DNA of 64,000 bases from Streptomyces sp. PCS3-D2 (GTDB lineage: Bacteria; Actinomycetota; Actinomycetes; Streptomycetales; Streptomycetaceae). The notes below the pieces were generated by a model, which saw only the letters and a list, made by a program, of their open reading frames with translations, was not told the origin of the DNA and did not search any database. This document shows, piece after piece, positions 1-64,000 of this stretch (its first letter is position 1; the number at the start of each line of letters is the position of its first letter). Location: the NCBI RefSeq assembly GCF_000612545.2, contig NZ_CP097800.1, positions 744,001 through 808,000 of the forward strand, in the 5' to 3' direction. Made by a program: the position numbers and the translations under genes.

Positions 1-284
1 AGGATGGCGACGAAGGCGAGGGCGAGCATGTCGACGCGGCCGGTGGTGGTGCCGTCCTTGACCGACTCGACCAGGTGTCCCAGCAGTCGGGGGCCGATCA
101 GACTCGCCACCAGAGCCGCGGCGAACAGCAGGAAGGTCGCGGCCAGTCGGCAGCCCTCGCCGCGGAGGAAGACGCGGGTCCAGGCGCGGACCTCGGCCCG
201 GCCGGCGAGCGGGAGCCTGCCGCCGCCGGACGGTGCGGCGGCGGGGTCCGGGGCGGCTTCCAGGCGGGTGGGGGTGGTGGTCAT
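1..284 (-). CDS. ABC exporter half-transporter, N-terminal part (cut by window edge)
   Basis: The first 94 codons of a gene that runs off the left edge. It begins MTTTPTRLEAAPDP and reaches a hydrophobic stretch (ATFLLFAAALVASLIGP) followed by LLGHLVESV, the usual first transmembrane helix and elbow of a type-I ABC exporter. The ATG (282-284) overlaps the stop of the upstream ABC gene by four bases (ATGA), so the two are translationally coupled and probably form a heterodimeric exporter. In a streptothricin cluster the likely cargo is the antibiotic; this is inferred from position only. The ATP-binding domain is outside the window, so whether this partner carries the intact ATPase site cannot be seen. 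Confidence 0.75.
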   Translation of the reverse strand, partial: MTTTPTRLEAAPDPAAAPSGGGRLPLAGRAEVRAWTRVFLRGEGCRLAATFLLFAAALVASLIGPRLLGHLVESVKDGTTTGRVDMLALAFVAI

Positions 285-1972
285 GAGGGCACTCCTGCCG
301 GGCGGTCGGTGCCGCCGGGGGCGGACTCCGCGTCGAGGCGGACCACGTGGTCGGCGGCGGCTCGCCACAGTGGGCTGTCGGTGAGGACCACGGTGGTCCG
401 ACCCGAGCGCAGGGCGGCGACCCGGTCGACGATGCGGGCCTCGGTGTGGGCGTCGACCGAGGCGGTGGGGTCCTCCAGAATCAGCAGGTCGGGTGCCGCG
501 AACAGGGCGCGGGCGAGGATCAACCGCTGGCGTTGGCCGCCCGACAGGGCGCGGCCTCCCTCGTCCAGCCAGGCCTCCGGACCGCCGGGCAGGGCAGCGA
601 CGACGTCGGCGGCGTCGGCGGCGAACAGGGCCCGGTCCAGGGCCTCCCGCGAGCGGGCGGACCCGGCCGTCAGTTCCTCCCGTACGGTGCCGCTGAAGAG
701 GACGTCGGCCGGACCGGAGCGCAGCAGCCTGGCGGACAGCTCCTCGGGATCCGCCCGGTCCAGGGCTACCCCGCCGAGCCGGACGGCCGAGGGGCCGCCG
801 CGGGCGCCGGGGCGGCTGAGGCGGTCGGCGAGCTCGCCCGTACGGTCGGCGGGAGCGGTGACCACGGTGAGGCGGCCGGCGGCGGCGGTCAGGCCGGTGT
901 CCGCATCGGCCAGTGCGAGGGCCCCGGGCGGCAGGGCAACGGGATGGGCGGGGCGGACGGTCTCGGGGGCCAGCCGCAGCAGGTTGCAGACCCGGCCGGC
1001 CGCGACCTTGGCGAGGCTGAGGGTCTCGGCGGCTTCGGTGGCCGTGCTGACCGGCAGGGTGAGGAAGGCGGAGGCGCCGTAGAACGCGACGAGTTCACCG
1101 GCGGTGATGGTGCCGTTCAGGGCGAGACGGGCGCCGAGCCAGACGATGCCGACGGTGACCAGTCCCGGCAGGAGGACTCCGGCCGCCTGGAGCCAGGCCT
1201 CCATCCGGCCGGCCGACTCACCGGCCCGGCGCACCTGCTGGCTGGTGCGCCGGAAGCGCTCGGCGAAGCCGGCCTCTCCGCCGATGCCGCGCAGGATGCG
1301 CAGCCCGGCCACGATGTCGCCGGCCTGGGAGGTGGCGATGCCCATCTGCTCGCGCTGGGCTTCGTCGCGTTCCTGGAGGGGCCTCAGCAGGGGGCCGATC
1401 CCAAGGACGGCGGCGGGGACACCGATGAGCACGGCCAGCCCGAGGACCGGCGAGGTGAGGGTGAGGGCGACGGCCACCACCACGGCGGCGACCACCGCCC
1501 CGACGGTGCGGCCGACGACCTCGAAGGCGTTGCCGATGCTCTCCACGTCGGCCGTGGCGGAGGCGGCCACGTCCCCTGAGCGGGCCTTGCCGCGCAGGGT
1601 GGCGCCGAGCCGCACGACCTGACGCATCAGCACCCGGTGCGTGACCGACAGGGCGTGGGCCTCGGCGCCGACGGCGGCCTGGATGAGGCCGGCGCCGGCG
1701 AGGGCCTGGAGGAGGCCGAGGCCGAGGGCGAGCAGCGACCACAGGTAGAGCCCGGTCTGACCGGTGTTGCGCCCGGCTTCGTCGATGGCCCGCCCGAGGA
1801 CCAGCGGGATCAGCGCCAGGGGGACCATCCAGAGGGCGCCGAGCACAGCGGCGAGGACCAGCGGCCGGGGGCGGATCCGTGCCAGCCACCACAGGTAGGC
1901 CCAGGGGCCGCCGGCCTGCGCCTCGGGGACGGCGGCAGGGGCGACCGAGGCGTCGAAGAGTCGGTTGGTCAC
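281..1972 (-). CDS. ABC exporter half-transporter with degenerate ATP-binding domain
   Basis: A 563-residue fused transmembrane/nucleotide-binding protein of the type-I exporter class. The membrane domain spans roughly residues 35-330 and the nucleotide-binding domain about 340-555. The ABC signature LSGGQ is intact (about 476-480), but the Walker A loop is replaced by VTAPADRTGELADRL with no GxxGxGK(S/T). Walker B reads LLILED (about 496-501), with D and E swapped against the usual DE. The H-loop position reads LTDSP, without histidine. This looks like the catalytically dead half of a heterodimer whose partner starts at 284. The GTG start at 1972 was chosen because it overlaps the upstream stop (GTGA). 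Likely role: export of, and self-protection against, streptothricin. The role is inferred; the family is clear. Confidence 0.88.
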   Translation of the reverse strand: MTNRLFDASVAPAAVPEAQAGGPWAYLWWLARIRPRPLVLAAVLGALWMVPLALIPLVLGRAIDEAGRNTGQTGLYLWSLLALGLGLLQALAGAGLIQAAVGAEAHALSVTHRVLMRQVVRLGATLRGKARSGDVAASATADVESIGNAFEVVGRTVGAVVAAVVVAVALTLTSPVLGLAVLIGVPAAVLGIGPLLRPLQERDEAQREQMGIATSQAGDIVAGLRILRGIGGEAGFAERFRRTSQQVRRAGESAGRMEAWLQAAGVLLPGLVTVGIVWLGARLALNGTITAGELVAFYGASAFLTLPVSTATEAAETLSLAKVAAGRVCNLLRLAPETVRPAHPVALPPGALALADADTGLTAAAGRLTVVTAPADRTGELADRLSRPGARGGPSAVRLGGVALDRADPEELSARLLRSGPADVLFSGTVREELTAGSARSREALDRALFAADAADVVAALPGGPEAWLDEGGRALSGGQRQRLILARALFAAPDLLILEDPTASVDAHTEARIVDRVAALRSGRTTVVLTDSPLWRAAADHVVRLDAESAPGGTDRPAGVPS

Positions 1973-3567
1973 AGGTACCGGTCCCGGGTGCCCGCACGGT
2001 CGACCTTCCCGGTACGCGTGTGCACCAGCTCGGGCACGGCGACGATCCGGTCGGGCACGAGGGGGCCGGGGACGGCGGCCCGCAGTTGCTCGCGCAGGGC
2101 CGCGGCGTCGTCGTCGGCGCGCTGTCCGCCGGCCACCGGGTCCGGTTCCCGCGGCACGCCCCGTACGCCGACTGCCCCGGGACCCCCGGTCACCCCCGTC
2201 CGGTCGGTCGTCCCGGTCGTTTCGGGCGCGAGGACCACGAAGGCGACCAGGACCGTGTGCTCGCCCTTGGCGTGCGCCACGGCGGCGACGGCGGTGACGC
2301 CGGGAAGCCGCCCCACGGCTCCTTCGACGTCCAGCAGGTCCACGCGATGCCCGCGGATTTTGACCTGGTGGTCGATGCGTCCGTGGAAGACGAGCGAACC
2401 CTCGGCGTCCTCGGTGACGAGGTCTCCGGTGCGGTACCACCGGTCGGTGCCGCTGCCGGGGTCGGTTTCGACGAACCGGGCGGCGGTGCGCTCGGGGTCG
2501 TCGACGTACCCGGTGGCCAGTTGGGGTCCGGCCACGAGGAGTTCGCCGGGCCCGTGCGGCACGTCGGGCCGGGACACCACGGCCTGCCGGACGGAAGGCA
2601 GCGGTCGACCGATCGGTACACCGTCCGGGAATGCCGCGGCCGCACCCGGGCCGGCGAGCACGGCGCTATGGGTGACCAGCGCGGTTTCGGTGGACCCGTA
2701 GGTGTTGAGCAGGACGACGTGGTCGGCGCCGAGCCGCCGCCAGCGCTCCAGCATGTCCGGCCGGACGGCCTCGCCGCCGATCACGACGGTCTCGACGGAG
2801 CCGGGCAGGGCGCGGCCGGTGTCGAGCAGATGGCCGGTGTAGAGGTGCCAGTAGTCGACGGGCAGGTTGACGAGGGTGACCTCGTGGTCGGTCAGGACCC
2901 GGTCGAGGTCGGCCTCACTGTCCTCGTCGAGGATGACGAGCCCGCCGGCCAGCAGGGTCGGCAGGATCTCCTCCAGGCTGGTGTCGCCGTCCGCCCGGTG
3001 GAAGTTGAGCGCCACCGTGCCGGGGCCGACCCCGTACTGCCGGCCCAGGTGCGGCAGGACCGCGTGGAGGGCGCCGTGCGGGACGACGGCCGCCTTGGGG
3101 GCGCCGGTGGAGCCGGAGGTGAACAGGACGTAGGCCGGGTCCTGCGGCCGGACCGACTCGCCGGCCTCGGGCAGGGGCGCTTTGGAGCGGCCCCAGTTGG
3201 GCCGCAGGACGCGGTCGACGGCGGGCAGCCGGCCGGACTCGGCGGTGGCGACCAGCTCCCGACAGCCGAGTGCGCGCAGGGCTGCCTCGGTGTGCTCGAC
3301 CGGCTCGTCGGCGAGGGGGACGTAGCCCCGGCCGGCGGCCAGGACGCCGAGGACCGCCGCGATGTCGCGGACGCTGTGGTGCGTCTGGACGGCCACCACC
3401 GGTCGGCCGGCCGCCGGGCCGCGGGCGGCCACGAGGTCCGCGACCGCCCCTGCCCAGCGGGCCAGCTGGCCGTATCCGACGGTCACGCCGTTGTCGACGA
3501 CGGCGGGCCGGTCCGGGTCCGAGCGGGCGATGGCGAAGAAGGGGTCCAGCATGCTGGGCAAGGTCAT
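1969..3567 (-). CDS. Stand-alone NRPS adenylation enzyme (beta-lysine elongation type, ORF 19-like)
   Basis: A 532-residue A domain with no fused carrier domain. Core motifs are present: A3 YVLFTSGSTGAPK (about 146-158), A5 YGSTET (290-295), A7 YRTGDL (378-383), A8 GRIDHQVKIRGHRVD and A10 TGKVDR near the C-terminus. It lies directly downstream of the T-C protein and is the nineteenth gene counting from the acetyltransferase. This matches ORF 19 of the published streptothricin system, a free-standing A enzyme that both activates beta-lysine and builds the beta-lysine chain on ORF 18. It is clearly paralogous to the A enzyme at 21355-22860 (shared PFFxxARxDPxRPAVVDNG start and TRDRYL end). The ATG at 3567 follows a GGAAG ribosome site. 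Specificity is inferred from synteny, not from a binding-pocket code. Confidence 0.92.
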   Translation of the reverse strand: MTLPSMLDPFFAIARSDPDRPAVVDNGVTVGYGQLARWAGAVADLVAARGPAAGRPVVAVQTHHSVRDIAAVLGVLAAGRGYVPLADEPVEHTEAALRALGCRELVATAESGRLPAVDRVLRPNWGRSKAPLPEAGESVRPQDPAYVLFTSGSTGAPKAAVVPHGALHAVLPHLGRQYGVGPGTVALNFHRADGDTSLEEILPTLLAGGLVILDEDSEADLDRVLTDHEVTLVNLPVDYWHLYTGHLLDTGRALPGSVETVVIGGEAVRPDMLERWRRLGADHVVLLNTYGSTETALVTHSAVLAGPGAAAAFPDGVPIGRPLPSVRQAVVSRPDVPHGPGELLVAGPQLATGYVDDPERTAARFVETDPGSGTDRWYRTGDLVTEDAEGSLVFHGRIDHQVKIRGHRVDLLDVEGAVGRLPGVTAVAAVAHAKGEHTVLVAFVVLAPETTGTTDRTGVTGGPGAVGVRGVPREPDPVAGGQRADDDAAALREQLRAAVPGPLVPDRIVAVPELVHTRTGKVDRAGTRDRYL

Positions 3568-3599
3568 GGCAGGTGTCTTCCGGTCCGTCCGTGCGGCGG

Positions 3600-5357
3600 T
3601 CAGCGGGTGGGGGCCTCGGCGTCCGGCGCGCCGGGGGCGGCCAGGGCGTCCACGAGGGTGACGAGGGCATGGCGGTGGCGGGCGGCGAGCGCGCGTACGG
3701 TCGCCGCCTCGTGCAGGGCCGTAGAGTACCACCATTCGACGCGCAGGGCCCCGTCCTCCGTGGTGGCGATGACCTCGACGGCATGGGGGCGGGTCCAGTG
3801 CGGGGCGGTGATGTCTCCGACCGGTTCCGGGGCCACGTCCGGCAGGAGGGTGCCCAGGGGCAGGGTGTCGGCGTCGTCGCCCTCGAAGTCGTAGGAGACG
3901 TCGCTGGGCGGTGCGGCACGCAGCACGGCGGCGATCCGCGGCCGGCCGTGCCGGGCGAGCGCGCCGTGGCCCACGCCGCCGCCGGGGAGGGCGGCGAGGT
4001 GGCTCACGGTCGTGGCCAGGCGTTCGGCCGGGGTGGCGGCGGCCAGATCCAGGCGGACGGGGACGGTGGTGGTGAACCAGCCGGTGGTGCGGGCCAGATG
4101 GGTGTCCCCGACGGTCTCCTCGCGGCCGTGGCGCAGCACGTCCACGCGGACCGCGGGTTCGCCGAGCCGTTCGGCCAGGATCTCGCCCAGGGCGTGCAGG
4201 ACGAGGTCGCCGGCGTGGGCGCGGTGGGCGCGGGCCGCCGTCCGCAGGCGTGCGGTGAGCTCGGCGGGGAACTCCTCGCGGTGGATGGCCGCGGTGGCGG
4301 CGGTGTTCACGGCCCGCGGGTCGGCCACGGGGTGGTCCGGGGGCAGGGTGGCGGGGGTGCGGGCCACCTCGGTCCACCACTGCGCCTGCTCCTCCGCCTC
4401 GGGGGTGCGGGCGTGGGCCGCGAGGGCCCGCGCCCACTCCGGGTAGGCGGTGCCCTCGGTGGGCCACACGTCGTGGCGGCCCTGTTCGAGAGCGGTGTAC
4501 ACCTCCTCCAGGTCGGCGAGCAGGACGGACCAGGACACCATGTCGATCGCGATCTGGTGGATGACGATCAGCAGCCGGCCGGCCCGGGCGGGTCCCGCGT
4601 CGAAGCGGACGAATCGGGCCACGCGGCCCCGGCCCGGGTCCAGGGAGCGCTGTTCGACGGCGCAGCGCAGGGCGACCGCGGCCGAGAGGTCGGCGTCGGC
4701 CAGCTCGGAGACGTCGACGGTGTCGAGCGCTGCTCCGAGGGCGGCGCCGGGCGGACCGTCGGTGTCCAGAGCGGCGGTCTGCTGCCGGGGGCGACGGGCC
4801 GGGCGGTCCTCGACGGCCAGCCGGAGCGAGGCGTGGCCGGCGACGAGCCGGCGGACGGCCTCGGCGAACAGGCCGGGGTCGATCCCCGGTTTGGTGGTGA
4901 AGAGCAGGGCCTGGTTCCACTGGCCGCGCTCGCCGGTCTGCTCCTCCCACGCCTGTTCCTGGGAGGGGGTGAGGACGACGGGCCCGTGGGCGGCGCCGGG
5001 CGGGGCGGTCTCGGCCCCGCCGCGCAGGGCGGCCCGCCCGGCGACGAGCGCGGCGAGCCCGGCGGTGGTCAGCCCGGGGGCGAACATCTCGCGCAGCTGT
5101 ACCCGTACGCCGAAGGACGCCTCGATGCGGCGGGCGGTGCGGATCAGGTCGAGGGAGTCCACGCCGAGGTCGATCAGCGGGCCGGTGGGGTCGGCACCGG
5201 GGTCGAGCACGGCTTCGGCGAGCCAGCCCGCGAGCAGGGCGCGGATCTCCTCCTCGGGCGGGCCTCCGGGGGCGGTGGCCCCGGCCCGGGCGTCGGGGTC
5301 CGCGACCTCGGGGTCCGGGGCGCCGGGGGCGCCCTGCTGCCGTACCGGGGCGGTCAC
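3600..5357 (-). CDS. NRPS thiolation-condensation didomain protein (ORF 18-like)
   Basis: A 585-residue protein. Residues about 33-110 form a peptidyl-carrier domain with the phosphopantetheine serine in LGVDSLD (S68). Residues about 125-560 form a condensation/epimerisation-superfamily domain, with supporting motifs VLRHGRE and TTGWFTT. In the published streptothricin system the matching protein (ORF 18) carries the beta-lysine chain and its C domain transfers the chain to the free streptolidine-gulosamine intermediate. The catalytic motif here reads HQIAIDMVSW (267-276) instead of HHxxxDGxSW: the second histidine is glutamine and the glycine is methionine. The GTG at 5357 overlaps the carbamoyltransferase stop; 32 bases separate its stop from the A enzyme. 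Confidence 0.9.
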   Translation of the reverse strand: MTAPVRQQGAPGAPDPEVADPDARAGATAPGGPPEEEIRALLAGWLAEAVLDPGADPTGPLIDLGVDSLDLIRTARRIEASFGVRVQLREMFAPGLTTAGLAALVAGRAALRGGAETAPPGAAHGPVVLTPSQEQAWEEQTGERGQWNQALLFTTKPGIDPGLFAEAVRRLVAGHASLRLAVEDRPARRPRQQTAALDTDGPPGAALGAALDTVDVSELADADLSAAVALRCAVEQRSLDPGRGRVARFVRFDAGPARAGRLLIVIHQIAIDMVSWSVLLADLEEVYTALEQGRHDVWPTEGTAYPEWARALAAHARTPEAEEQAQWWTEVARTPATLPPDHPVADPRAVNTAATAAIHREEFPAELTARLRTAARAHRAHAGDLVLHALGEILAERLGEPAVRVDVLRHGREETVGDTHLARTTGWFTTTVPVRLDLAAATPAERLATTVSHLAALPGGGVGHGALARHGRPRIAAVLRAAPPSDVSYDFEGDDADTLPLGTLLPDVAPEPVGDITAPHWTRPHAVEVIATTEDGALRVEWWYSTALHEAATVRALAARHRHALVTLVDALAAPGAPDAEAPTR

Positions 5358-7087
5358 GCGCCGGCCTCCCCCGGGAATCCGGCGGGACGGCGTATCAGGA
5401 ACGGGCCGAGGGCGAGGGCGTCCAGCGGCAGCCGGTGGAAGGTGGCGAGGGCGTCGCGGGGGCTGCACACGACCGGCTCGTCACGGCCGTTGAAGGAGGT
5501 GTTCATGATGACGGGGGTCCCGGTGTGCCCGCCGACCGCGCCGATGAGGCGGTGGTAGAGCGGGTCGACCGCGGCCGAGACGGTCTGCGGGCGGGTGGTG
5601 CGGTCGCTGTGGACGACGGCGGGCATGGCCGCGGCGCCGGCCTCGGTGACGGGCGTGGTGACGATCATGTAGGGCAGGGGGGTGGCGGTGCCGATCAGGG
5701 CCTCGGCGGCCTCCTCCTGCATGCTCGGCGCGAACGGCCGCCAGGCCTCGCGGTCCTTGATGCGTACGTTGACCCGGTCGCGGGTGGACTCCGGGTCGGG
5801 TACGGCGACCAGGCTGCGGTGTCCCAGGGCGCGCGGGCCGCCCTCGGCACGGCCCTGGAACCAGCCCGAGACCCCGCCCGCGGCCAGTACGTCGGCGGTG
5901 GCGGCGGCGATGTCGGAGGGCTCGGTGTAGGAGGTTCCGGAGGCGTCCAGGATCCGGCGGATCTCGTCGGGGGACCACTGCGGGCCCCAGGCGACCGAGC
6001 CGTCCATGGGCCGGATGCGGTCGCCCTCCTGGGCGGCGACCCAGACCGCGGCGCCGAGCGACACGCCCTGATCGCCGGCGAGGGGCTGCACGAAGAGGTC
6101 GTGGACCTCGGGCATCCGCATGATCTTGCCGTTGAGGGTGGCGTTGAAGCCGACGCCACCGGCGATCAGCAGCGTGGTCTCGCCGGTCTCCCGGAGCAGG
6201 CCGCGGACCAGCCCCATGACGGCGCGCTCCAGCGCGGCCTGGGCGGTGGCGGCGATGTCGCGGTACTCGAAGGGGTCCCGGTCGGTGACCCTGGCGTAGC
6301 GGCCGGTGCTGGGGTCGAAGCGGCGCACCCGGTGGTTGGGGGTCTCGGGGAGGGTCTTCTCCAGGTGCTCCATCCAGTACCGGATGGTGGCGGTCTCCTC
6401 GTCCGTGGTGCCCGTGGAGCGCAGGTCGGGAGGGACGACGCCGATGGTGAAGTCCTCGTCGGTGAAGCCGAAGGCGCCGCCGAAGCCCAGGTCGCCGGGG
6501 GTGCCGTAGGAGGCCAAGCCCATCATCTTGCCCGCGGCGTCGGCGCCGAGGCCGGCGTACTCGCAGACGGCGGCGTAGAAGTAGCCCAGCGACCAGCCCG
6601 GGGTGTGCGCGCGCAGTGTCTTGATCTCGCCGTCGATGCCGACGGCGAGGGTGGTGCTCTCGTTCTCTCCCTGGCCGTCCAGGACGAGGATCGCGCCGCG
6701 GTCCCGGCCGGAGAGGTGGTAGGCGCTGGCGGCGTGCGCGATGTGGTGGTTGACGAAGGTCAGCCGCGGGTCGCGGGTCCGCGGGAAGAGCGCCTTGGGC
6801 AGGAGGTGTTCGAGGGCGGCCGCTTCGCTGTCGAACCAGTCAAGCCCGCGATCCGCGAACAGGGTCGGCAGGTCCCAGCCGTGGGCGACCACGTCGATGT
6901 CGTCCAGGGTGAGACCGCCCTCCGCGAGGCAGTGGGCGGCCGCGTGGAGGGGCGCTTCACCGTAGGCGTGCTTGTTGCGGGTGAAGCGTTCCTCCTCGGC
7001 GAGGGCGATGACCTCGCCGTCCACGACGAGGCAGGCGGCACCGTCGTGGCTGGCGCCGGGCCAGCCGTTGACTCCGAGCACACGCAT
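5354..7087 (-). CDS. O-carbamoyltransferase (NodU/CmcH family)
   Basis: A 577-residue member of the NodU/TobZ/CmcH carbamoyltransferase family, the usual full length. The N-terminal Kae1-like domain shows the metal and nucleotide residues NHHIAHAASAY (about 113-123) and VLDGQGE (about 135-141). The C-terminal YrdC-related part includes GRAEGGPRALGHRS. These enzymes move a carbamoyl group from carbamoyl phosphate, via carbamoyl-adenylate, onto a hydroxyl. Streptothricin carries one carbamoyl ester on its gulosamine, so this enzyme most likely installs it. The ATG at 7087 (MRVLGVNGW) was preferred to an in-frame upstream start at 7114 because the family begins at this sequence and TTGGGGA lies just before it. 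Confidence 0.93.
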   Translation of the reverse strand: MRVLGVNGWPGASHDGAACLVVDGEVIALAEEERFTRNKHAYGEAPLHAAAHCLAEGGLTLDDIDVVAHGWDLPTLFADRGLDWFDSEAAALEHLLPKALFPRTRDPRLTFVNHHIAHAASAYHLSGRDRGAILVLDGQGENESTTLAVGIDGEIKTLRAHTPGWSLGYFYAAVCEYAGLGADAAGKMMGLASYGTPGDLGFGGAFGFTDEDFTIGVVPPDLRSTGTTDEETATIRYWMEHLEKTLPETPNHRVRRFDPSTGRYARVTDRDPFEYRDIAATAQAALERAVMGLVRGLLRETGETTLLIAGGVGFNATLNGKIMRMPEVHDLFVQPLAGDQGVSLGAAVWVAAQEGDRIRPMDGSVAWGPQWSPDEIRRILDASGTSYTEPSDIAAATADVLAAGGVSGWFQGRAEGGPRALGHRSLVAVPDPESTRDRVNVRIKDREAWRPFAPSMQEEAAEALIGTATPLPYMIVTTPVTEAGAAAMPAVVHSDRTTRPQTVSAAVDPLYHRLIGAVGGHTGTPVIMNTSFNGRDEPVVCSPRDALATFHRLPLDALALGPFLIRRPAGFPGEAGA

Positions 7088-7156
7088 GATCAGTCCCCAA
7101 GGGTCGGTCGGCATCCGCCGGATCCGCCTCGGGCCCGTGGGGCGCTCGGCGTCCGG

Positions 7157-7771
7157 TCACGCCAACGGATCTTGTCGGTCCGACGGGTTGTACACGACCT
7201 GGGAGTTTGTGCGGAGATCCGCGGCGAAGATAGCGGACGCCGCCTTCAGCACCGCGTTGGCGTGCCGCAGTTGCTCGACCTCGCGGCGCAGCCGCCGCAG
7301 TTCGGCCCGCTCGTCGGCGGTCAGCGCGCTCTGGGCGGGGCGGCGCGCGGCGGCGACGGGCGGGGCGACGGCGCGGGCCGCGGCGCCCGGCTCGGTCCGT
7401 CGGGCCGCGGCGGCGGAAGCGCCCGCTCCGGGGCGGCGGCCGGCCGTCGGCCGGGTGGGGGGCAGGCCGTTCCCCGGCTGGCCCCGGACGGGGACATCGC
7501 GTCCTTCCAGGGCCGCGCTGAGGCGGTACCAGCGGCGGGTCCACGCTTCCGGATCGCCCTCGCAGGCGGCCACGTAGGCGAGCGTCACCTTCAGGGAGGG
7601 CTTGTGCAGTCCGCGGGCCGCCTCGGCGAGGGTGGCCACGGAGTAGTGGGCTCGTTGCGCCATGATCCGGTAGGAGGGGTTCCCGGCCTGCTTGCGCAGA
7701 GCGCGCAAGGTGTGGGCGAACTCCTCCAGCGGTCCGGCTGTGGGGTCTAACAACCGCTCTGGCCTGGGCAT
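7157..7771 (-). CDS. XRE-like regulator with IS3-OrfA-like leucine-zipper tail; TTA codon at position 8
   Basis: A 204-residue putative DNA-binding regulator. Residues about 12-75 resemble an XRE-type helix-turn-helix (FAHTLRALRKQAGNPSYRIM, then YSVATLAEAARG). The middle is Pro/Ala/Arg-rich. The end (about 152-190) is a heptad segment, LRRLRREVEQLRHANAVLK followed by AASAIFAADL, very like the zipper end of IS3-family OrfA transposases. ATG at 7771 is preceded by GGGGAGAGG; the longer reading to 7840 has no such site. Codon 8 is TTA (7748-7750), the rare leucine codon read by the bldA tRNA, so translation is likely tied to development. It is divergent from lysine 2,3-aminomutase and the only regulator in the cluster part seen, so probably the pathway-specific regulator (inference). 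Confidence 0.8.
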   Translation of the reverse strand: MPRPERLLDPTAGPLEEFAHTLRALRKQAGNPSYRIMAQRAHYSVATLAEAARGLHKPSLKVTLAYVAACEGDPEAWTRRWYRLSAALEGRDVPVRGQPGNGLPPTRPTAGRRPGAGASAAAARRTEPGAAARAVAPPVAAARRPAQSALTADERAELRRLRREVEQLRHANAVLKAASAIFAADLRTNSQVVYNPSDRQDPLA

Positions 7772-7823
7772 GCCTCTCCCCTGAATGTTCGACGGTGCCG
7801 GGTGAAGCGCCGGCTCTCCCGTG

Positions 7824-7833
7824 CCGTACAACC
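7824..7833. promoter_or_regulatory. Candidate regulator-binding decamer CCGTACAACC (copy 1)
   Basis: The decamer CCGTACAACC lies about 53 bases upstream of the XRE-like regulator start. The identical decamer recurs at 8160-8169 on the aminomutase side of the same divergent region, inside a long palindrome. Sharing between two divergent promoters suggests a binding site, possibly for the regulator itself. No experimental support can be seen in sequence. Confidence 0.35.
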
Positions 7834-8131
7834 TGGTCAACGGCGTACGGATCCGACACGAGAACCGGTCCGACGCGCCGGGCGCGACGGGAAACCATCA
7901 CACCGGATCTCTCGGACATTGGTACATGCCACTGACATATCCATCAATCTGCAATCGACGCTTCCGGCCACGCGGAGGGCGGTTCGTCCGAATGAGACTC
8001 CTCGCATCGAGACCGCCGCATCGTCCGTTCGCAAGCGTTCCCCGGACGTTCCCCTTCCCGCCCCGGAACGCCGCGCCGCGCGGGTGCCCGCCCGTTCGTT
8101 GCCCGCACAACCATCCGCCTTCGGCGGTCTT

Positions 8132-8167
8132 TTGTACAGGGGCACTCGGCCCGAGTGCCCCGTACAA
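8132..8167. promoter_or_regulatory. Imperfect 36-bp palindrome upstream of lysine 2,3-aminomutase
   Basis: TTGTAC-A-GGGGCACTCGG is mirrored around a single C (8150) by CCGAGTGCCCC-GTACAA; the arms match at 17 positions with one bulged A at 8138. The right arm carries the decamer CCGTACAACC, which is also found at 7824, and a further GTGTACAACG follows at about 8177. It sits about 85-120 bases before the proposed aminomutase start in the 480-bp regulator/aminomutase divergent region. It could be an operator or an RNA hairpin in the 5' leader. Confidence 0.5.
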
Positions 8168-8251
8168 CCGCCCCTCGTGTACAACGCCGGGGCTCTGCAA
8201 GATCGGTTGCTGTCAGGCGATACGGCCGAAACCGACGGGAATGGGTGGCGG

Positions 8252-9646
8252 GTGGTGGACACAGCACGCGGCCAGACGGAACCGGCAGCACTCCAGGACG
8301 TCTACGAGTACCGGAGCAGTCGGCTCGTGGAACCGGACTGGCGGCGCTTCCCCGGATGGCGCGAGGTCACCGAGGCGGAGTGGGCGGACCCGCAGTGGCA
8401 GCGCGCCCACTGCGTCAAGGACGCGAAGGGACTGCGCGCGGTCGTCGGCGGCCTGCTCGACGAGACGTTCTACGAGGACTGGGAACGGGACAGGCTGCAC
8501 CGCGCCACCATGTCGGTGCTGCTACCGCCGCAGATGGTCAACACCATCGCCCCGGAGGCCGCGGCGGCCCGCCCGGGCGAGCTGACCAAGGCCTTCTACG
8601 ACGACCCGGTGCGCCGCTACATGCTGCCGGTGTTCTCCGACCGGCAGCCGCAGTGGCCCTCGCACCCGATGGCCAGCCGGGACTCGCTGCACGAGCAGGA
8701 CATGTGGGTGGTGGAGGGACTGACCCACCGCTACCCCACCAAGGTGCTGGCCGAGTTGCTCTCGACCTGCCCGCAGTACTGCGGGCACTGCACCCGTATG
8801 GACCTGGTGGGCAACTCCACCCCCCAGGTCACCAAGAACAGGCTCCAGCTCAAGCCCGTCGACCGGGCCGAGCGGATCCTGGAGCACCTGCGCTCCTCCC
8901 CCGGCATCCGGGACGTGGTGGTGTCCGGCGGCGACCTGGCCAACATGCCCTGGCCGCGGCTGGAGCGCTTCGTGGACGGGCTGTTGGACATCGAGTCGGT
9001 CCGCGACATCCGCCTCGCCAGCAAGGGGCTGATCGGACTGCCCCAGCACTGGAACTCCGCGCCCGTGCTCCAGGGCGTCGAACGCATCGCCCGCAAGGCC
9101 CGCTCGCGCGGCGTGCGCGTCGCGCTGCACACCCACGCCAACGCCGCGCAGCAAGTGACGCCCGCAGTGGCCCGGGCCTCCTGGGCCCTCCTGGGCGCCG
9201 GTCTGCACGACGTACGCAACCAGGGCGTACTGATGCGCGGGATCAACGACAACGCGCACGACCTGCTCGACCTCTGCTTCGCGCTCATCGACCACGCAGG
9301 CATCACTCCCTACTACTTCTACATGTGCGACATGATCCCGAACGCCGAGCACTGGCGGGTACCGCTGCACCGCGCCCAGCTGATTCAACATCAGATCCTG
9401 GGCTACCTGCCGGGGTTCTCCACCCCGCGGATCGTCTGCGACGTACCGATGGCCGGCAAGCGGTGGGTGGACCAGGCCGACTCGTACGACCGCGAGCTCG
9501 GGGTGTCGCACTGGAGCAAGAGCTACCTCACCCCGCTGGAAGCGGCGGACCCGGACGCCCACAGCGGCTCCTACCACTACTACGACCCCATCGACACGCT
9601 CCCGCTCTCCGGGCAGCGCTGGTGGCGGGAAGCCCGTCAGGGGTAG
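8252..9646 (+). CDS. Lysine 2,3-aminomutase (radical SAM)
   Basis: A 464-residue radical-SAM enzyme of the KamA family that converts L-lysine to L-beta-lysine, the amino acid of the streptothricin side chain. The iron-sulfur/SAM motif is CPQYCGHC (about 173-180). Further family landmarks are VVVSGGDLANM, ALHTHANAAQQVTP, VLMRGIND and PYYFYMCDMIPN. The cluster needs beta-lysine for the two A enzymes, so the assignment is well supported. The frame is open to 7802, but similarity begins near VVDTARGQTEP. The start was placed at the first of two adjacent GTG codons at 8252; a TTG near 8208 is possible. It is divergent from the XRE-like regulator and followed after 20 bases by the PLP enzyme. Confidence 0.93.
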   Translation: MVDTARGQTEPAALQDVYEYRSSRLVEPDWRRFPGWREVTEAEWADPQWQRAHCVKDAKGLRAVVGGLLDETFYEDWERDRLHRATMSVLLPPQMVNTIAPEAAAARPGELTKAFYDDPVRRYMLPVFSDRQPQWPSHPMASRDSLHEQDMWVVEGLTHRYPTKVLAELLSTCPQYCGHCTRMDLVGNSTPQVTKNRLQLKPVDRAERILEHLRSSPGIRDVVVSGGDLANMPWPRLERFVDGLLDIESVRDIRLASKGLIGLPQHWNSAPVLQGVERIARKARSRGVRVALHTHANAAQQVTPAVARASWALLGAGLHDVRNQGVLMRGINDNAHDLLDLCFALIDHAGITPYYFYMCDMIPNAEHWRVPLHRAQLIQHQILGYLPGFSTPRIVCDVPMAGKRWVDQADSYDRELGVSHWSKSYLTPLEAADPDAHSGSYHYYDPIDTLPLSGQRWWREARQG

Positions 9647-9666
9647 AGAAGGGACAGTTGCACAGC

Positions 9667-10827
9667 ATGAGCAGTCTCCGTCCACGGCGTGAAGACCCTC
9701 CGGTGCTGGAGGAGTGGTACCGCCGGCACCTCGGCCCGGACATCCACGACATCAGCTCCAGCGGCGTCCACCCGTACACCTTCGCCGAGATACGCGACCT
9801 GTGCCGCATCCCGGCCGCCGACCTCGACGACATCGTCATGGACGACAGCGTCTCGCAGGGCGGCGCCGGCATCCGCCAGGCCATCGCCGACCGCTATGCC
9901 GGCGGCGACGCCGACCGGGTCCTCGTCACGCACGGGTCCAGCGAGGCCATCGCGCTGACGCTGAGCGCCCTGCTGCACCCGGGCGACCGGGTCGTCGTCC
10001 AGCAGGGCATCTATCACTCCCTGGGCCACTACCCGCGGGCGGGCGGCTGCGACGTCCTCGAACTGCCGGCGCGGGCCGTGCGCGACGGCGAGATCGACCC
10101 GGAAGTGCTGGACGACCTGGTCACCCCCGGCACCGCCGCGGTGATCGTCAACTTCCCGCACAACCCCAGCGGCGTCACGCTGTCCCCGCAGGGCCTCAAG
10201 GCGCTGACGGAGCGCACCGCGGCCACCGGCGCCGTGCTCGTGTGGGACGCCGCCACCGCCGAGATCGCCCACCGCTGGGAGGTGCTGGCGGACCCCGGTG
10301 CGGAGGGCGGCGACACGGTGTCCTACGGCACCTTCTCCAAGACCTTCGGCCTGCCCGGTCTGCGGGTGGGCTGGGCCGTCGCGCCGAAGGAGCTGATCAC
10401 CGCCACCTTCCCGCTGCGCGACCGGACCACGCTCTTCCTCTCCCCCTTGGTCGAGCTGGTCGCCGAGCGTGCCATGCGGCACGCCGACGAGCTCATCGGC
10501 CGCCGGGCGGCCGAGGCCCGGCGCAACCTCGCGCACCTGACGGAGTGGATGGCCGGGCACGAGGAACTGGTCCGCTGGACCCCGCCGGAGGGCGGCGTGT
10601 GCGCCCTGCCCGTCTTCCGGGAGCTGGAGGAGACCGAGGCCGGACCGGAGGCGGTGGAACGGTTCTGTCTGGAACTGCTGGCCCGCCACCGCACCCTGCT
10701 GGTACCCGGCACCGCCTTCGGCGCACCGCACGGCGCCCGGCTCGGCTTCGGCGGCCCGGAGGAGGGCTTCCGGGCCGGTCTCGCAGGGCTGTCGGAATTC
10801 CTGCTGGCGCGGAGGGCCGGACGGTGA
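9667..10827 (+). CDS. PLP-dependent capreomycidine-synthase-like cyclase (OrfR/VioD type)
   Basis: A 386-residue fold-type-I PLP enzyme. NFPHNPSG (about 162-169) and the Schiff-base lysine in GTFSKTFGLPGLRVGW (K225) are intact. In viomycin biosynthesis VioD, and in streptothricin biosynthesis OrfR, such enzymes cyclise hydroxylated arginine into a capreomycidine-type ring, the precursor of streptolidine. The neighbours support this: an A-PCP gene and an arginine hydroxylase of the VioC/OrfP type follow. ATG at 9667 has a GAAGGG site upstream. The stop overlaps the GTG of the next gene (GTGA), so translation is coupled. An ordinary aminotransferase role is less likely given the context. Confidence 0.9.
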   Translation: MSSLRPRREDPPVLEEWYRRHLGPDIHDISSSGVHPYTFAEIRDLCRIPAADLDDIVMDDSVSQGGAGIRQAIADRYAGGDADRVLVTHGSSEAIALTLSALLHPGDRVVVQQGIYHSLGHYPRAGGCDVLELPARAVRDGEIDPEVLDDLVTPGTAAVIVNFPHNPSGVTLSPQGLKALTERTAATGAVLVWDAATAEIAHRWEVLADPGAEGGDTVSYGTFSKTFGLPGLRVGWAVAPKELITATFPLRDRTTLFLSPLVELVAERAMRHADELIGRRAAEARRNLAHLTEWMAGHEELVRWTPPEGGVCALPVFRELEETEAGPEAVERFCLELLARHRTLLVPGTAFGAPHGARLGFGGPEEGFRAGLAGLSEFLLARRAGR

Positions 10828-12659
10828 AGGCCGTGACCGAGCCCGACGTGCTCGACCTGTGGGAGCACTCGGTCCGCGAACACGCCGACGGGCCCGCCCT
10901 CGTGACCCCGCACCGGGTACTGACCTACCGGGACGCGGACCGGCTCACCGACGCCTGGGCCGGCTTCCTCGCGGAGCGCGGCGCGGGCCCGGGAGAGCTG
11001 GTGGGCCTGGCCTTCGGCGACCCCGCCCGTACGGTGCTCGGCATGCTGGCCGCGCTCAAGGCGGGCGCCGGATTCACCGTCCTGGACGACCGGCTGCCAC
11101 CCGCCGCCCGCACGGCACTGGTCGCCCGCACCGCCGCCGCGGTGTGGCTGGGCGACGGGGCGCACGCGCCCGAAGGGGCCCACGTACCGCACGGCCCCGC
11201 CGATGACGCGGCCACAGAGCCCGAGCGCCCGGTGCGCCGGGCCGGCGGATCCGACGTGGCGTACGTACTGTTCACCTCCGGCTCCACCGGCCGGCCCAAG
11301 GGCACGGTGGTCGAGCGGGACGCGCTGCGCCGCTTCGCCGCGGCGGTCGCGAGCCGGCTGGAACTGACCGCGCACGACCGCTGGCTCCAGGTGGCCTCGC
11401 TGGGCTTCGACGTGCTGATCGAGGAGGTGTTCCCCGCGTTCGCCGCGGGCGCGGCCGTGGTGTGCCGCGAGGACACACGGGCGCTGGACGCCGAGGAGCT
11501 GCACATCGCGCTGGCCCGGACTCGGATCACCGTGGTCGAACTGTCCACCCAGTACTGGCTGGAGTACGCCCGCTGGCTGGACGGGAACGGCGCGGCCACA
11601 CCGAAGACGCTGCGCACCGTGGTGGTGGGCGGCGAGCGGATGGACCCGGCCCCCTACCGGCGCTGGCAGGCACGCCAGCCCGCCGCCCTCGCCCACGTCT
11701 ACGGGCTGACCGAATGCACCGTCAGCTCCACCTTCTACACCGGTCTGCTGCCCTCCGACGCCGAGGAGGTGCCGCTCGGCACCGCCCTGCAGGACGTGGA
11801 GATCAGCATTCGGCAGAACGGCCGCCCGGTCCCGGACGGCGGGACCGGGGAGATCCACATCGGTGGTCCGCTGCTGGCCCGCGGCTTCCTCGACGACGAG
11901 GAGGCCACCGCCATCCGGTTCGTGCCCGACCCGTACGCCGCCCGACCCGGCGCCCGCTTGTACCGCACGGGGGACCTGGGCCGGATCGGCCCGGACGGGC
12001 AACTGGTCTTCCTCGGCCGGGTCGACGACCAGGTCAAGATCCGCGGTCACCGGCTGGAGCCGGCCCGTGTGGAGCGCGCCCTGTGCGAGGGCGGCGGCGT
12101 CGGCCAGGCCGTGGTCTTCCCCGACCCGGAGACCGGCACCGTCCTGTGGGCGTTCACCGTGCCGGCCGACCCGGCGGCGGCGCCGCTGCCCGGCGAGGCC
12201 GTCCGGCTCACGGGCGCCGACCGGGACGCCCTCGTGGCCCCGCTGGAGGCACAGCTGCCCGACTGGGCGGTGCCGCGGGTGCTGTACCGGGTGTCCGTCC
12301 TGCCGAAGAACCCGCACGGCAAGGTCGACAAGCGGCGGTTGGCCACGTGGGCGGCCACGGCTTCCGCCACCTCCGGCACGCCGGCGGCAGCGTCGACCGC
12401 GGAAGCCCCGGGGATCGCGCAGGAGCCGCTGAACGGGGTGCTGGCCCTCTTCCGCGAGGTCCTGGACGCCCCCGGTCTCGGCCCCGACGACAACTTCTTC
12501 GACCACGGCGGGCAGTCCCTGCTCGCCCTGCGCCTGCTCGCGCGCCTGCGCGAGTCCCAGCCCGCCGCCGCCGGGCTGAGGGCGAGCGCGCTCTTCACGG
12601 CCCCGACCCCCCGGCTCCTCGCCGAGGCGCTCGCCGGCCGCGCGGTCGCCCACCCCTGA
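10824..12659 (+). CDS. NRPS adenylation-PCP didomain protein
   Basis: A 611-residue A-T protein. The A domain (about 5-510) has A3 YVLFTSGSTGRPKG (147-160), A5 YGLTECT, A7 YRTGDLGR, A8 GRVDDQVKIRGHRLE and A10 HGKVDKRRL. The carrier domain (about 535-605) has DNFFDHGGQSLLALRL with its serine at about 565. It is longer than, and not specially similar to, the two stand-alone A enzymes, so it probably activates a different acid, perhaps in the arginine/streptolidine branch, since it sits between the PLP cyclase and the arginine hydroxylase. No condensation or thioesterase domain is fused. The substrate is unknown. GTG at 10824 overlaps the previous stop. Confidence 0.9.
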   Translation: MKAVTEPDVLDLWEHSVREHADGPALVTPHRVLTYRDADRLTDAWAGFLAERGAGPGELVGLAFGDPARTVLGMLAALKAGAGFTVLDDRLPPAARTALVARTAAAVWLGDGAHAPEGAHVPHGPADDAATEPERPVRRAGGSDVAYVLFTSGSTGRPKGTVVERDALRRFAAAVASRLELTAHDRWLQVASLGFDVLIEEVFPAFAAGAAVVCREDTRALDAEELHIALARTRITVVELSTQYWLEYARWLDGNGAATPKTLRTVVVGGERMDPAPYRRWQARQPAALAHVYGLTECTVSSTFYTGLLPSDAEEVPLGTALQDVEISIRQNGRPVPDGGTGEIHIGGPLLARGFLDDEEATAIRFVPDPYAARPGARLYRTGDLGRIGPDGQLVFLGRVDDQVKIRGHRLEPARVERALCEGGGVGQAVVFPDPETGTVLWAFTVPADPAAAPLPGEAVRLTGADRDALVAPLEAQLPDWAVPRVLYRVSVLPKNPHGKVDKRRLATWAATASATSGTPAAASTAEAPGIAQEPLNGVLALFREVLDAPGLGPDDNFFDHGGQSLLALRLLARLRESQPAAAGLRASALFTAPTPRLLAEALAGRAVAHP

Positions 12660-12785
12660 CCAACACCTGTCCGGCGGGAGGGGATCCCTCCCCGTCCCGC
12701 GCAGCCGTACCACCCGAGGGCCCGCGGCCCGGCTCCGACCGCCCGCGAGCAGCAACCATCCCCCGACCACTCAGCGAGAGTTGGC

Positions 12786-13820
12786 ATGTCGAACCTCACC
12801 GACCAGTCCACACCCGGCTACACCCTGACCGCCGACGAGGCATCCTCCATCGCGGAACTCGACCTCGAACTGGCGTCCTCCTACCCGTCCTTCGGCGACT
12901 CCGTGCTGCTGCGCGACCTACCGCGGCTCGCGGCCCGGCTGCCCGAAGGCGTGCAGCACTTCCTGCGCGACTTCAAGCTGGCCGACCGCCACGGCCACGC
13001 CGTGATCCGCGGTCACGATTTCGACCAGCTGCGCATCGGCCCCACCCCCGACCACTGGCGGGGCCGCGGACGGCCCGGTCCGGAGTTCCCCGAAGAGCTG
13101 CTGCTGATGCTGTACTCGGCGCTGCTCGGCGAGCCCTTCGGCTGGGCCACACAGCAGGACGGGCACCTCGTGCACGACATCTTCCCGATCCGCCAGCACG
13201 AGAACGACCAGCTCGGCATGGGCAGCAAGGAGCTGCTGACCTGGCACACCGAGGACGCCTTCCACCCCTACCGCAGCGACTACCTGATCCTCGGCGCGCT
13301 GCGCAACCCCGACCACGTGCCCACCACGGTCGGTGAGCTGGACCTGTCCTCCCTGTCGGCCGAGGACATCGACATCCTCTTCGAGCCGCGGTTCTACATC
13401 GCGCCCGACGAGTCGCACCTGCCGAAGAACAACACGATCGCCTCCGAGGAGGAGGCGGCCCGGTTCACCACCATTCAGCGCATGATCGACGAGCGGCCGC
13501 TCGGCCCGCTGCTCTACGGCTCTCGGCTGGACCCGTACATGCGCCTCGACCCGTACTTCACCTCCGTACCCGAGGACGACACCGAGGCCCGGCGGGCGTA
13601 CGACGCACTGTTCAAGGTGGTCGACGCCGGGATGCGGGAAGTGGTCGCGGACCAGGGCGACGTGCTCTTCATCGACAACCACCGGGCCGTGCACGGCCGG
13701 CTGCCGTTCCAGGCCCGCTACGACGGCACCGACCGCTGGCTGAAGCGGGTCTGCGTGACGACGGACCTGCGCCGCTCCCGCGAGATGCGGGCCACGGCCG
13801 CCACCCGGCTCCTGGGCTGA
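12786..13820 (+). CDS. Fe(II)/2-oxoglutarate arginine hydroxylase (VioC/OrfP type)
   Basis: A 344-residue clavaminate-synthase-like dioxygenase. The iron facial triad is seen as HTE in LTWHTEDAFHPYRSDY (H154, E156) and the distal histidine in FIDNHRAVHGR (about H303). The HxE form is typical of the VioC/AsnO subgroup, which hydroxylates free arginine or asparagine. In streptothricin formation OrfP hydroxylates L-arginine twice before the OrfR-type cyclase acts, so this is the first streptolidine step. The 126-base gap before it lacks a gene; the GAGAGTTGGC just before ATG is a modest ribosome site. Whether this enzyme is a mono- or dihydroxylase cannot be read from sequence. Confidence 0.93.
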   Translation: MSNLTDQSTPGYTLTADEASSIAELDLELASSYPSFGDSVLLRDLPRLAARLPEGVQHFLRDFKLADRHGHAVIRGHDFDQLRIGPTPDHWRGRGRPGPEFPEELLLMLYSALLGEPFGWATQQDGHLVHDIFPIRQHENDQLGMGSKELLTWHTEDAFHPYRSDYLILGALRNPDHVPTTVGELDLSSLSAEDIDILFEPRFYIAPDESHLPKNNTIASEEEAARFTTIQRMIDERPLGPLLYGSRLDPYMRLDPYFTSVPEDDTEARRAYDALFKVVDAGMREVVADQGDVLFIDNHRAVHGRLPFQARYDGTDRWLKRVCVTTDLRRSREMRATAATRLLG

Positions 13821-13827
13821 CGCGCCG

Positions 13828-14577
13828 GTGGCCCTCACGCTCACCGACCTGTCCCGCGATCCGTGGCTGCTGCCCGAGGTCGACGCCCTGATCGCCAGCA
13901 ACATGCCCGCGTTCATGAGCTGGGAGTCCCCCGGCAATTGGCGCTGGCACGGCATGTACGACCGCTACGCCGCGCACCAGCTGTGCCTGGTGGACGATGG
14001 CGGGCGCCTGGTCGCGGCCGCCAACGGCCTACCGGTCCACTGGGACGGCACGCCCTCGTCGCTGCCGTCCGGCAGCGACGAGGTCCTCGTGCGGGGGGTG
14101 GACCTGGCCCCGCCGGACCGCCCGGACGCCGTGTGCATGCTGTCGGTCTCCGTGGACCCCGCGCACCGGGCGGCCGGCCACGCCGAACGGCTGCTCACCG
14201 AGGTCCGGCGGCGAGCCGCCCGGCACGCCCCGCGCGGGGTGATCATCCCGGTCAGGCCCACCCGCAAGCCGCTCTACCCGCTGATCCCGATCGACGAGTA
14301 CGCGGCCTGGCGGCGGCCCGACGGGCGCTGCTTCGACCCCTGGCTGCGCACCCACCTGGAGTTGGGAGCCCGCCAACTCGGCATCGCACGAGCTTCCCTG
14401 GTGATCCGTCAGCCTATTTCCCGCTGGGCGGAGTTCCTCGGGCACCCGCTGCCCGGACCGGGCGAGCACCCCTTGCCCGGAGCCCTCGTACCGCTGCGGG
14501 TCGCCGCGGACGGGCACGGCACCTACACCGAACCGAACGTGTGGGTGCACCACCCCGCCGGGCCCGGCACGCCGTGA
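13828..14577 (+). CDS. GNAT-like N-acetyltransferase family protein
   Basis: A 249-residue protein that resembles the GNAT fold. The acetyl-CoA-binding region is suggested by MLSVSVDPAHRAAGHAERLL and the following helix TEVRRRAARHA (about 108-135). Aromatic-rich segments lie on both sides (SWESPGNWRWHGMYDRYA). It follows the arginine hydroxylase by seven bases with a GTG start, so it belongs to the same transcript. Its reaction is unknown: it may acylate a streptolidine or sugar intermediate, or move an acyl group from the nearby A-PCP protein. It is distinct from the resistance acetyltransferase at 25496-26071. Confidence 0.65.
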   Translation: MALTLTDLSRDPWLLPEVDALIASNMPAFMSWESPGNWRWHGMYDRYAAHQLCLVDDGGRLVAAANGLPVHWDGTPSSLPSGSDEVLVRGVDLAPPDRPDAVCMLSVSVDPAHRAAGHAERLLTEVRRRAARHAPRGVIIPVRPTRKPLYPLIPIDEYAAWRRPDGRCFDPWLRTHLELGARQLGIARASLVIRQPISRWAEFLGHPLPGPGEHPLPGALVPLRVAADGHGTYTEPNVWVHHPAGPGTP

Positions 14578-14645
14578 CCGGCTCCGGGCCGCGCGCCCGG
14601 CCGCCCCACCCCACCCCCGAATTCCGACGAACCCTGGAGAGAACC

Positions 14646-16673
14646 ATGCCTCCCGTACGCCTCGCCATCGTCGGGTGCGGCGCCGCCGCCCGCGGCTGCC
14701 ACCTGCCCGCCCTGCCCGCGCTCAAGGGCGACGTACAGCTGACCGCGCTCATCGACCGCGACCCGCGCCAGGCCGAGGACGCCCTCGCCCTGTACCGGGA
14801 GCTCGGCGGCACCGACGCCGACCGGGTGGTGCTCGCGACCGACCCGGCCGGAGCCGCCGACGCCTTCGACGCGGCGGTCGTCGTGGCGCCGCACACCCTG
14901 CACGCGCCGATCGTCCAGGCGCTGCTGGCGGCCGGCAAGCACGTCCTGCTGGAGAAGCCGATGACCACCTCGGTGGAGGACGCGAAGGCGCTGGCCGCCA
15001 CCGCAGCGGCCGAGGGCGCCCCGGTGCTCGCCATGGCCCACCCGCGTCGGCTGTTCCCGGCGTACGCCTGGGTCAAGCGGCTCATCGACGGCGGCGAGCT
15101 CGGCGACGTGGTGCGGGTCGACTGGTCGGAGGGCCACCCCTACGCCCACGAGCCGGTCTCCTGGTCGATGTTCGACCGGCGTCTCGCGGGCGGCGGCGTG
15201 CTCACCGACACCGCCTCGCACGTCTTCGACACCCTGCTGTGGTGGCTCGGTCCCGAGGTGGACGTGGTCCGCTACGAGGACAACTCCCTCGGCGGGGTGG
15301 AGACCGACTCCTCCACCCACCTGCGCTTCGGCACCGCCGACGTGCACTGCGCGTTCAGCCGCCTGCGCGACCTCGGCATCAGCTGCAAGGTCACCGGCAC
15401 CCGGGCGACCGTGACCATCGGCACCGACTTCCCGGCCGGCGAGTGCACGCTGATCACCGCGGACGGGGTGGAGCTGCACCGGGGCGACGTGGACGCCGTC
15501 GCCCCCGCGCAGGGCGAGTGGGAGCTGCTCTTCACCGAACAGCTGGGCAACTTCGCCGCCGCGGTGCGCGGCACCGCCGCCGCCCACTCCACGCCGCAGG
15601 ACGGCGTCCGCGTCGTCGAGCTGATCCAGGAGTGCTACGGCAGCCCCGGCCACCAGCGGGCCGCGCAGCCGTGGACCGTACGGGACGGCGCGGCCCCGGC
15701 GGGCCCCGTCCTGGCCGGCCGCACCGTGGCGGTGACCGGCGCGAGCGGGTTCATCGGGGGCCGGATCGTCGAACGGCTGATCCTCGGCACCGAGGCCCGG
15801 GTCCGGCCGGTGGTGCGCGGCTTCGGCCGGGCCGCTCGGCTGTCCGTCCTGCCGCAGGACAGGCTGGAGTTCCGCCAGGGCGACCTGCTGGACCCCGAGA
15901 CGCTGCGCGCGGCCTTCGAGGGCTGCGACACCGTCGTGCACTGCGCCTTCGGCAGCGCCGGTGACGAGGCCGGCCGCTGGGCCGCCTCCGTGGAGGGCAC
16001 CGCACACGTCCTGGCCGCGGCCCGCGCCGCCGGCGTCCGCCGCGTGGTGCACCTGAGCACCGTCGACGTCTACGACCCCGCCGTCACCGGCGCCCTCACC
16101 GAGGACTCGCCCGCCCGACCGACCGACACCACCGACCGCGAGTACGAGCAGCAGAAGCTCGCCGCCGAGCAGCTGGTCCTGGACGCGCACGGCGACGGCC
16201 TGGAGACGGTCGTCCTCCAGCCGGGCGTGGTGTACGGCCCCTGGGGCGGCCAGTGGACCACCGCCCAGCTCCGGCGTCCGGCGGGCGACTTCGCGCAGCT
16301 TCCGGCGGGCCCCGACGGCGGCGTGTGCAACGCCGTGTACGTGGACGACCTGGCCGACGCGGTGCTCCTGGCCGCGGACACCGCGGCCGCCGCGGGCGAG
16401 CGGTTCCTCGTGGGCCACCCCGAGGAACTGCATTGGGGCACCTTCTTCGACGGGATCCGTGCGCTGCGCGGCCCGCTGGACACTGCGGACGGGGCTGCCG
16501 GGGAGCCGGTCGCCGACTGGGAGTTGGAGCTGTACCGGGCGACGGCTCGCGCCGGCTACGACAAGGCCCGCCGGATCCTGGGCCACACGGCGCGCGTGCC
16601 GTTCGCCGAGGGTGCCGCGCTGACCGGGCAGTGGGCCCGCTGGGCCGGGGAAGCGCCGGAGGCCGGCGCATGA
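14646..16673 (+). CDS. Gfo/Idh/MocA oxidoreductase fused to NAD-dependent SDR epimerase
   Basis: A 675-residue fusion of two NAD(P) sugar-enzyme families. Residues 1 to about 340 are a Gfo/Idh/MocA dehydrogenase: nucleotide motif IVGCGAAARG, catalytic EKP (103-105) and GGGVLTDTASH (D188, H192). Residues about 358-675 are an extended short-chain dehydrogenase/epimerase: TGASGFIGG (about 363-371) and a YxxxK pair (about Y500, K504). Gulosamine is the C3 and C4 epimer of glucosamine, so two redox centres in one chain could make both inversions (inference). ATG at 14646 has a GGAGAG site. The stop overlaps the deacetylase start (ATGA). I see no frameshift or stop at the junction, so the fusion is real in this sequence. 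Confidence 0.88.
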   Translation: MPPVRLAIVGCGAAARGCHLPALPALKGDVQLTALIDRDPRQAEDALALYRELGGTDADRVVLATDPAGAADAFDAAVVVAPHTLHAPIVQALLAAGKHVLLEKPMTTSVEDAKALAATAAAEGAPVLAMAHPRRLFPAYAWVKRLIDGGELGDVVRVDWSEGHPYAHEPVSWSMFDRRLAGGGVLTDTASHVFDTLLWWLGPEVDVVRYEDNSLGGVETDSSTHLRFGTADVHCAFSRLRDLGISCKVTGTRATVTIGTDFPAGECTLITADGVELHRGDVDAVAPAQGEWELLFTEQLGNFAAAVRGTAAAHSTPQDGVRVVELIQECYGSPGHQRAAQPWTVRDGAAPAGPVLAGRTVAVTGASGFIGGRIVERLILGTEARVRPVVRGFGRAARLSVLPQDRLEFRQGDLLDPETLRAAFEGCDTVVHCAFGSAGDEAGRWAASVEGTAHVLAAARAAGVRRVVHLSTVDVYDPAVTGALTEDSPARPTDTTDREYEQQKLAAEQLVLDAHGDGLETVVLQPGVVYGPWGGQWTTAQLRRPAGDFAQLPAGPDGGVCNAVYVDDLADAVLLAADTAAAAGERFLVGHPEELHWGTFFDGIRALRGPLDTADGAAGEPVADWELELYRATARAGYDKARRILGHTARVPFAEGAALTGQWARWAGEAPEAGA

Positions 16674-17374
16674 GCGGCATCACCGACGTCCTGGTGGTGG
16701 CGCCGCACCCCGACGACGACGTCATCGGCTGCGGCGGCTCCATCGCCAAGCACGTGCGCGACGGGGCCCGGGTGACGGTGGTCATCGTCATCGGCCGCGA
16801 GCGCAGCGCCCTCGACGACGCGGTCAGCGACGCCGAGTTCGCCGCCGAGACCGAGAACGCCGCGAAGGCCCTGGGGGTGCACCGCTGCGTGCGCTTCGAG
16901 GAGCCCTCGCGGGACTTCGTCCTCTCCCGCCGGGTGCACATGGACCTGGTCCGGGTCATGCGCGAGGTGCGGCCCCAGGTGGTGTACCTGCCGCACGACA
17001 ACGACGACGACGTCGAGCACCGCATGGTGCACCAGCTGACCACCGAGGCGCTGTGGATGGCGCAGTCGGACTTCTTCCAGGAGACGGGCGGCAGGGCGAT
17101 GCCGGCCCCCCGGCTGGTGCTCGGCTACGAGGTGTGGGCGCCGATGGCGCGCTTCCAGTACGCCGAGGACATCGACGGGCAGATCGAGACCAAGGTCGAG
17201 GCGATGCGAGCGTACGTCTCCCAGCTGCGGCACGCCGCGTGGGACGAGGGCATCCGCGGTCTGGCCCGCTACCGGGGCGCGGTCTCGGCCGGTTCCGGGC
17301 ACGCGGAGGTGTTCCAGGTGCTGAGCCTGGGCGCCCCGCCCGCCGGGCCGGTGGCCGGTGGCGGCCATGACTGA
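16670..17374 (+). CDS. PIG-L family N-acetyl sugar deacetylase
   Basis: A 234-residue zinc deacetylase of the PIG-L/MshB family. The metal motif is APHPDDDVIGCGGS (residues 11-24; the usual HPDDE is HPDDD here), with the later histidines in DDDVEHRMVHQL. Such enzymes remove the acetyl group from GlcNAc-containing intermediates. In this cluster it probably deacetylates a GlcNAc-streptolidine adduct or the derived gulosamine sugar. Its start overlaps the preceding fusion gene by four bases and its stop overlaps the ATP-grasp gene by eight, so the three are translated together. Confidence 0.88.
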   Translation: MSGITDVLVVAPHPDDDVIGCGGSIAKHVRDGARVTVVIVIGRERSALDDAVSDAEFAAETENAAKALGVHRCVRFEEPSRDFVLSRRVHMDLVRVMREVRPQVVYLPHDNDDDVEHRMVHQLTTEALWMAQSDFFQETGGRAMPAPRLVLGYEVWAPMARFQYAEDIDGQIETKVEAMRAYVSQLRHAAWDEGIRGLARYRGAVSAGSGHAEVFQVLSLGAPPAGPVAGGGHD

Positions 17375-18599
17375 CCGGCTCCTGGTCTGCGGGCTCGGCA
17401 CGGGCATGGACCGCTCCCTGACCGAGCTGCGCTCGCCCCGGCGGGAGCTCGTGGTGGTCACCGGCCACCCGACCGACCGGGCGCGGGCGGCCGCCGACGT
17501 GCTGCTCGTGTGCGACCCGAACGACGCGGTGGCGGTCCTCACGGAGCTGTCGGCGGCCGGGATCGACCGGATCGACGGGGTGTTCTCGCTGGGCGCGGAC
17601 AACCCTCCGGTGATCAGCACCCTCGCCCGGCGCTTCGGCTGCCCGGGGCTGCCGCTGGAGACGGCCTTGGACTGCACGCTCAAGGACCGGAGGCTGCGGA
17701 TCCTGCGCGCCGCCGGACTGGACCTGCCCCGGTTCGCCACCGCCGAAAGCGTCGGCGAGGCGGAGCGGGCCGTCGCGGACATCGGCCTGCCGGCGGTGCT
17801 CAAGCCCAGCGACCAGACCGGATCGCTGGGCGTGTTGAAGGTGGAGACCGCCGGGCAGGTGCGGGGGCTGGCGGAAGAGGCGCTGCGGCTCAGCCCCGGC
17901 GGGCGGATCGTGGTGGAGGAGTTCCTGGAAGGAACGGAGCACACCCTCGCGGCCTTCATGGTCGACGGGGAGCTGCACCGCTTCGGTTTCGCCGACCGGG
18001 AGTACGGGCGCAAGGAGGAGTTCGCCCCGCACTTCTTCGAGGGCGGCGACACCCTTCCCAGCCGGCTGACCGCCGAGCAGATCGAGGAGGTCACGGACGT
18101 GGTGCGGCGCGGGGCACGCGCCCTCCGCCTGGACCCGGCGGTGATCAACACCGACATCCTGCGCACGCACGACGGCCGCGTGATCCTTCTGGAGATCACC
18201 TGCCGCCTGACCGGTGCCCGGATCGCCACCGAGGTGATGCGGCTGGCCACCGGAGTGGACCCGCTGCCCAACCTCGTCCGGCTGGCCCTGGGCCGGCCCC
18301 TGGAACCGGGCGAGCTGACGCCCCGACACAGCCACGCCGCGGTACAGCGTTTCGTCCCGGCGGACGGCGGCGTGGTCGAGTGGGTCGGCGACCCGCGGGA
18401 CGTCGCCCGCCGGTCCGGGGTGCACGACGTCTTCTGGGGCCTCGAACTGAAGCCCGGCACCGTGGTGCCGCCCTACCGCGGCGGCGCCGACGTACTGGCC
18501 GGGGTCATCGCCCACGCGGCGCACGCCGGGGAGGCCGAGGCCGTCGCCGAGCGCGCCCTGCGGGCCTTGCCCCTGCGCTTCAAGGCCGGCTCTCCATGA
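17367..18599 (+). CDS. ATP-grasp carboxylate-amine ligase family protein
   Basis: A 410-residue ATP-grasp enzyme. The central ATP-binding part is recognised by LPAVLKPSDQTGSLGV (about 137-152) and the following VVEEFLEG; metal-binding residues are suggested by VINTDIL and ILLEITCRLTG (about 253-279). Family members activate a carboxylate as acyl phosphate for attack by an amine. The streptolidine part of streptothricin contains a lactam, so an intramolecular amide-forming role is plausible but unproven. The start could also be a GTG nine bases upstream; ATG 17367 was preferred. It belongs to the run of overlapping genes from 14646. Confidence 0.82.
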   Translation: MTDRLLVCGLGTGMDRSLTELRSPRRELVVVTGHPTDRARAAADVLLVCDPNDAVAVLTELSAAGIDRIDGVFSLGADNPPVISTLARRFGCPGLPLETALDCTLKDRRLRILRAAGLDLPRFATAESVGEAERAVADIGLPAVLKPSDQTGSLGVLKVETAGQVRGLAEEALRLSPGGRIVVEEFLEGTEHTLAAFMVDGELHRFGFADREYGRKEEFAPHFFEGGDTLPSRLTAEQIEEVTDVVRRGARALRLDPAVINTDILRTHDGRVILLEITCRLTGARIATEVMRLATGVDPLPNLVRLALGRPLEPGELTPRHSHAAVQRFVPADGGVVEWVGDPRDVARRSGVHDVFWGLELKPGTVVPPYRGGADVLAGVIAHAAHAGEAEAVAERALRALPLRFKAGSP

Positions 18600-18656
18600 C
18601 GGGGCCCGAGGAGCGGGCCCGCCATACGCACACGAGTTCGACGAGGGAGAACTGAG

Positions 18657-19736
18657 ATGACCACCGAACCGGTGGACGAGGCGGCGGTCGAGAAGGGCAT
18701 CGCCCGGACCAGCGTGATCATCGCCCTGCGTGACGACCTGCGGATCGCCGACTGCATCGCCTCGATCGACGAGGACGTCGAGATCGTCCTGGCGCTCAAC
18801 GGCCCGAGCAACGCCGTCCTGAAACTGATCGCCGAGCACCCCCGCCCGCTGACCGTGACCGAGATCGAGGACGTCGGCAACCTCGGCGCCGCCTACAACG
18901 CGGGGGCCGCCGCCACCGACCGGCAGTACCTGCTGCTGATGGACTCCGACTGCGTCTTCGCCCCGGGGGTGGTCCGCGCCATGGTCCGCGCGGTGCTCAC
19001 CGACCCGGTGGTCAAGGGGCAGGTGGTGTACGGGGAGTCGGACGGGACACTGAGCAGACTCACCGCCCGTGTCAGGGAGTTCGACGAGGGCGACTACATC
19101 AGCGCGCTGTCCCCGCCGCTGATCTACAACCGCGACATCGTCGAGCACATAGGCGGCTACCACTTCGACGAGCTGATCCACTGGTGTGAGGACCGCGAGT
19201 TCGACTTCCGGCTCCAGCTGGCGGGCATCCCCGTGGTCTACCTTCCTCAGGCGCGGATCTTCCACGACGCGCAGCACGGCTTCGGCAACATGCGCAGCTA
19301 CTTCCGCTACGGCGTCGGCGAGGGCATCGCCCAGGAGACCGGCGTGTTCACCACGCCGGCAGTGCCGGTGGTGTGGCGACTGTTCGAGGCGTCGCGGACG
19401 CTGGTGCACTGCGCCCGCAACAAGGGTGTGGGTGCGGCGGCCTACTACGCGCTGCTGAAGGCGGCCTTCCACACGGGCACCGTCCACCACCTGCTCAACG
19501 ACCCGTACCAGGTGCGCGACCGCTACCCCGCCTCGGCGAAACGGGCGCGCATGGTGCGGTCGATCCCGCAGCACAGCACCAGGCTGAGCAGCGCCCAGCT
19601 GCGACGGCTGCGACGGGCCCACTGGGAGGCGGGCCGGCGGATCGAGAAGGTGGCCGACCTGTCGGTCTTCCACCCGGACGCCGCCGGCCCTGGCGGACCG
19701 TCAGTCGCCGGGCAGGCACGGCAGCAGCAGGCGTGA
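18657..19736 (+). CDS. Family-2 glycosyltransferase
   Basis: A 359-residue GT-A fold glycosyltransferase. It begins with TSVIIALRDD, has the GNLGAAYNAG loop and a DxD metal motif in LLMDSDCVF (D96, D98), then the acceptor-side HWCEDREFDFRLQLAG. Streptothricin has an N-glycosidic bond between the amino sugar and the streptolidine guanidine. This is the only glycosyltransferase in the visible cluster, so it most likely makes that bond, probably with UDP-GlcNAc. A GAGGGAGAACTGAG ribosome site precedes ATG 18657. Its 3' end overlaps the convergent CocE-type hydrolase gene by 36 bases. Confidence 0.88.
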   Translation: MTTEPVDEAAVEKGIARTSVIIALRDDLRIADCIASIDEDVEIVLALNGPSNAVLKLIAEHPRPLTVTEIEDVGNLGAAYNAGAAATDRQYLLLMDSDCVFAPGVVRAMVRAVLTDPVVKGQVVYGESDGTLSRLTARVREFDEGDYISALSPPLIYNRDIVEHIGGYHFDELIHWCEDREFDFRLQLAGIPVVYLPQARIFHDAQHGFGNMRSYFRYGVGEGIAQETGVFTTPAVPVVWRLFEASRTLVHCARNKGVGAAAYYALLKAAFHTGTVHHLLNDPYQVRDRYPASAKRARMVRSIPQHSTRLSSAQLRRLRRAHWEAGRRIEKVADLSVFHPDAAGPGGPSVAGQARQQQA

Positions 19737-21335
19737 AGGGTGGTCGCCGCCGTGATGGACGGTGTGGTGGGCGAGGACCCGCGGGTGGACGTCGAAGCGT
19801 GGCGCGTTGCTCGCCGCGATCTCCAGACGGATCCGGTGGCCCGCGCGGAACACGTGACCGACCGGACCCAGCGCGACGGTGACCTCGGCCGGCTCGCCGG
19901 GGGCGGATGCAGCATCCGCCCCCGGCGCCAGCCTGCGCACGCTGTCGCACAACAGCTCGGCCCGGCCGTCGGGGTGCACGTCGACGAGCTTGCCGGTCAC
20001 GTCGGCCCCCGCCGCGTCCGGGGTCACGTAGACCGTCAGGACGGTGTCGCCGATGACGGTCAGCGGCGCCGTGAGCCGTTCGCCCGTGAAGCACAGCACG
20101 TCGGCGCGCCCTTCCACCCCGCGCTGGTCCAACGGACCGCAGTCGCCGCCGGTGAACTGGCCAGGCAGCGCGGTGGCGCCGCCGGTGGTGGGCACCGGGT
20201 CGGCCGGATCGTGACGGATGCGGTCCGTTCCGGGGGCCTCCGGGGCGGGGCCGGGCGTCAAACCTCGGCCGCGGAGGTGCAGGACGAGGTCCCGGGTTCC
20301 GGGAACGGGCCAGTCGGGGAAGACGCGCCATGCATCGACGCCGGTGACGAACAGCCGCACCGGGTCGGCTGCCGGGACGTCGGGGCGCTGTCGCAGATGC
20401 CGATCGAAATGGTCCAGATGGAGACCGGTGACATCAATACTGCGTTCATCGGCCGCCAGTCCGTAACGGCGCTGCGGAAATATTCCGCCGGTGACGCAAT
20501 GGGACCACGGCCCGACCACCAGCTGCGACGGAGTTCCGCATTCACGAATTCCCCGGTAATTCTCCAGGGCTCCGGCGAGGAAAATGTCGTACCAGCCGGT
20601 GAGGTGGAGGACCGGGACGTCGACCGCCGCGTAGGACTCGCGCGGGGCGGCGCGCCGCCAGTACGGGTGGCCGCCCGGGTGCGCGCGCCACTGGCGGTAG
20701 TACGGGGCCAGCCGGTCCAGCAGGCCTGCGGCGGCGTCCGGGTCCCGGTAGAGCTCGTCGATCCGGTCGACGGCACGGGCCACCTCGTCCAGATCGGCCC
20801 CGGTCAGCCCGGCTCCCTCCAGCAGCAGGTCGTAGAGCACCCAGTACAGGACGAAGCCCAGCTGGAAGGCGCCGCCCTGCCGGGTCCAGCCCTCGTCGAA
20901 TCCCGATCCGGCCACGTGCGGGGCGATCGCGCCCAGGCCGGGCGGGCGTTCGGCCGCGGCGAGCAGTGCGGCCATCGCCTCGTACGAGCGGCCGAACAGG
21001 CCGGCCGAGCCGTCGCACCAGGGCTGCCCCACCGCCCAGGCAACGGTGTCCGCGCCGTCCGCCGCCTCGTGCCAGTACGGCTCGAAGGAGCCGTCGGAGC
21101 CGAACCGGCCGCGCACGTCCTGCACCAGCACGGCGTATCCGGAGCGGACCAGCCGCAGGCCGTCGACGGAGGCGCCACCCGGGCTGCCCGATTTCCCGTA
21201 GGGCGTCCGGCGCACGAGCACCGGCACAGGTCCTTCGACGTCGGGACGGTAGAGATCGGCACTCAATAAAGTCCCGTCACGCATGGGAATTTTCAGATCG
21301 TGTTCCACAATGATTCGCACCCGCCCATATTCCAT
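19701..21335 (-). CDS. CocE/NonD-type serine hydrolase with a TTA codon
   Basis: An about 544-residue hydrolase of the CocE/X-prolyl dipeptidyl peptidase class: a Peptidase_S15-type domain and a C-terminal jelly-roll domain. The nucleophile motif is GLFGRSYEAM (S117 with this start) and the histidine region is VVGPWSHCVTGG. The start is uncertain: ATG 21335 (MEYGRVRII), GTG 21320 and ATG 21284 are all possible, and none has a strong ribosome site. Codon 23 with the chosen start is TTA (21267-21269), a bldA-dependent codon. Local stretches are AT-richer than the neighbours. It may cleave a protecting group or the beta-lysine amide; the substrate is unknown. Divergent from the A enzyme with only 19 bases between proposed starts. 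Confidence 0.82.
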   Translation of the reverse strand: MEYGRVRIIVEHDLKIPMRDGTLLSADLYRPDVEGPVPVLVRRTPYGKSGSPGGASVDGLRLVRSGYAVLVQDVRGRFGSDGSFEPYWHEAADGADTVAWAVGQPWCDGSAGLFGRSYEAMAALLAAAERPPGLGAIAPHVAGSGFDEGWTRQGGAFQLGFVLYWVLYDLLLEGAGLTGADLDEVARAVDRIDELYRDPDAAAGLLDRLAPYYRQWRAHPGGHPYWRRAAPRESYAAVDVPVLHLTGWYDIFLAGALENYRGIRECGTPSQLVVGPWSHCVTGGIFPQRRYGLAADERSIDVTGLHLDHFDRHLRQRPDVPAADPVRLFVTGVDAWRVFPDWPVPGTRDLVLHLRGRGLTPGPAPEAPGTDRIRHDPADPVPTTGGATALPGQFTGGDCGPLDQRGVEGRADVLCFTGERLTAPLTVIGDTVLTVYVTPDAAGADVTGKLVDVHPDGRAELLCDSVRRLAPGADAASAPGEPAEVTVALGPVGHVFRAGHRIRLEIAASNAPRFDVHPRVLAHHTVHHGGDHPSRLLLPCLPGD

Positions 21336-21354
21336 CAGGACGAGGGAATTCACA

Positions 21355-22860
21355 ATGCACCCCTCAGGAATCCATTTCCTGGAACCGTTCTTCGAGACGG
21401 CACGTACCGATCCGGCCCGACCGGCCGTGGTCGACAACGGCCTCGTCGTCGGCTACGGCACCCTCGCCGCCTGGGTGCTGGAGGTGGCCGGCGCCGTCGC
21501 TCCCCGGACGGATCAGCCCCAACCTCCGGTCGGGGTCGTCGTGCACCATTCGGCCCGCGACGTGGCGGCCCTCCTGGGCGTTCTCGCGGCGGGCCGCGCC
21601 TACGTGCCCCTGGAGGCCGGTCACCCCGGAGCCCTCCTGGACTCCCTCCTGGCCCGGCTGGGGGTCTGCGAGGCCGTGGCAACGGCCGACGCCGGCTGGC
21701 AGCCGTCCGTCGCACGGCTGATCCGCCCGCGCTGGGCGCCGTCCCCGCCGACGCCCCCCGTGCTCCCCCGCTCCGGCGTATGCCCCGAGGATCCGGCGTA
21801 CGTGCTGTTCACCTCCGGTTCCACCGGCAGACCCAAGGGGGTCGTGGTTCCGCACCGGGCCCTGGCCGCCGTGGTGCCGCCGCTGCGCGCGCTGTACGGC
21901 ATCGGCCCGGACGCCACCGTGCTGCACTTCCACGGCGCCGGCGGCGACACGAGTCTGGAGGAGATCCTTCCCACCCTGACCGGCGGCGCCACCCTCGTCG
22001 TCGACGACGCGGCGCGCGAGGGCTTCGCGCAGGTCGCCACGGACCAGGAGGTCACCGTCGCGGTGCTGCCGACCGGATTCTGGTACAGCCTGACCGGTGA
22101 CCTGCTGGCGCAGGGCGCCGGCCTGCCCCCGTCCCTGCGTACGGTCGTGATCGGCGGGGAGGCGGTGCGCGCCGACATGCTGGCACGCTGGCGGCGGCTC
22201 GGCGCCCACGGCGTGCGGCTGCTCAACACCTACGGATCCACCGAGACGGCCCTGGTCACCCACGCCGCGCAGCTAGCCGGGCCGGGCGCGCCCGCACTGC
22301 CGGAGACGGGCGGGGACCTGCCCATCGGGCTGCCCTTGCCGCACGTCGGCCAGTACGTCGACGACACGGGCGAGTTGTACGTGTCCGGGCCGGGTCTGGC
22401 CCTCGGATACCACGCAGCCCCTGGGGCGACGGCGGCCAGGTTCACCGAGGACGGAGGAACCCGCTGGTACCGCACCGGGGACCGGGTCTCCGTGGCGCCC
22501 GGGGGTGCCCTGGTGTTCCAGGGCCGCTCCGACCACCAGGTCAAGATCCGCGGCCACCGGGTGGACCTGGTCGACGTGGAGGCTGTTGTCGGAAGCTGCG
22601 AGGGAGTCCGGGAGGTGGCGGCCGCACGGGTCGACCGGGCGGAACACAGCACGCTGGCCGCCTTCTTCGTGCCGCTCGCGGGCCACGACCCCCGCGAGGT
22701 GGCGGCGGACGTCCGGGCCCGGCTGGCCGACACGGCGGCCCCGCACCTGGTGCCCAGCCTGCTGGTACCGGTCGGGGAACTGGAGCGCACCCACACCGGC
22801 AAGGTGGACCGCAACGCCACCCGGGACCGGTACCTGCCCACGACCGGGGAGGGGCGATGA
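21355..22860 (+). CDS. Stand-alone NRPS adenylation enzyme (beta-lysine loading type, ORF 5-like)
   Basis: A 501-residue free-standing A domain with A3 YVLFTSGSTGRPKG, A5 YGSTET, A7 WYRTGDR, A8 GRSDHQVKIRGHRVD and A10 HTGKVDR. It is the fifth gene counted from the acetyltransferase, matching ORF 5 of the published streptothricin system, which adenylates the first beta-lysine and loads it on the T domain of ORF 18. It is paralogous to the A enzyme at 1969-3567: both contain GDTSLEEILPTL and end in TRDRYL. ATG at 21355 follows GACGAGGGA; an in-frame ATG at 21283 lacks support. The stop overlaps the next start (ATGA). Confidence 0.92.
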   Translation: MHPSGIHFLEPFFETARTDPARPAVVDNGLVVGYGTLAAWVLEVAGAVAPRTDQPQPPVGVVVHHSARDVAALLGVLAAGRAYVPLEAGHPGALLDSLLARLGVCEAVATADAGWQPSVARLIRPRWAPSPPTPPVLPRSGVCPEDPAYVLFTSGSTGRPKGVVVPHRALAAVVPPLRALYGIGPDATVLHFHGAGGDTSLEEILPTLTGGATLVVDDAAREGFAQVATDQEVTVAVLPTGFWYSLTGDLLAQGAGLPPSLRTVVIGGEAVRADMLARWRRLGAHGVRLLNTYGSTETALVTHAAQLAGPGAPALPETGGDLPIGLPLPHVGQYVDDTGELYVSGPGLALGYHAAPGATAARFTEDGGTRWYRTGDRVSVAPGGALVFQGRSDHQVKIRGHRVDLVDVEAVVGSCEGVREVAAARVDRAEHSTLAAFFVPLAGHDPREVAADVRARLADTAAPHLVPSLLVPVGELERTHTGKVDRNATRDRYLPTTGEGR

Positions 22861-23915
22861 ACGCCGCGACCGGCGCCGCGGGGACGGCATCCGGGGGCGT
22901 GCCGGAGGCACCCGCCGAGGCAGCGCGACCTGTCGGATCGGCAGCCGCGCCGGAACGGGCCCTGCCCGGGTCCACCGCGCCTGACGTGGCGGACTCCGGT
23001 GCCGGCGCCGACCGGTCGGAGCTCGCCGCGTACGCCTCCCGCCGCCTGGGCGTGTCCCTCGACCCCGCGACCGCCCGCGCCGACGAGAGCGGCTGGGACT
23101 TCCGGGTCACGCACGTCCGCGCGGCCGACGGCACCTGGTGGATCCTGCGCCAGCCGCGCCGGTCCGAGGCCTCCCGGCAACTGGCCTTCGAGGGTGCGGC
23201 CTTGGCCGCGGTGCGCGGTCGGACGCCCGTGCCGGTACCCGACTGGTGCCTCCACGGCCCGGACCTGGTCGCCTATCCCCGCCTGCCCGGCGAGGCGGCG
23301 GGCACCGAGGATCCCCGCACTCTGGTCTACCGCTGGTCCATCGACCCGCTGTCCCACCCCGGCCGCTACCTGGAACCCCTGGCCCGGGCCCTGGTCGCGG
23401 TCCACACGACGGCGCTGGACAGCTCCCCCGTCCTCGCGAGCCGGGGCCAGGCGGACCCCGGCACCGTGCGCACCCGGATCGCGGACCGGCTCGCCCGGGC
23501 CCGCGCCGAACTCCCGCTCCCCTCGGCCGGGCTGCGGCGCTGGAGGACCTGGTTGGACGACGACCGGCTGTGGCCCGATCGACTGGCCCTCGTCCACGGC
23601 GACGTACACCCCGGGCACACCCTGGTGGTGCGCCCGGACGCCGGCCCGCCCACCCTGTCGGGGCTGCTGGACTGGGCCAATGCCGATGTCGGCGATCCGG
23701 CCGTCGACTTCGTCGACATGCTGTACGCCGGCGGCCCCGCCGTCCTGGACCGGCTCCTGGACGCCTACCGGACGGCGGGCGGCGAGGTGCGCGACGGCAT
23801 GCGGGCGCACATCCTGGCCCGGGCCTCCTTCCTCTGGGTCCACGTGGCGCTGCGGGGCCTGGACACCGGCCGCCCCGCATGGGTGGAGACGGCCCTGCGC
23901 AGGATGGCGCCGTGA
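22857..23915 (+). CDS. Aminoglycoside/macrolide-type phosphotransferase
   Basis: A 352-residue APH-fold kinase. The catalytic loop is HGDVHPGHTL (H247, D249) and the metal motif is LDWANADVGDPAVDF. About 50 low-complexity residues precede the kinase lobe; it overlaps the A gene by four bases. APH-type enzymes in antibiotic clusters often phosphorylate an intermediate to keep it inactive in the cell, with a phosphatase or hydrolase removing the group later. Here the substrate could be the gulosamine or streptolidine hydroxyl. No phosphatase was recognised nearby, but two hydrolases are. The family is sure; the role is inferred. Confidence 0.83.
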   Translation: MNAATGAAGTASGGVPEAPAEAARPVGSAAAPERALPGSTAPDVADSGAGADRSELAAYASRRLGVSLDPATARADESGWDFRVTHVRAADGTWWILRQPRRSEASRQLAFEGAALAAVRGRTPVPVPDWCLHGPDLVAYPRLPGEAAGTEDPRTLVYRWSIDPLSHPGRYLEPLARALVAVHTTALDSSPVLASRGQADPGTVRTRIADRLARARAELPLPSAGLRRWRTWLDDDRLWPDRLALVHGDVHPGHTLVVRPDAGPPTLSGLLDWANADVGDPAVDFVDMLYAGGPAVLDRLLDAYRTAGGEVRDGMRAHILARASFLWVHVALRGLDTGRPAWVETALRRMAP

Positions 23916-24778
23916 GGGGCCCGGCGCCGAACCCGCGGCCGACCCAGGACACGGCGCGTTCCGCGCACAGGACGGGACGCACCCCCGGCGGGACGGCGTA
24001 CACCCGCCACGGAACGGGGGACCTTCCGGTCGTGCTGGTCGCGGGCGGGGGCGGCGCGGGACGGATCTGGGAACACCACCAGGTGCCGGCGCTGACCGCC
24101 GCGGGCCGACAGGTGGTCACCTTCGACCACGGGCCGACGGCGGTCGCCGGAGCGGCCGAACTGGCCGCCCGGACACGGGAGCTGCTGATCTCCCTCGATC
24201 TGCCGCCCTGCCCGCTGGTCGGTCACTCCCTCGGCGCCCTCGCCGTCCAGGAGCTGCTCGTGACCGATCCGCATCTGGCGACCGGGGCGCTGCTCACGGC
24301 GACCCGCGGCCGACCCGACCCGGTGGCGGAGGCCCTGGCCCGCGCGGAGGCCGCGTCCGCCGGAACGGGAAACCGCCCGCCGCCGGAGTACGAGGCCTTC
24401 GTCAGCCTGGTGCAGAACCTCTCTCCCCGGACGCTGGCCGACGAGCACGCGGTCGCAGAATGGCTCGACTTGTTCGAACTCGCGGCGCTGACCGGCGCAT
24501 CACCCGCGAAGCGACCGGGCCGGCCGATCGCCGACCGGCTGGCCGACTACGGCCGGATCCGCGTCCCCGTGCTGGTTCTGGGATTCGCCGACGACGTCCT
24601 GGCACCCGCCCCGCTGGGCCGGGAGGTCGCCGCCGCGATTCCGGGAGCCCGGTACACGGAGCTGCCGGACACCGGCCACCTCGGGTTCCTGGAACGGCCC
24701 GAGGCCTTCAACAGCGTCCTGCTGGAGTTCCTCACCACCCTGGCCCCGACCGACCCCGGAGTGTCCCATGCCCCTTGA
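23912..24778 (+). CDS. Alpha/beta hydrolase
   Basis: A 288-residue alpha/beta-hydrolase-fold protein. The nucleophile elbow is VGHSLGA (S106), the acid is likely in GFADDVLAP (about 227-235) and the histidine is in DTGHLGF (about H256). The oxyanion region is VVLVAGGGGAGRIWEHH. GTG at 23912 overlaps the kinase stop (GTGA). It may act as a type-II thioesterase editing the carrier domains or as a late-stage esterase/amidase; the sequence does not decide. It is co-transcribed with the A enzyme, kinase and the next gene. Confidence 0.8.
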   Translation: MRGPAPNPRPTQDTARSAHRTGRTPGGTAYTRHGTGDLPVVLVAGGGGAGRIWEHHQVPALTAAGRQVVTFDHGPTAVAGAAELAARTRELLISLDLPPCPLVGHSLGALAVQELLVTDPHLATGALLTATRGRPDPVAEALARAEAASAGTGNRPPPEYEAFVSLVQNLSPRTLADEHAVAEWLDLFELAALTGASPAKRPGRPIADRLADYGRIRVPVLVLGFADDVLAPAPLGREVAAAIPGARYTELPDTGHLGFLERPEAFNSVLLEFLTTLAPTDPGVSHAP

Positions 24779-25520
24779 CCCCCGCACCCCCGTCACCTCG
24801 GAGATCGAGGTCGTCCACGTCGGCCAGGAGCCCCCGGACTCCTGGGCCGCGGCCGTGTACCTGTGCGGCCCGACCCCCGCCGACCCCGCCGAACCGTCGT
24901 GGCGGCCGGGCGCCGTCGATGCGCTGCGATCCGCGTGGTCCGGTGCCGGACGCCTGGTGGTGTTCCTGCCCGAACCGGTCCCCGGCGGCGGCTACCCGGC
25001 GTACGGGGACCAGATCGCATGGGAGGAGGACGCCATGCGCCGGTCCGACGTCATCCTGTTCTGGATCCCCCGCGCCATGGCCACGCTGCCCGGCCTGGTG
25101 TCCAACATCAAGTGGGGCTCGTGGTGCGACTCGGGCCGCGCCGTGCTCGGTGCGCCGCCGGAGGCCGAACGCATGGCCTACCTGCTCCACTTCGCCGACG
25201 CCCTGGGGGTGCCGGTGGAGCGGACGCCGGCGGGTGCGGCCGAGGCCGCGCTGCGCGCGGTCGGGCCGGGCTGCGCGCGCAGCGGTGGCGAGCGGGCGGT
25301 ACCGCTGACGGTGTGGCGGACCAGGCCGTTCCGGACGTGGTACGCCGCACGCCGCGAGGCCGGGGACCGGCTGCTGGACGCGCGCGTGGAGTGGTACACA
25401 CCCACGGCCGGGCCGGACGGGCCCGCGTGGCTGCTGACCGCCACCGTCGCGCCCGCCGACGGCTCCCGCCCCGCCGTGGTCCGCCTGCTGGCTGCTCAGG
25501 GACAGGGCATGCTCATGTAG
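24768..25520 (+). CDS. Nucleoside 2-deoxyribosyltransferase-like protein
   Basis: A 250-residue protein whose first about 140 residues match the nucleoside 2-deoxyribosyltransferase-like fold: AAVYLCGPTP, then VVFLPEP and DQIAWEEDAMRRSDVILFWI (about 81-100), with the usual acidic residues (E86, E87) and a following PR. The C-terminal about 100 residues (WRTRPFRTWYAARREAGDRLL) are not assigned to a family. It overlaps the hydrolase gene by 11 bases and ends convergently with the acetyltransferase (25-base overlap). Enzymes of this fold break or form N-glycosidic bonds. Streptothricin contains an N-glycosidic bond but is not a nucleoside, so a role in making, editing or repairing that bond is possible but speculative. 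Confidence 0.7.
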   Translation: MPLDPRTPVTSEIEVVHVGQEPPDSWAAAVYLCGPTPADPAEPSWRPGAVDALRSAWSGAGRLVVFLPEPVPGGGYPAYGDQIAWEEDAMRRSDVILFWIPRAMATLPGLVSNIKWGSWCDSGRAVLGAPPEAERMAYLLHFADALGVPVERTPAGAAEAALRAVGPGCARSGGERAVPLTVWRTRPFRTWYAARREAGDRLLDARVEWYTPTAGPDGPAWLLTATVAPADGSRPAVVRLLAAQGQGMLM

Positions 25521-26071
25521 AGCGCCTGCTCACCCTCGGATTCGGTGCCCAGGTACAGGGCGGTGTCCAAGCCGCAGAGGGAGAAGCCCATCCGCCGGTA
25601 GGCGTGGATGGCCGGGGCGTTGACGTTGGTCACCTCCAGCCAGACGTGCCCGGCGCCCTGCTCCCGGGCGAAGTCCAGCACGTGTCCCATCAGGGTGCGG
25701 CCGACACCCCGGCCCCGATGGTCGGCAGCGATCTCGATGTCCTCGATGGTCAGTCGCCGGTTCCACGGGGAGTAGGAGACGGCGGCGAAGCCGACGAGTG
25801 CCCCGGCCGGGTCGACGGCCACGAAGGTGCGGCTGTCGTCGCCCTCGGCGTCCGTCTCCGCGCCGTCCCCCTCGTCTCCTCCGTCATCCTCGGGGAACAC
25901 CTTGACCAGCGGCGGATCCACGGGAACCTCGCGGAGGGCGAAGCCGTCGCCGGTGACGGCCACTTCGAAGACCGTGCTGGTGGTGAACGACCCGTCGACG
26001 GCCTCGATGGCCTCGGTGTCCTCGGGGCGGGCGATGCGGTACTCGTACGTCGTGTCATTGATCGTGGTCAT
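25496..26071 (-). CDS. stat: Streptothricin N-acetyltransferase (self-resistance)
   Basis: A 191-residue GNAT enzyme very close, as I remember it, to the Streptomyces lavendulae streptothricin acetyltransferase: start MTTxxxxTYExRxARPxD, DGSFTTSTVFEV, an acidic linker (EDDGGDEGDGAETDAEGDD), TIEDIEIAADHRGRGVG (acetyl-CoA site), WLEVTNVNAPAIHAYRRMGF and end ALYMSMPCP. It acetylates the beta-lysine amino group of streptothricin and so protects the producer. It marks the right edge of the cluster and is the strongest evidence for its product. Transcribed on its own towards the cluster; ATG at 26071. Confidence 0.95.
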   Translation of the reverse strand: MTTINDTTYEYRIARPEDTEAIEAVDGSFTTSTVFEVAVTGDGFALREVPVDPPLVKVFPEDDGGDEGDGAETDAEGDDSRTFVAVDPAGALVGFAAVSYSPWNRRLTIEDIEIAADHRGRGVGRTLMGHVLDFAREQGAGHVWLEVTNVNAPAIHAYRRMGFSLCGLDTALYLGTESEGEQALYMSMPCP

Positions 26072-26211
26072 GGCACGAGACTAGGGCCGCACTGACCCGG
26101 TATGGGCGGGTTTCAGCCGAATAGGCCGGGCTCATATGCCGCACTGGTTGACGCGCAGTACGGGGCGGACGTCCGCGGCGGACGCCTGCGCCGCAGGGGT
26201 CGGCGGCGTGT

Positions 26212-26694
26212 TCAGGCGGTGAGTTCGGCGAGCTGTGCGGTCAGGGTGGCGGCGGGGGGGTAGGTGGCGCCCAAGGCGGTGACGTGTTTCCAGTGCAGCC
26301 GACCGGTGCCGGTGAGGATGAACACCGCCCGGCGCAGCCCGATCAGGGGTGCGGTAATCCCGAATGACCTCGCCACCGCCCGCCCCCGGTCGGACAGCAG
26401 GGGCATGCGCAGACCCCGGTTGCGGGCGAACCGCTCGTGGCTGTCCAGTTCTTGGGGGCTGATGCCCCACACCGTGGCGCCGGCGGACTGGAGCTCAGCC
26501 AGGCCGTCGGAGTAGGAACACAGCTGGGCAGTGCACACCGGGGTGTCGTCACCGGGGTAGAAGGCGAGGACCAGGGGCTTGCCGCGCTGTTCGCACAGGG
26601 TGTAGTCGCGGCGGTGGAAGATTTCGCCGTCCAGGTGTCCGCCGGGCAGGCGGAAGTCGGCGACAGTGTCCCCGATCTTCGGGGTGTGGGCCAT
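26212..26694 (-). CDS. Peroxiredoxin (BCP/AhpC-TSA family)
   Basis: A 160-residue thiol peroxidase-like protein: KIGDTVADFRLPGG at the start, the catalytic region FYPGDDTPVCTAQLCSYSDG (peroxidatic Cys in PVCT, a second Cys four residues on), then VWGISPQELDSHERFA and PLLSDRGRAVARSFG. It reduces hydroperoxides in the cytoplasm. ATG at 26694 with GAGGTACC upstream was chosen; the frame stays open to 26886, but the upstream part encodes a sigma-factor remnant, not a peroxiredoxin extension. The resolving cysteine pattern suggests an atypical 2-Cys BCP. Confidence 0.88.
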   Translation of the reverse strand: MAHTPKIGDTVADFRLPGGHLDGEIFHRRDYTLCEQRGKPLVLAFYPGDDTPVCTAQLCSYSDGLAELQSAGATVWGISPQELDSHERFARNRGLRMPLLSDRGRAVARSFGITAPLIGLRRAVFILTGTGRLHWKHVTALGATYPPAATLTAQLAELTA

Positions 26695-26764
26695 GGGGTG
26701 GTACCTCGATTCCTTGGTCGGAGGGGCAACCGGGCCGCTTGTGGGAGTACGACCGTGGACAGTG

Positions 26765-26951
26765 CGGGCGCCGGACTCGGGCCGGTGGCGGGCGGCGGCC
26801 TGCCACCACAGGTCGATCATGACTTCCTGAGCGACCTCCTCGGACCGGGTCCGGTCACGTACGACCGTGACCACGATCCCCGACACCAGCGGCGAGAGGG
26901 CGTCGTAGAGGGCGGAGAAGGCCGTTTATCGCCGTGGGGAATCTTCTGCAT
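26765..26951 (-). pseudogene. ECF sigma factor remnant (region 2 only, frameshifted)
   Basis: Two reading frames together give a SigK-like start: MQKIPHGDK in one frame (from 26951), then FSALYDALSPLVSGIV and VVRDRTRSEEVAQEVMIDLW with QAAARHRPESGA in another. This is the region-2 signature of ECF factors. The frames are broken by an apparent one-base loss near 26921, with an in-frame TAA at 26926-26928. Similarity stops at about 26765 with no region 4; the peroxiredoxin gene follows at once. It is therefore a truncated, frameshifted relic. Confidence 0.6.
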
Positions 26952-27390
26952 CGCCTCCCTGAGGTCGCTGCGGCGGGGTCGTAGGGGTGACCGGTGCAAG
27001 GCGTCGGCTGATTCACCTGCGTGGCTCTGGCTCGGGGGAGAAGGCGAAGCGGCGGCCGGGGCGGCCGTCGGAGGGCGGGGCGTCCATCGCATGCCGGTCC
27101 TTGTGTCGTCGCTGGTGCGGGGCCGGACCGCCCCCGAGGACGGTCCGGCTTGCGAAACCTGTGCGTGTGTCGCCCGTTCTTCGTAGCCGACGGGCCTGCG
27201 GATGGGAGACCTCCGCGTCACGCACCGACCGCGGCTCATCCGTTCGAGGGAAGCCGGAGCGGGCGGCCAAGCCGGCAGGGAAGCGGCGGCGAAGACCGGG
27301 CGTGAGGGGTCCCGAGGTGTTCACGAGGCTTCCTCACCGGCCGCGCGGGACCTCCCCGCGGCCGTACACCCTCACGGGAGGTACGAGAAC

Positions 27391-27630
27391 ATGGCTGATG
27401 TGCGACGAGGTCTGGCCGTTGCCCTGGCGGCCGGTGCGTTCGTGGTGGCGGGGGCGTCGGTGGCTTCCGCCGATGCGGGTGCGCAGGGTGTGGCCGCGTA
27501 CTCGCCCGGCGTCGGCTCGGGCAACCTCGTTCAGGTGCCGATCCACATCCCGGTCAACGCCTGCGGCAACACCGTCAGCCTCGTCGGTCTGCTGAACCCG
27601 GCATTCGGCAACACCTGCGTCAACGCCTGA
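27391..27630 (+). CDS. Short chaplin
   Basis: A 79-residue secreted protein: signal peptide (RRGLAVALAAGAFVVAGASV with cleavage near ASA-DA) and one chaplin domain, GSGNLVQVPIHIPVNACGNT and SLVGLLNPAFGNTCVNA, with the conserved cysteine pair. Short chaplins assemble into amyloid-like surfactant films on aerial hyphae and spores and lack a sorting signal, as here. ATG at 27391 is preceded by CGGGAGG. About 440 bases of upstream sequence hold no other intact gene, which leaves room for a developmental promoter. Confidence 0.95.
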   Translation: MADVRRGLAVALAAGAFVVAGASVASADAGAQGVAAYSPGVGSGNLVQVPIHIPVNACGNTVSLVGLLNPAFGNTCVNA

Positions 27631-27793
27631 CACCGCTCCGACTCCGGTCCGGCGCCGTCACGACGGGGAGGCACGGACCGGTGACCCGAGCCGGCGCGGG
27701 TCCCGGCACGGCCTCTGTGCCACGCCGCGTCCGCTGCCGGGCGGGTCGGCTGCGGGTGGCTGTCGGCACAGCCACCCGCAGCGCCCCGACCCT

Positions 27794-28085
27794 TCATTCG
27801 GTCCACCAGGTGAGAACGGCGACCACCCGCTTGTCGCTGCCCGCGCGGCTGCCGAAGAGGTCCGCGCCGAGCGTACGGATGATCTTCAGCATGTGGCCGC
27901 CGGCCCGAGCCGCCGCTTCCCGGCGTCCGCACGCCGACCTGAGACGTCGTGGGAGCCGTCGTCGACGGCGATGCCCGCCTTCCCGGCCGCGACCGGGGCC
28001 GGGAGCACGGAGGACCCTGCGCGTGCAGGACCGCGTCGGTCACCGACTCGGAGGGATCGACACGCGTTCCTCGGCGACAGCGCAC
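27794..28085 (-). pseudogene. HATPase (anti-sigma-like) gene remnant
   Basis: On the minus strand, pieces of an RsbW/SpoIIAB-like HATPase appear in three frames: an N-box-like SESVTDAVLHA, then GIAVDDGS resembling the G1 box, then GHMLKIIRTLGADLFGS and VVAVLTWWTE with a stop at 27794-27796. No single frame carries all three. This looks like a decayed anti-sigma/serine-kinase gene. The rest of 27631-28218 contains nothing I recognise apart from the hairpin at 28170-28187. Confidence 0.4.
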
Positions 28086-28169
28086 GGCAGCGGAACAGCA
28101 GCTTCGAGACCCTCCGGAAGCACCCGGCCGCCCTGTGCTCAGTGGTGGGCGGGCCCGGCCCGGCGCGGC

Positions 28170-28187
28170 GGTCCCGGGGTCGGGACC
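28170..28187. terminator. Hairpin GGTCCCG-GGGT-CGGGACC
   Basis: A 7-bp perfect stem with a four-base loop, 31 bases downstream of the DUF4394 stop on its strand. There is no U tract, which is common for streptomycete terminators. Probable terminator for the minus-strand gene. Confidence 0.4.
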
Positions 28188-28218
28188 GGTCGCCCGCGCC
28201 GGGCGACAGGGTGTGCCG

Positions 28219-29088
28219 CTACTTCTGGTTGAGCGGCAGGGCCAGGTCGGTGACCTGGTACCTGGCCGGGAAGGCGCCCCTGCCAGTGGCCCTGCCCGTC
28301 AGCACGTCGACCGCGTACAGGCGGTAGGAGCCGCCGGTTGCGAGGGTCGCGAACCCCTGGTTCGTCCCGAGGGCCGGGTTGTAGTAGATGTCGAAACCGG
28401 CGTCGAGGGCGGCTTCCACACCGAGATTGCCGGTGGGGGCAAGGGTGCCGGAGTTGGCCGGGGACTGCAGGGAGATCCGGTCGGCCATCGTGTCGAGATC
28501 GAACAGCGTCGTCGCGGTCGCGGCGTTGAGGTCGTTGTTGGTGTAGGCGGCGCCGGTGACACCCACGGCCGTCGACGTCGGGGTGGTGGGATGGGTGAGG
28601 GTGCCGTCAACGGTGGTCGTCAGCGGGGCGGCCGCATCGTCGATGTTGTGGCGCAGGTTCTGTCCGGTGTCGGAGATGACCCGCAACCGGTTGGCGGCGG
28701 GGTTGAAGTCGACGCCGAAGGAGGTTCCGGCCAGTGCGACGGTCAGCTGGGACACCTTCATCGCCTTGGCGTTGAAGGTGTCGAGGGTGTAGATGCCGCC
28801 CCTGTCCCCGACGCCGTAGAGCTTCTCGTTCTGGACGCGGAAGTCGATGCCGACGAGCTTGGTGTCGCCGGACAGGCCGGAAACCTTGCCCAGCGGCCAG
28901 GTCTTGTCCGGCCTGTGGGCGTCGAACTCGACCAGGCGCTGGTCGCTGGTGAGACCGATGGCGTGCAGGGCCTTGCGGTCGTGGGCGGGCAGGGTCTGCG
29001 GCGGGGCGTCGGCCGCGGCCAGGGCGGGTGCCGCACACAGGGCGGCGAACACGGCGGCGGATACTACGGTCATGGCGCGCTTGCGCAT
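28219..29088 (-). CDS. Secreted DUF4394 protein
   Basis: A 289-residue exported protein. The signal peptide is MRKRAMTVVSAAVFAALCAAPALAA. The mature part matches DUF4394: HAIGLTSDQRLVEFDAHRPD, VGIDFRVQNEKLYGVGDRGG, FGVDFNPAANRLRVISDTGQ and GAAYTNNDLNAATATTLFDL. Such proteins are predicted beta-propellers of unknown function. ATG at 29088 has a GGGAGA site. It lies divergent from, and about 700 bases away from, the DUF4331 gene; the two families are often neighbours in actinobacteria, usually with ECF sigma/anti-sigma genes. Only remnants of such genes are seen here. Confidence 0.9.
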   Translation of the reverse strand: MRKRAMTVVSAAVFAALCAAPALAAADAPPQTLPAHDRKALHAIGLTSDQRLVEFDAHRPDKTWPLGKVSGLSGDTKLVGIDFRVQNEKLYGVGDRGGIYTLDTFNAKAMKVSQLTVALAGTSFGVDFNPAANRLRVISDTGQNLRHNIDDAAAPLTTTVDGTLTHPTTPTSTAVGVTGAAYTNNDLNAATATTLFDLDTMADRISLQSPANSGTLAPTGNLGVEAALDAGFDIYYNPALGTNQGFATLATGGSYRLYAVDVLTGRATGRGAFPARYQVTDLALPLNQK

Positions 29089-29796
29089 GGATTCTCCCGA
29101 TGATGATGCCTCGGCCCGACGACCGACGGCCTGTGGGGATTCGAAAGCGCCACAGCACTGGATGGGGCGTGCGCGCGGACACCACCCTCTCGGCCCAAGC
29201 GGCGGACGCATTCTTGCTCCAGCCGGGGGTCTGGCGGCGCGTCGTCAGCCTTGGGGCGCGCGACCTGTGCACGTACCGGGGGCAGTGCGGGCATGGATGC
29301 GTCATCAGACCGGCCGCCGACGGACGGTCCCGGACACGAACTCTGCCGCACAGGCCCCGTCGTGCAGGGGATCGGACTGCCGCACCAGTCCGAGGTCCCG
29401 CCGTGGCCCTTTGTTGCACATGATGTGCAGGAGTGCGCTGTTGACTCGTTCGGCCTAAGTCAACCGGTCGTGTCGGGGGCGTTCCGCGGCGGCCCGGTCT
29501 CTTTTTCATCAGCGCCCTGAACTGCACTTCTACCAGTATCGCTGCACCACCGTGTCGGCCGGAGGCCGACCGTGCGCCCCGCGGCGGCACCCAGGCGTGG
29601 TTTCCTTCGGCCTGCGCAGCCCTTGCGCGATGGTGTGTCCGGGCCCGGCCAGTCCCCGTTGCCTTTCCTGGCCCTGCCCGGGCAGTGCGAACCTCCCGGT
29701 TCGCCGCGGTGCCGACCGCCACCCCGGACCTGCGCCACCGCGCCCTGCCCCGAAGCAGCGCCCGGTACGCAGTCAGATGGGAAGGAACCCCTCTTC
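29089..29796. other. 708-bp divergent intergenic region, no gene seen
   Basis: Between the divergent DUF4394 and DUF4331 genes. Open frames here are short or are shadows. An AT-richer stretch around 29410-29550 (GTTGCACATGATGTGCAGG, then TTGACTCGTTCGGCCTAAGT) could hold promoters for either gene; TGCACATGATGTGCA is a short palindrome at about 29413-29427. I see no RNA gene. Confidence 0.4.
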
Positions 29797-31347
29797 GTGA
29801 AGGCAACACCTGCGGCCTCCGGCCGGCGCCGGATGCTGGACCACTCCCTGCTCGTCCTCGGTTCCGGCGCACTCGCGACCGCGCTGGCCGTCCTCACCAT
29901 CGGCCCCGGCGTCAGCTCCGCCTCCAGCCACCGCGAAGCGCCGCTGATCGCCGGCGACCCGCGCGCCGACAACACCGACGTCTACGCGTTCACCAGCCCC
30001 GACAAGTCCGACACCGTCACCCTGCTGGCGAACTGGATCCCCTTCGAGGAACCCAACGGCGGCCCGAACTTCTACGCCTTCGGCGAGGACCTCCGCTACA
30101 ACATCAAGATCGACAACGATGGTGACGGTGACTCGGACGTCACCTACACCTGGCGGTTCAAGAACCGGATTCGCGATGCTGCGAACCAATTTCTCTACAA
30201 CACCGGCCAGGTGACCACCCTGGACGATCCCGACCTGAACTTCCGGCAGGTCTACGACCTCGTCGAGACCCGCGGCGGCAGGAGCAAGGTCCTGCTGTCC
30301 AACGCACCCGCCGCGCCGTCCCGGGTCGGGCCGGCCTCGATGCCGAACTACGCCTCCCTGCGGGCCCAGGCAGTACGCGGCCTGCCGGGCGGCGGGAAGG
30401 CCTTCGCCGGGCAGGCCGAAGACCCGTTCTTCGCGGACCTGCGGGTCTTCGACCTCCTCTACGGCGGAGACCTGTCCGAGCGCGGGCAGGACACCCTGGC
30501 CGGCTACAACGTCAACTCCGTCGCCCTGCAGATCCCCAAGAAGCACCTCGCCCTGGGCGGCAACGCATCCCGGAACCCGGTGGTGGGGATCTGGTCGACG
30601 ACCGACCGCAAGGGCGTGCAGCTCTCCGACTCCCGCGACAAGCACCGCGACCAGTGGAAGCAGGTCTCCCGCCTGGGCAACCCCCTGGTCAACGAGGTCG
30701 TCGTCCCGCTGAAGTACAAGGACGCCTTCAACACGCTCAACCCCGACCAGGACCGCACCGTCCAGCCCGTCGTCGACAAGGTCCTCGACCCGATCCTGCC
30801 CAAGCTGATCCAGAAGGTGTACGGCATCCAGGCCCCGCCCGCACCCCGCAACGACCTGTTCGAGATCTACCTCACCGGCATTTGCAAGGCGTGCGGGCCC
30901 GTCCAGGCCGACCTCAACGCCCACCGCCTCAACCGCGACGCCAACCTCCGCAAGATTGTCCCCGCGGAGGAGCTGCGCCTGAACATGGCCGTACCTCCGA
31001 CCGCGAACCCGAACCGGTACGGCGTCCTCGCCGGCGACCTAGCAGGATTCCCCAACGGGCGCCGGTTGACCGACGACGTCATCGACATCTCCCTGCAGGC
31101 CGTCGAAGGCGCCGCCCAGAGCGGACAGCTCATCCCCGCGCTCGCCGACGGCGACAAGGTCAACGCCAACGAGGTCCCCTTCGGCACGTCCTTCCCCTAC
31201 CTGGCCCTGCCACACACCAAGTCCGTCAACAGCGGACCGTCGGGCACCGCCATGTCGAAGGAGAAGTCCGCGGCCTCGCTCGGAGGCGTCGGCGCCGGAC
31301 TGCTCGCAGCGGCCGGATGGCGGATGCGACGTCGCAACCGCGCCTGA
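29797..31347 (+). CDS. Secreted DUF4331 protein with C-terminal membrane anchor
   Basis: A 516-residue exported protein: N-terminal signal/anchor (LLVLGSGALATALAVLTIGP), then a DUF4331 domain beginning ASSHREAPLIAGDPRADNTD and running to about residue 470, and a C-terminal hydrophobic helix with a basic tail (VGAGLLAAAGWRMRRRN). DUF4331 proteins are cell-surface proteins of unknown function. GTG at 29797 has GGGAAGGA upstream. It is the first gene of a probable operon with the TPR and exporter-like genes, though a strong hairpin (31376-31403) lies between it and the next gene. Confidence 0.88.
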   Translation: MKATPAASGRRRMLDHSLLVLGSGALATALAVLTIGPGVSSASSHREAPLIAGDPRADNTDVYAFTSPDKSDTVTLLANWIPFEEPNGGPNFYAFGEDLRYNIKIDNDGDGDSDVTYTWRFKNRIRDAANQFLYNTGQVTTLDDPDLNFRQVYDLVETRGGRSKVLLSNAPAAPSRVGPASMPNYASLRAQAVRGLPGGGKAFAGQAEDPFFADLRVFDLLYGGDLSERGQDTLAGYNVNSVALQIPKKHLALGGNASRNPVVGIWSTTDRKGVQLSDSRDKHRDQWKQVSRLGNPLVNEVVVPLKYKDAFNTLNPDQDRTVQPVVDKVLDPILPKLIQKVYGIQAPPAPRNDLFEIYLTGICKACGPVQADLNAHRLNRDANLRKIVPAEELRLNMAVPPTANPNRYGVLAGDLAGFPNGRRLTDDVIDISLQAVEGAAQSGQLIPALADGDKVNANEVPFGTSFPYLALPHTKSVNSGPSGTAMSKEKSAASLGGVGAGLLAAAGWRMRRRNRA

Positions 31348-31375
31348 TGTGACGTCACCCCTTGATCAGGGCCCT

Positions 31376-31403
31376 GGGGCCGGACCGCGCCCGGTCCGGC
31401 CCC
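31376..31403. terminator. Strong intergenic hairpin GGGGCCGGACCG-CGCC-CGGTCCGGCCCC
   Basis: A perfect 12-bp stem with a four-base loop, 29 bases after the DUF4331 stop and 37 before the TPR gene start. No U tract. It may terminate, attenuate, or protect the upstream mRNA. A perfect palindrome GTGACGTCAC lies just upstream at 31349-31358. Confidence 0.5.
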
Positions 31404-31439
31404 GGGGCACGTCACCTCACCCAGAAACGGCACCTTTTG

Positions 31440-32771
31440 ATGCACCGTGATCCGCGCACGCCTGCACCCGGCCGCCGACTGAAAGCCGTCGCCACCGCCC
31501 TCGCACTGGCCACCGCGATGTTCGCCGCCGGGGCCGTCCTCATCGACCCCGTCAGCCCGCGCCCGCCCGAAACCGCCACCCCCGTTCGTGCCGGGGCGCG
31601 GCCCGCAGGCACGGTTCAGTCCCTGACCGCACGCCTTGAACGACTGCCCGGGGACTGGAACGCCTGGTCGGCCCTCGGCATGGCCCACATCGAGCAGGCC
31701 CGCGCCACCGGCGACCCCGCTCTCTACGCGAAGGCCGAGAAGGCCCTGCGCCGCTCCCTCACACTGCAGACCCACGGCAACACCGGAGCCGAATCCGGCC
31801 TCGCCGCGCTCGCCGCTGCCCGCCACGACTTCACCGGCGCCCGCACCCAGGCCGAGGTGGCGATCGCCGGCGACCCCTACGGCGCGGCCGCCTACGGCGT
31901 CCTCGCCGACGCCCACACCCAGCTCGGCAACTACCAGGACGCCGAGCAGGCCGTGCAGAAGATGAACGACCTGCGCCCCGACGCCGCCTCCCTGGCCCGG
32001 GCCTCCTACACCTTCGAGCTGCGCGGCCTCACCGACCGGGCCGTCGGCCTCATGCGCCGTTCCCTGACCGCGGCCACCACTGCCGGCGAACGTGCGTTCG
32101 CCCACGCCTGTCTGTCCGGCCTCGCCCTGGAAGCCGGTGATGCGCGGCGCGCACTGCAGGAGGCCGAGCAGGGCCTGCGGGCCACTCCGGGCGACGCTGC
32201 CCTCCTCGATGCCCGGGCACGCGCCCGGGCAGCCCTGGGCCAGTCGGAGCGAGCGCTGGCGGACTGGCAGCGCGCGGTGGAGATCGCGCCTCTGCCGCAT
32301 GTGGTGCTGGCCCTGGGCGAGATGCACCAGGTCCTCGGGCATGGGCCGCAGGCCGACGCACAGTACGCGCTGCTCAAGGCCCAAGATCGTCTGCGGGCAG
32401 CGGCCGGCAGCCCTCCCGACACCGACGCGATCCTCTTCGAAGCCGACCACGGCAGCCCCGCGAGGGCCGTGGCCATGGCTGAACAGGCCCTGCGGACGCG
32501 GCCTTTCGTCGCCGTCCACGACGCGTACGCCTGGTCCCTGCACCGCGCGGGCCGCGACCGCGAGGCCCTCGCCCACGCCGACCAGGCCCTGGCCCTCGGT
32601 ACCCGGCAGGCTCTCTGGTCCTACCACCGCGCCGTCATCCGTCACGCGCTGGGCGACCACAACGCGGCGCACGAGGACCTCGAAAGCGCCCTCGGACCCA
32701 CCTCCGCCCTCCATCCCCTGCACGCCGGCCACGCGCGTGCTCTGCTCGAGCGAATCGGCACCCACCCATGA
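31440..32771 (+). CDS. Exported tetratricopeptide-repeat protein
   Basis: A 443-residue protein with an N-terminal signal or anchor (AVATALALATAMFAAGAVLI) and several TPR-like helix pairs from about residue 65 to the end, for example WNAWSALGMAHIEQARATGD, AAYGVLADAHTQLGNYQDAE and DAYAWSLHRAGRDREALAHA. TPR proteins are scaffolds; the partner is unknown. It sits between DUF4331 and the nickel/cobalt-exporter-like gene and overlaps the latter by four bases, a gene order I know from other actinobacteria. ATG at 31440 has only a weak ribosome site, perhaps because the upstream hairpin matters. Confidence 0.85.
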   Translation: MHRDPRTPAPGRRLKAVATALALATAMFAAGAVLIDPVSPRPPETATPVRAGARPAGTVQSLTARLERLPGDWNAWSALGMAHIEQARATGDPALYAKAEKALRRSLTLQTHGNTGAESGLAALAAARHDFTGARTQAEVAIAGDPYGAAAYGVLADAHTQLGNYQDAEQAVQKMNDLRPDAASLARASYTFELRGLTDRAVGLMRRSLTAATTAGERAFAHACLSGLALEAGDARRALQEAEQGLRATPGDAALLDARARARAALGQSERALADWQRAVEIAPLPHVVLALGEMHQVLGHGPQADAQYALLKAQDRLRAAAGSPPDTDAILFEADHGSPARAVAMAEQALRTRPFVAVHDAYAWSLHRAGRDREALAHADQALALGTRQALWSYHRAVIRHALGDHNAAHEDLESALGPTSALHPLHAGHARALLERIGTHP

Positions 32772-34447
32772 ACCCTGTCTTCCGCGCAGCCTTCGCCCGT
32801 CTCGGACTGCTGGCCGTCTTCTGCTGCCCGGCCACCCCGGCTGCCGCAGCGGCACCCGCCCACCCTCTGGGCAACTTCACGGTCAACTACCACACCGGCC
32901 TCGTCCTGCACCCCACCCGCATCGACGCCACGGTCGTCGTCGACCGCGCCGAAATCGCCGCGCTCCAGGAACGCCCCGCGATCGACACCGACCACGACAG
33001 CACCCTCACCGAAACCGAGTCCCGCCGGTATGCCCAGGGGCGGTGCTCCGAACTGGCCGGCCAACTCCGGGTGCGTACTGCAGCCGGACCTGCCCGCTGG
33101 CAGCCCAAAACCTCGGCCCTGACGTGGGAGCCAGGCGAGGCAGGATTGCAGACCAGCCGCCTCACCTGTACCTTCTCCGCTCCGGCCGCCCTCAGGCGCG
33201 GTGGCGGCGTCAGCGTCCGCACCGCCTATGACACCACCCGCGTCGGCTGGCGCGAGATCACGGCCAGGGGCGTCGCACTGGGCATCACCGGCACCGATCT
33301 GCCCGCCACCTCACCCACCGGTGAACTTCGCACCTACCCTCCGGACCCGCTCGCCTCCCCCCTGGACCAGCGCACCGCCGAACTGCACACCACGCCCGCC
33401 GCCTCCGACACGGCCGCCACGCCTGCCGCGAGCACCCCGGTCGGGCGGACGGCAGACCGGGTGGCGGGCTGGTTCGACTCCTTGGTCGCGCGGCGCGAAC
33501 TGACCATTCCGGTGGGACTCCTGGCACTCGTCCTCGCACTCGTCCTCGGCGCGTCCCACGCCCTGCTCCCCGGCCACGGCAAGACCCTCATGGCGGCCTA
33601 CCTCGCCGGACGGCGCGGCACCCGCCGCGACGCCGTCACCGTCGGCGCGACAGTCACCCTCACCCACACCGCCGGCGTCCTGGTCCTCGGCCTTGCGCTC
33701 CCCGCGGCAACCCACCTCGCGGGCGAAACCGTCCTGGCCTGGCTCGGCGCCACGAGCGGGCTGATCATCACCGTCATCGGCCTGTGGCTACTGGCCGGAG
33801 CGCTCCGCAACCGCCGGCATGGCCACGGCCACCACCACCACGGGCACGGACACGGGCACGGACACGCACACGGACACGGACACGGGCACGGGCACGGGCA
33901 CCATCATCACGATCACGATCAGGAGGAACGCCCGCACCGCCAGGGCGGGGGACGCGAGCCCGCAGTGCCGTCCGCCCGCCCTTCTGCCGCCGGGCCCGCG
34001 CCGTCACCCGTAGCACGAAAGACCGCCGTCCTGGTCCTGCCCGAACCGGCTGCGGACACGGCACACCCCCACAACCAGACCCGCGAACCCACGTCGCACC
34101 GCCACCGCACCGACCGCCGCCTGGGGAAGGCGGGCCTGATCGGGATGGGCATCGCGGGCGGGCTGGTACCCAGCCCCTCCGCGCTCGTCGTCCTTCTGGG
34201 CGCCGTCGCCCTCGGCCGCACCGCCTTCGGAGTACTGCTGGTCCTCGCCTACGGACTGGGCATGGCAGGCACCCTCACCCTGGCCGGGCTCTTGCTCCTG
34301 CACCTCAAAGAACGCCTGCAGACCAGCCCCAAGAACACCGCCGCACGCACGCTGCGTGCCACCGCCGCACGCGTCGGACCACTCTGCACCGCCGGCCTCG
34401 TCGTGCTGGTCGGAGCCGGGCTCACCCTCCGCTCCCTGGCCGGTTGA
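32768..34447 (+). CDS. Nickel/cobalt exporter-like membrane protein with His-rich loop
   Basis: A 559-residue protein. A signal peptide is followed by an about 210-residue extracytoplasmic domain (HPLGNFTVNYHTGLVLHP). The RcnA/HoxN-like transporter part begins near residue 245: VLGASHALLPGHGKTLMAAY, TLTHTAGVLVLGLAL, and after the loop GMGIAGGLVPSPSALVVLLG. Between the two membrane halves lies a His/Gly repeat (about residues 350-385) followed by a Pro/Ala-rich linker. The loop is a likely metal buffer, so export or sensing of Ni/Co or another divalent metal is probable. The link to DUF4331/TPR suggests a surface complex. Start overlaps the TPR stop (ATGA). Confidence 0.85.
   Translation: MNPVFRAAFARLGLLAVFCCPATPAAAAAPAHPLGNFTVNYHTGLVLHPTRIDATVVVDRAEIAALQERPAIDTDHDSTLTETESRRYAQGRCSELAGQLRVRTAAGPARWQPKTSALTWEPGEAGLQTSRLTCTFSAPAALRRGGGVSVRTAYDTTRVGWREITARGVALGITGTDLPATSPTGELRTYPPDPLASPLDQRTAELHTTPAASDTAATPAASTPVGRTADRVAGWFDSLVARRELTIPVGLLALVLALVLGASHALLPGHGKTLMAAYLAGRRGTRRDAVTVGATVTLTHTAGVLVLGLALPAATHLAGETVLAWLGATSGLIITVIGLWLLAGALRNRRHGHGHHHHGHGHGHGHAHGHGHGHGHGHHHHDHDQEERPHRQGGGREPAVPSARPSAAGPAPSPVARKTAVLVLPEPAADTAHPHNQTREPTSHRHRTDRRLGKAGLIGMGIAGGLVPSPSALVVLLGAVALGRTAFGVLLVLAYGLGMAGTLTLAGLLLLHLKERLQTSPKNTAARTLRATAARVGPLCTAGLVVLVGAGLTLRSLAG
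33838..33903 (+). repeat. Hexanucleotide CACGG(G/A) repeat encoding a His-Gly tract
   Basis: Tandem six-base units (CACGGG, CACGGA, one CACGCA) inside the exporter-like gene encode alternating His-Gly. The tract can change length by slippage in six-base steps without a frameshift, so it is a candidate for strain variation. Confidence 0.8.
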
Positions 34448-34645
34448 AGCGGTCGTCAGGCGATGATCGTGGTTCTCTGGCGACTCGGCCTCGCGGACCG
34501 GGCAGTGCGGTTCTCGACCCCATGCTGTGGCTGCCCGCCGGCGCCCTGCCACGTGCAGGAGCGGACGGCTTGGCCACTCGCCGTTTCCCACACCCCGGGC
34601 GTGTTCACCGGTGCCCTCCTCGGTGGACTCGGGGACACTGAGCAG

Positions 34646-35155
34646 ATGAGGCTGATCAGCGAAGGGGACCGCGCCGGACGACCGGAGCTGTGGAGAGCGT
34701 ACGCGTGCACCGCGGCGGCGGTCGCCGCGACGGCAGCTGCCGGAGCGAAGGCCGTGGACGCCGACAGCTCCTGGTACCGGGCGCTGAACAAGCCGTCCTG
34801 GCAGCCGCCGCCCGCGGCGTTCCCCGTGGTGTGGACACCGCTGTACGCGTCGATCGCCTTCGCCGGCGGCCGAGCGCTCGGCCGCGCACGGGGACGCGCC
34901 CGGGCTCGTCTGGCCGGCAGTCTGGCGGTGAACCTGGCGCTGAACGCGGGATGGACCTGGGTGTTCTTCCGTCTGCGCAGTCCGAAAGCCGCTCTGGTGG
35001 GCACACTGCTGCTCGACGTGAGCAACGCGGACCTGATCCGCCGCACCGCCCGCGCCGACGCCGCCGCGGCCGCCGCCCTGATTCCGTACGGCGCCTGGTG
35101 TGGCTTCGCCACCTGGCTGAACGCGGCTGTCGCGCGCCGCAATCCGCACCACTGA
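34646..35155 (+). CDS. TspO/MBR family tryptophan-rich membrane protein
   Basis: A 169-residue protein of the TspO family with five expected membrane helices. Typical motifs are SWYRALNKPSWQPP and FPVVWTPLYASIAFAGG, LAVNLALNAGWTWVFFRLRS and YGAWCGFATWLNAAV. TspO proteins bind porphyrins or sterol-like ligands and are tied to oxidative stress. ATG at 34646 was chosen because similarity starts soon after; the frame is open upstream to 34463. It lies alone between the exporter-like gene and the GlxA regulator. Confidence 0.9.
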   Translation: MRLISEGDRAGRPELWRAYACTAAAVAATAAAGAKAVDADSSWYRALNKPSWQPPPAAFPVVWTPLYASIAFAGGRALGRARGRARARLAGSLAVNLALNAGWTWVFFRLRSPKAALVGTLLLDVSNADLIRRTARADAAAAAALIPYGAWCGFATWLNAAVARRNPHH

Positions 35156-35178
35156 ACGTCGTAGGTCCGACAGCACCG

Positions 35179-35330
35179 TCACGCTCGGGCCGGGTGGGCC
35201 GGGTGCCCCTCGCTGAGCAGGATCGTGGCGTCGTCGCGCAGCTGGTGACCGGGGCGGCTGAGCGCCCCGAGGGGGAGGAGCGGACCGCCTTGGCCGCCGC
35301 CCGGTGCGGGCCGGCCGGACTCCTCGGCCG
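35179..35330 (-). pseudogene. Possible PP2C/SpoIIE phosphatase C-terminal remnant
   Basis: On the minus strand, the segment ending at a TGA (35179-35181) reads LRDDATILLSEGHPAHPARA, close to the LRDDATxLLL end of SpoIIE/RsbU-type PP2C phosphatases. No matching catalytic domain is found upstream in any frame before the GlxA-type gene starts. If real, only the last about 50 residues remain. Confidence 0.35.
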
Positions 35331-35419
35331 CGGCACCTCCTCGCTCGACCGACCCGATGGCCGGATCTGAGAGAACCTCGTCATTGCGGACGCCCGGTTG
35401 GGGGAACGAGGATCAGTAC

Positions 35420-36400
35420 ATGACCGCACCCCACCGCGTCGTGATCGCCGCCTTCCCCGGCGTGGAGCTCCTGGACATCACCGGCCCTGCCGAGGTGTTC
35501 TCGGTCGCGTCCCGCGTCGCCGAGCAGGAACCGCCCCGCTACACCGTTCAGGTCGCCACCGAGGACGGCGGTCCGGTAGCCACCTCCAGCGGCCTGCGGG
35601 TCCACTCCGACCTGCGGCTGGACGAGGTGACCGGCCGCGTGGACACCCTCCTGGTGTCCGGGGCGGTCACTCGGCCCGAAGCCGGCAGCGTCCGGGCCGT
35701 CGTCGATCCGGTGGTCACCGACTGGCTCCGTACGGCGGCGCCGCAGGCGGGGCGTACCGGATCGGTGTGCGCCGGCGCCCATGTGCTGGCCGCGGCCGGC
35801 CTGCTGGACGGCCGGAGCGCCACCACCCACTGGCTCACGGCGGCGCAACTGGCCGCCGCGCATCCAGAGGTCGAGGTGGACCCCGATCCGATCTTCATCC
35901 GCTCCGGTTCGGTGTGGACCTGCGCCGGAATCACCTCGGGGATGGACATGGCACTGGCGATGGTGGCGGAGGACCACGGTCAGACCCTCGCGCTCGCCAC
36001 CGCGCGCATGATGGTCATGTACGTCAAACGATCCGGCGGCCAGAGCCAGTTCAGCGTGCCCCTCTCCGTCCGGGCCCCCGCCGAGGACCGCATCGGCGAA
36101 CTCCGCCGGTGGATCACCGAACACCCCGACGCGAACCTCTCCGCCGAGGCCCTCGCCAAACGCCTCGACCTCAGCACGCGGCACTTCTCCCGGCTCTTCG
36201 CCCAGCGCACCGGCACCACGCCCGCCGCCTACGTGGAATCCGCACGGCTGGAGGCCGCACGGCGCCTCCTCGAGGAGAGCGACGCCGCTCTGCCGCACGT
36301 GGCCGCAGCCAGCGGCCTCGGCTCCCTGCAGACCCTCCACCGGTGCTTCCAACGCCACCTGGGGACGACCCCCGCCGAATACCGCCGCCGCTTCCGCTGA
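35420..36400 (+). CDS. GlxA-family AraC-type transcriptional regulator
   Basis: A 326-residue regulator. The N-terminal DJ-1/PfpI-like domain (about 5-180) contains the elbow SVCAGAHVLAAAGLLDG with its cysteine. The C-terminal AraC domain (about 225-325) has two helix-turn-helix motifs: SAEALAKRLDLSTRHFSRLF and LPHVAAASGLGSLQTLHRCF, ending TPAEYRRRF. ATG at 35420 follows GAACGAGGA. Regulators of this type usually control a neighbouring gene; the next gene, an MBL hydrolase in the same direction 114 bases on, is the best candidate target. Confidence 0.92.
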   Translation: MTAPHRVVIAAFPGVELLDITGPAEVFSVASRVAEQEPPRYTVQVATEDGGPVATSSGLRVHSDLRLDEVTGRVDTLLVSGAVTRPEAGSVRAVVDPVVTDWLRTAAPQAGRTGSVCAGAHVLAAAGLLDGRSATTHWLTAAQLAAAHPEVEVDPDPIFIRSGSVWTCAGITSGMDMALAMVAEDHGQTLALATARMMVMYVKRSGGQSQFSVPLSVRAPAEDRIGELRRWITEHPDANLSAEALAKRLDLSTRHFSRLFAQRTGTTPAAYVESARLEAARRLLEESDAALPHVAAASGLGSLQTLHRCFQRHLGTTPAEYRRRFR

Positions 36401-36514
36401 AGCCGCCCCCTCCCCCACCACCCAGCCCCACTCTCCCCGGCCCGTCGTCCCTGACCAGGGCCGTCGGATGCCGAGGCATGCCCGCCTGCCCCGGCTCGTA
36501 CACGAAAGGCCCCC

Positions 36515-37264
36515 ATGTCCGGCACGAAGATCATTCCGATTCCGGTGCTCGGCAAGCACGCGGTCAACGCCTACCTACTGCTCGGCCGCCGCCCCGTCCT
36601 CGTCGACGCCGGTACGCCGGGCAGCGGACGCCTCATCCACGACCGGATCGCCGGTCACGGGGTGGACCCCGCCGACCTCGCCCTGATCGTCATCACCCAT
36701 GGCCACATCGACCACTTCGGCTCCGCGGCGGAACTGCACCGCCTTACGGGCGCACCCGTCGCAGGCCACATCGCCGACCTCCGCCCCTTTCGCACCGGCC
36801 GGCCACTGATGCCGTACCTTCCCACGGGCCCCATGGGCCGCCTGATGAACAGGAACAAGAAGCTCCACCTCGCGGCGGACCCGTTCGAACCTGGAATGCT
36901 GCTCAGAGGCGAAACCGACCTGGCGGACTTCGGGCTGGCGGGACGGATCATGCCCACCCCCGGGCACACCGCGGGCTCCGTATCCGTTCTCACCGAGGAC
37001 GGGCACCTCGTCGCCGGCGACCTCGTGGCCAACTCCTTCATGGGCCTCATCCCAGGCAAACCTGCGAACCCGCCCTTCCACGACGACCCGCTGGGCAACC
37101 TCACGAGCCTGCGCGCCATGCTGGGGCTCAACCCCAGCCGCCTCCATGTCGGCCACGGCCCCTCCCTGGACCCCGAGCGGGTCCGCCGATGGGCGCAGCG
37201 GGAAGAGCGGCGGCTGACCCGCCTCCACTCCCGGGGGCGCCTTGGCAGCCGCACGAGGAGCTGA
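36515..37264 (+). CDS. MBL-fold metallohydrolase
   Basis: A 249-residue metallo-beta-lactamase-fold hydrolase with the metal motif ITHGHIDHFGSA (HxHxDH, about 64-75), a further His in TPGHTAGSVSV and the Asp in GHLVAGDLV. The glyoxalase-II-like pattern suggests thioester or lactone hydrolysis. The substrate is unknown. It follows the GlxA-type regulator in the same direction. An ATG at 36515 is preceded by GAAAGG. Its last residues are basic. Confidence 0.9.
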   Translation: MSGTKIIPIPVLGKHAVNAYLLLGRRPVLVDAGTPGSGRLIHDRIAGHGVDPADLALIVITHGHIDHFGSAAELHRLTGAPVAGHIADLRPFRTGRPLMPYLPTGPMGRLMNRNKKLHLAADPFEPGMLLRGETDLADFGLAGRIMPTPGHTAGSVSVLTEDGHLVAGDLVANSFMGLIPGKPANPPFHDDPLGNLTSLRAMLGLNPSRLHVGHGPSLDPERVRRWAQREERRLTRLHSRGRLGSRTRS

Positions 37265-37576
37265 CACAGGAGACCCGCGCACGGCTCGCTCCTGACCGCC
37301 GGCCCGCGACCTCGCAAACCGCGACCGCACACCGGTCGAGCCCGGAAGCGGTCCAGCGCATCGGTCCACGGCACGCCCGTAGCCGGACCGGCGGCGTCAA
37401 CGGGATCGAGGAGCGGGGGAAGTGATCAACCCGAGCGTCGCGGCCGTGCGGCACCTGTGCCGGGCGGGGTGGACGCGCGGATGACCGCCGCCGCGATCCG
37501 CTCGGCTCCGGCCGTGAACGCTCGACAGGAGCCCGCCCTGATCGGGGCTGCCAATCCCGCCACGCCGCAGTTCGGT

Positions 37577-38130
37577 TCACCTCGGCGGATCCTCGCCCGT
37601 GAGTCCGTCGACGGACTCACGGATGAGGTCGGCGTGACCGGCGTGGCGGGCGTACTCCTCGATGAGGTCGAGGAGGATCCTGCGGAGGTCGGGACGCGCG
37701 CCGCTCCGGGTGGTGTAGGCGCCGAGTTGGTCCAGCCCGCCCGTACTGAGCGCCTTGTCGACGATGGCACGGGAGCGGTCGACCGCTCCCGTGCCAGAGA
37801 GCGTGCAGTTGCTCAGGGGTGTCCTCGGCGGCAGAACGGTAGTCCCGGTCGGGGTTGCCGTCCCAGTCCACGGTGTCCCAGGGAGGACCGACTGGGGAGC
37901 CGAGCCACAGCCGTGCGAAGTGGCTGTCCTCGGTGTGCGCCAGGCGCTTGAGGAGGCCGCCCAGAGTGACGGTGGACGGGCCGAGTGTGGCGCGAAGGCC
38001 GGAGGCGTCCAGGCCGGAGCACTTCCCAGGCGAGGGTGGCCCGCTGCCGTTCCATGGCGCGGAGGACAGCTGCTGCCTCGGTGGCGGCAAGTGGAGGCTC
38101 CGGCCAGGCTTCGGTTCTGCTCTGAGTCAT
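37577..38130 (-). pseudogene. DinB/DUF664-family gene with two apparent +1 frameshifts
   Basis: Three frames join into one DinB-type protein: MTQSRTEAWPEPPLAATEAA to ATLAW; then SGLDASGLRATLGPSTVTLG, HTEDSHFARLWLGS and DTPEQLHALWHG; then AVDRSRAIVDKALSTGGLDQ, LLDLIEEYARHAGHADLIRE and a stop at 37577. Each break falls at a GGG run (about 38036 and 37793) where removing one G restores the frame; with both removed the gene is exactly 184 codons. It is either a recent pseudogene or an assembly error in two G runs. The family is a metal-binding four-helix bundle, often thiol-dependent transferases. Confidence 0.75.
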
Positions 38131-38328
38131 GATCGCCGACCCTGGCGAACGGAACTGACCGTGCACCCGACGGGGGAACGGCGACGAACCGATCGGCGAT
38201 GCCACAAGAGCCGTCGGACAGGGTCTCTGCGCGCAGGGCCGCGCGTTCTCGTACCCCGCCGGCCACTACCAGCACCGTGACCAGCGGTCTGCGACAGCCC
38301 TCCTCTGGAACTCTCTCGGGTACAGCTC

Positions 38329-38607
38329 ATGTTCGTCACCGTCACCCTGAACCAGAGCTGGATCTGCTGGGACGTCCCGGACGGGGACGGTCGGGACACA
38401 CGCCCGTCCCAGCGGTACGCGATCGCCTACCCCTGCTCGGGCGTCTTGGCGGACCGGAGCCGACATCAGGCACCCGGAGCTCTCGCCGCGCTGCGCGAGG
38501 CACGCCTGGCCGATCACCGGCGCGCGGGCCGTTCGGTCCTGTACTACCTCGCCTCGGCGGGCCAGGTCCTGCTGGGAGCGCAGGGGGCCGGGCTCGACGG
38601 CTGCTGA
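38329..38607 (+). pseudogene. ArsR-like winged-helix fragment
   Basis: A 92-residue open frame. Only its second half is recognisable: ALAALREARLADHRRAGRSV then LYYLASAGQVLLG, close to the recognition helix and wing of ArsR-family repressors, usually written HLxxLREAGLVxxRREGRxVxY. The first half (MFVTVTLNQSWICWDVPDGD) does not look like ArsR. It is probably a truncated regulator, or a fragment joined to unrelated sequence. The rest of 38131-38664 holds nothing else I can support. Confidence 0.4.
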
Positions 38608-38664
38608 CAGCCCGTCGGACCCAGGATCGTTCCGGGCGCGGGCTGGGTGAGGGGCCGTAGGGGT

Positions 38665-39165
38665 TCAGCGGGCGGGAGTCTCCCGTACCGGATGCTTGCT
38701 CAGGATCGAGACCCTGTTGAACGCATTGATCGTGATGGCTGCCCAGATGGCGGCGGAGATCTCGTCGTCGTCCAGGACCTCGCGGGCCTGCGCGCATGCC
38801 CGCTCCTGGGCGAGGGCGTCGGCGGGGTGGGTGGTGGCCTCGGCGAGGGCGAGGGCGGCGCGCTCGCGGGCGGTGAAGAGCTCGGTGTCCCGCCAGGCGG
38901 CGAGCACGCCGAGGCGCCGGGTGGTCTCCCCGGCGCGCAACGCGGCCCGGGTGTGGACGTCGAGGCAGAAGGCGCAGCCGTTGAGCTGGGACACCCGGAG
39001 GTTGACCAACTCCAGCAGGATCCGGTCGAGTCCGGCTTCGGCAGCGGTCGCGCGGACGGCGTCGGCGGCCTTGACCAGCGCCTGGTAGGCGGCGGGGCTC
39101 TGCTGGTCGAGGTAGATCCGATCACCGGCCCGGTCGGCCGCCACGACCTGTACCGTCTCGCTCAC
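38665..39165 (-). CDS. AhpD-like carboxymuconolactone decarboxylase family protein
   Basis: A 166-residue protein with the AhpD core: LLELVNLRVSQLNGCAFCLD then VHTRAALRAGE (a CxxC plus downstream His, about 64-72), and TARERAALALAEA. Such proteins act as alkylhydroperoxidases or thiol-disulfide partners in oxidative stress defence. It is divergent from the pirin gene across 100 bases that contain a short AT-rich stretch with CAATTG, so both promoters lie there. ATG at 39165 with AGGAG upstream. Confidence 0.93.
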   Translation of the reverse strand: MSETVQVVAADRAGDRIYLDQQSPAAYQALVKAADAVRATAAEAGLDRILLELVNLRVSQLNGCAFCLDVHTRAALRAGETTRRLGVLAAWRDTELFTARERAALALAEATTHPADALAQERACAQAREVLDDDEISAAIWAAITINAFNRVSILSKHPVRETPAR

Positions 39166-39265
39166 GCCGCACTCCTTTTCACCTGTTGTCCCGGGTTGCC
39201 TTCGGAACTATGATCACCCACAATTGTTGAAAGTGAAACCATTTTGGCGGCGGAGAGGCTGGGAG

Positions 39266-40216
39266 ATGGATCACACGGCGGCCGGTGACGGGGCGGTGGC
39301 GACCGAGGTCGAGGTCCTCGCCGCCCGGGACGTCCCCCTGGGAGGGCCACGGGCGATGACCGTACGGCGGACTCTGCCTCAGCGGGCCAGGACGCTCATC
39401 GGGGCCTGGTGCTTCGCCGACCACTACGGGCCCGACCGGGTCGCCGACTCCGGGGGCATGGACGTCGCACCCCACCCCCACACCGGACTCCAGACCGCCA
39501 GCTGGCTGTTCAGCGGCGAGATCGAGCACCGCGACAGCATGGGCACCCACGCCTTCGTACGGCCCGGCGAGATCAACCTCATGACCGGGGGCCACGGCAT
39601 CAGCCACACGGAGGTCTCCACCCCCGCCACCACCGTCCTCCACGGCGTCCAGCTCTGGGTGGCCCTGCCCGGCGAACACCGGCACGCACCGAGCGAGTTC
39701 CAGCACCACACCCCCGGGCCGCTGCGGAGGGACGGCGCGGAACTCCGGGTCTTCCTGGGCACCCTCGCCGGCGACACCTCCCCCGTGCGCACCTTCACCC
39801 CGCTGCTCGGTGCCGAGGTCCTCATCGACGCCGGTGCCACCGTCACCCTCGACGTCGACCCCGGCTTCGAACACGGGCTCCTCGTCGACGAGGGCGATGT
39901 CCGCCTCGACGGAACTCCCCTGCTTCCGGCGGAACTCGGCTACGCCGCCCCCGGGCGCACCACCCTCGCCCTCGCCAACGACTCCGATCGCCCGGCGCGG
40001 ACGGTCCTCTTGGGCGGACCGCCCTTCGAGGAGGAGGTCGTCATGTGGTGGAACTTCATCGGCCGCAGCCACCAGGACATCGTCGAGGCGCGGGACCAGT
40101 GGGAGCGCGCCTCCGACCGCTTCGGCACCGTCGACGGCTACCCCGGCGAACGGCTGCCCGCCCCCGCCCTGCCCAACGCCGTCATCGCCCCCCGCACGAA
40201 CCCTTCCCCCCGCTGA
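39266..40216 (+). CDS. Pirin family protein
   Basis: A 316-residue bicupin of the pirin family. The N-terminal metal site is visible as CFADHYGPD and DVAPHPHTGLQTASWL (His pair and the later Glu/His in GEIEHRDSMG), followed by HGISHTEVS and HGVQLWVALP. Pirins bind iron; some are quercetinases, others modulate transcription. It is divergent from the AhpD-like gene, suggesting a shared oxidative or aromatic stress signal. ATG at 39266 follows CGGAGAGG. A related paralogue lies at 51076-52041. Confidence 0.93.
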   Translation: MDHTAAGDGAVATEVEVLAARDVPLGGPRAMTVRRTLPQRARTLIGAWCFADHYGPDRVADSGGMDVAPHPHTGLQTASWLFSGEIEHRDSMGTHAFVRPGEINLMTGGHGISHTEVSTPATTVLHGVQLWVALPGEHRHAPSEFQHHTPGPLRRDGAELRVFLGTLAGDTSPVRTFTPLLGAEVLIDAGATVTLDVDPGFEHGLLVDEGDVRLDGTPLLPAELGYAAPGRTTLALANDSDRPARTVLLGGPPFEEEVVMWWNFIGRSHQDIVEARDQWERASDRFGTVDGYPGERLPAPALPNAVIAPRTNPSPR

Positions 40217-40242
40217 CCCCGTACCGACAGGACGCCTCCGCC

Positions 40243-40590
40243 ATGACCGACCGGAACTCCACCGCCGCCCCTGTCGTCCGCCGCGTCGACGCCCGCCACC
40301 GCTACGAGATCCTCATCGACGGCGAGCGGGCAGGCCTGACCGCCTACCGCGACCGCAACGACCAGCGAGTCTTCTTCCACACCGAGATCGACGACGCCTA
40401 CGCCGGCCGGGGACTCGCCGCGATCCTCGTCGAGCAGGCCCTGACCGACGTCCGCGCCTCCGCCCAGCGCATCGTGCCCGTCTGCCCCTACGTCGCCAAG
40501 TTCCTCACCAAGCACCAGGAGTTCGCCGACATCACCGACCCCGTTACCCCCGACGCCCTCACCTGGCTCGACGCCCAGCTGGGACGGTGA
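40243..40590 (+). CDS. Small GNAT (YjdJ-type) N-acetyltransferase
   Basis: A 115-residue protein of the short GNAT class: RYEILIDGERAGLTAYRDRN, FFHTEIDDAYAGRGLAAILV (acetyl-CoA loop) and RIVPVCPYVAKFLTKHQEF. These mini-GNATs act on unknown small substrates or proteins. It lies 26 bases after the pirin gene and is probably co-transcribed. ATG at 40243; the weak upstream site (CAGGACG) fits translation from a shared transcript. Confidence 0.9.
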   Translation: MTDRNSTAAPVVRRVDARHRYEILIDGERAGLTAYRDRNDQRVFFHTEIDDAYAGRGLAAILVEQALTDVRASAQRIVPVCPYVAKFLTKHQEFADITDPVTPDALTWLDAQLGR

Positions 40591-41366
40591 GCCCCCGCGG
40601 GAACACAGGACGCGGGGTGCGGTCGAGCGCGGTGTGACCACAAGGAGTGGAGGTGACCGCGGCCGGCCGTGAGCGCTGCACCGTTGCTCCCGGCACCGCG
40701 AGGTGACCCTGCCGGTGGCCCGCCGCCTCGACCCCGGGCCGCGAAGCCGGCTTCGAGCGGTGGGGGAAGGGCGCCCTCGAAACCGCGGCATCGCTCCCCG
40801 GCCGGCTGGGGTGCGGACTGTTCCGCCCCTCCGGCCTCCGAGTGGAAGGCCGTCACGGCCCGATGGGGCCGATCGTCGACGAGCCCGACGAGCCCGACGA
40901 GCCCGACGAGTCCGACGGAGCCGCGGACGCCCGCGGCGGGATCTGCCGGGGGGCGGAGGCGGACTCCCGCGAACGTCAGAGGTGCAACCAGCTCGGGTTC
41001 GTGAGGGCGGCTGGTGGTCCGGGCAGGGGCGGCATCTGGGCCGGTGTGGCGGGTACGAGGGGCCCGCTCCCCGAGTCCGGTCCTCGCCCACCGTCCCGTG
41101 CCAGCGCCCGCCCGGCCTTCTCCGCGGCAGCGTCCACGACGACGGAGGGGGCGACCGGGCGGCGCCGTGCCACCGACCGGCGCGCCCATGACCCCCGCCC
41201 ACGCGCGACGCGGAGGGACGGCAGGCACGGCTGCCCCGGCAAGACCTGTACATCTCCTGGGCACATCCGACAACACAGAGGATTGTATACCCCTAGGGGT
41301 ATTTTCGGAAGGTCGGAATTCCGACCCCGACTTCGCGCTCTACGGAAAGGCCCTTACGATGCCGCT
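40591..41366. other. 776-bp region without a supported gene; contains short tandem repeat
   Basis: Between the GNAT gene and the copper island. No frame shows family similarity. A nine-base tandem repeat (GACGAGCCC and one GACGAGTCC) lies at 40877-40915. The region ends with the CsoR-type palindrome at 41287-41302 and the promoter of the DUF6153-like gene. Confidence 0.5.
41287..41302. promoter_or_regulatory. CsoR-type copper operator ATACCCCTAGGGGTAT
   Basis: A perfect 16-bp palindrome, 65 bases before the first gene of the island. ATACCCCnnnGGGTAT-type sites are bound by the Cu(I) sensor CsoR, which releases DNA when copper rises. The downstream DUF305 lipoprotein and His-rich membrane protein fit copper control. 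No csoR gene is in the window. Confidence 0.85.
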
Positions 41367-41813
41367 ATGGATCAGCAGGCGAAGCGCGCGAGGACGCCCC
41401 TCGGGCTGCGCTCTTGCCTCCTGCTGGTCCTGGCCGTACTGACCGGCCTCGTGGCCATGCACGGCCTGGGGCCCGGCGCCGTGGCAGCTTCGGCCGCCCC
41501 ACCCGGGTGCGCGGCCGCCCACGAGACGGCCCCCACGCACGGCATCCCTGCCGCCGGCGGGCCCGTGAGGCATCACGACCCGGCTGTGCATGCCGGTGAG
41601 TCGACCGGCGACGGAAGCGGCGGGCACGCCCAGCACGCGGATGCGACCTGTGCTGCCGCGGGCACGGCGGGCGCGCCTACCCTTTCCTTCCCGGCCGCCG
41701 GGCCCGGCGGGGTCGCGGACGCGCCGGCCCTGGGGCCCGGGACCCACGCGAACGGTGCGGCCGGTGGACGCGCGCCGCCGTCACTGAGCGAACTGCAACT
41801 CCTGCGCATATAG
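41367..41813 (+). CDS. Small secreted His-containing protein (DUF6153-like)
   Basis: A 148-residue exported or anchored protein: hydrophobic N-terminus (SCLLLVLAVLTGLVAMHGLG), then a low-complexity Ala/Gly/His region (GPVRHHDPAVHAGES, SGGHAQHADATCAAA) and an end SLSELQLLRI. It is the first gene after the CsoR-type operator, so it is probably induced by copper. Two cysteines and many histidines suggest metal binding. The protein from 43615 has the same plan and also ends in LRI, so the two look like distant paralogues. ATG at 41367. Confidence 0.7.
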   Translation: MDQQAKRARTPLGLRSCLLLVLAVLTGLVAMHGLGPGAVAASAAPPGCAAAHETAPTHGIPAAGGPVRHHDPAVHAGESTGDGSGGHAQHADATCAAAGTAGAPTLSFPAAGPGGVADAPALGPGTHANGAAGGRAPPSLSELQLLRI

Positions 41814-41892
41814 GGCAGCCCCGAGCTCTCGGACCAGCCCACACCCCGGCACGCCCCTCCGCGCGTGCCTTCACCGCAGGAGTTGCACCACC

Positions 41893-42528
41893 ATGACCAC
41901 CAAGCGTTCCCTGATGCGCCGCGCCACCGCTGTGGCCGCGACCGCCACCGCCGCCCTCGTCCTCGCCGCCTGCGGTGGGAACGGCGACGACACCGGTTCC
42001 GCCCAGAACGGCAACAGCCCCGCTGCGCCGTCCGCGTCCGCGTCCGCCCCCGCGCAGCGGGGCGAGAACAACGCCGCCGACGTCGCGTTCGCCCAGGGGA
42101 TGATCCCCCACCACCGCCAGGCCGTCGCGATGGCCGACCTCGCCGCGACCCGCGCCGAGGCGGCCGAGGTGAAGAAGCTGGCCGCCGAGATCAAGAAGGC
42201 CCAGGACCCGGAGATCAAGACCTTGTCCGGCTGGCTGACCTCCTGGGGCGAGCAGGTCCCTGCCGAAGGCGAGGGCCACGATGGGCACGACATGTCCGGC
42301 ATGATGTCGGCCCAGGAGATGAAGCAGCTGGAGTCCTCGTCCGGCAAGGCGTTCGACACCGCCTTCCTCCAGATGATGGTCGAGCACCACGAGGGCGCAG
42401 TCGCCATGGCCAAGACCGAACAGTCCGACGGGAAGTACGGACCCGCCAAGGACATGGCCGGAGCGATCATCACCTCCCAGAGCGCGGAGATCGCTCAGAT
42501 GAACACCCTCCTCGGCAACAAGAGCTGA
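41893..42528 (+). CDS. DUF305 lipoprotein (copper-linked)
   Basis: A 211-residue lipoprotein. The lipobox is LVLAACGG (Cys about 29). The DUF305 domain has FAQGMIPHHRQAVAMADLAA and FLQMMVEHHEGAVAMAKTEQ, two Met/His pairs typical of this ferritin-like helical family, plus a linking EGHDGHDMSGMM. DUF305 proteins are often encoded with copper resistance genes. It lies 79 bases after the first copper-island gene, and an AGGAG site precedes ATG 41893. Confidence 0.93.
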   Translation: MTTKRSLMRRATAVAATATAALVLAACGGNGDDTGSAQNGNSPAAPSASASAPAQRGENNAADVAFAQGMIPHHRQAVAMADLAATRAEAAEVKKLAAEIKKAQDPEIKTLSGWLTSWGEQVPAEGEGHDGHDMSGMMSAQEMKQLESSSGKAFDTAFLQMMVEHHEGAVAMAKTEQSDGKYGPAKDMAGAIITSQSAEIAQMNTLLGNKS

Positions 42529-42618
42529 CCCGGTCCGGCACGTCTCGGTGCGGGCAGCCGGCATCGGCTGCCCGCACCCCGCCGACCAGCCTCTTCTCAC
42601 ACTGTCTGGACATCACCT

Positions 42619-43515
42619 ATGACCATCCGCTTTCGCCTACCCGCGCTCGCGGCCGCCGCGACGGGCGTCGCCCTGCTTCTGACCGCCTGCTCCACCGCGG
42701 ACCCCCGGCCCACCGCGACCAGGGCCGGCGATCCCGACCCCGGAACGGGGCACCTCCACGGTCTCGGCGTGGACCCCGTCGACGGCAACCTCTACGCCGC
42801 CGGACACCTGGGCGTCTTCCGCCTCAGCCCCACCGGCGCCGTACGGATCGCCGACCGCTACCAGGACACGATGGGGTTCACCGTCGTCGGCCCGCGTACC
42901 TTCCTCGCCAGCGGCCACCCCTCCCCCACCGACCCCGCCGCCACCTCGCCGCATCTGGGGCTGATCCGCAGCACCGACGCCGGGCAGACCTGGACCACCG
43001 TCTCCGCCGGCGGAGAGGCCGACTTCCACTCCCTCCAACAGGCAGGCCCGATGCTCTACGGTCTCGACAGCCAGACCTCCCGTATCTGGGCCAGCGAGGA
43101 CGGCGGCACGACCTGGGACCGGCGCGCGAAGCTCCCAGCCGGTGACCTGGCCGCCCACGCGGCGGCGCCCCAGGAGGTGTGGGCGACCACCCGCGAGGGC
43201 CTGCTCCACAGCACGGACGGCGGCACCACCTTCGAGCCGGTCCCAGGAGTACCGGCCCTGGCAGCCGTGGAACGGCCCGCCCCGGACCAGTTGATCGCCC
43301 TCGCTGCCGACGGCACGGTCGTGGCCAGTGGCGATGGCAGCTCCTGGACCGAACGCGGCCACCTCCCGGGCGGTGTACGGCCCGCCGTACTCAACGCGGC
43401 AAGCCCCACCCACCTGCTGGCCGCCGACACGAACGACGCCGTCTACGAGTCCAAGGACGGCGGACGCACGTGGACCGCCGTGCACCGGCCGGACCACGCG
43501 GGGACGGGCCACTGA
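42619..43515 (+). CDS. BNR-repeat (F510_1955-type) lipoprotein
   Basis: A 298-residue lipoprotein: lipobox ALLLTACS, then a beta-propeller with Asp-box/BNR-like repeats: LIRSTDAGQTWTTVSAG, IWASEDGGTTWDRRAKL, LLHSTDGGTTFEPVPG and VYESKDGGRTWTAVH. It begins with GHLHGLGVDPVDGNLYAAGH. Proteins of this type are commonly annotated F510_1955-family and occur with DUF305 genes. The propeller is probably a scaffold or metal-linked surface protein rather than a glycosidase, because no sialidase catalytic residues are evident. ATG at 42619. Confidence 0.85.
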   Translation: MTIRFRLPALAAAATGVALLLTACSTADPRPTATRAGDPDPGTGHLHGLGVDPVDGNLYAAGHLGVFRLSPTGAVRIADRYQDTMGFTVVGPRTFLASGHPSPTDPAATSPHLGLIRSTDAGQTWTTVSAGGEADFHSLQQAGPMLYGLDSQTSRIWASEDGGTTWDRRAKLPAGDLAAHAAAPQEVWATTREGLLHSTDGGTTFEPVPGVPALAAVERPAPDQLIALAADGTVVASGDGSSWTERGHLPGGVRPAVLNAASPTHLLAADTNDAVYESKDGGRTWTAVHRPDHAGTGH

Positions 43516-43614
43516 GCTGCCCGAAGTCAGCTGCAAGATCCCCCATCGGAGTGAGGACGCAGCCTCCCGGGGCCGCCTGGTAGGGCGCCACGGGGCCGTG
43601 GATAGGATCGCGAC

Positions 43615-44034
43615 GTGAACACCGCCCGGCCCCGTACCTCCGCGCTGCGGACCCGCATCCTCGCGGGCCCGCAGCGCGTGCTGCTGGTGGCCCTGCTCGT
43701 GTTCGCCTTCCTCTACTCGCACGGCGTGAGCCCGGACGGCGTGCGCGGCCACACCGACACGGCCGTCGGCGTCATCACCCCCACTGCCGATCCGGTGCTC
43801 GCCGAAGGCGCCCCGGACGACCGTCACGGCGGCGGGCACGGAGCCTCCCACGCCGCGGAGGAGTGCGCCACCAGCCAGCCGCAGCAGCCACCGACGCTGA
43901 GCCCTCCCCCCGGGCACGACCTGCTGCGGATCCTGCCCTCGGTGCTCGGCGCGTCCCCTGACCGGTATCCGGGCAGGGCTCCTGCCCCGGGCTGCTCGCG
44001 CCCGCCGGGCACAACAGCGATCCTGCGCATCTAG
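43615..44034 (+). CDS. Small membrane-anchored His-containing protein (DUF6153-like)
   Basis: A 139-residue protein: one N-terminal hydrophobic helix (RVLLVALLVFAFLYSHGVSP), then a His/Gly stretch (DDRHGGGHGASHAAEECATS) and a Pro-rich end finishing TAILRI. It has the same layout and LRI end as the protein at 41367, on the other side of the DUF305 and BNR genes. GTG start at 43615 after AGGATCG. Function unknown; a periplasmic-side metal role is inferred from context. Confidence 0.6.
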   Translation: MNTARPRTSALRTRILAGPQRVLLVALLVFAFLYSHGVSPDGVRGHTDTAVGVITPTADPVLAEGAPDDRHGGGHGASHAAEECATSQPQQPPTLSPPPGHDLLRILPSVLGASPDRYPGRAPAPGCSRPPGTTAILRI

Positions 44035-44228
44035 ACCACTCCCGCTCCCGGCGCCTCCGTAGGCCGTCGGTGAGCCGATGCCGCCCACACGCACGTCACT
44101 CTGCCCGTCCCGAACAGGGGCCGGGCCGGTGCAGCCTGCCCTCCGGTAGCCGCTCCTGCCCCTACCACTGCGACGCGACCGTCGCCGATTCGGCCTGGGC
44201 TGCACCCGTACACCTGCAAGGAGTTCCC

Positions 44229-44966
44229 ATGACACCCGCCCAGCTCGCCGACGGCGCCCCCGCCGCGGCCGTCCCCGCCCCCCGGTCGGCCGGCCGCACC
44301 GAGATCCGCGAAGCCCGCTCCCGCCGAAAGAGGCTCCTGGCCCGCTACCTCGGATACGTCGGCTACTTCGTCGGCGCCGGCCTGATCAGCGGTGCCGTCG
44401 TCCACCATCCACTGGATCCCGCCCGCTACACCCGCATCGCCCTGTACGGCGTCCTGGTATTCCTCGCCGCGACAGCCCTCAACGAGTTCCTGCTCACCCG
44501 TCGCAAGCCGACGTTCCGGCAGGTGGCGGGCATCATGGTCGCCTCCTTGCTGCTCTCCTTCGGCATCGGCATGCTCAGCGGCGGCCTTCAGCACTTCGAG
44601 GACTTCCCCACCCGCGCCGCCACCCTCGTCCCCGTCGGTATCGTGCTCTCCTTCATCGCCTTCGTGATCAAGGACGAGGACGCCTCATGGCGGCGGATCT
44701 TCGGGCTGACGGGGCTCGCCGTCCTCCTCACGGCCGCCGCCGCCTTCACCGGCCTGCGCTACGTCGCGTCCTTCATGGCTCCGGAATCGGGCGGGCACAG
44801 CCACGGGACCGGCGCCGATGAGGGCGAGACCCACGACGAGGAGCCGACCGTGACCAGCAGCGGGCAGCCCGCCCCGCAGTCCGAGCCGGCAACCCCGGCC
44901 CGCAGCGCTCCTGCCACTCCGTCGGTCGGGCAGTCACGCGACGACGGGCACGCGCACGGGCACTGA
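44229..44966 (+). CDS. Multi-pass membrane protein with His-rich tail
   Basis: A 245-residue integral membrane protein with four or five hydrophobic helices (YLGYVGYFVGAGLISGAVVH, IALYGVLVFLAATALNEFLL, IMVASLLLSFGIGMLSGGLQ, LVPVGIVLSFIAFVI, LTGLAVLLTAAAAFTGLRYV) and an acidic/His tail (GGHSHGTGADEGETHDEEP, then DDGHAHGH at the end). I do not recognise a named family. The clear AAGGAG site sets ATG 44229. The place at the end of the copper island and the His-rich tail suggest a metal-related function. Confidence 0.8.
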   Translation: MTPAQLADGAPAAAVPAPRSAGRTEIREARSRRKRLLARYLGYVGYFVGAGLISGAVVHHPLDPARYTRIALYGVLVFLAATALNEFLLTRRKPTFRQVAGIMVASLLLSFGIGMLSGGLQHFEDFPTRAATLVPVGIVLSFIAFVIKDEDASWRRIFGLTGLAVLLTAAAAFTGLRYVASFMAPESGGHSHGTGADEGETHDEEPTVTSSGQPAPQSEPATPARSAPATPSVGQSRDDGHAHGH

Positions 44967-44974
44967 CCCCGAGG

Positions 44975-45589
44975 TCACGCCGTCGTCGGCGGCTGCTGCC
45001 CGGCGCCACCGAGCAGCACGGCCAGCAGCCGCCCGACGACCGTTTCCGGCTCCTCGCCGCTGCCGGGAACGCGCGTCATCAGCAGGTGGTGCATCGTGCC
45101 GACCAGCGCCAGCGCGATGGTGGGAGTGTCGGCGTCCGGTCCGATCCGGCCACCACGCTGCTCCGCCTGCAGGTACGCGACGAAGGCGTGCTGGATTGCG
45201 TCGAAAGCAGGCGCTCCGGCCCGAAAGCCTTCCCGGGTCCGGAGTGCCGCCGCCGGCCGCGTGAGCGCCAGGCCCACCACCGCCGGAGGTAGCGCATCGA
45301 GCAGGGCGAGAACGACGCTCCGGAGGTTCTCCGCGACCGTGGCCTGCCCCACCTTCTCGTCCAGCGCCCCGGCTTGTCGGGCGCTGCGCGCGAACCGGTC
45401 CAGGACCAACTCGGCGACGAACTCGTCGAGTCCTGCGAAGTGCGCGTGCAGGACGCCCTTGCCGCAGTCCGCTTCCACGGTGACGGACCGGCTCGTGAGG
45501 CCCGCTGCGCCGTCCCGCGCCACCACACGCTCCGCCGCCGCGAACAACCGCTCGCGCAGGTCTGGAATCGCCACTCCACGAGGTGACAC
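44975..45589 (-). CDS. TetR-family transcriptional regulator
   Basis: A 204-residue TetR-type repressor. The N-terminal helix-turn-helix is LRERLFAAAERVVARDGAAG then LTSRSVTVEADCGKGVLHAHF (about 10-50). The C-terminal ligand domain is helical. GTG at 45589 was chosen because GGGAGGGG sits just before it; an in-frame ATG at 45604 is possible. It is divergent from the methyltransferase gene, and the 115 bases between contain inverted and direct repeats that look like its operator. Confidence 0.88.
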   Translation of the reverse strand: MSPRGVAIPDLRERLFAAAERVVARDGAAGLTSRSVTVEADCGKGVLHAHFAGLDEFVAELVLDRFARSARQAGALDEKVGQATVAENLRSVVLALLDALPPAVVGLALTRPAAALRTREGFRAGAPAFDAIQHAFVAYLQAEQRGGRIGPDADTPTIALALVGTMHHLLMTRVPGSGEEPETVVGRLLAVLLGGAGQQPPTTA

Positions 45590-45622
45590 AACAACCCCTC
45601 CCATCAAGCCCGTTGCAAGTAC

Positions 45623-45660
45623 GGGCGATCGCCCATACTGTTTGGGCACTTGCCCATACT
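45623..45660. promoter_or_regulatory. Candidate TetR operator repeats
   Basis: Three overlapping elements in the TetR/methyltransferase divergent region: GGGCGATCGCCC (45623-45634, perfect palindrome), TGGGCA-CT-TGCCCA (45643-45656) and a nine-base direct repeat GCCCATACT at 45631 and 45652, spaced 21 bases (two helical turns). Confidence 0.55.
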
Positions 45661-45704
45661 AGGTCGGGACGCCACGCTGCGCCCCGGCGGGACGGAGTTC
45701 ACCC

Positions 45705-46562
45705 ATGGGTCGATTCGCCAACACCGCACAGGCCGAGGCGTGGAACGGCTACGAGGGCGAGCAGTGGGCCCGCAGCCAGGAGCGTTGGGACGCCGTCAAC
45801 AACGGCTTCAACCAGCCCCTCCTGGACGCCGCGGCCATCACGACAGGCGATCACGTGCTGGACATCGGCTGCGGGGCAGGGCGCAGCACCCGCCTCGCGG
45901 CCCAACGCGCCGCCCGGGGCCGCGCGCTCGGCCTGGACCTGTCCGGCCCCATGCTGGAGAGGGCCCGCGAGAGCGCCCGGCGCGAAGGAGTGGAGAACGT
46001 CTCCTTCGTTCAGGGCGACGCCCAGGTGCACCCCTTCGACGCCGAGGGCTTCGACGCGGTCATCAGCCGGTACGGCATGACGTTCTTCGCCGACCCGGTC
46101 ACCGCGTTCGCCAACCTCCACCGCGCGCTGCGGCCCGGGGGCCGGCTGGCCTTCGTCTGCGCCGCCGAGGCCGAGGCCAACGAGTGGCTCCAGGCACTGG
46201 CCTCGCTGGAAGGCCTCCTGCCGCTCGGCGGCTTCGGCAAGCCCGGCGGGCCCGGCATGTTCTCACTCACCGACCCCGACCGCATCCGCACCCTGGTCAC
46301 CGCGGGCGGATTCGCCGGAGTCGACGTGCAGCGGATCGAGGTGGCGGGCAACTGGGGCACCACCGCGACCGATGCCGCGGCGTTCCTGCTGGACTCCGGC
46401 CCAGGACGCCACCTGCTCAGCCAGGTTCCCCCACCGCAGCAGGCGGAGGCGCGCCAGGCACTGGCGGACACCCTGCGCCCCCACGAGGAGGACGCGGCGG
46501 TGTGGCTGCGCAGCAGTTCCTGGCTGGTCACCGCCACACCCAGCGGGGGCGGACGAAGCTGA
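45705..46562 (+). CDS. Class I SAM-dependent methyltransferase
   Basis: A 285-residue methyltransferase with motif I VLDIGCGAGRSTRLAA (about 49-64), motif II LGLDLSGPMLERAR, motif III FVQGDAQVHPF and the post-motif ALRPGGRLAFVC. The start FANTAQAEAWNGYEGEQWAR is typical of small-molecule methyltransferases near TetR genes. The substrate is unknown. ATG 45705 has GGAG upstream. The divergent TetR gene is its likely regulator. Confidence 0.9.
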   Translation: MGRFANTAQAEAWNGYEGEQWARSQERWDAVNNGFNQPLLDAAAITTGDHVLDIGCGAGRSTRLAAQRAARGRALGLDLSGPMLERARESARREGVENVSFVQGDAQVHPFDAEGFDAVISRYGMTFFADPVTAFANLHRALRPGGRLAFVCAAEAEANEWLQALASLEGLLPLGGFGKPGGPGMFSLTDPDRIRTLVTAGGFAGVDVQRIEVAGNWGTTATDAAAFLLDSGPGRHLLSQVPPPQQAEARQALADTLRPHEEDAAVWLRSSSWLVTATPSGGGRS

Positions 46563-46947
46563 CATCCGCCCGTACGGGACCGTTGCCGTTCAGGAGTGGA
46601 CCATGCGGACGATGGCCCGGGAGGCGGCTCCGGCGACCCGATCGCGTCGGGGACGCAGGAGTGGAGCTGGACCTCCAGCACGCTGAGCCCGAAGGGTCAC
46701 GGGCCCCGGGGGTGGCACCGACCCGGGAATCACCGGCGGCAGCCCGCAGCGGCTCGGGGGCGCGGGCGGTGCGGCCCGTGGCCCCACAGCGCCTGTGGGG
46801 TCAGGGGCGGTGACGACACCTTCGTCCGCGGCCTCCGCCTTCCCGGTGACGCGGTTGACACGCGATGCACGGCGTGCGCGCCTCCACGGCCTCGCCCTCA
46901 CAGGACGACTCCCGCCGCATGCGGGACCTGAGGAGTCCACGGGGGAC

Positions 46948-46990
46948 CGGCCTGGGGGCATATCGGGGCAGCCGATATGCCCCCAGGCCG
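46948..46990. terminator. Perfect 19-bp-stem hairpin between convergent genes
   Basis: Stem CGGCCTGGGGGCATATCGG (46948-46966) pairs with 46972-46990 without a mismatch; loop GGCAG. It lies 36 bases past the VOC gene stop on that strand and about 385 bases past the methyltransferase stop. There is no U tract. Likely a bidirectional terminator. The rest of 46563-47026 shows no gene. Confidence 0.7.
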
Positions 46991-47026
46991 CAGACGGCTC
47001 CGCCGCCTCACGCTCCCGGAGGAGCG

Positions 47027-47458
47027 TCAGGTGAGGCAGAACTCGTTGCCCTCGATGTCCTGCATCGTGATGCAGGACTCGTTGACGCCATCGGCGCGCT
47101 GCGTCAGCACGTGTTGCGCGCCGAGCGCCATCAGCCGCCCGCATTCGGCCTCAAGTGTGGCCAGGCGCTCCTCACCCACGAGCCCGACGCCGACCCGCAC
47201 ATCGAGATGCACCCGGTTCTTGCCGACCTTGCCCTCGGGAACTCGCTGGAAGAGCAACCGCGGGCCCGCACCCGAGGGATCAGTGCACGCGAAGTAGACC
47301 TCGTCCTCTGGCGGCAGCGTGCGGTGGTACTCCTCCCACGTGCCAAAGCCCTCCGGGACCGCCGGTACGACGTACCCCAGCACCTCGCACCAGAAGGCGG
47401 CGAGGCGTGCAGGCTCCGCACAGTCGAAGGTCACTTGGAACTGTTTGATCATTGACAT
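47027..47458 (-). CDS. VOC (glyoxalase/bleomycin-resistance fold) protein
   Basis: A 143-residue VOC-superfamily protein: FQVTFDCAEPARLAAFWCEV at the start, WEEYHRTLPPEDEVYFACTD, RVHLDVRVG and the end MQDIEGNEFCLT. This matches the large actinobacterial class of VOC proteins of unknown substrate. ATG at 47458 was chosen; a second in-frame ATG is at 47452. It faces the methyltransferase gene, with the hairpin at 46948-46990 between them. Confidence 0.9.
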   Translation of the reverse strand: MSMIKQFQVTFDCAEPARLAAFWCEVLGYVVPAVPEGFGTWEEYHRTLPPEDEVYFACTDPSGAGPRLLFQRVPEGKVGKNRVHLDVRVGVGLVGEERLATLEAECGRLMALGAQHVLTQRADGVNESCITMQDIEGNEFCLT

Positions 47459-48568
47459 CGGCGCACGATAACAGGGGCCCTGCTCATCTCCCCACGTCGG
47501 GAGGTCCCTGGTGGGCGAAGAAGGCCTCCACACCCGCAACCGCATCCTTGCCGCACCAAACCCTGGCCGTGGACCTAGGCCCACCCGACCATCATCCCCC
47601 TCCTGAACGGCATCACGACGGATCAGGGGCTGGCGCGGCGCTCCCGGTCAACGGGCGCCGAGACCGGCGCTGCCTGTCGATCCGACCTCGCGAGTCGGTC
47701 TCCCCACCGTCCGGGGAGACCAACGGCGGTCAGGACGCGCCGACCACGAGGATGTGCGCAGAGGCGTCCGTGAACACGCCCTGCCCGTCCGCCAGGCGGG
47801 CGGTGGCCACCGCGTCCGCAACCAATGCCTGCGCGGCCTCCTGCCCCGCGCATCGGCCAGCAGCGACGACGTAAGCCCATCCGGGACCCTCGATGCCGTC
47901 TCAGCGCACAACCTCCCGGCCTCATGGCGCTGCCGACCGCAGGCAGGATCCCGGCTGCCGTCACACGTCGCCCTACACCGCCCCGGTCGGCAGCATCCAG
48001 CCCGCTACCGGGCGCGCCCACCAGGACAGCCTGCAGACTGTCGCCCAGCCACGACGCCCACCCGGACCGACAGGCCCCGCCCGGATCGGCGAATACGCTG
48101 GGCACGGCTGCTGGCAGATACCCCTTGCTTGCCGCGCGGACAAGTCTCAACCCCTGCCCGCCCAAGGGCGAGAAGAGTAGTCCGGGGGTGCGTGGGAGCC
48201 AGAGCCAGACCGAACCCGGCCGTCACCGCCTCCGCCGCGCCCAGCCGCACTCCGTACCCCGGGGCCACCGACGGATCCAGCAACGCGGGCGCAGGGCGCT
48301 CCCGCGGCTGCGAAGCCGGCCACGCCAGACTCACCACCCAGCGGCGGGTCGGGACGGCAGGTCGGTCCCGCCCTTCGTCTGTCGTAGGACCCCCTTCAGT
48401 GAGCGTGTGCCGTGCTGGCACGTTGGGCGGCCTGCGCGGTGGCGAGGTTGGATGCGTTCCCTGAGTGCGGCCTGACACTGTGATCCAGTACACATTCCCA
48501 GGGGCGATGACTTTGCCTGTCTCGGTCGGTCGGAGGAGTGACAACGCAACCTTGAGGAAGGCACGTTC
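47459..48568. other. 1.1-kb region without an intact gene
   Basis: No frame gives a convincing full protein. On the minus strand a short piece reads ALVADAVATARLADGQGVFT then DASAHILVVGAS with a stop near 47728, and another reads SWLGDSLQAVLVGAPGS (about 48000-48060). They look protein-like but lie in different frames, so a decayed gene is possible. Promoter sequences for the DUF998 gene should lie in the last 150 bases. Confidence 0.35.
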
Positions 48569-49237
48569 ATGACCTCCACCCTCAACGCATCCCGTCATGC
48601 CGCTCCCGCAGCGACCACCTCCCACGCGGCGGCACGCCGGTGGCTGGTTGGTGGCATCGTGGCCGGACCGGTGTTCCTCGCGGCCGGGGTAGCACAGGGC
48701 GTCGCCCGTGACGGCTTTAACTTCAGCCGGAACGCGCTGAGCCAGCTTGCCCTCGGCCCGGGGGGTTGGGCTCAGACAGTGAACTTCCTACTTGCCGGCA
48801 CTCTGCTGGTCATGGGGGCGGTCGGCCTGCGCCAAGTGTTGGGCGGCACTCCGGGAGGCACCGTGGGTCCGGCCCTGGTCGGTGTCTTCGGTGCCTCGTT
48901 CTGGGCCGCGGCGGTCTTCCCGGCCGACGCCGGAGCGGGATTTCCGGCAGGAGCCCCCGACGCCACCGTGATGAGCAGCCACGGTGCGCTCCACATGGCC
49001 GCCGGCATGGCCGGCTACCTCGCCCTGTGTGCCGCACTCATCGTCCTCGCCGGTTCGCTCTCCATCCGGGGCCACCAAGGATGGGCCGTGGCCTCGCGCC
49101 TGGTCCCCATCGCAGTCCTCGCAGGCTTCGCGGCCTCCACCGCCTCCGTCCTGGCTTTCACGGCCGGAGCAGCCCTCGGGCTGTTGTGGCTGACAGCTAT
49201 GACGACACGCCTGGCCATCGAACCGGTCACCCGCTGA
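48569..49237 (+). CDS. DUF998 membrane protein
   Basis: A 222-residue integral membrane protein with six predicted helices: LVGGIVAGPVFLAAGVAQGV, FNFSRNALSQLALGPGGW (the DUF998 landmark), TVNFLLAGTLLVMGAVGL, LVGVFGASFWAAAVFPADAG, HMAAGMAGYLALCAALIVLA and LVPIAVLAGFAASTASVLAF. Function unknown. ATG 48569 is preceded by TTGAGGAAGG. It converges with the ECF sigma gene; such DUF998 proteins are often found beside ECF or TetR regulators. Confidence 0.9.
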   Translation: MTSTLNASRHAAPAATTSHAAARRWLVGGIVAGPVFLAAGVAQGVARDGFNFSRNALSQLALGPGGWAQTVNFLLAGTLLVMGAVGLRQVLGGTPGGTVGPALVGVFGASFWAAAVFPADAGAGFPAGAPDATVMSSHGALHMAAGMAGYLALCAALIVLAGSLSIRGHQGWAVASRLVPIAVLAGFAASTASVLAFTAGAALGLLWLTAMTTRLAIEPVTR

Positions 49238-49331
49238 CCGCCGGTCGGCGGCCCGCCTCCGCTGCGGCCCGACGTCGCTCACGTCACCGCCGAGGGTTCT
49301 GCCACGCACTCGAGTCGAGCGTTGCGCCGTG

Positions 49332-50303
49332 CTACACCTCGCCCAGCCGGTTGGGGAGGCCGAAGATCGGGAATAGACGCTCGGTGTCTCGGTAGGCCGT
49401 GATGCCGCTGATCCGGTCGTCACGGAATTCGAGGACTTGGAGGGCCCAGGGCACGTAGCCGGTGCCGTCCGCCCGGGGGCGGTACTGGCCGAAGCCGGGG
49501 AGGCCGTTCGCCACGGTCGGGACAAGACGTGAGCCGCGGCAGCCGATCGCGGGGCCGGTGAGCCATGCGTGGATGTCGCGAACACCGCGCATCCACTTCG
49601 CGTACGGGGGAAGGCAGAGTGTGGCGTCGACGTGGAGGAGCATACTCAGCTCCTCCACGTCGTACCGGGCGAATGCCGAGGCGTACCGCTCGGCCAGCAC
49701 CTGACGGACATTGTCGCCGCACGGCTGGGCGGCGGGCCCGTCCGTCGTACTGCGGCCATCGGCCATCGTGGCCCGAGCCCGCTGCAGGGAACTGTTGGCC
49801 GATGCGACGGTGCAGTTGTGCAGTTCGGCGACCTCACGCGCCGGGAAACCCAGGACGTCTCGCAGGATCAGCGTGGCCCGCTGCCTGGGCGGCAGGTGCT
49901 GGAGCGCGGCGACGAACGCCAGCCGCACCGACTCGCCCGTCGCGGCGGCCACTTCCGGATCATTCCCTCCGGGGCACGGTTCCACCCACAGGACGGACTC
50001 CTGCGGGGGCTCCGGCGGGGTGGCGCCACCGCTCGGGCCGGACAGGTCCATAGGCAGCGCCCGCCGCTTGCCCGATGCGAGGGCGTCCAGACACACGTTG
50101 GTGGCGATGCGGTACAGCCAGGTTCGCAAGCCCGACCGGCCCTCGAAGCGGTCGATGCCCCGCCACGCCCGAATGAGGGCCTCCTGCGCCGCATCCTCGG
50201 CCTCGGCGTACGACCCCAACATCCGGTAGCAGTACCCCGTCAGCCCCCTGCGGTACTCCTCAAGCCCCTCGGCCACTGCGCCGAGCTCCCCGGTATCCCC
50301 CAC
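49332..50303 (-). CDS. ECF sigma factor with C-terminal SnoaL-like domain
   Basis: A 323-residue ECF sigma factor. Region 2 is LEEYRRGLTGYCYRMLGSYA with EAEDAAQEALIRAWRGIDRF; region 4 is LQHLPPRQRATLILRDVLGF with PAREVAELHNCTVASANSSL. The last about 130 residues (VLAERYASAFARYDVEELSM to DTERLFPIFGLPNRL) form a SnoaL/NTF2-like domain, as in ECF groups that need no separate anti-sigma factor because the tail regulates activity. GTG at 50303 has a strong GGGAGGAG site; the frame is open to 50501 without support. The regulated promoter is not identified. Confidence 0.92.
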   Translation of the reverse strand: MGDTGELGAVAEGLEEYRRGLTGYCYRMLGSYAEAEDAAQEALIRAWRGIDRFEGRSGLRTWLYRIATNVCLDALASGKRRALPMDLSGPSGGATPPEPPQESVLWVEPCPGGNDPEVAAATGESVRLAFVAALQHLPPRQRATLILRDVLGFPAREVAELHNCTVASANSSLQRARATMADGRSTTDGPAAQPCGDNVRQVLAERYASAFARYDVEELSMLLHVDATLCLPPYAKWMRGVRDIHAWLTGPAIGCRGSRLVPTVANGLPGFGQYRPRADGTGYVPWALQVLEFRDDRISGITAYRDTERLFPIFGLPNRLGEV

Positions 50304-50808
50304 GTCGCGCTCCTCCCAAGCAGGCCCAGGCCACAGGCCTGGTGCCCCACTGTAGGAGCAACTCCCCACACCGTCTCCCCCGAAGACCTGCTGGGGAACC
50401 GTGAACACGCAGTTGACCAGACAGGCCACTACGTTCAGCCACAAACGCCTGGCAGCGAAGGCTGGACGCGACAGGCCGAGCGCGTCGCAACGACCCGCCA
50501 CTTGGCCCTGATCTGGCCGCCCCTGAGAGAGGGGCCATCAGGTGGCGGTGAACGAGGGTTCGTTGAAACTCGGGCCCGCTGGTGGAGCCGAGGGTGCGGA
50601 AGCCGTGCGTGTGCAACCTGCCACCGGCCGGCCGACGGTCGCGTCGCTGCACCCCTGCCCACCTCGCGAACGCTCCATCGTGAGCGAGCGCGGCCGTAGA
50701 CCAGCAAGGCTGTTGTCGCCCGTCTACAGGAGCTGGAACGTCCCCACACAAGCACCCTGGCGACGCCTCGCACTGCCCTTGGCTGCTCTGCCGACGAGGT
50801 CGCAGGCG

Positions 50809-50852
50809 CCGGTGTCCGCAATGGCAGCTCCCGTTGCCATTGCGGACACCGG
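50809..50852. other. Perfect 18-bp-stem hairpin in a gene-free region
   Basis: CCGGTGTCCGCAATGGCA (50809-50826) is repeated in inverse at 50835-50852 around an eight-base loop (GCTCCCGT). It lies inside the 772-bp gap 50304-51075, about 500 bases upstream of the ECF sigma start and 220 beyond the pirin stop. There is no U tract. It could be a terminator of the pirin transcript or a structured RNA. I see no supported gene in the rest of the gap. Confidence 0.6.
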
Positions 50853-51075
50853 GACTCAGCACGGCCCGCGAGCAAGCCTAGCTACTCGTCAGTAAAGTTG
50901 GCGAAAGGTCAGCATTCGTCTGAGCAGGGTTGATTACAGTCTGCAACGCGTGAGACTCGACCACCGGCATGGGAGGCTGCCGGGCCATGTCTGACAGCCT
51001 CTCTCCCCCCGCCGAGAAAAGCGGTGGGCTGGACGCGAACGCCACACCCAGACCTCATCCGCACAAAGCAACAGG

Positions 51076-60601: not shown

Positions 60602-62029
60602 CTAGCCGCGATAGGTCTCCAGCAGCCGCAGCCAGATCTCGCTGACGGTCGGGAAGGCCGGTACCGCGTGCCACAAGCGCGCGATCGGGACCTCTCCTGC
60701 CACGGCGATGGTGGCGGCGTGCACCAGCTCGGCGGCGCCCGGACCGACGAAGGTAGCCCCCAGCAGGACCTCCCGGTCGAGGTCGACGACCATCCGGGCC
60801 CGGCCCCGGTAGCCGTCGGCGTACAGACCGGCCCCGGAGACCCTGCCCAGGTCGTAGTCGACGGCGCGCACGCGGTGCCCCGCCTTCTCCGCCTCGGCCA
60901 GGGTCGGGCCCACCGCGGCGGCCTCCGGGTCGGTGAAGACGGCCTGCGGGAGGGCGTGCGTGTCGGCCGTGGGCGTGTGGGCGCCCCAGGGGGCGGTGTC
61001 CAGCGGGGTGCCCGCGGCGCGGGCGGCGATGGCGGCGCCCGCGATGCGGGCCTGGTACTTGCCCTGGTGGGTGAGGAGGGCCCGGTGATTGACGTCCCCT
61101 ACGGCGTACAGCCAGTCGGATCCGGGCACCCGGCAGGTCTCGTCGACGCCGATCCAGCCGCCGGGCGTGAGTCCGACGGTGTCCAGCCCGATGTCCTCGG
61201 TGCGCGGCGCGCGGCCCGTCGCCATCAGCACCTCGTCGCCCTCCACGACCTCGCCGCCCTCCAGCACCACCCTGACGGGCCCGGTGGAGCCGTCCCGTTC
61301 GACCGCGGCGACCGCCACGTCCGTACGGACCACCGCGCCGGCCTCGCGCAGGGCGTCGGCGACGAGCTCCCCCGCGAAGGGCTCCATCCGCGGCAGCAGC
61401 CGGGATCCGCGTACGAGGACCGTCACCTGCGATCCCAGGGCCTGCCAGGCGGTGGCCATCTCGGACGCCACCACGGAGCCGCCCACGATGACGAGCCGGC
61501 CGGGGACCTCCCGCGCCGAGGTCGCCTCCCGGCTGGTCCAGGGGCGGGCCTCGGCGATCCCCGGGAGATCGGGGACCACGGCCCGGGTGCCGGTGGCGAT
61601 GACCACCGCCTGCCGGGCCGACAGCACCCGGTGCCCTCCGTCGGGGCCGGTGACGGCCACCTCGCGCACCCCGAGGAGGCGGCCGTGGCCGCGGTGCACA
61701 TCGGCACCGATGGAGTCGAGCCAGTCGATCTGGCCCTGGTCCTTCCAGTCACCGGTCCAGTAGTCGCGGTGCGCGAAGACCGCCGCCGTGTCCAGAGGGC
61801 CCCCGACGGCCCCCGCCAGCCCCGGCACCCGGCGGGCGTCGGCCCGCGCCAGCGCCGGGCGCAGCAGGGCCTTGCTCGGGACGCAGGCCCAGTACGAGCA
61901 CTCCCCGCCGACCAGCTCGCGCTCCACCAGGGCCGTGGTCAGCCCGGCGGCCCTGGTCCGGTCGACGATGTTCTCACCGGCCGGTCCCCCGCCGAGCACC
62001 ACGACGTCGTACTCCAGGACTTCAGTCAT
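60602..62029 (-). CDS. FAD-dependent pyridine nucleotide-disulfide oxidoreductase
   Basis: A 475-residue flavoprotein of the dihydrolipoamide dehydrogenase/mercuric reductase group: FAD motif VVVLGGGPAGENIV, redox disulfide GGECSYWACVPSKA (CxxxxC, about 43-56), NAD motif LVIVGGSVVASEMATAW, LMATGRAPRTEDIGL and the C-terminal dimer domain with PQAVFTDPEAAAVG. The usual C-terminal HxxxxE active-site pair is replaced by HAVPAFPTVSE (His and Glu present). It probably reduces a disulfide or a quinone. ATG at 62029 was chosen; an ORF start at 62044 is possible. The thioredoxin gene lies just upstream, which suggests a redox partner. Confidence 0.9.
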   Translation of the reverse strand: MTEVLEYDVVVLGGGPAGENIVDRTRAAGLTTALVERELVGGECSYWACVPSKALLRPALARADARRVPGLAGAVGGPLDTAAVFAHRDYWTGDWKDQGQIDWLDSIGADVHRGHGRLLGVREVAVTGPDGGHRVLSARQAVVIATGTRAVVPDLPGIAEARPWTSREATSAREVPGRLVIVGGSVVASEMATAWQALGSQVTVLVRGSRLLPRMEPFAGELVADALREAGAVVRTDVAVAAVERDGSTGPVRVVLEGGEVVEGDEVLMATGRAPRTEDIGLDTVGLTPGGWIGVDETCRVPGSDWLYAVGDVNHRALLTHQGKYQARIAGAAIAARAAGTPLDTAPWGAHTPTADTHALPQAVFTDPEAAAVGPTLAEAEKAGHRVRAVDYDLGRVSGAGLYADGYRGRARMVVDLDREVLLGATFVGPGAAELVHAATIAVAGEVPIARLWHAVPAFPTVSEIWLRLLETYRG

Positions 62030-62070
62030 GCGGACCAGTCTCACCGCTGACCGGTGGCCGCGTCACGCAT

Positions 62071-62478
62071 TCATGCCTCCGGCGTGCCGGAGCCCTGCCC
62101 GCCGGAGTCCTGGGCGCCCGGCTGCGAGGCGGCGATCTTGGCGCGCACCTCGTCCATGTCGAGGGCGCGGGCCTGCCTGATGAGATCGGTCAGGGCCGCC
62201 TCGGGCAGCGCGCCGGGCTGCGCGAAGATCGCCACCTGATCCCGGACGATCATCAGGGTCGGGATGGAGGTGATCTGGAAGGCGCCCGCCAGCTCCTGCT
62301 GGGCCTCGGTGTCCACCTTGGCGAAGACCAGGTCGGGGTGGGCCTCCGACGCCCTCTCGTAGACCGGCGCGAACTGCAGGCACGGCCGGCACCAGCCCGC
62401 CCAGAAGTCGATCAGCACGAACGGGTTCGCGCTGACCGTCTGGTCGAAGTTCTCCTTGGTGAGCTCGACTGTAGCCAC
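62071..62478 (-). CDS. Thioredoxin with WCRPC active site
   Basis: A 135-residue thioredoxin: VELTKENFDQTVSANPFVLI, the active site FWAGWCRPCLQFAPVYE (about 27-43), cis-proline in ITSIPTLMIV (about 75-84) and a C-terminal extension of about 25 Gln/Gly-rich residues. The active site reads WCRPC instead of WCGPC, which usually shifts redox potential or partner choice. GTG at 62478 follows AGGAGG. It sits upstream of the flavin oxidoreductase on the same strand, 41 bases apart, so the two are likely co-expressed. Confidence 0.92.
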   Translation of the reverse strand: MATVELTKENFDQTVSANPFVLIDFWAGWCRPCLQFAPVYERASEAHPDLVFAKVDTEAQQELAGAFQITSIPTLMIVRDQVAIFAQPGALPEAALTDLIRQARALDMDEVRAKIAASQPGAQDSGGQGSGTPEA

Positions 62479-62560
62479 GGTGTCCAGACCTCCTGTTAGA
62501 GCCGTCTGCAGGTGGAACGAACGACCCGCCTCCGGCATTCCTCGAACCCGCCGGACGCCC

Positions 62561-64000
62561 TTAGAAGGGGTGCGGGGCGGGCGTGGCGCGGGCCGTGGTC
62601 CAGCGCAGTTCGGTGAAGGCGTCCAGATTGGCCTCGCCGCCGAAGCGTGCGCCGGTGCCGGAGGCGCCGACACCGCCGAACGGTGCGACCGCCTCGTCGC
62701 CCACCGTCTGGTCGTTGACGTGCGCGATGCCGGTCGGGATCCGCTCGGCCAGGTCGAGGCCCCGCCCCGCGTCGCGGGTCACGATCCCGAGGGAGAGTCC
62801 GTACGGTCCCGTCGAGGCCAGTTCCACCGCCTCGTCCTCCGTCGCGAAGGACCGTACGGGTGCGACCGGGCCGAAGACCTCCTCGGCGTAGGCGGGGGTG
62901 TCGTCGGCGACGCCCGCCAGCACGGTCGGCCGGTAGAAGAGCTCCCGGTGCGTACCGCCGGCGACGAGCTTGGCCCCCGCGGCGGTGCTGGCCTCCACGA
63001 GGGCGTGCACCCGGTCCAGCTGGGCGCGGTCGATCAGCGGGCCCAGGTGGACCTGCTCGCGGTACGGGTCCCCCACGGACAGTTCCTCGGCACGCGCGGC
63101 CAGCCGCTCGACGTACTCGTCGTGGAGCGAGGCGTGCACGAGGTGGCGGCCGGCCGTCATGCAGATCTGGCCCTGGTGGAAGAAGGAGCCCCAGGACGCC
63201 TGGGCGACGGCGGCCTCCACGTCGGCGTCACGGAGCACGACCAGGGCGGAGTTCCCGCCCAGCTCCAGGTGCGTACGCTTGAGGTGACGTCCCGCCAGCT
63301 CGCCGACGGTGCGGCCGGCGGCCGTGGAACCGGTGAAGGACACCACCCGCACCAGTGGGTCGGCGACCACGGCGGCGCCCGTCTCGGCGCCGCCGGGCAG
63401 GACGTGCAGCAGTCCGTCCGGCAGCCCCGCGGCGGTGAGGACGGCGGCCGGCGCGAGCCCGCCGCAGACGGCGGTGCGCCGGTCCGGCTTGAGCAGCACC
63501 GCGTTGCCGAGCGCCAGGGCCGGGGCGACGGAGCGGATCGCCAGGATCAGCGGGGCGTTGAACGGGGCCACGACCCCGACCACGCCGGCCGGGACCCGGC
63601 GGGTGAAGGACAGCCGGGGGGCCTCACTGGGCAGCACCTGCCCGGTCGGGCGCGAGGCCAGCGCCGCCGCTTCGTAGCACTCCTGGGCGGCGACGTGCAG
63701 CTCGAAGTCGGCCTTGCCGGGGATCGACCCGGACTCGCGCACCAGCCATTGCCGCAGCTCGTCGGCGTGGGCGGTGAAGAGGTCCCCGGCGCGGCGCAGC
63801 ACGGCTGCCCGCTGCGGGTGGGAGGTGCGCGCCCAGTCGCGCTGCGCCGCCCCGGCTCGGGCGGCGGCTTCCGCCACGTCGGCGGGGGCGGCGAGGTCGA
63901 GGGTGGCGAGGGTGCGGCCGGTCGCGGGTTCGACGACCGGGGCGGCGCCTCCGGTCAGAGCGGGTCCGTCCTGCCAATGCGTCGGGTCGAGGAGCGGCAT
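62561..64000 (-). CDS. Aldehyde dehydrogenase (benzaldehyde dehydrogenase-like)
   Basis: A 479-residue NAD(P)-dependent aldehyde dehydrogenase. Catalytic Asn in VVAPFNAPLILA, Rossmann motif FTGSTAAGRTVG, catalytic Glu in LELGGNSALVVL and nucleophile Cys in FFHQGQICMTAGR are all present. The start MPLLDPTHWQ and the whole pattern match actinobacterial benzaldehyde dehydrogenases. The ATG occupies 63998-64000, the last bases of the window, so an upstream start or ribosome site cannot be checked, but the family normally starts here. Confidence 0.92.
   Translation of the reverse strand: MPLLDPTHWQDGPALTGGAAPVVEPATGRTLATLDLAAPADVAEAAARAGAAQRDWARTSHPQRAAVLRRAGDLFTAHADELRQWLVRESGSIPGKADFELHVAAQECYEAAALASRPTGQVLPSEAPRLSFTRRVPAGVVGVVAPFNAPLILAIRSVAPALALGNAVLLKPDRRTAVCGGLAPAAVLTAAGLPDGLLHVLPGGAETGAAVVADPLVRVVSFTGSTAAGRTVGELAGRHLKRTHLELGGNSALVVLRDADVEAAVAQASWGSFFHQGQICMTAGRHLVHASLHDEYVERLAARAEELSVGDPYREQVHLGPLIDRAQLDRVHALVEASTAAGAKLVAGGTHRELFYRPTVLAGVADDTPAYAEEVFGPVAPVRSFATEDEAVELASTGPYGLSLGIVTRDAGRGLDLAERIPTGIAHVNDQTVGDEAVAPFGGVGASGTGARFGGEANLDAFTELRWTTARATPAPHPF

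Follow-up and report, generated by a model that had tools for sequence, protein, structure and literature searches.

A complete gene cluster for a beta-lysine-type streptothricin almost certainly occupies the left part of the window, by which we mean the whole analysed stretch of 64,000 nucleotides from Streptomyces sp. PCS3-D2. As judged from sequence, the cluster comprises 21 genes over 27,638 bp and covers positions 1-26071 of the window together with 1567 bases further left. Its left end is the second of two ABC half-transporter genes, orf21, at window coordinates -1566 to 284 (coordinate 0 being the base immediately left of the window), and its right end is the acetyltransferase gene orf1 (25496-26071), from which the genes were numbered leftward. 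A preliminary description of this DNA had proposed a streptothricin cluster with the published gene order and a left edge outside the window. The first proposal is supported by co-linearity with other clusters, the positions and motif of the nonribosomal peptide synthetase (NRPS) proteins and matches to OrfP and OrfR, while the edge was indeed located at -1566, in orf21. The identification is based on homology, motifs and gene order, and the catalytic steps given below are drawn from work with relatives or from inference. The cluster adds one more example of a well-known pathway, with a known gene set in the published arrangement, and its novelty is low. The window predicts that the strain makes a known antibiotic; early dereplication is advised, and the locus has otherwise little significance.

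Conservation of the cluster in Streptomyces

Ten named Streptomyces genomes could be joined across the gene block, and it is co-linear in all of them. Chance is excluded as a source of this arrangement, since the 21 genes keep their order and orientation in seven of the ten and the other three lack one gene each. Beside these, a further genome (G110) has matches to all 21 genes. Streptomyces sp. fd2-tb (S. yangpuensis), a reported streptothricin producer with a cluster of 27,803 bp and 21 ORFs (PMC4626613), carries all 21 genes in the same order and orientation, and within positions 1-26071 its DNA is 91.8% identical in 25,978 aligned columns (this and the other DNA identities to related clusters were computed on non-overlapping pieces). 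Its protein identity is 66% for orf3 and 86% for orf5 and orf19, and it lacks the right-hand neighbour found here, a peroxiredoxin gene. S. amritsarensis MTCC 11845 reaches 94.0% DNA identity over 17,166 aligned columns and 87-97% protein identity for genes within a 17-kb stretch, in draft contigs left unjoined across the cluster. All 21 genes are also co-linear in Streptomyces sp. TP-A0356 (82.3% DNA identity), whose streptothricin cluster has reportedly been the subject of a heterologous expression study. A fragment from S. rochei NRRL B-2410 holds orf12 to orf4 in the order seen here, with 64-90% identity; residue-level comparison was made with clusters other than the S. rochei records AB684619/AB684620. 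A search with orf12 was positive in 3 of 150 genomes of the genus, own genome included; G024, one of the other two, was not counted again beside Streptomyces sp. CB03234.

A review gives 24 ORFs for the published streptothricin cluster, against 21 here, a difference that may reflect how the cluster borders were set. A second acetyltransferase-like gene in the same genome (C1:6852009-6852560, 75% DNA identity) was considered as a sign of a second streptothricin cluster and rejected, as it lies among genes unlike those of the cluster (about 21 kb, inspected by eye). Elsewhere in this genome, other matches to the T-C protein do not exceed 33% identity.

Hydroxylase and cyclase

The gene orf12 (12786-13820, + strand) encodes an OrfP-type Fe/2-oxoglutarate arginine hydroxylase and orf14 (9703-10827, +) an OrfR-type PLP cyclase. 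They score above the NCBIfam equivalog cutoffs for VioC and VioD, which favours a viomycin- or capreomycin-type (tuberactinomycin) cluster with the same hydroxylase and cyclase; closer comparison of the two sequences leaves that assignment next to no credibility, and it was rejected. The orf12 protein matches 4m23 (L-arginine beta-hydroxylase), which we take to be OrfP, end to end over 344 residues with 729.7 bits, against at most 278.3 bits for VioC-type chains. Likewise, orf14 matches 4m2j, presumably OrfR, end to end over 374 residues with 747.2 bits, the next of the best four chains listed scoring 124.4. VioD chains are absent among these four, and resemblance to VioD was assessed by identity to four non-streptothricin loci (L026, L030, L031 and L034), in which orf14 is 41-44% identical, versus 80-95% in those streptothricin loci that hold it, 12 of 14. 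Tuberactinomycin clusters encode multimodular NRPS that build a cyclic pentapeptide; none of the four NRPS proteins found here is multimodular, their domains being only A, A-T or T-C. One-to-one alignment with other Streptomyces clusters, that of fd2-tb among them, holds for the A enzymes, T-C protein, aminomutase, carbamoyltransferase, deacetylase and glycosyltransferase. The comparison suggested in the preliminary description, of whether hydroxylase, PLP enzyme and A enzymes lie closer to viomycin or capreomycin clusters, came out for streptothricin, and the aminomutase, hydroxylase, cyclase, carbamoyltransferase and deacetylase that it had listed are all present.

NRPS proteins and beta-lysine supply

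Counted from the acetyltransferase, the NRPS proteins are a stand-alone A enzyme at position 5 (orf5, 21355-22860, +), an A-T protein at 13 (orf13, 10824-12659, +), a T-C protein at 18 (orf18, 3600-5357, -) and a second stand-alone A enzyme at 19 (orf19, 1969-3567, -; the start at 3567 was picked from the MTLPS start common to relatives, the gene call beginning at 3552). The review describes ORF5 as A, ORF13 as A-PCP, ORF18 as C plus PCP and ORF19 as A, in a passage that is silent on which gene is ORF1, so that the agreement concerns positions. The three NRPS components named earlier, at 5, 19 and 18, thus stand at the published positions, but that set was short by one, the A-T protein being the fourth. 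The published ORF18 C domain, according to the same review, has HQxxxDM in place of HHxxxDG. In orf18, beside the T motif LGVDSL, the C motif reads HQIAIDM at residue 267, and HQxxxDM occurs in all 11 orf18 proteins examined.

Beta-lysine would be made from lysine by orf15 (8327-9646, +), a lysine 2,3-aminomutase-like protein with a CxxxCxxC motif. Its KamA-family matches all fall below the curated cutoffs. Of 14 streptothricin loci, 12 have a counterpart at the corresponding place, with 86-97% identity to orf15. The product would be loaded by orf5 onto the T domain of orf18, a step said to have been described by Maruyama in 2012. The chain would then be lengthened there by orf19, and moved to the sugar by the C domain of orf18.

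The same core enzymes also occur in loci without beta-lysine genes. This observation agrees with a glycine-type streptothricin (BD-12/citromycin-like), whose amino acid is added by a tRNA-dependent Fem-like enzyme, taking the place of the beta-lysine NRPS in the BD-12 type. Such an assignment is nonetheless extremely improbable and was rejected: the window encodes the full beta-lysine set (aminomutase, T-C protein and the two stand-alone A enzymes), and no Fem-like family match was found among orf1 to orf19. In the stretch from NBRC 110468, by contrast, neither orf15 nor orf18 finds a match, and the matches to the A enzymes are only 33-36% identical. The 13 genes common to this cluster and NBRC 110468 form a core that sets probable scaffold genes apart from the beta-lysine module and narrows the candidate roles of orf2, orf3, orf4, orf6, orf8 and orf11.

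Predicted product and loss of orf19

The beta-lysine-type cluster probably yields a mixture of streptothricins that forms a beta-lysine ladder, a prediction made because the cluster has an open orf19, by homology the gene for chain elongation, in line with published work on ORF19. Natural loss of orf19 does occur, in two of 14 named clusters, those of S. lavendulae CCM 3239 and Streptomyces sp. CB03234, each with 20 of the 21 genes co-linear. In one of them 171 bases separate the orf20 and orf18 matches, and in the other an internally deleted orf19 remnant is left. These two strains are predicted to make streptothricin F only, without longer chains. Pure streptothricin F possibly has a better therapeutic window than mixtures, according to another review. 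Such losses lend some weight to the idea that the cluster is real but is silent, or yields only streptothricin F, in the present strain. We consider this rather unlikely: orf19 is full length with motifs A3, A5, A7, A8 and A10, the called frames are comparable in length to those of relatives, and TTA codons are absent from the called genes lying wholly within positions 1-27000 (orf21 and start extensions excluded).

Streptolidine and amino sugar genes

In the proposed pathway to the streptothricin mixture, orf12 would oxidise arginine and orf14 would cyclise the product towards streptolidine, with orf13, orf8 (17358-18599, +; ATP-grasp amino-acid ligase-like) and orf11 (13828-14577, +; a GNAT-like protein by family match) as probable helpers. 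The family 2 glycosyltransferase orf7 (18657-19736, +) would attach an N-acetylated amino sugar, and orf10 (14646-16673, +), a GFO/IDH/MocA oxidoreductase-SDR epimerase fusion, is the probable enzyme for its epimerisation to the gulo sugar (gulosamine). The sugar would then be deacetylated by the PIG-L/LmbE deacetylase orf9 (16670-17374, +) and carbamoylated by the NodU-type carbamoyltransferase orf17 (5354-7114, -). The streptolidine, glycosyltransferase and deacetylase roles are reportedly known from earlier studies. Domain and family matches further place a CocE/NonD (S15) hydrolase of 544 aa at orf6 (19701-21335, -; the start is an upstream ATG, the gene call beginning at 21227), an alpha/beta hydrolase at orf3 (24032-24778, +) and a nucleoside 2-deoxyribosyltransferase-like protein at orf2 (24768-25520, +).

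Self-protection and the kinase-like gene

The acetyltransferase announced at 25496-26071 was recovered at exactly these coordinates (- strand, 191 aa). Its full-length match to STAT model NF000487 scores 329.3 bits, below the cutoff of 420 of that allele-level model, and among solved structures it lies closest to 7ypu (named Acetyltransferase) and 5c82 (Nourseothricin acetyltransferase). For self-protection orf1 would acetylate the drug. The half-transporters orf20 (281-1972, -; 563 aa, LSGGQ present and Walker A absent) and orf21 (-; 616 aa, Walker A present and LSGGQ signature absent) would together make up an exporter that has a single composite ATP site. According to a review, self-resistance is supposed to depend on an acetyltransferase and two transporters of the cluster. 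The cluster of S. lavendofoliae JCM 4391 has 20 of the 21 genes co-linear, orf19 among them, and lacks the acetyltransferase. A decayed copy was sought beside orf2 and no remnant was found, and matches in the rest of that genome are at most 37% identical.

The same cluster retains orf4 (22857-23915, +), an uncharacterised APH/Mph-type kinase. Its HGD and LDW motifs are conserved in all 13 proteins aligned, 11 from beta-lysine clusters and two from core-only loci. Tentatively, orf4 could contribute to streptothricin chemistry in a way so far unrecognised: as a kinase akin to macrolide 2'-phosphotransferases, it would phosphorylate the streptothricin core, the phosphate serving either as a protecting group during biosynthesis or, beside acetylation, as another means of self-protection. 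A hydrolase of the cluster might then remove it. This remains a doubtful reading: two core-like stretches (L027 and L028) have no orf4 match, which counts against it, and, according to a review, an inactivating fraction from a producer is active with acetyl-CoA and not with ATP, which counts against the resistance version. No phosphotransferase in a streptothricin cluster is named in the parts consulted of two reviews.

The conserved protein orf16

The remaining gene, orf16 (7157-7771, -), encodes a conserved protein of 204 aa with no Pfam match at E 1. A regulator can be guessed at, and it stays a guess because the predicted structure is of low confidence (mean pLDDT 61.6) and a fold search of the PDB yielded nothing at E 0.001 or below (the top matches, to designed proteins, had E 3.0 at best). 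The model shows a helical N-terminal region and one long helix at the C-terminus. The C-terminus of the protein is weakly similar to IS3 transposase.

Gene content and identity of the cluster

In the 7.63-Mb, three-contig genome of Streptomyces sp. PCS3-D2, gene calls on the window and the 15 kb to its left placed 21 genes between positions -1566 and 26071, in agreement with the coordinates and gene count of the preliminary description. Numbered leftward from the acetyltransferase, they encode STAT (orf1), a nucleoside deoxyribosyltransferase-like protein (orf2), an alpha/beta hydrolase (orf3), an APH/Mph kinase (orf4), a stand-alone A enzyme (orf5), a CocE/NonD hydrolase (orf6, in reverse orientation), a glycosyltransferase (orf7), an ATP-grasp enzyme (orf8), a PIG-L deacetylase (orf9), a GFO/IDH-SDR fusion (orf10), a GNAT-like protein (orf11), a VioC/OrfP hydroxylase (orf12), an A-T protein (orf13), a VioD/OrfR enzyme (orf14), KamA (orf15), a small conserved protein (orf16), a carbamoyltransferase (orf17), a T-C protein (orf18), a second stand-alone A enzyme (orf19) and two ABC half-transporters (orf20 and orf21). 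This is a complete and apparently intact cluster of a known kind.

Both orf12 and orf14 set the cluster apart from viomycin-type assembly, being nearer to 4m23 and 4m2j than to other chains. Over all of its 344 residues, orf12 aligned with 4m23 at 729.7 bits, against at most 278.3 bits for VioC-type chains; orf14 aligned with 4m2j over all 374 residues at 747.2 bits, the next chain scoring 124.4. These entries, named L-arginine beta-hydroxylase and Aminotransferase, represent OrfP and OrfR. The streptolidine, glycosyltransferase and deacetylase steps of the pathway have reportedly been studied.

A passage of PMC11546977 describes a published streptothricin cluster of 24 ORFs, four of them NRPS ORFs: stand-alone A (ORF5), A + PCP (ORF13), C + PCP (ORF18, with HQxxxDM replacing HHxxxDG) and stand-alone A (ORF19). 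The preliminary description had counted NRPS proteins at 5, 18 and 19; a fourth, missing from its list, lies at 13, and all four positions equal the published ones if counting starts at the acetyltransferase, although which gene is ORF1 is not specified in the passage. The motif reads HQIAIDM at residue 267 of orf18, and HQxxxDM was present in all 11 orf18 proteins examined.

Conservation among relatives

When genome contigs were scanned for orf12, 80 loci of 128 relatives were retained. At least 14 of these (L009-L022, among the first 26 of the 80 compared) are streptothricin clusters by content, with orf12 85-97% identical. Whole clusters could be joined for ten, the other four lying on short contigs. 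Gene order and orientation were identical in all ten; seven carried all 21 genes, two lacked orf19 and one lacked orf1. Since the peroxiredoxin gene that flanks orf1 on its right-hand side in the window was found in none of the ten joined stretches, and the left neighbours differ on inspection of the gene calls, the block extends from orf21 to orf1 (27,638 bp). In S. yangpuensis fd2-tb, a reported streptothricin producer, the cluster spans 27,803 bp and comprises 21 ORFs (PMC4626613); its DNA is 91.8% identical to window positions 1-26071.

In a sample of 150 genomes of the genus, own genome included, three had a close orf12. A genome of the genus (G110) matched all 21 genes, its orf21 being cut at the stretch end. 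A passage of PMC11702664 puts the cluster in nearly 4% of Streptomyces genomes.

The small protein orf16 (7157-7771, minus strand; 204 aa) was matched in all ten joined relatives, in two pieces in two of them. No Pfam family matched at E 1, and NCBIfam gave a weak IS3 transposase match (E 0.0025); a conserved N-terminal part is joined to a C-terminal stretch weakly resembling that transposase. Structure prediction gave a low-confidence model (mean pLDDT 61.6), and its fold search returned nothing at E 0.001 or better. Homologues also occur near VioC-like genes at three other loci (L049, L050, L071). A regulatory role would be a guess.

Beta-lysine assembly, self-resistance and export

According to passages of two reports, chain growth (2-7 units) is mediated by ORF19 on ORF18-held beta-lysine (PMC9606270), and the chain is joined to streptothrisamine by the ORF18 C domain (PMC11546977). 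One acetyltransferase and two transporters are the supposed self-resistance genes in a passage of PMC6804068, a set that orf1, orf20 and orf21 fit. By pattern search in 11 clusters, Walker A was missing from every orf20 and present in every orf21, while LSGGQ was missing from every orf21 and present in all orf20 proteins except that of S. noursei. These complementary gaps fit a putative orf20/orf21 heterodimer with one working ATP site.

Probable scaffold genes and the beta-lysine module

A 49-kb stretch of NBRC 110468 (loci L025 with L120/L121) matches orf2, 3, 4, 6, 7, 8, 9, 11, 12, 13, 14 and 17, and orf10 as two genes. There, orf1, 15, 16, 18, 20 and 21 were unmatched at E 1e-3, and the matches to orf5 and orf19 reached merely 33-36%. 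Other proteins stand in their place, some being methyltransferases or NRPS parts by eye. This pattern of matches separates a probable scaffold set from a beta-lysine module.

Streptothricin-like core genes were also seen in S. pyxinicus (L024), which has extra proteins resembling NRPS parts or methyltransferases by eye, in Streptomyces sp. P3 (L023/L028, apparently broken) and in a Pseudonocardiales MAG (L027). Compared with NBRC 110468, the remaining core-like loci are broken or of smaller extent, with fewer genes matched. Beta-lysine genes were absent from the stretches read of NBRC 110468, S. pyxinicus, P3 and the MAG, and such core-only loci may direct streptothricin-like compounds that carry a different side chain.

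The kinase motifs of orf4 were kept in all 13 aligned proteins, and among solved structures macrolide 2'-phosphotransferases come closest to it (159.2 bits); together these suggest a possible, less likely than not, reading of orf4 as an unrecognised part of streptothricin chemistry. No orf4 match was present in L027 and L028.

Natural variants

The window cluster itself is of low interest and the natural variants of its relatives of moderate interest. The gap between the orf20 and orf18 matches is 171 bases in S. lavendulae CCM 3239 and 469 in Streptomyces sp. CB03234, whereas the remaining nine sequences, among them the window, have 1571-1750. In CB03234 it reads as a remnant of orf19 with an internal deletion, the two ends alone being retained. 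The sole orf19 match at E 1e-60 in either genome is orf5; orf19 is kept in 12 of 14 genomes. Judged from sequence, two different deletions have removed the beta-lysine chain-elongating enzyme, and streptothricin F is the one form that these two strains are predicted to produce. However, another S. lavendulae strain is said to yield a beta-lysine-rich product, so the strain matters for this prediction.

An acetyltransferase match at least 69% identical was found in 13 of 14 genomes. The cluster of S. lavendofoliae lacks the gene, and that strain has no close acetyltransferase genome-wide (best matches at most 37% identical) and no remnant of one adjoining orf2; the gene next to orf2 there (L018/L111) is transporter-like by eye.

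The own genome carries a second streptothricin-acetyltransferase-like gene far from the cluster (G000:C1:6852009-6852560; L002, L006), with 75% DNA identity. Further homologues lie away from the cluster in three genomes (G001, G002, G014; 64-67% protein identity), and one more occurs in G016.
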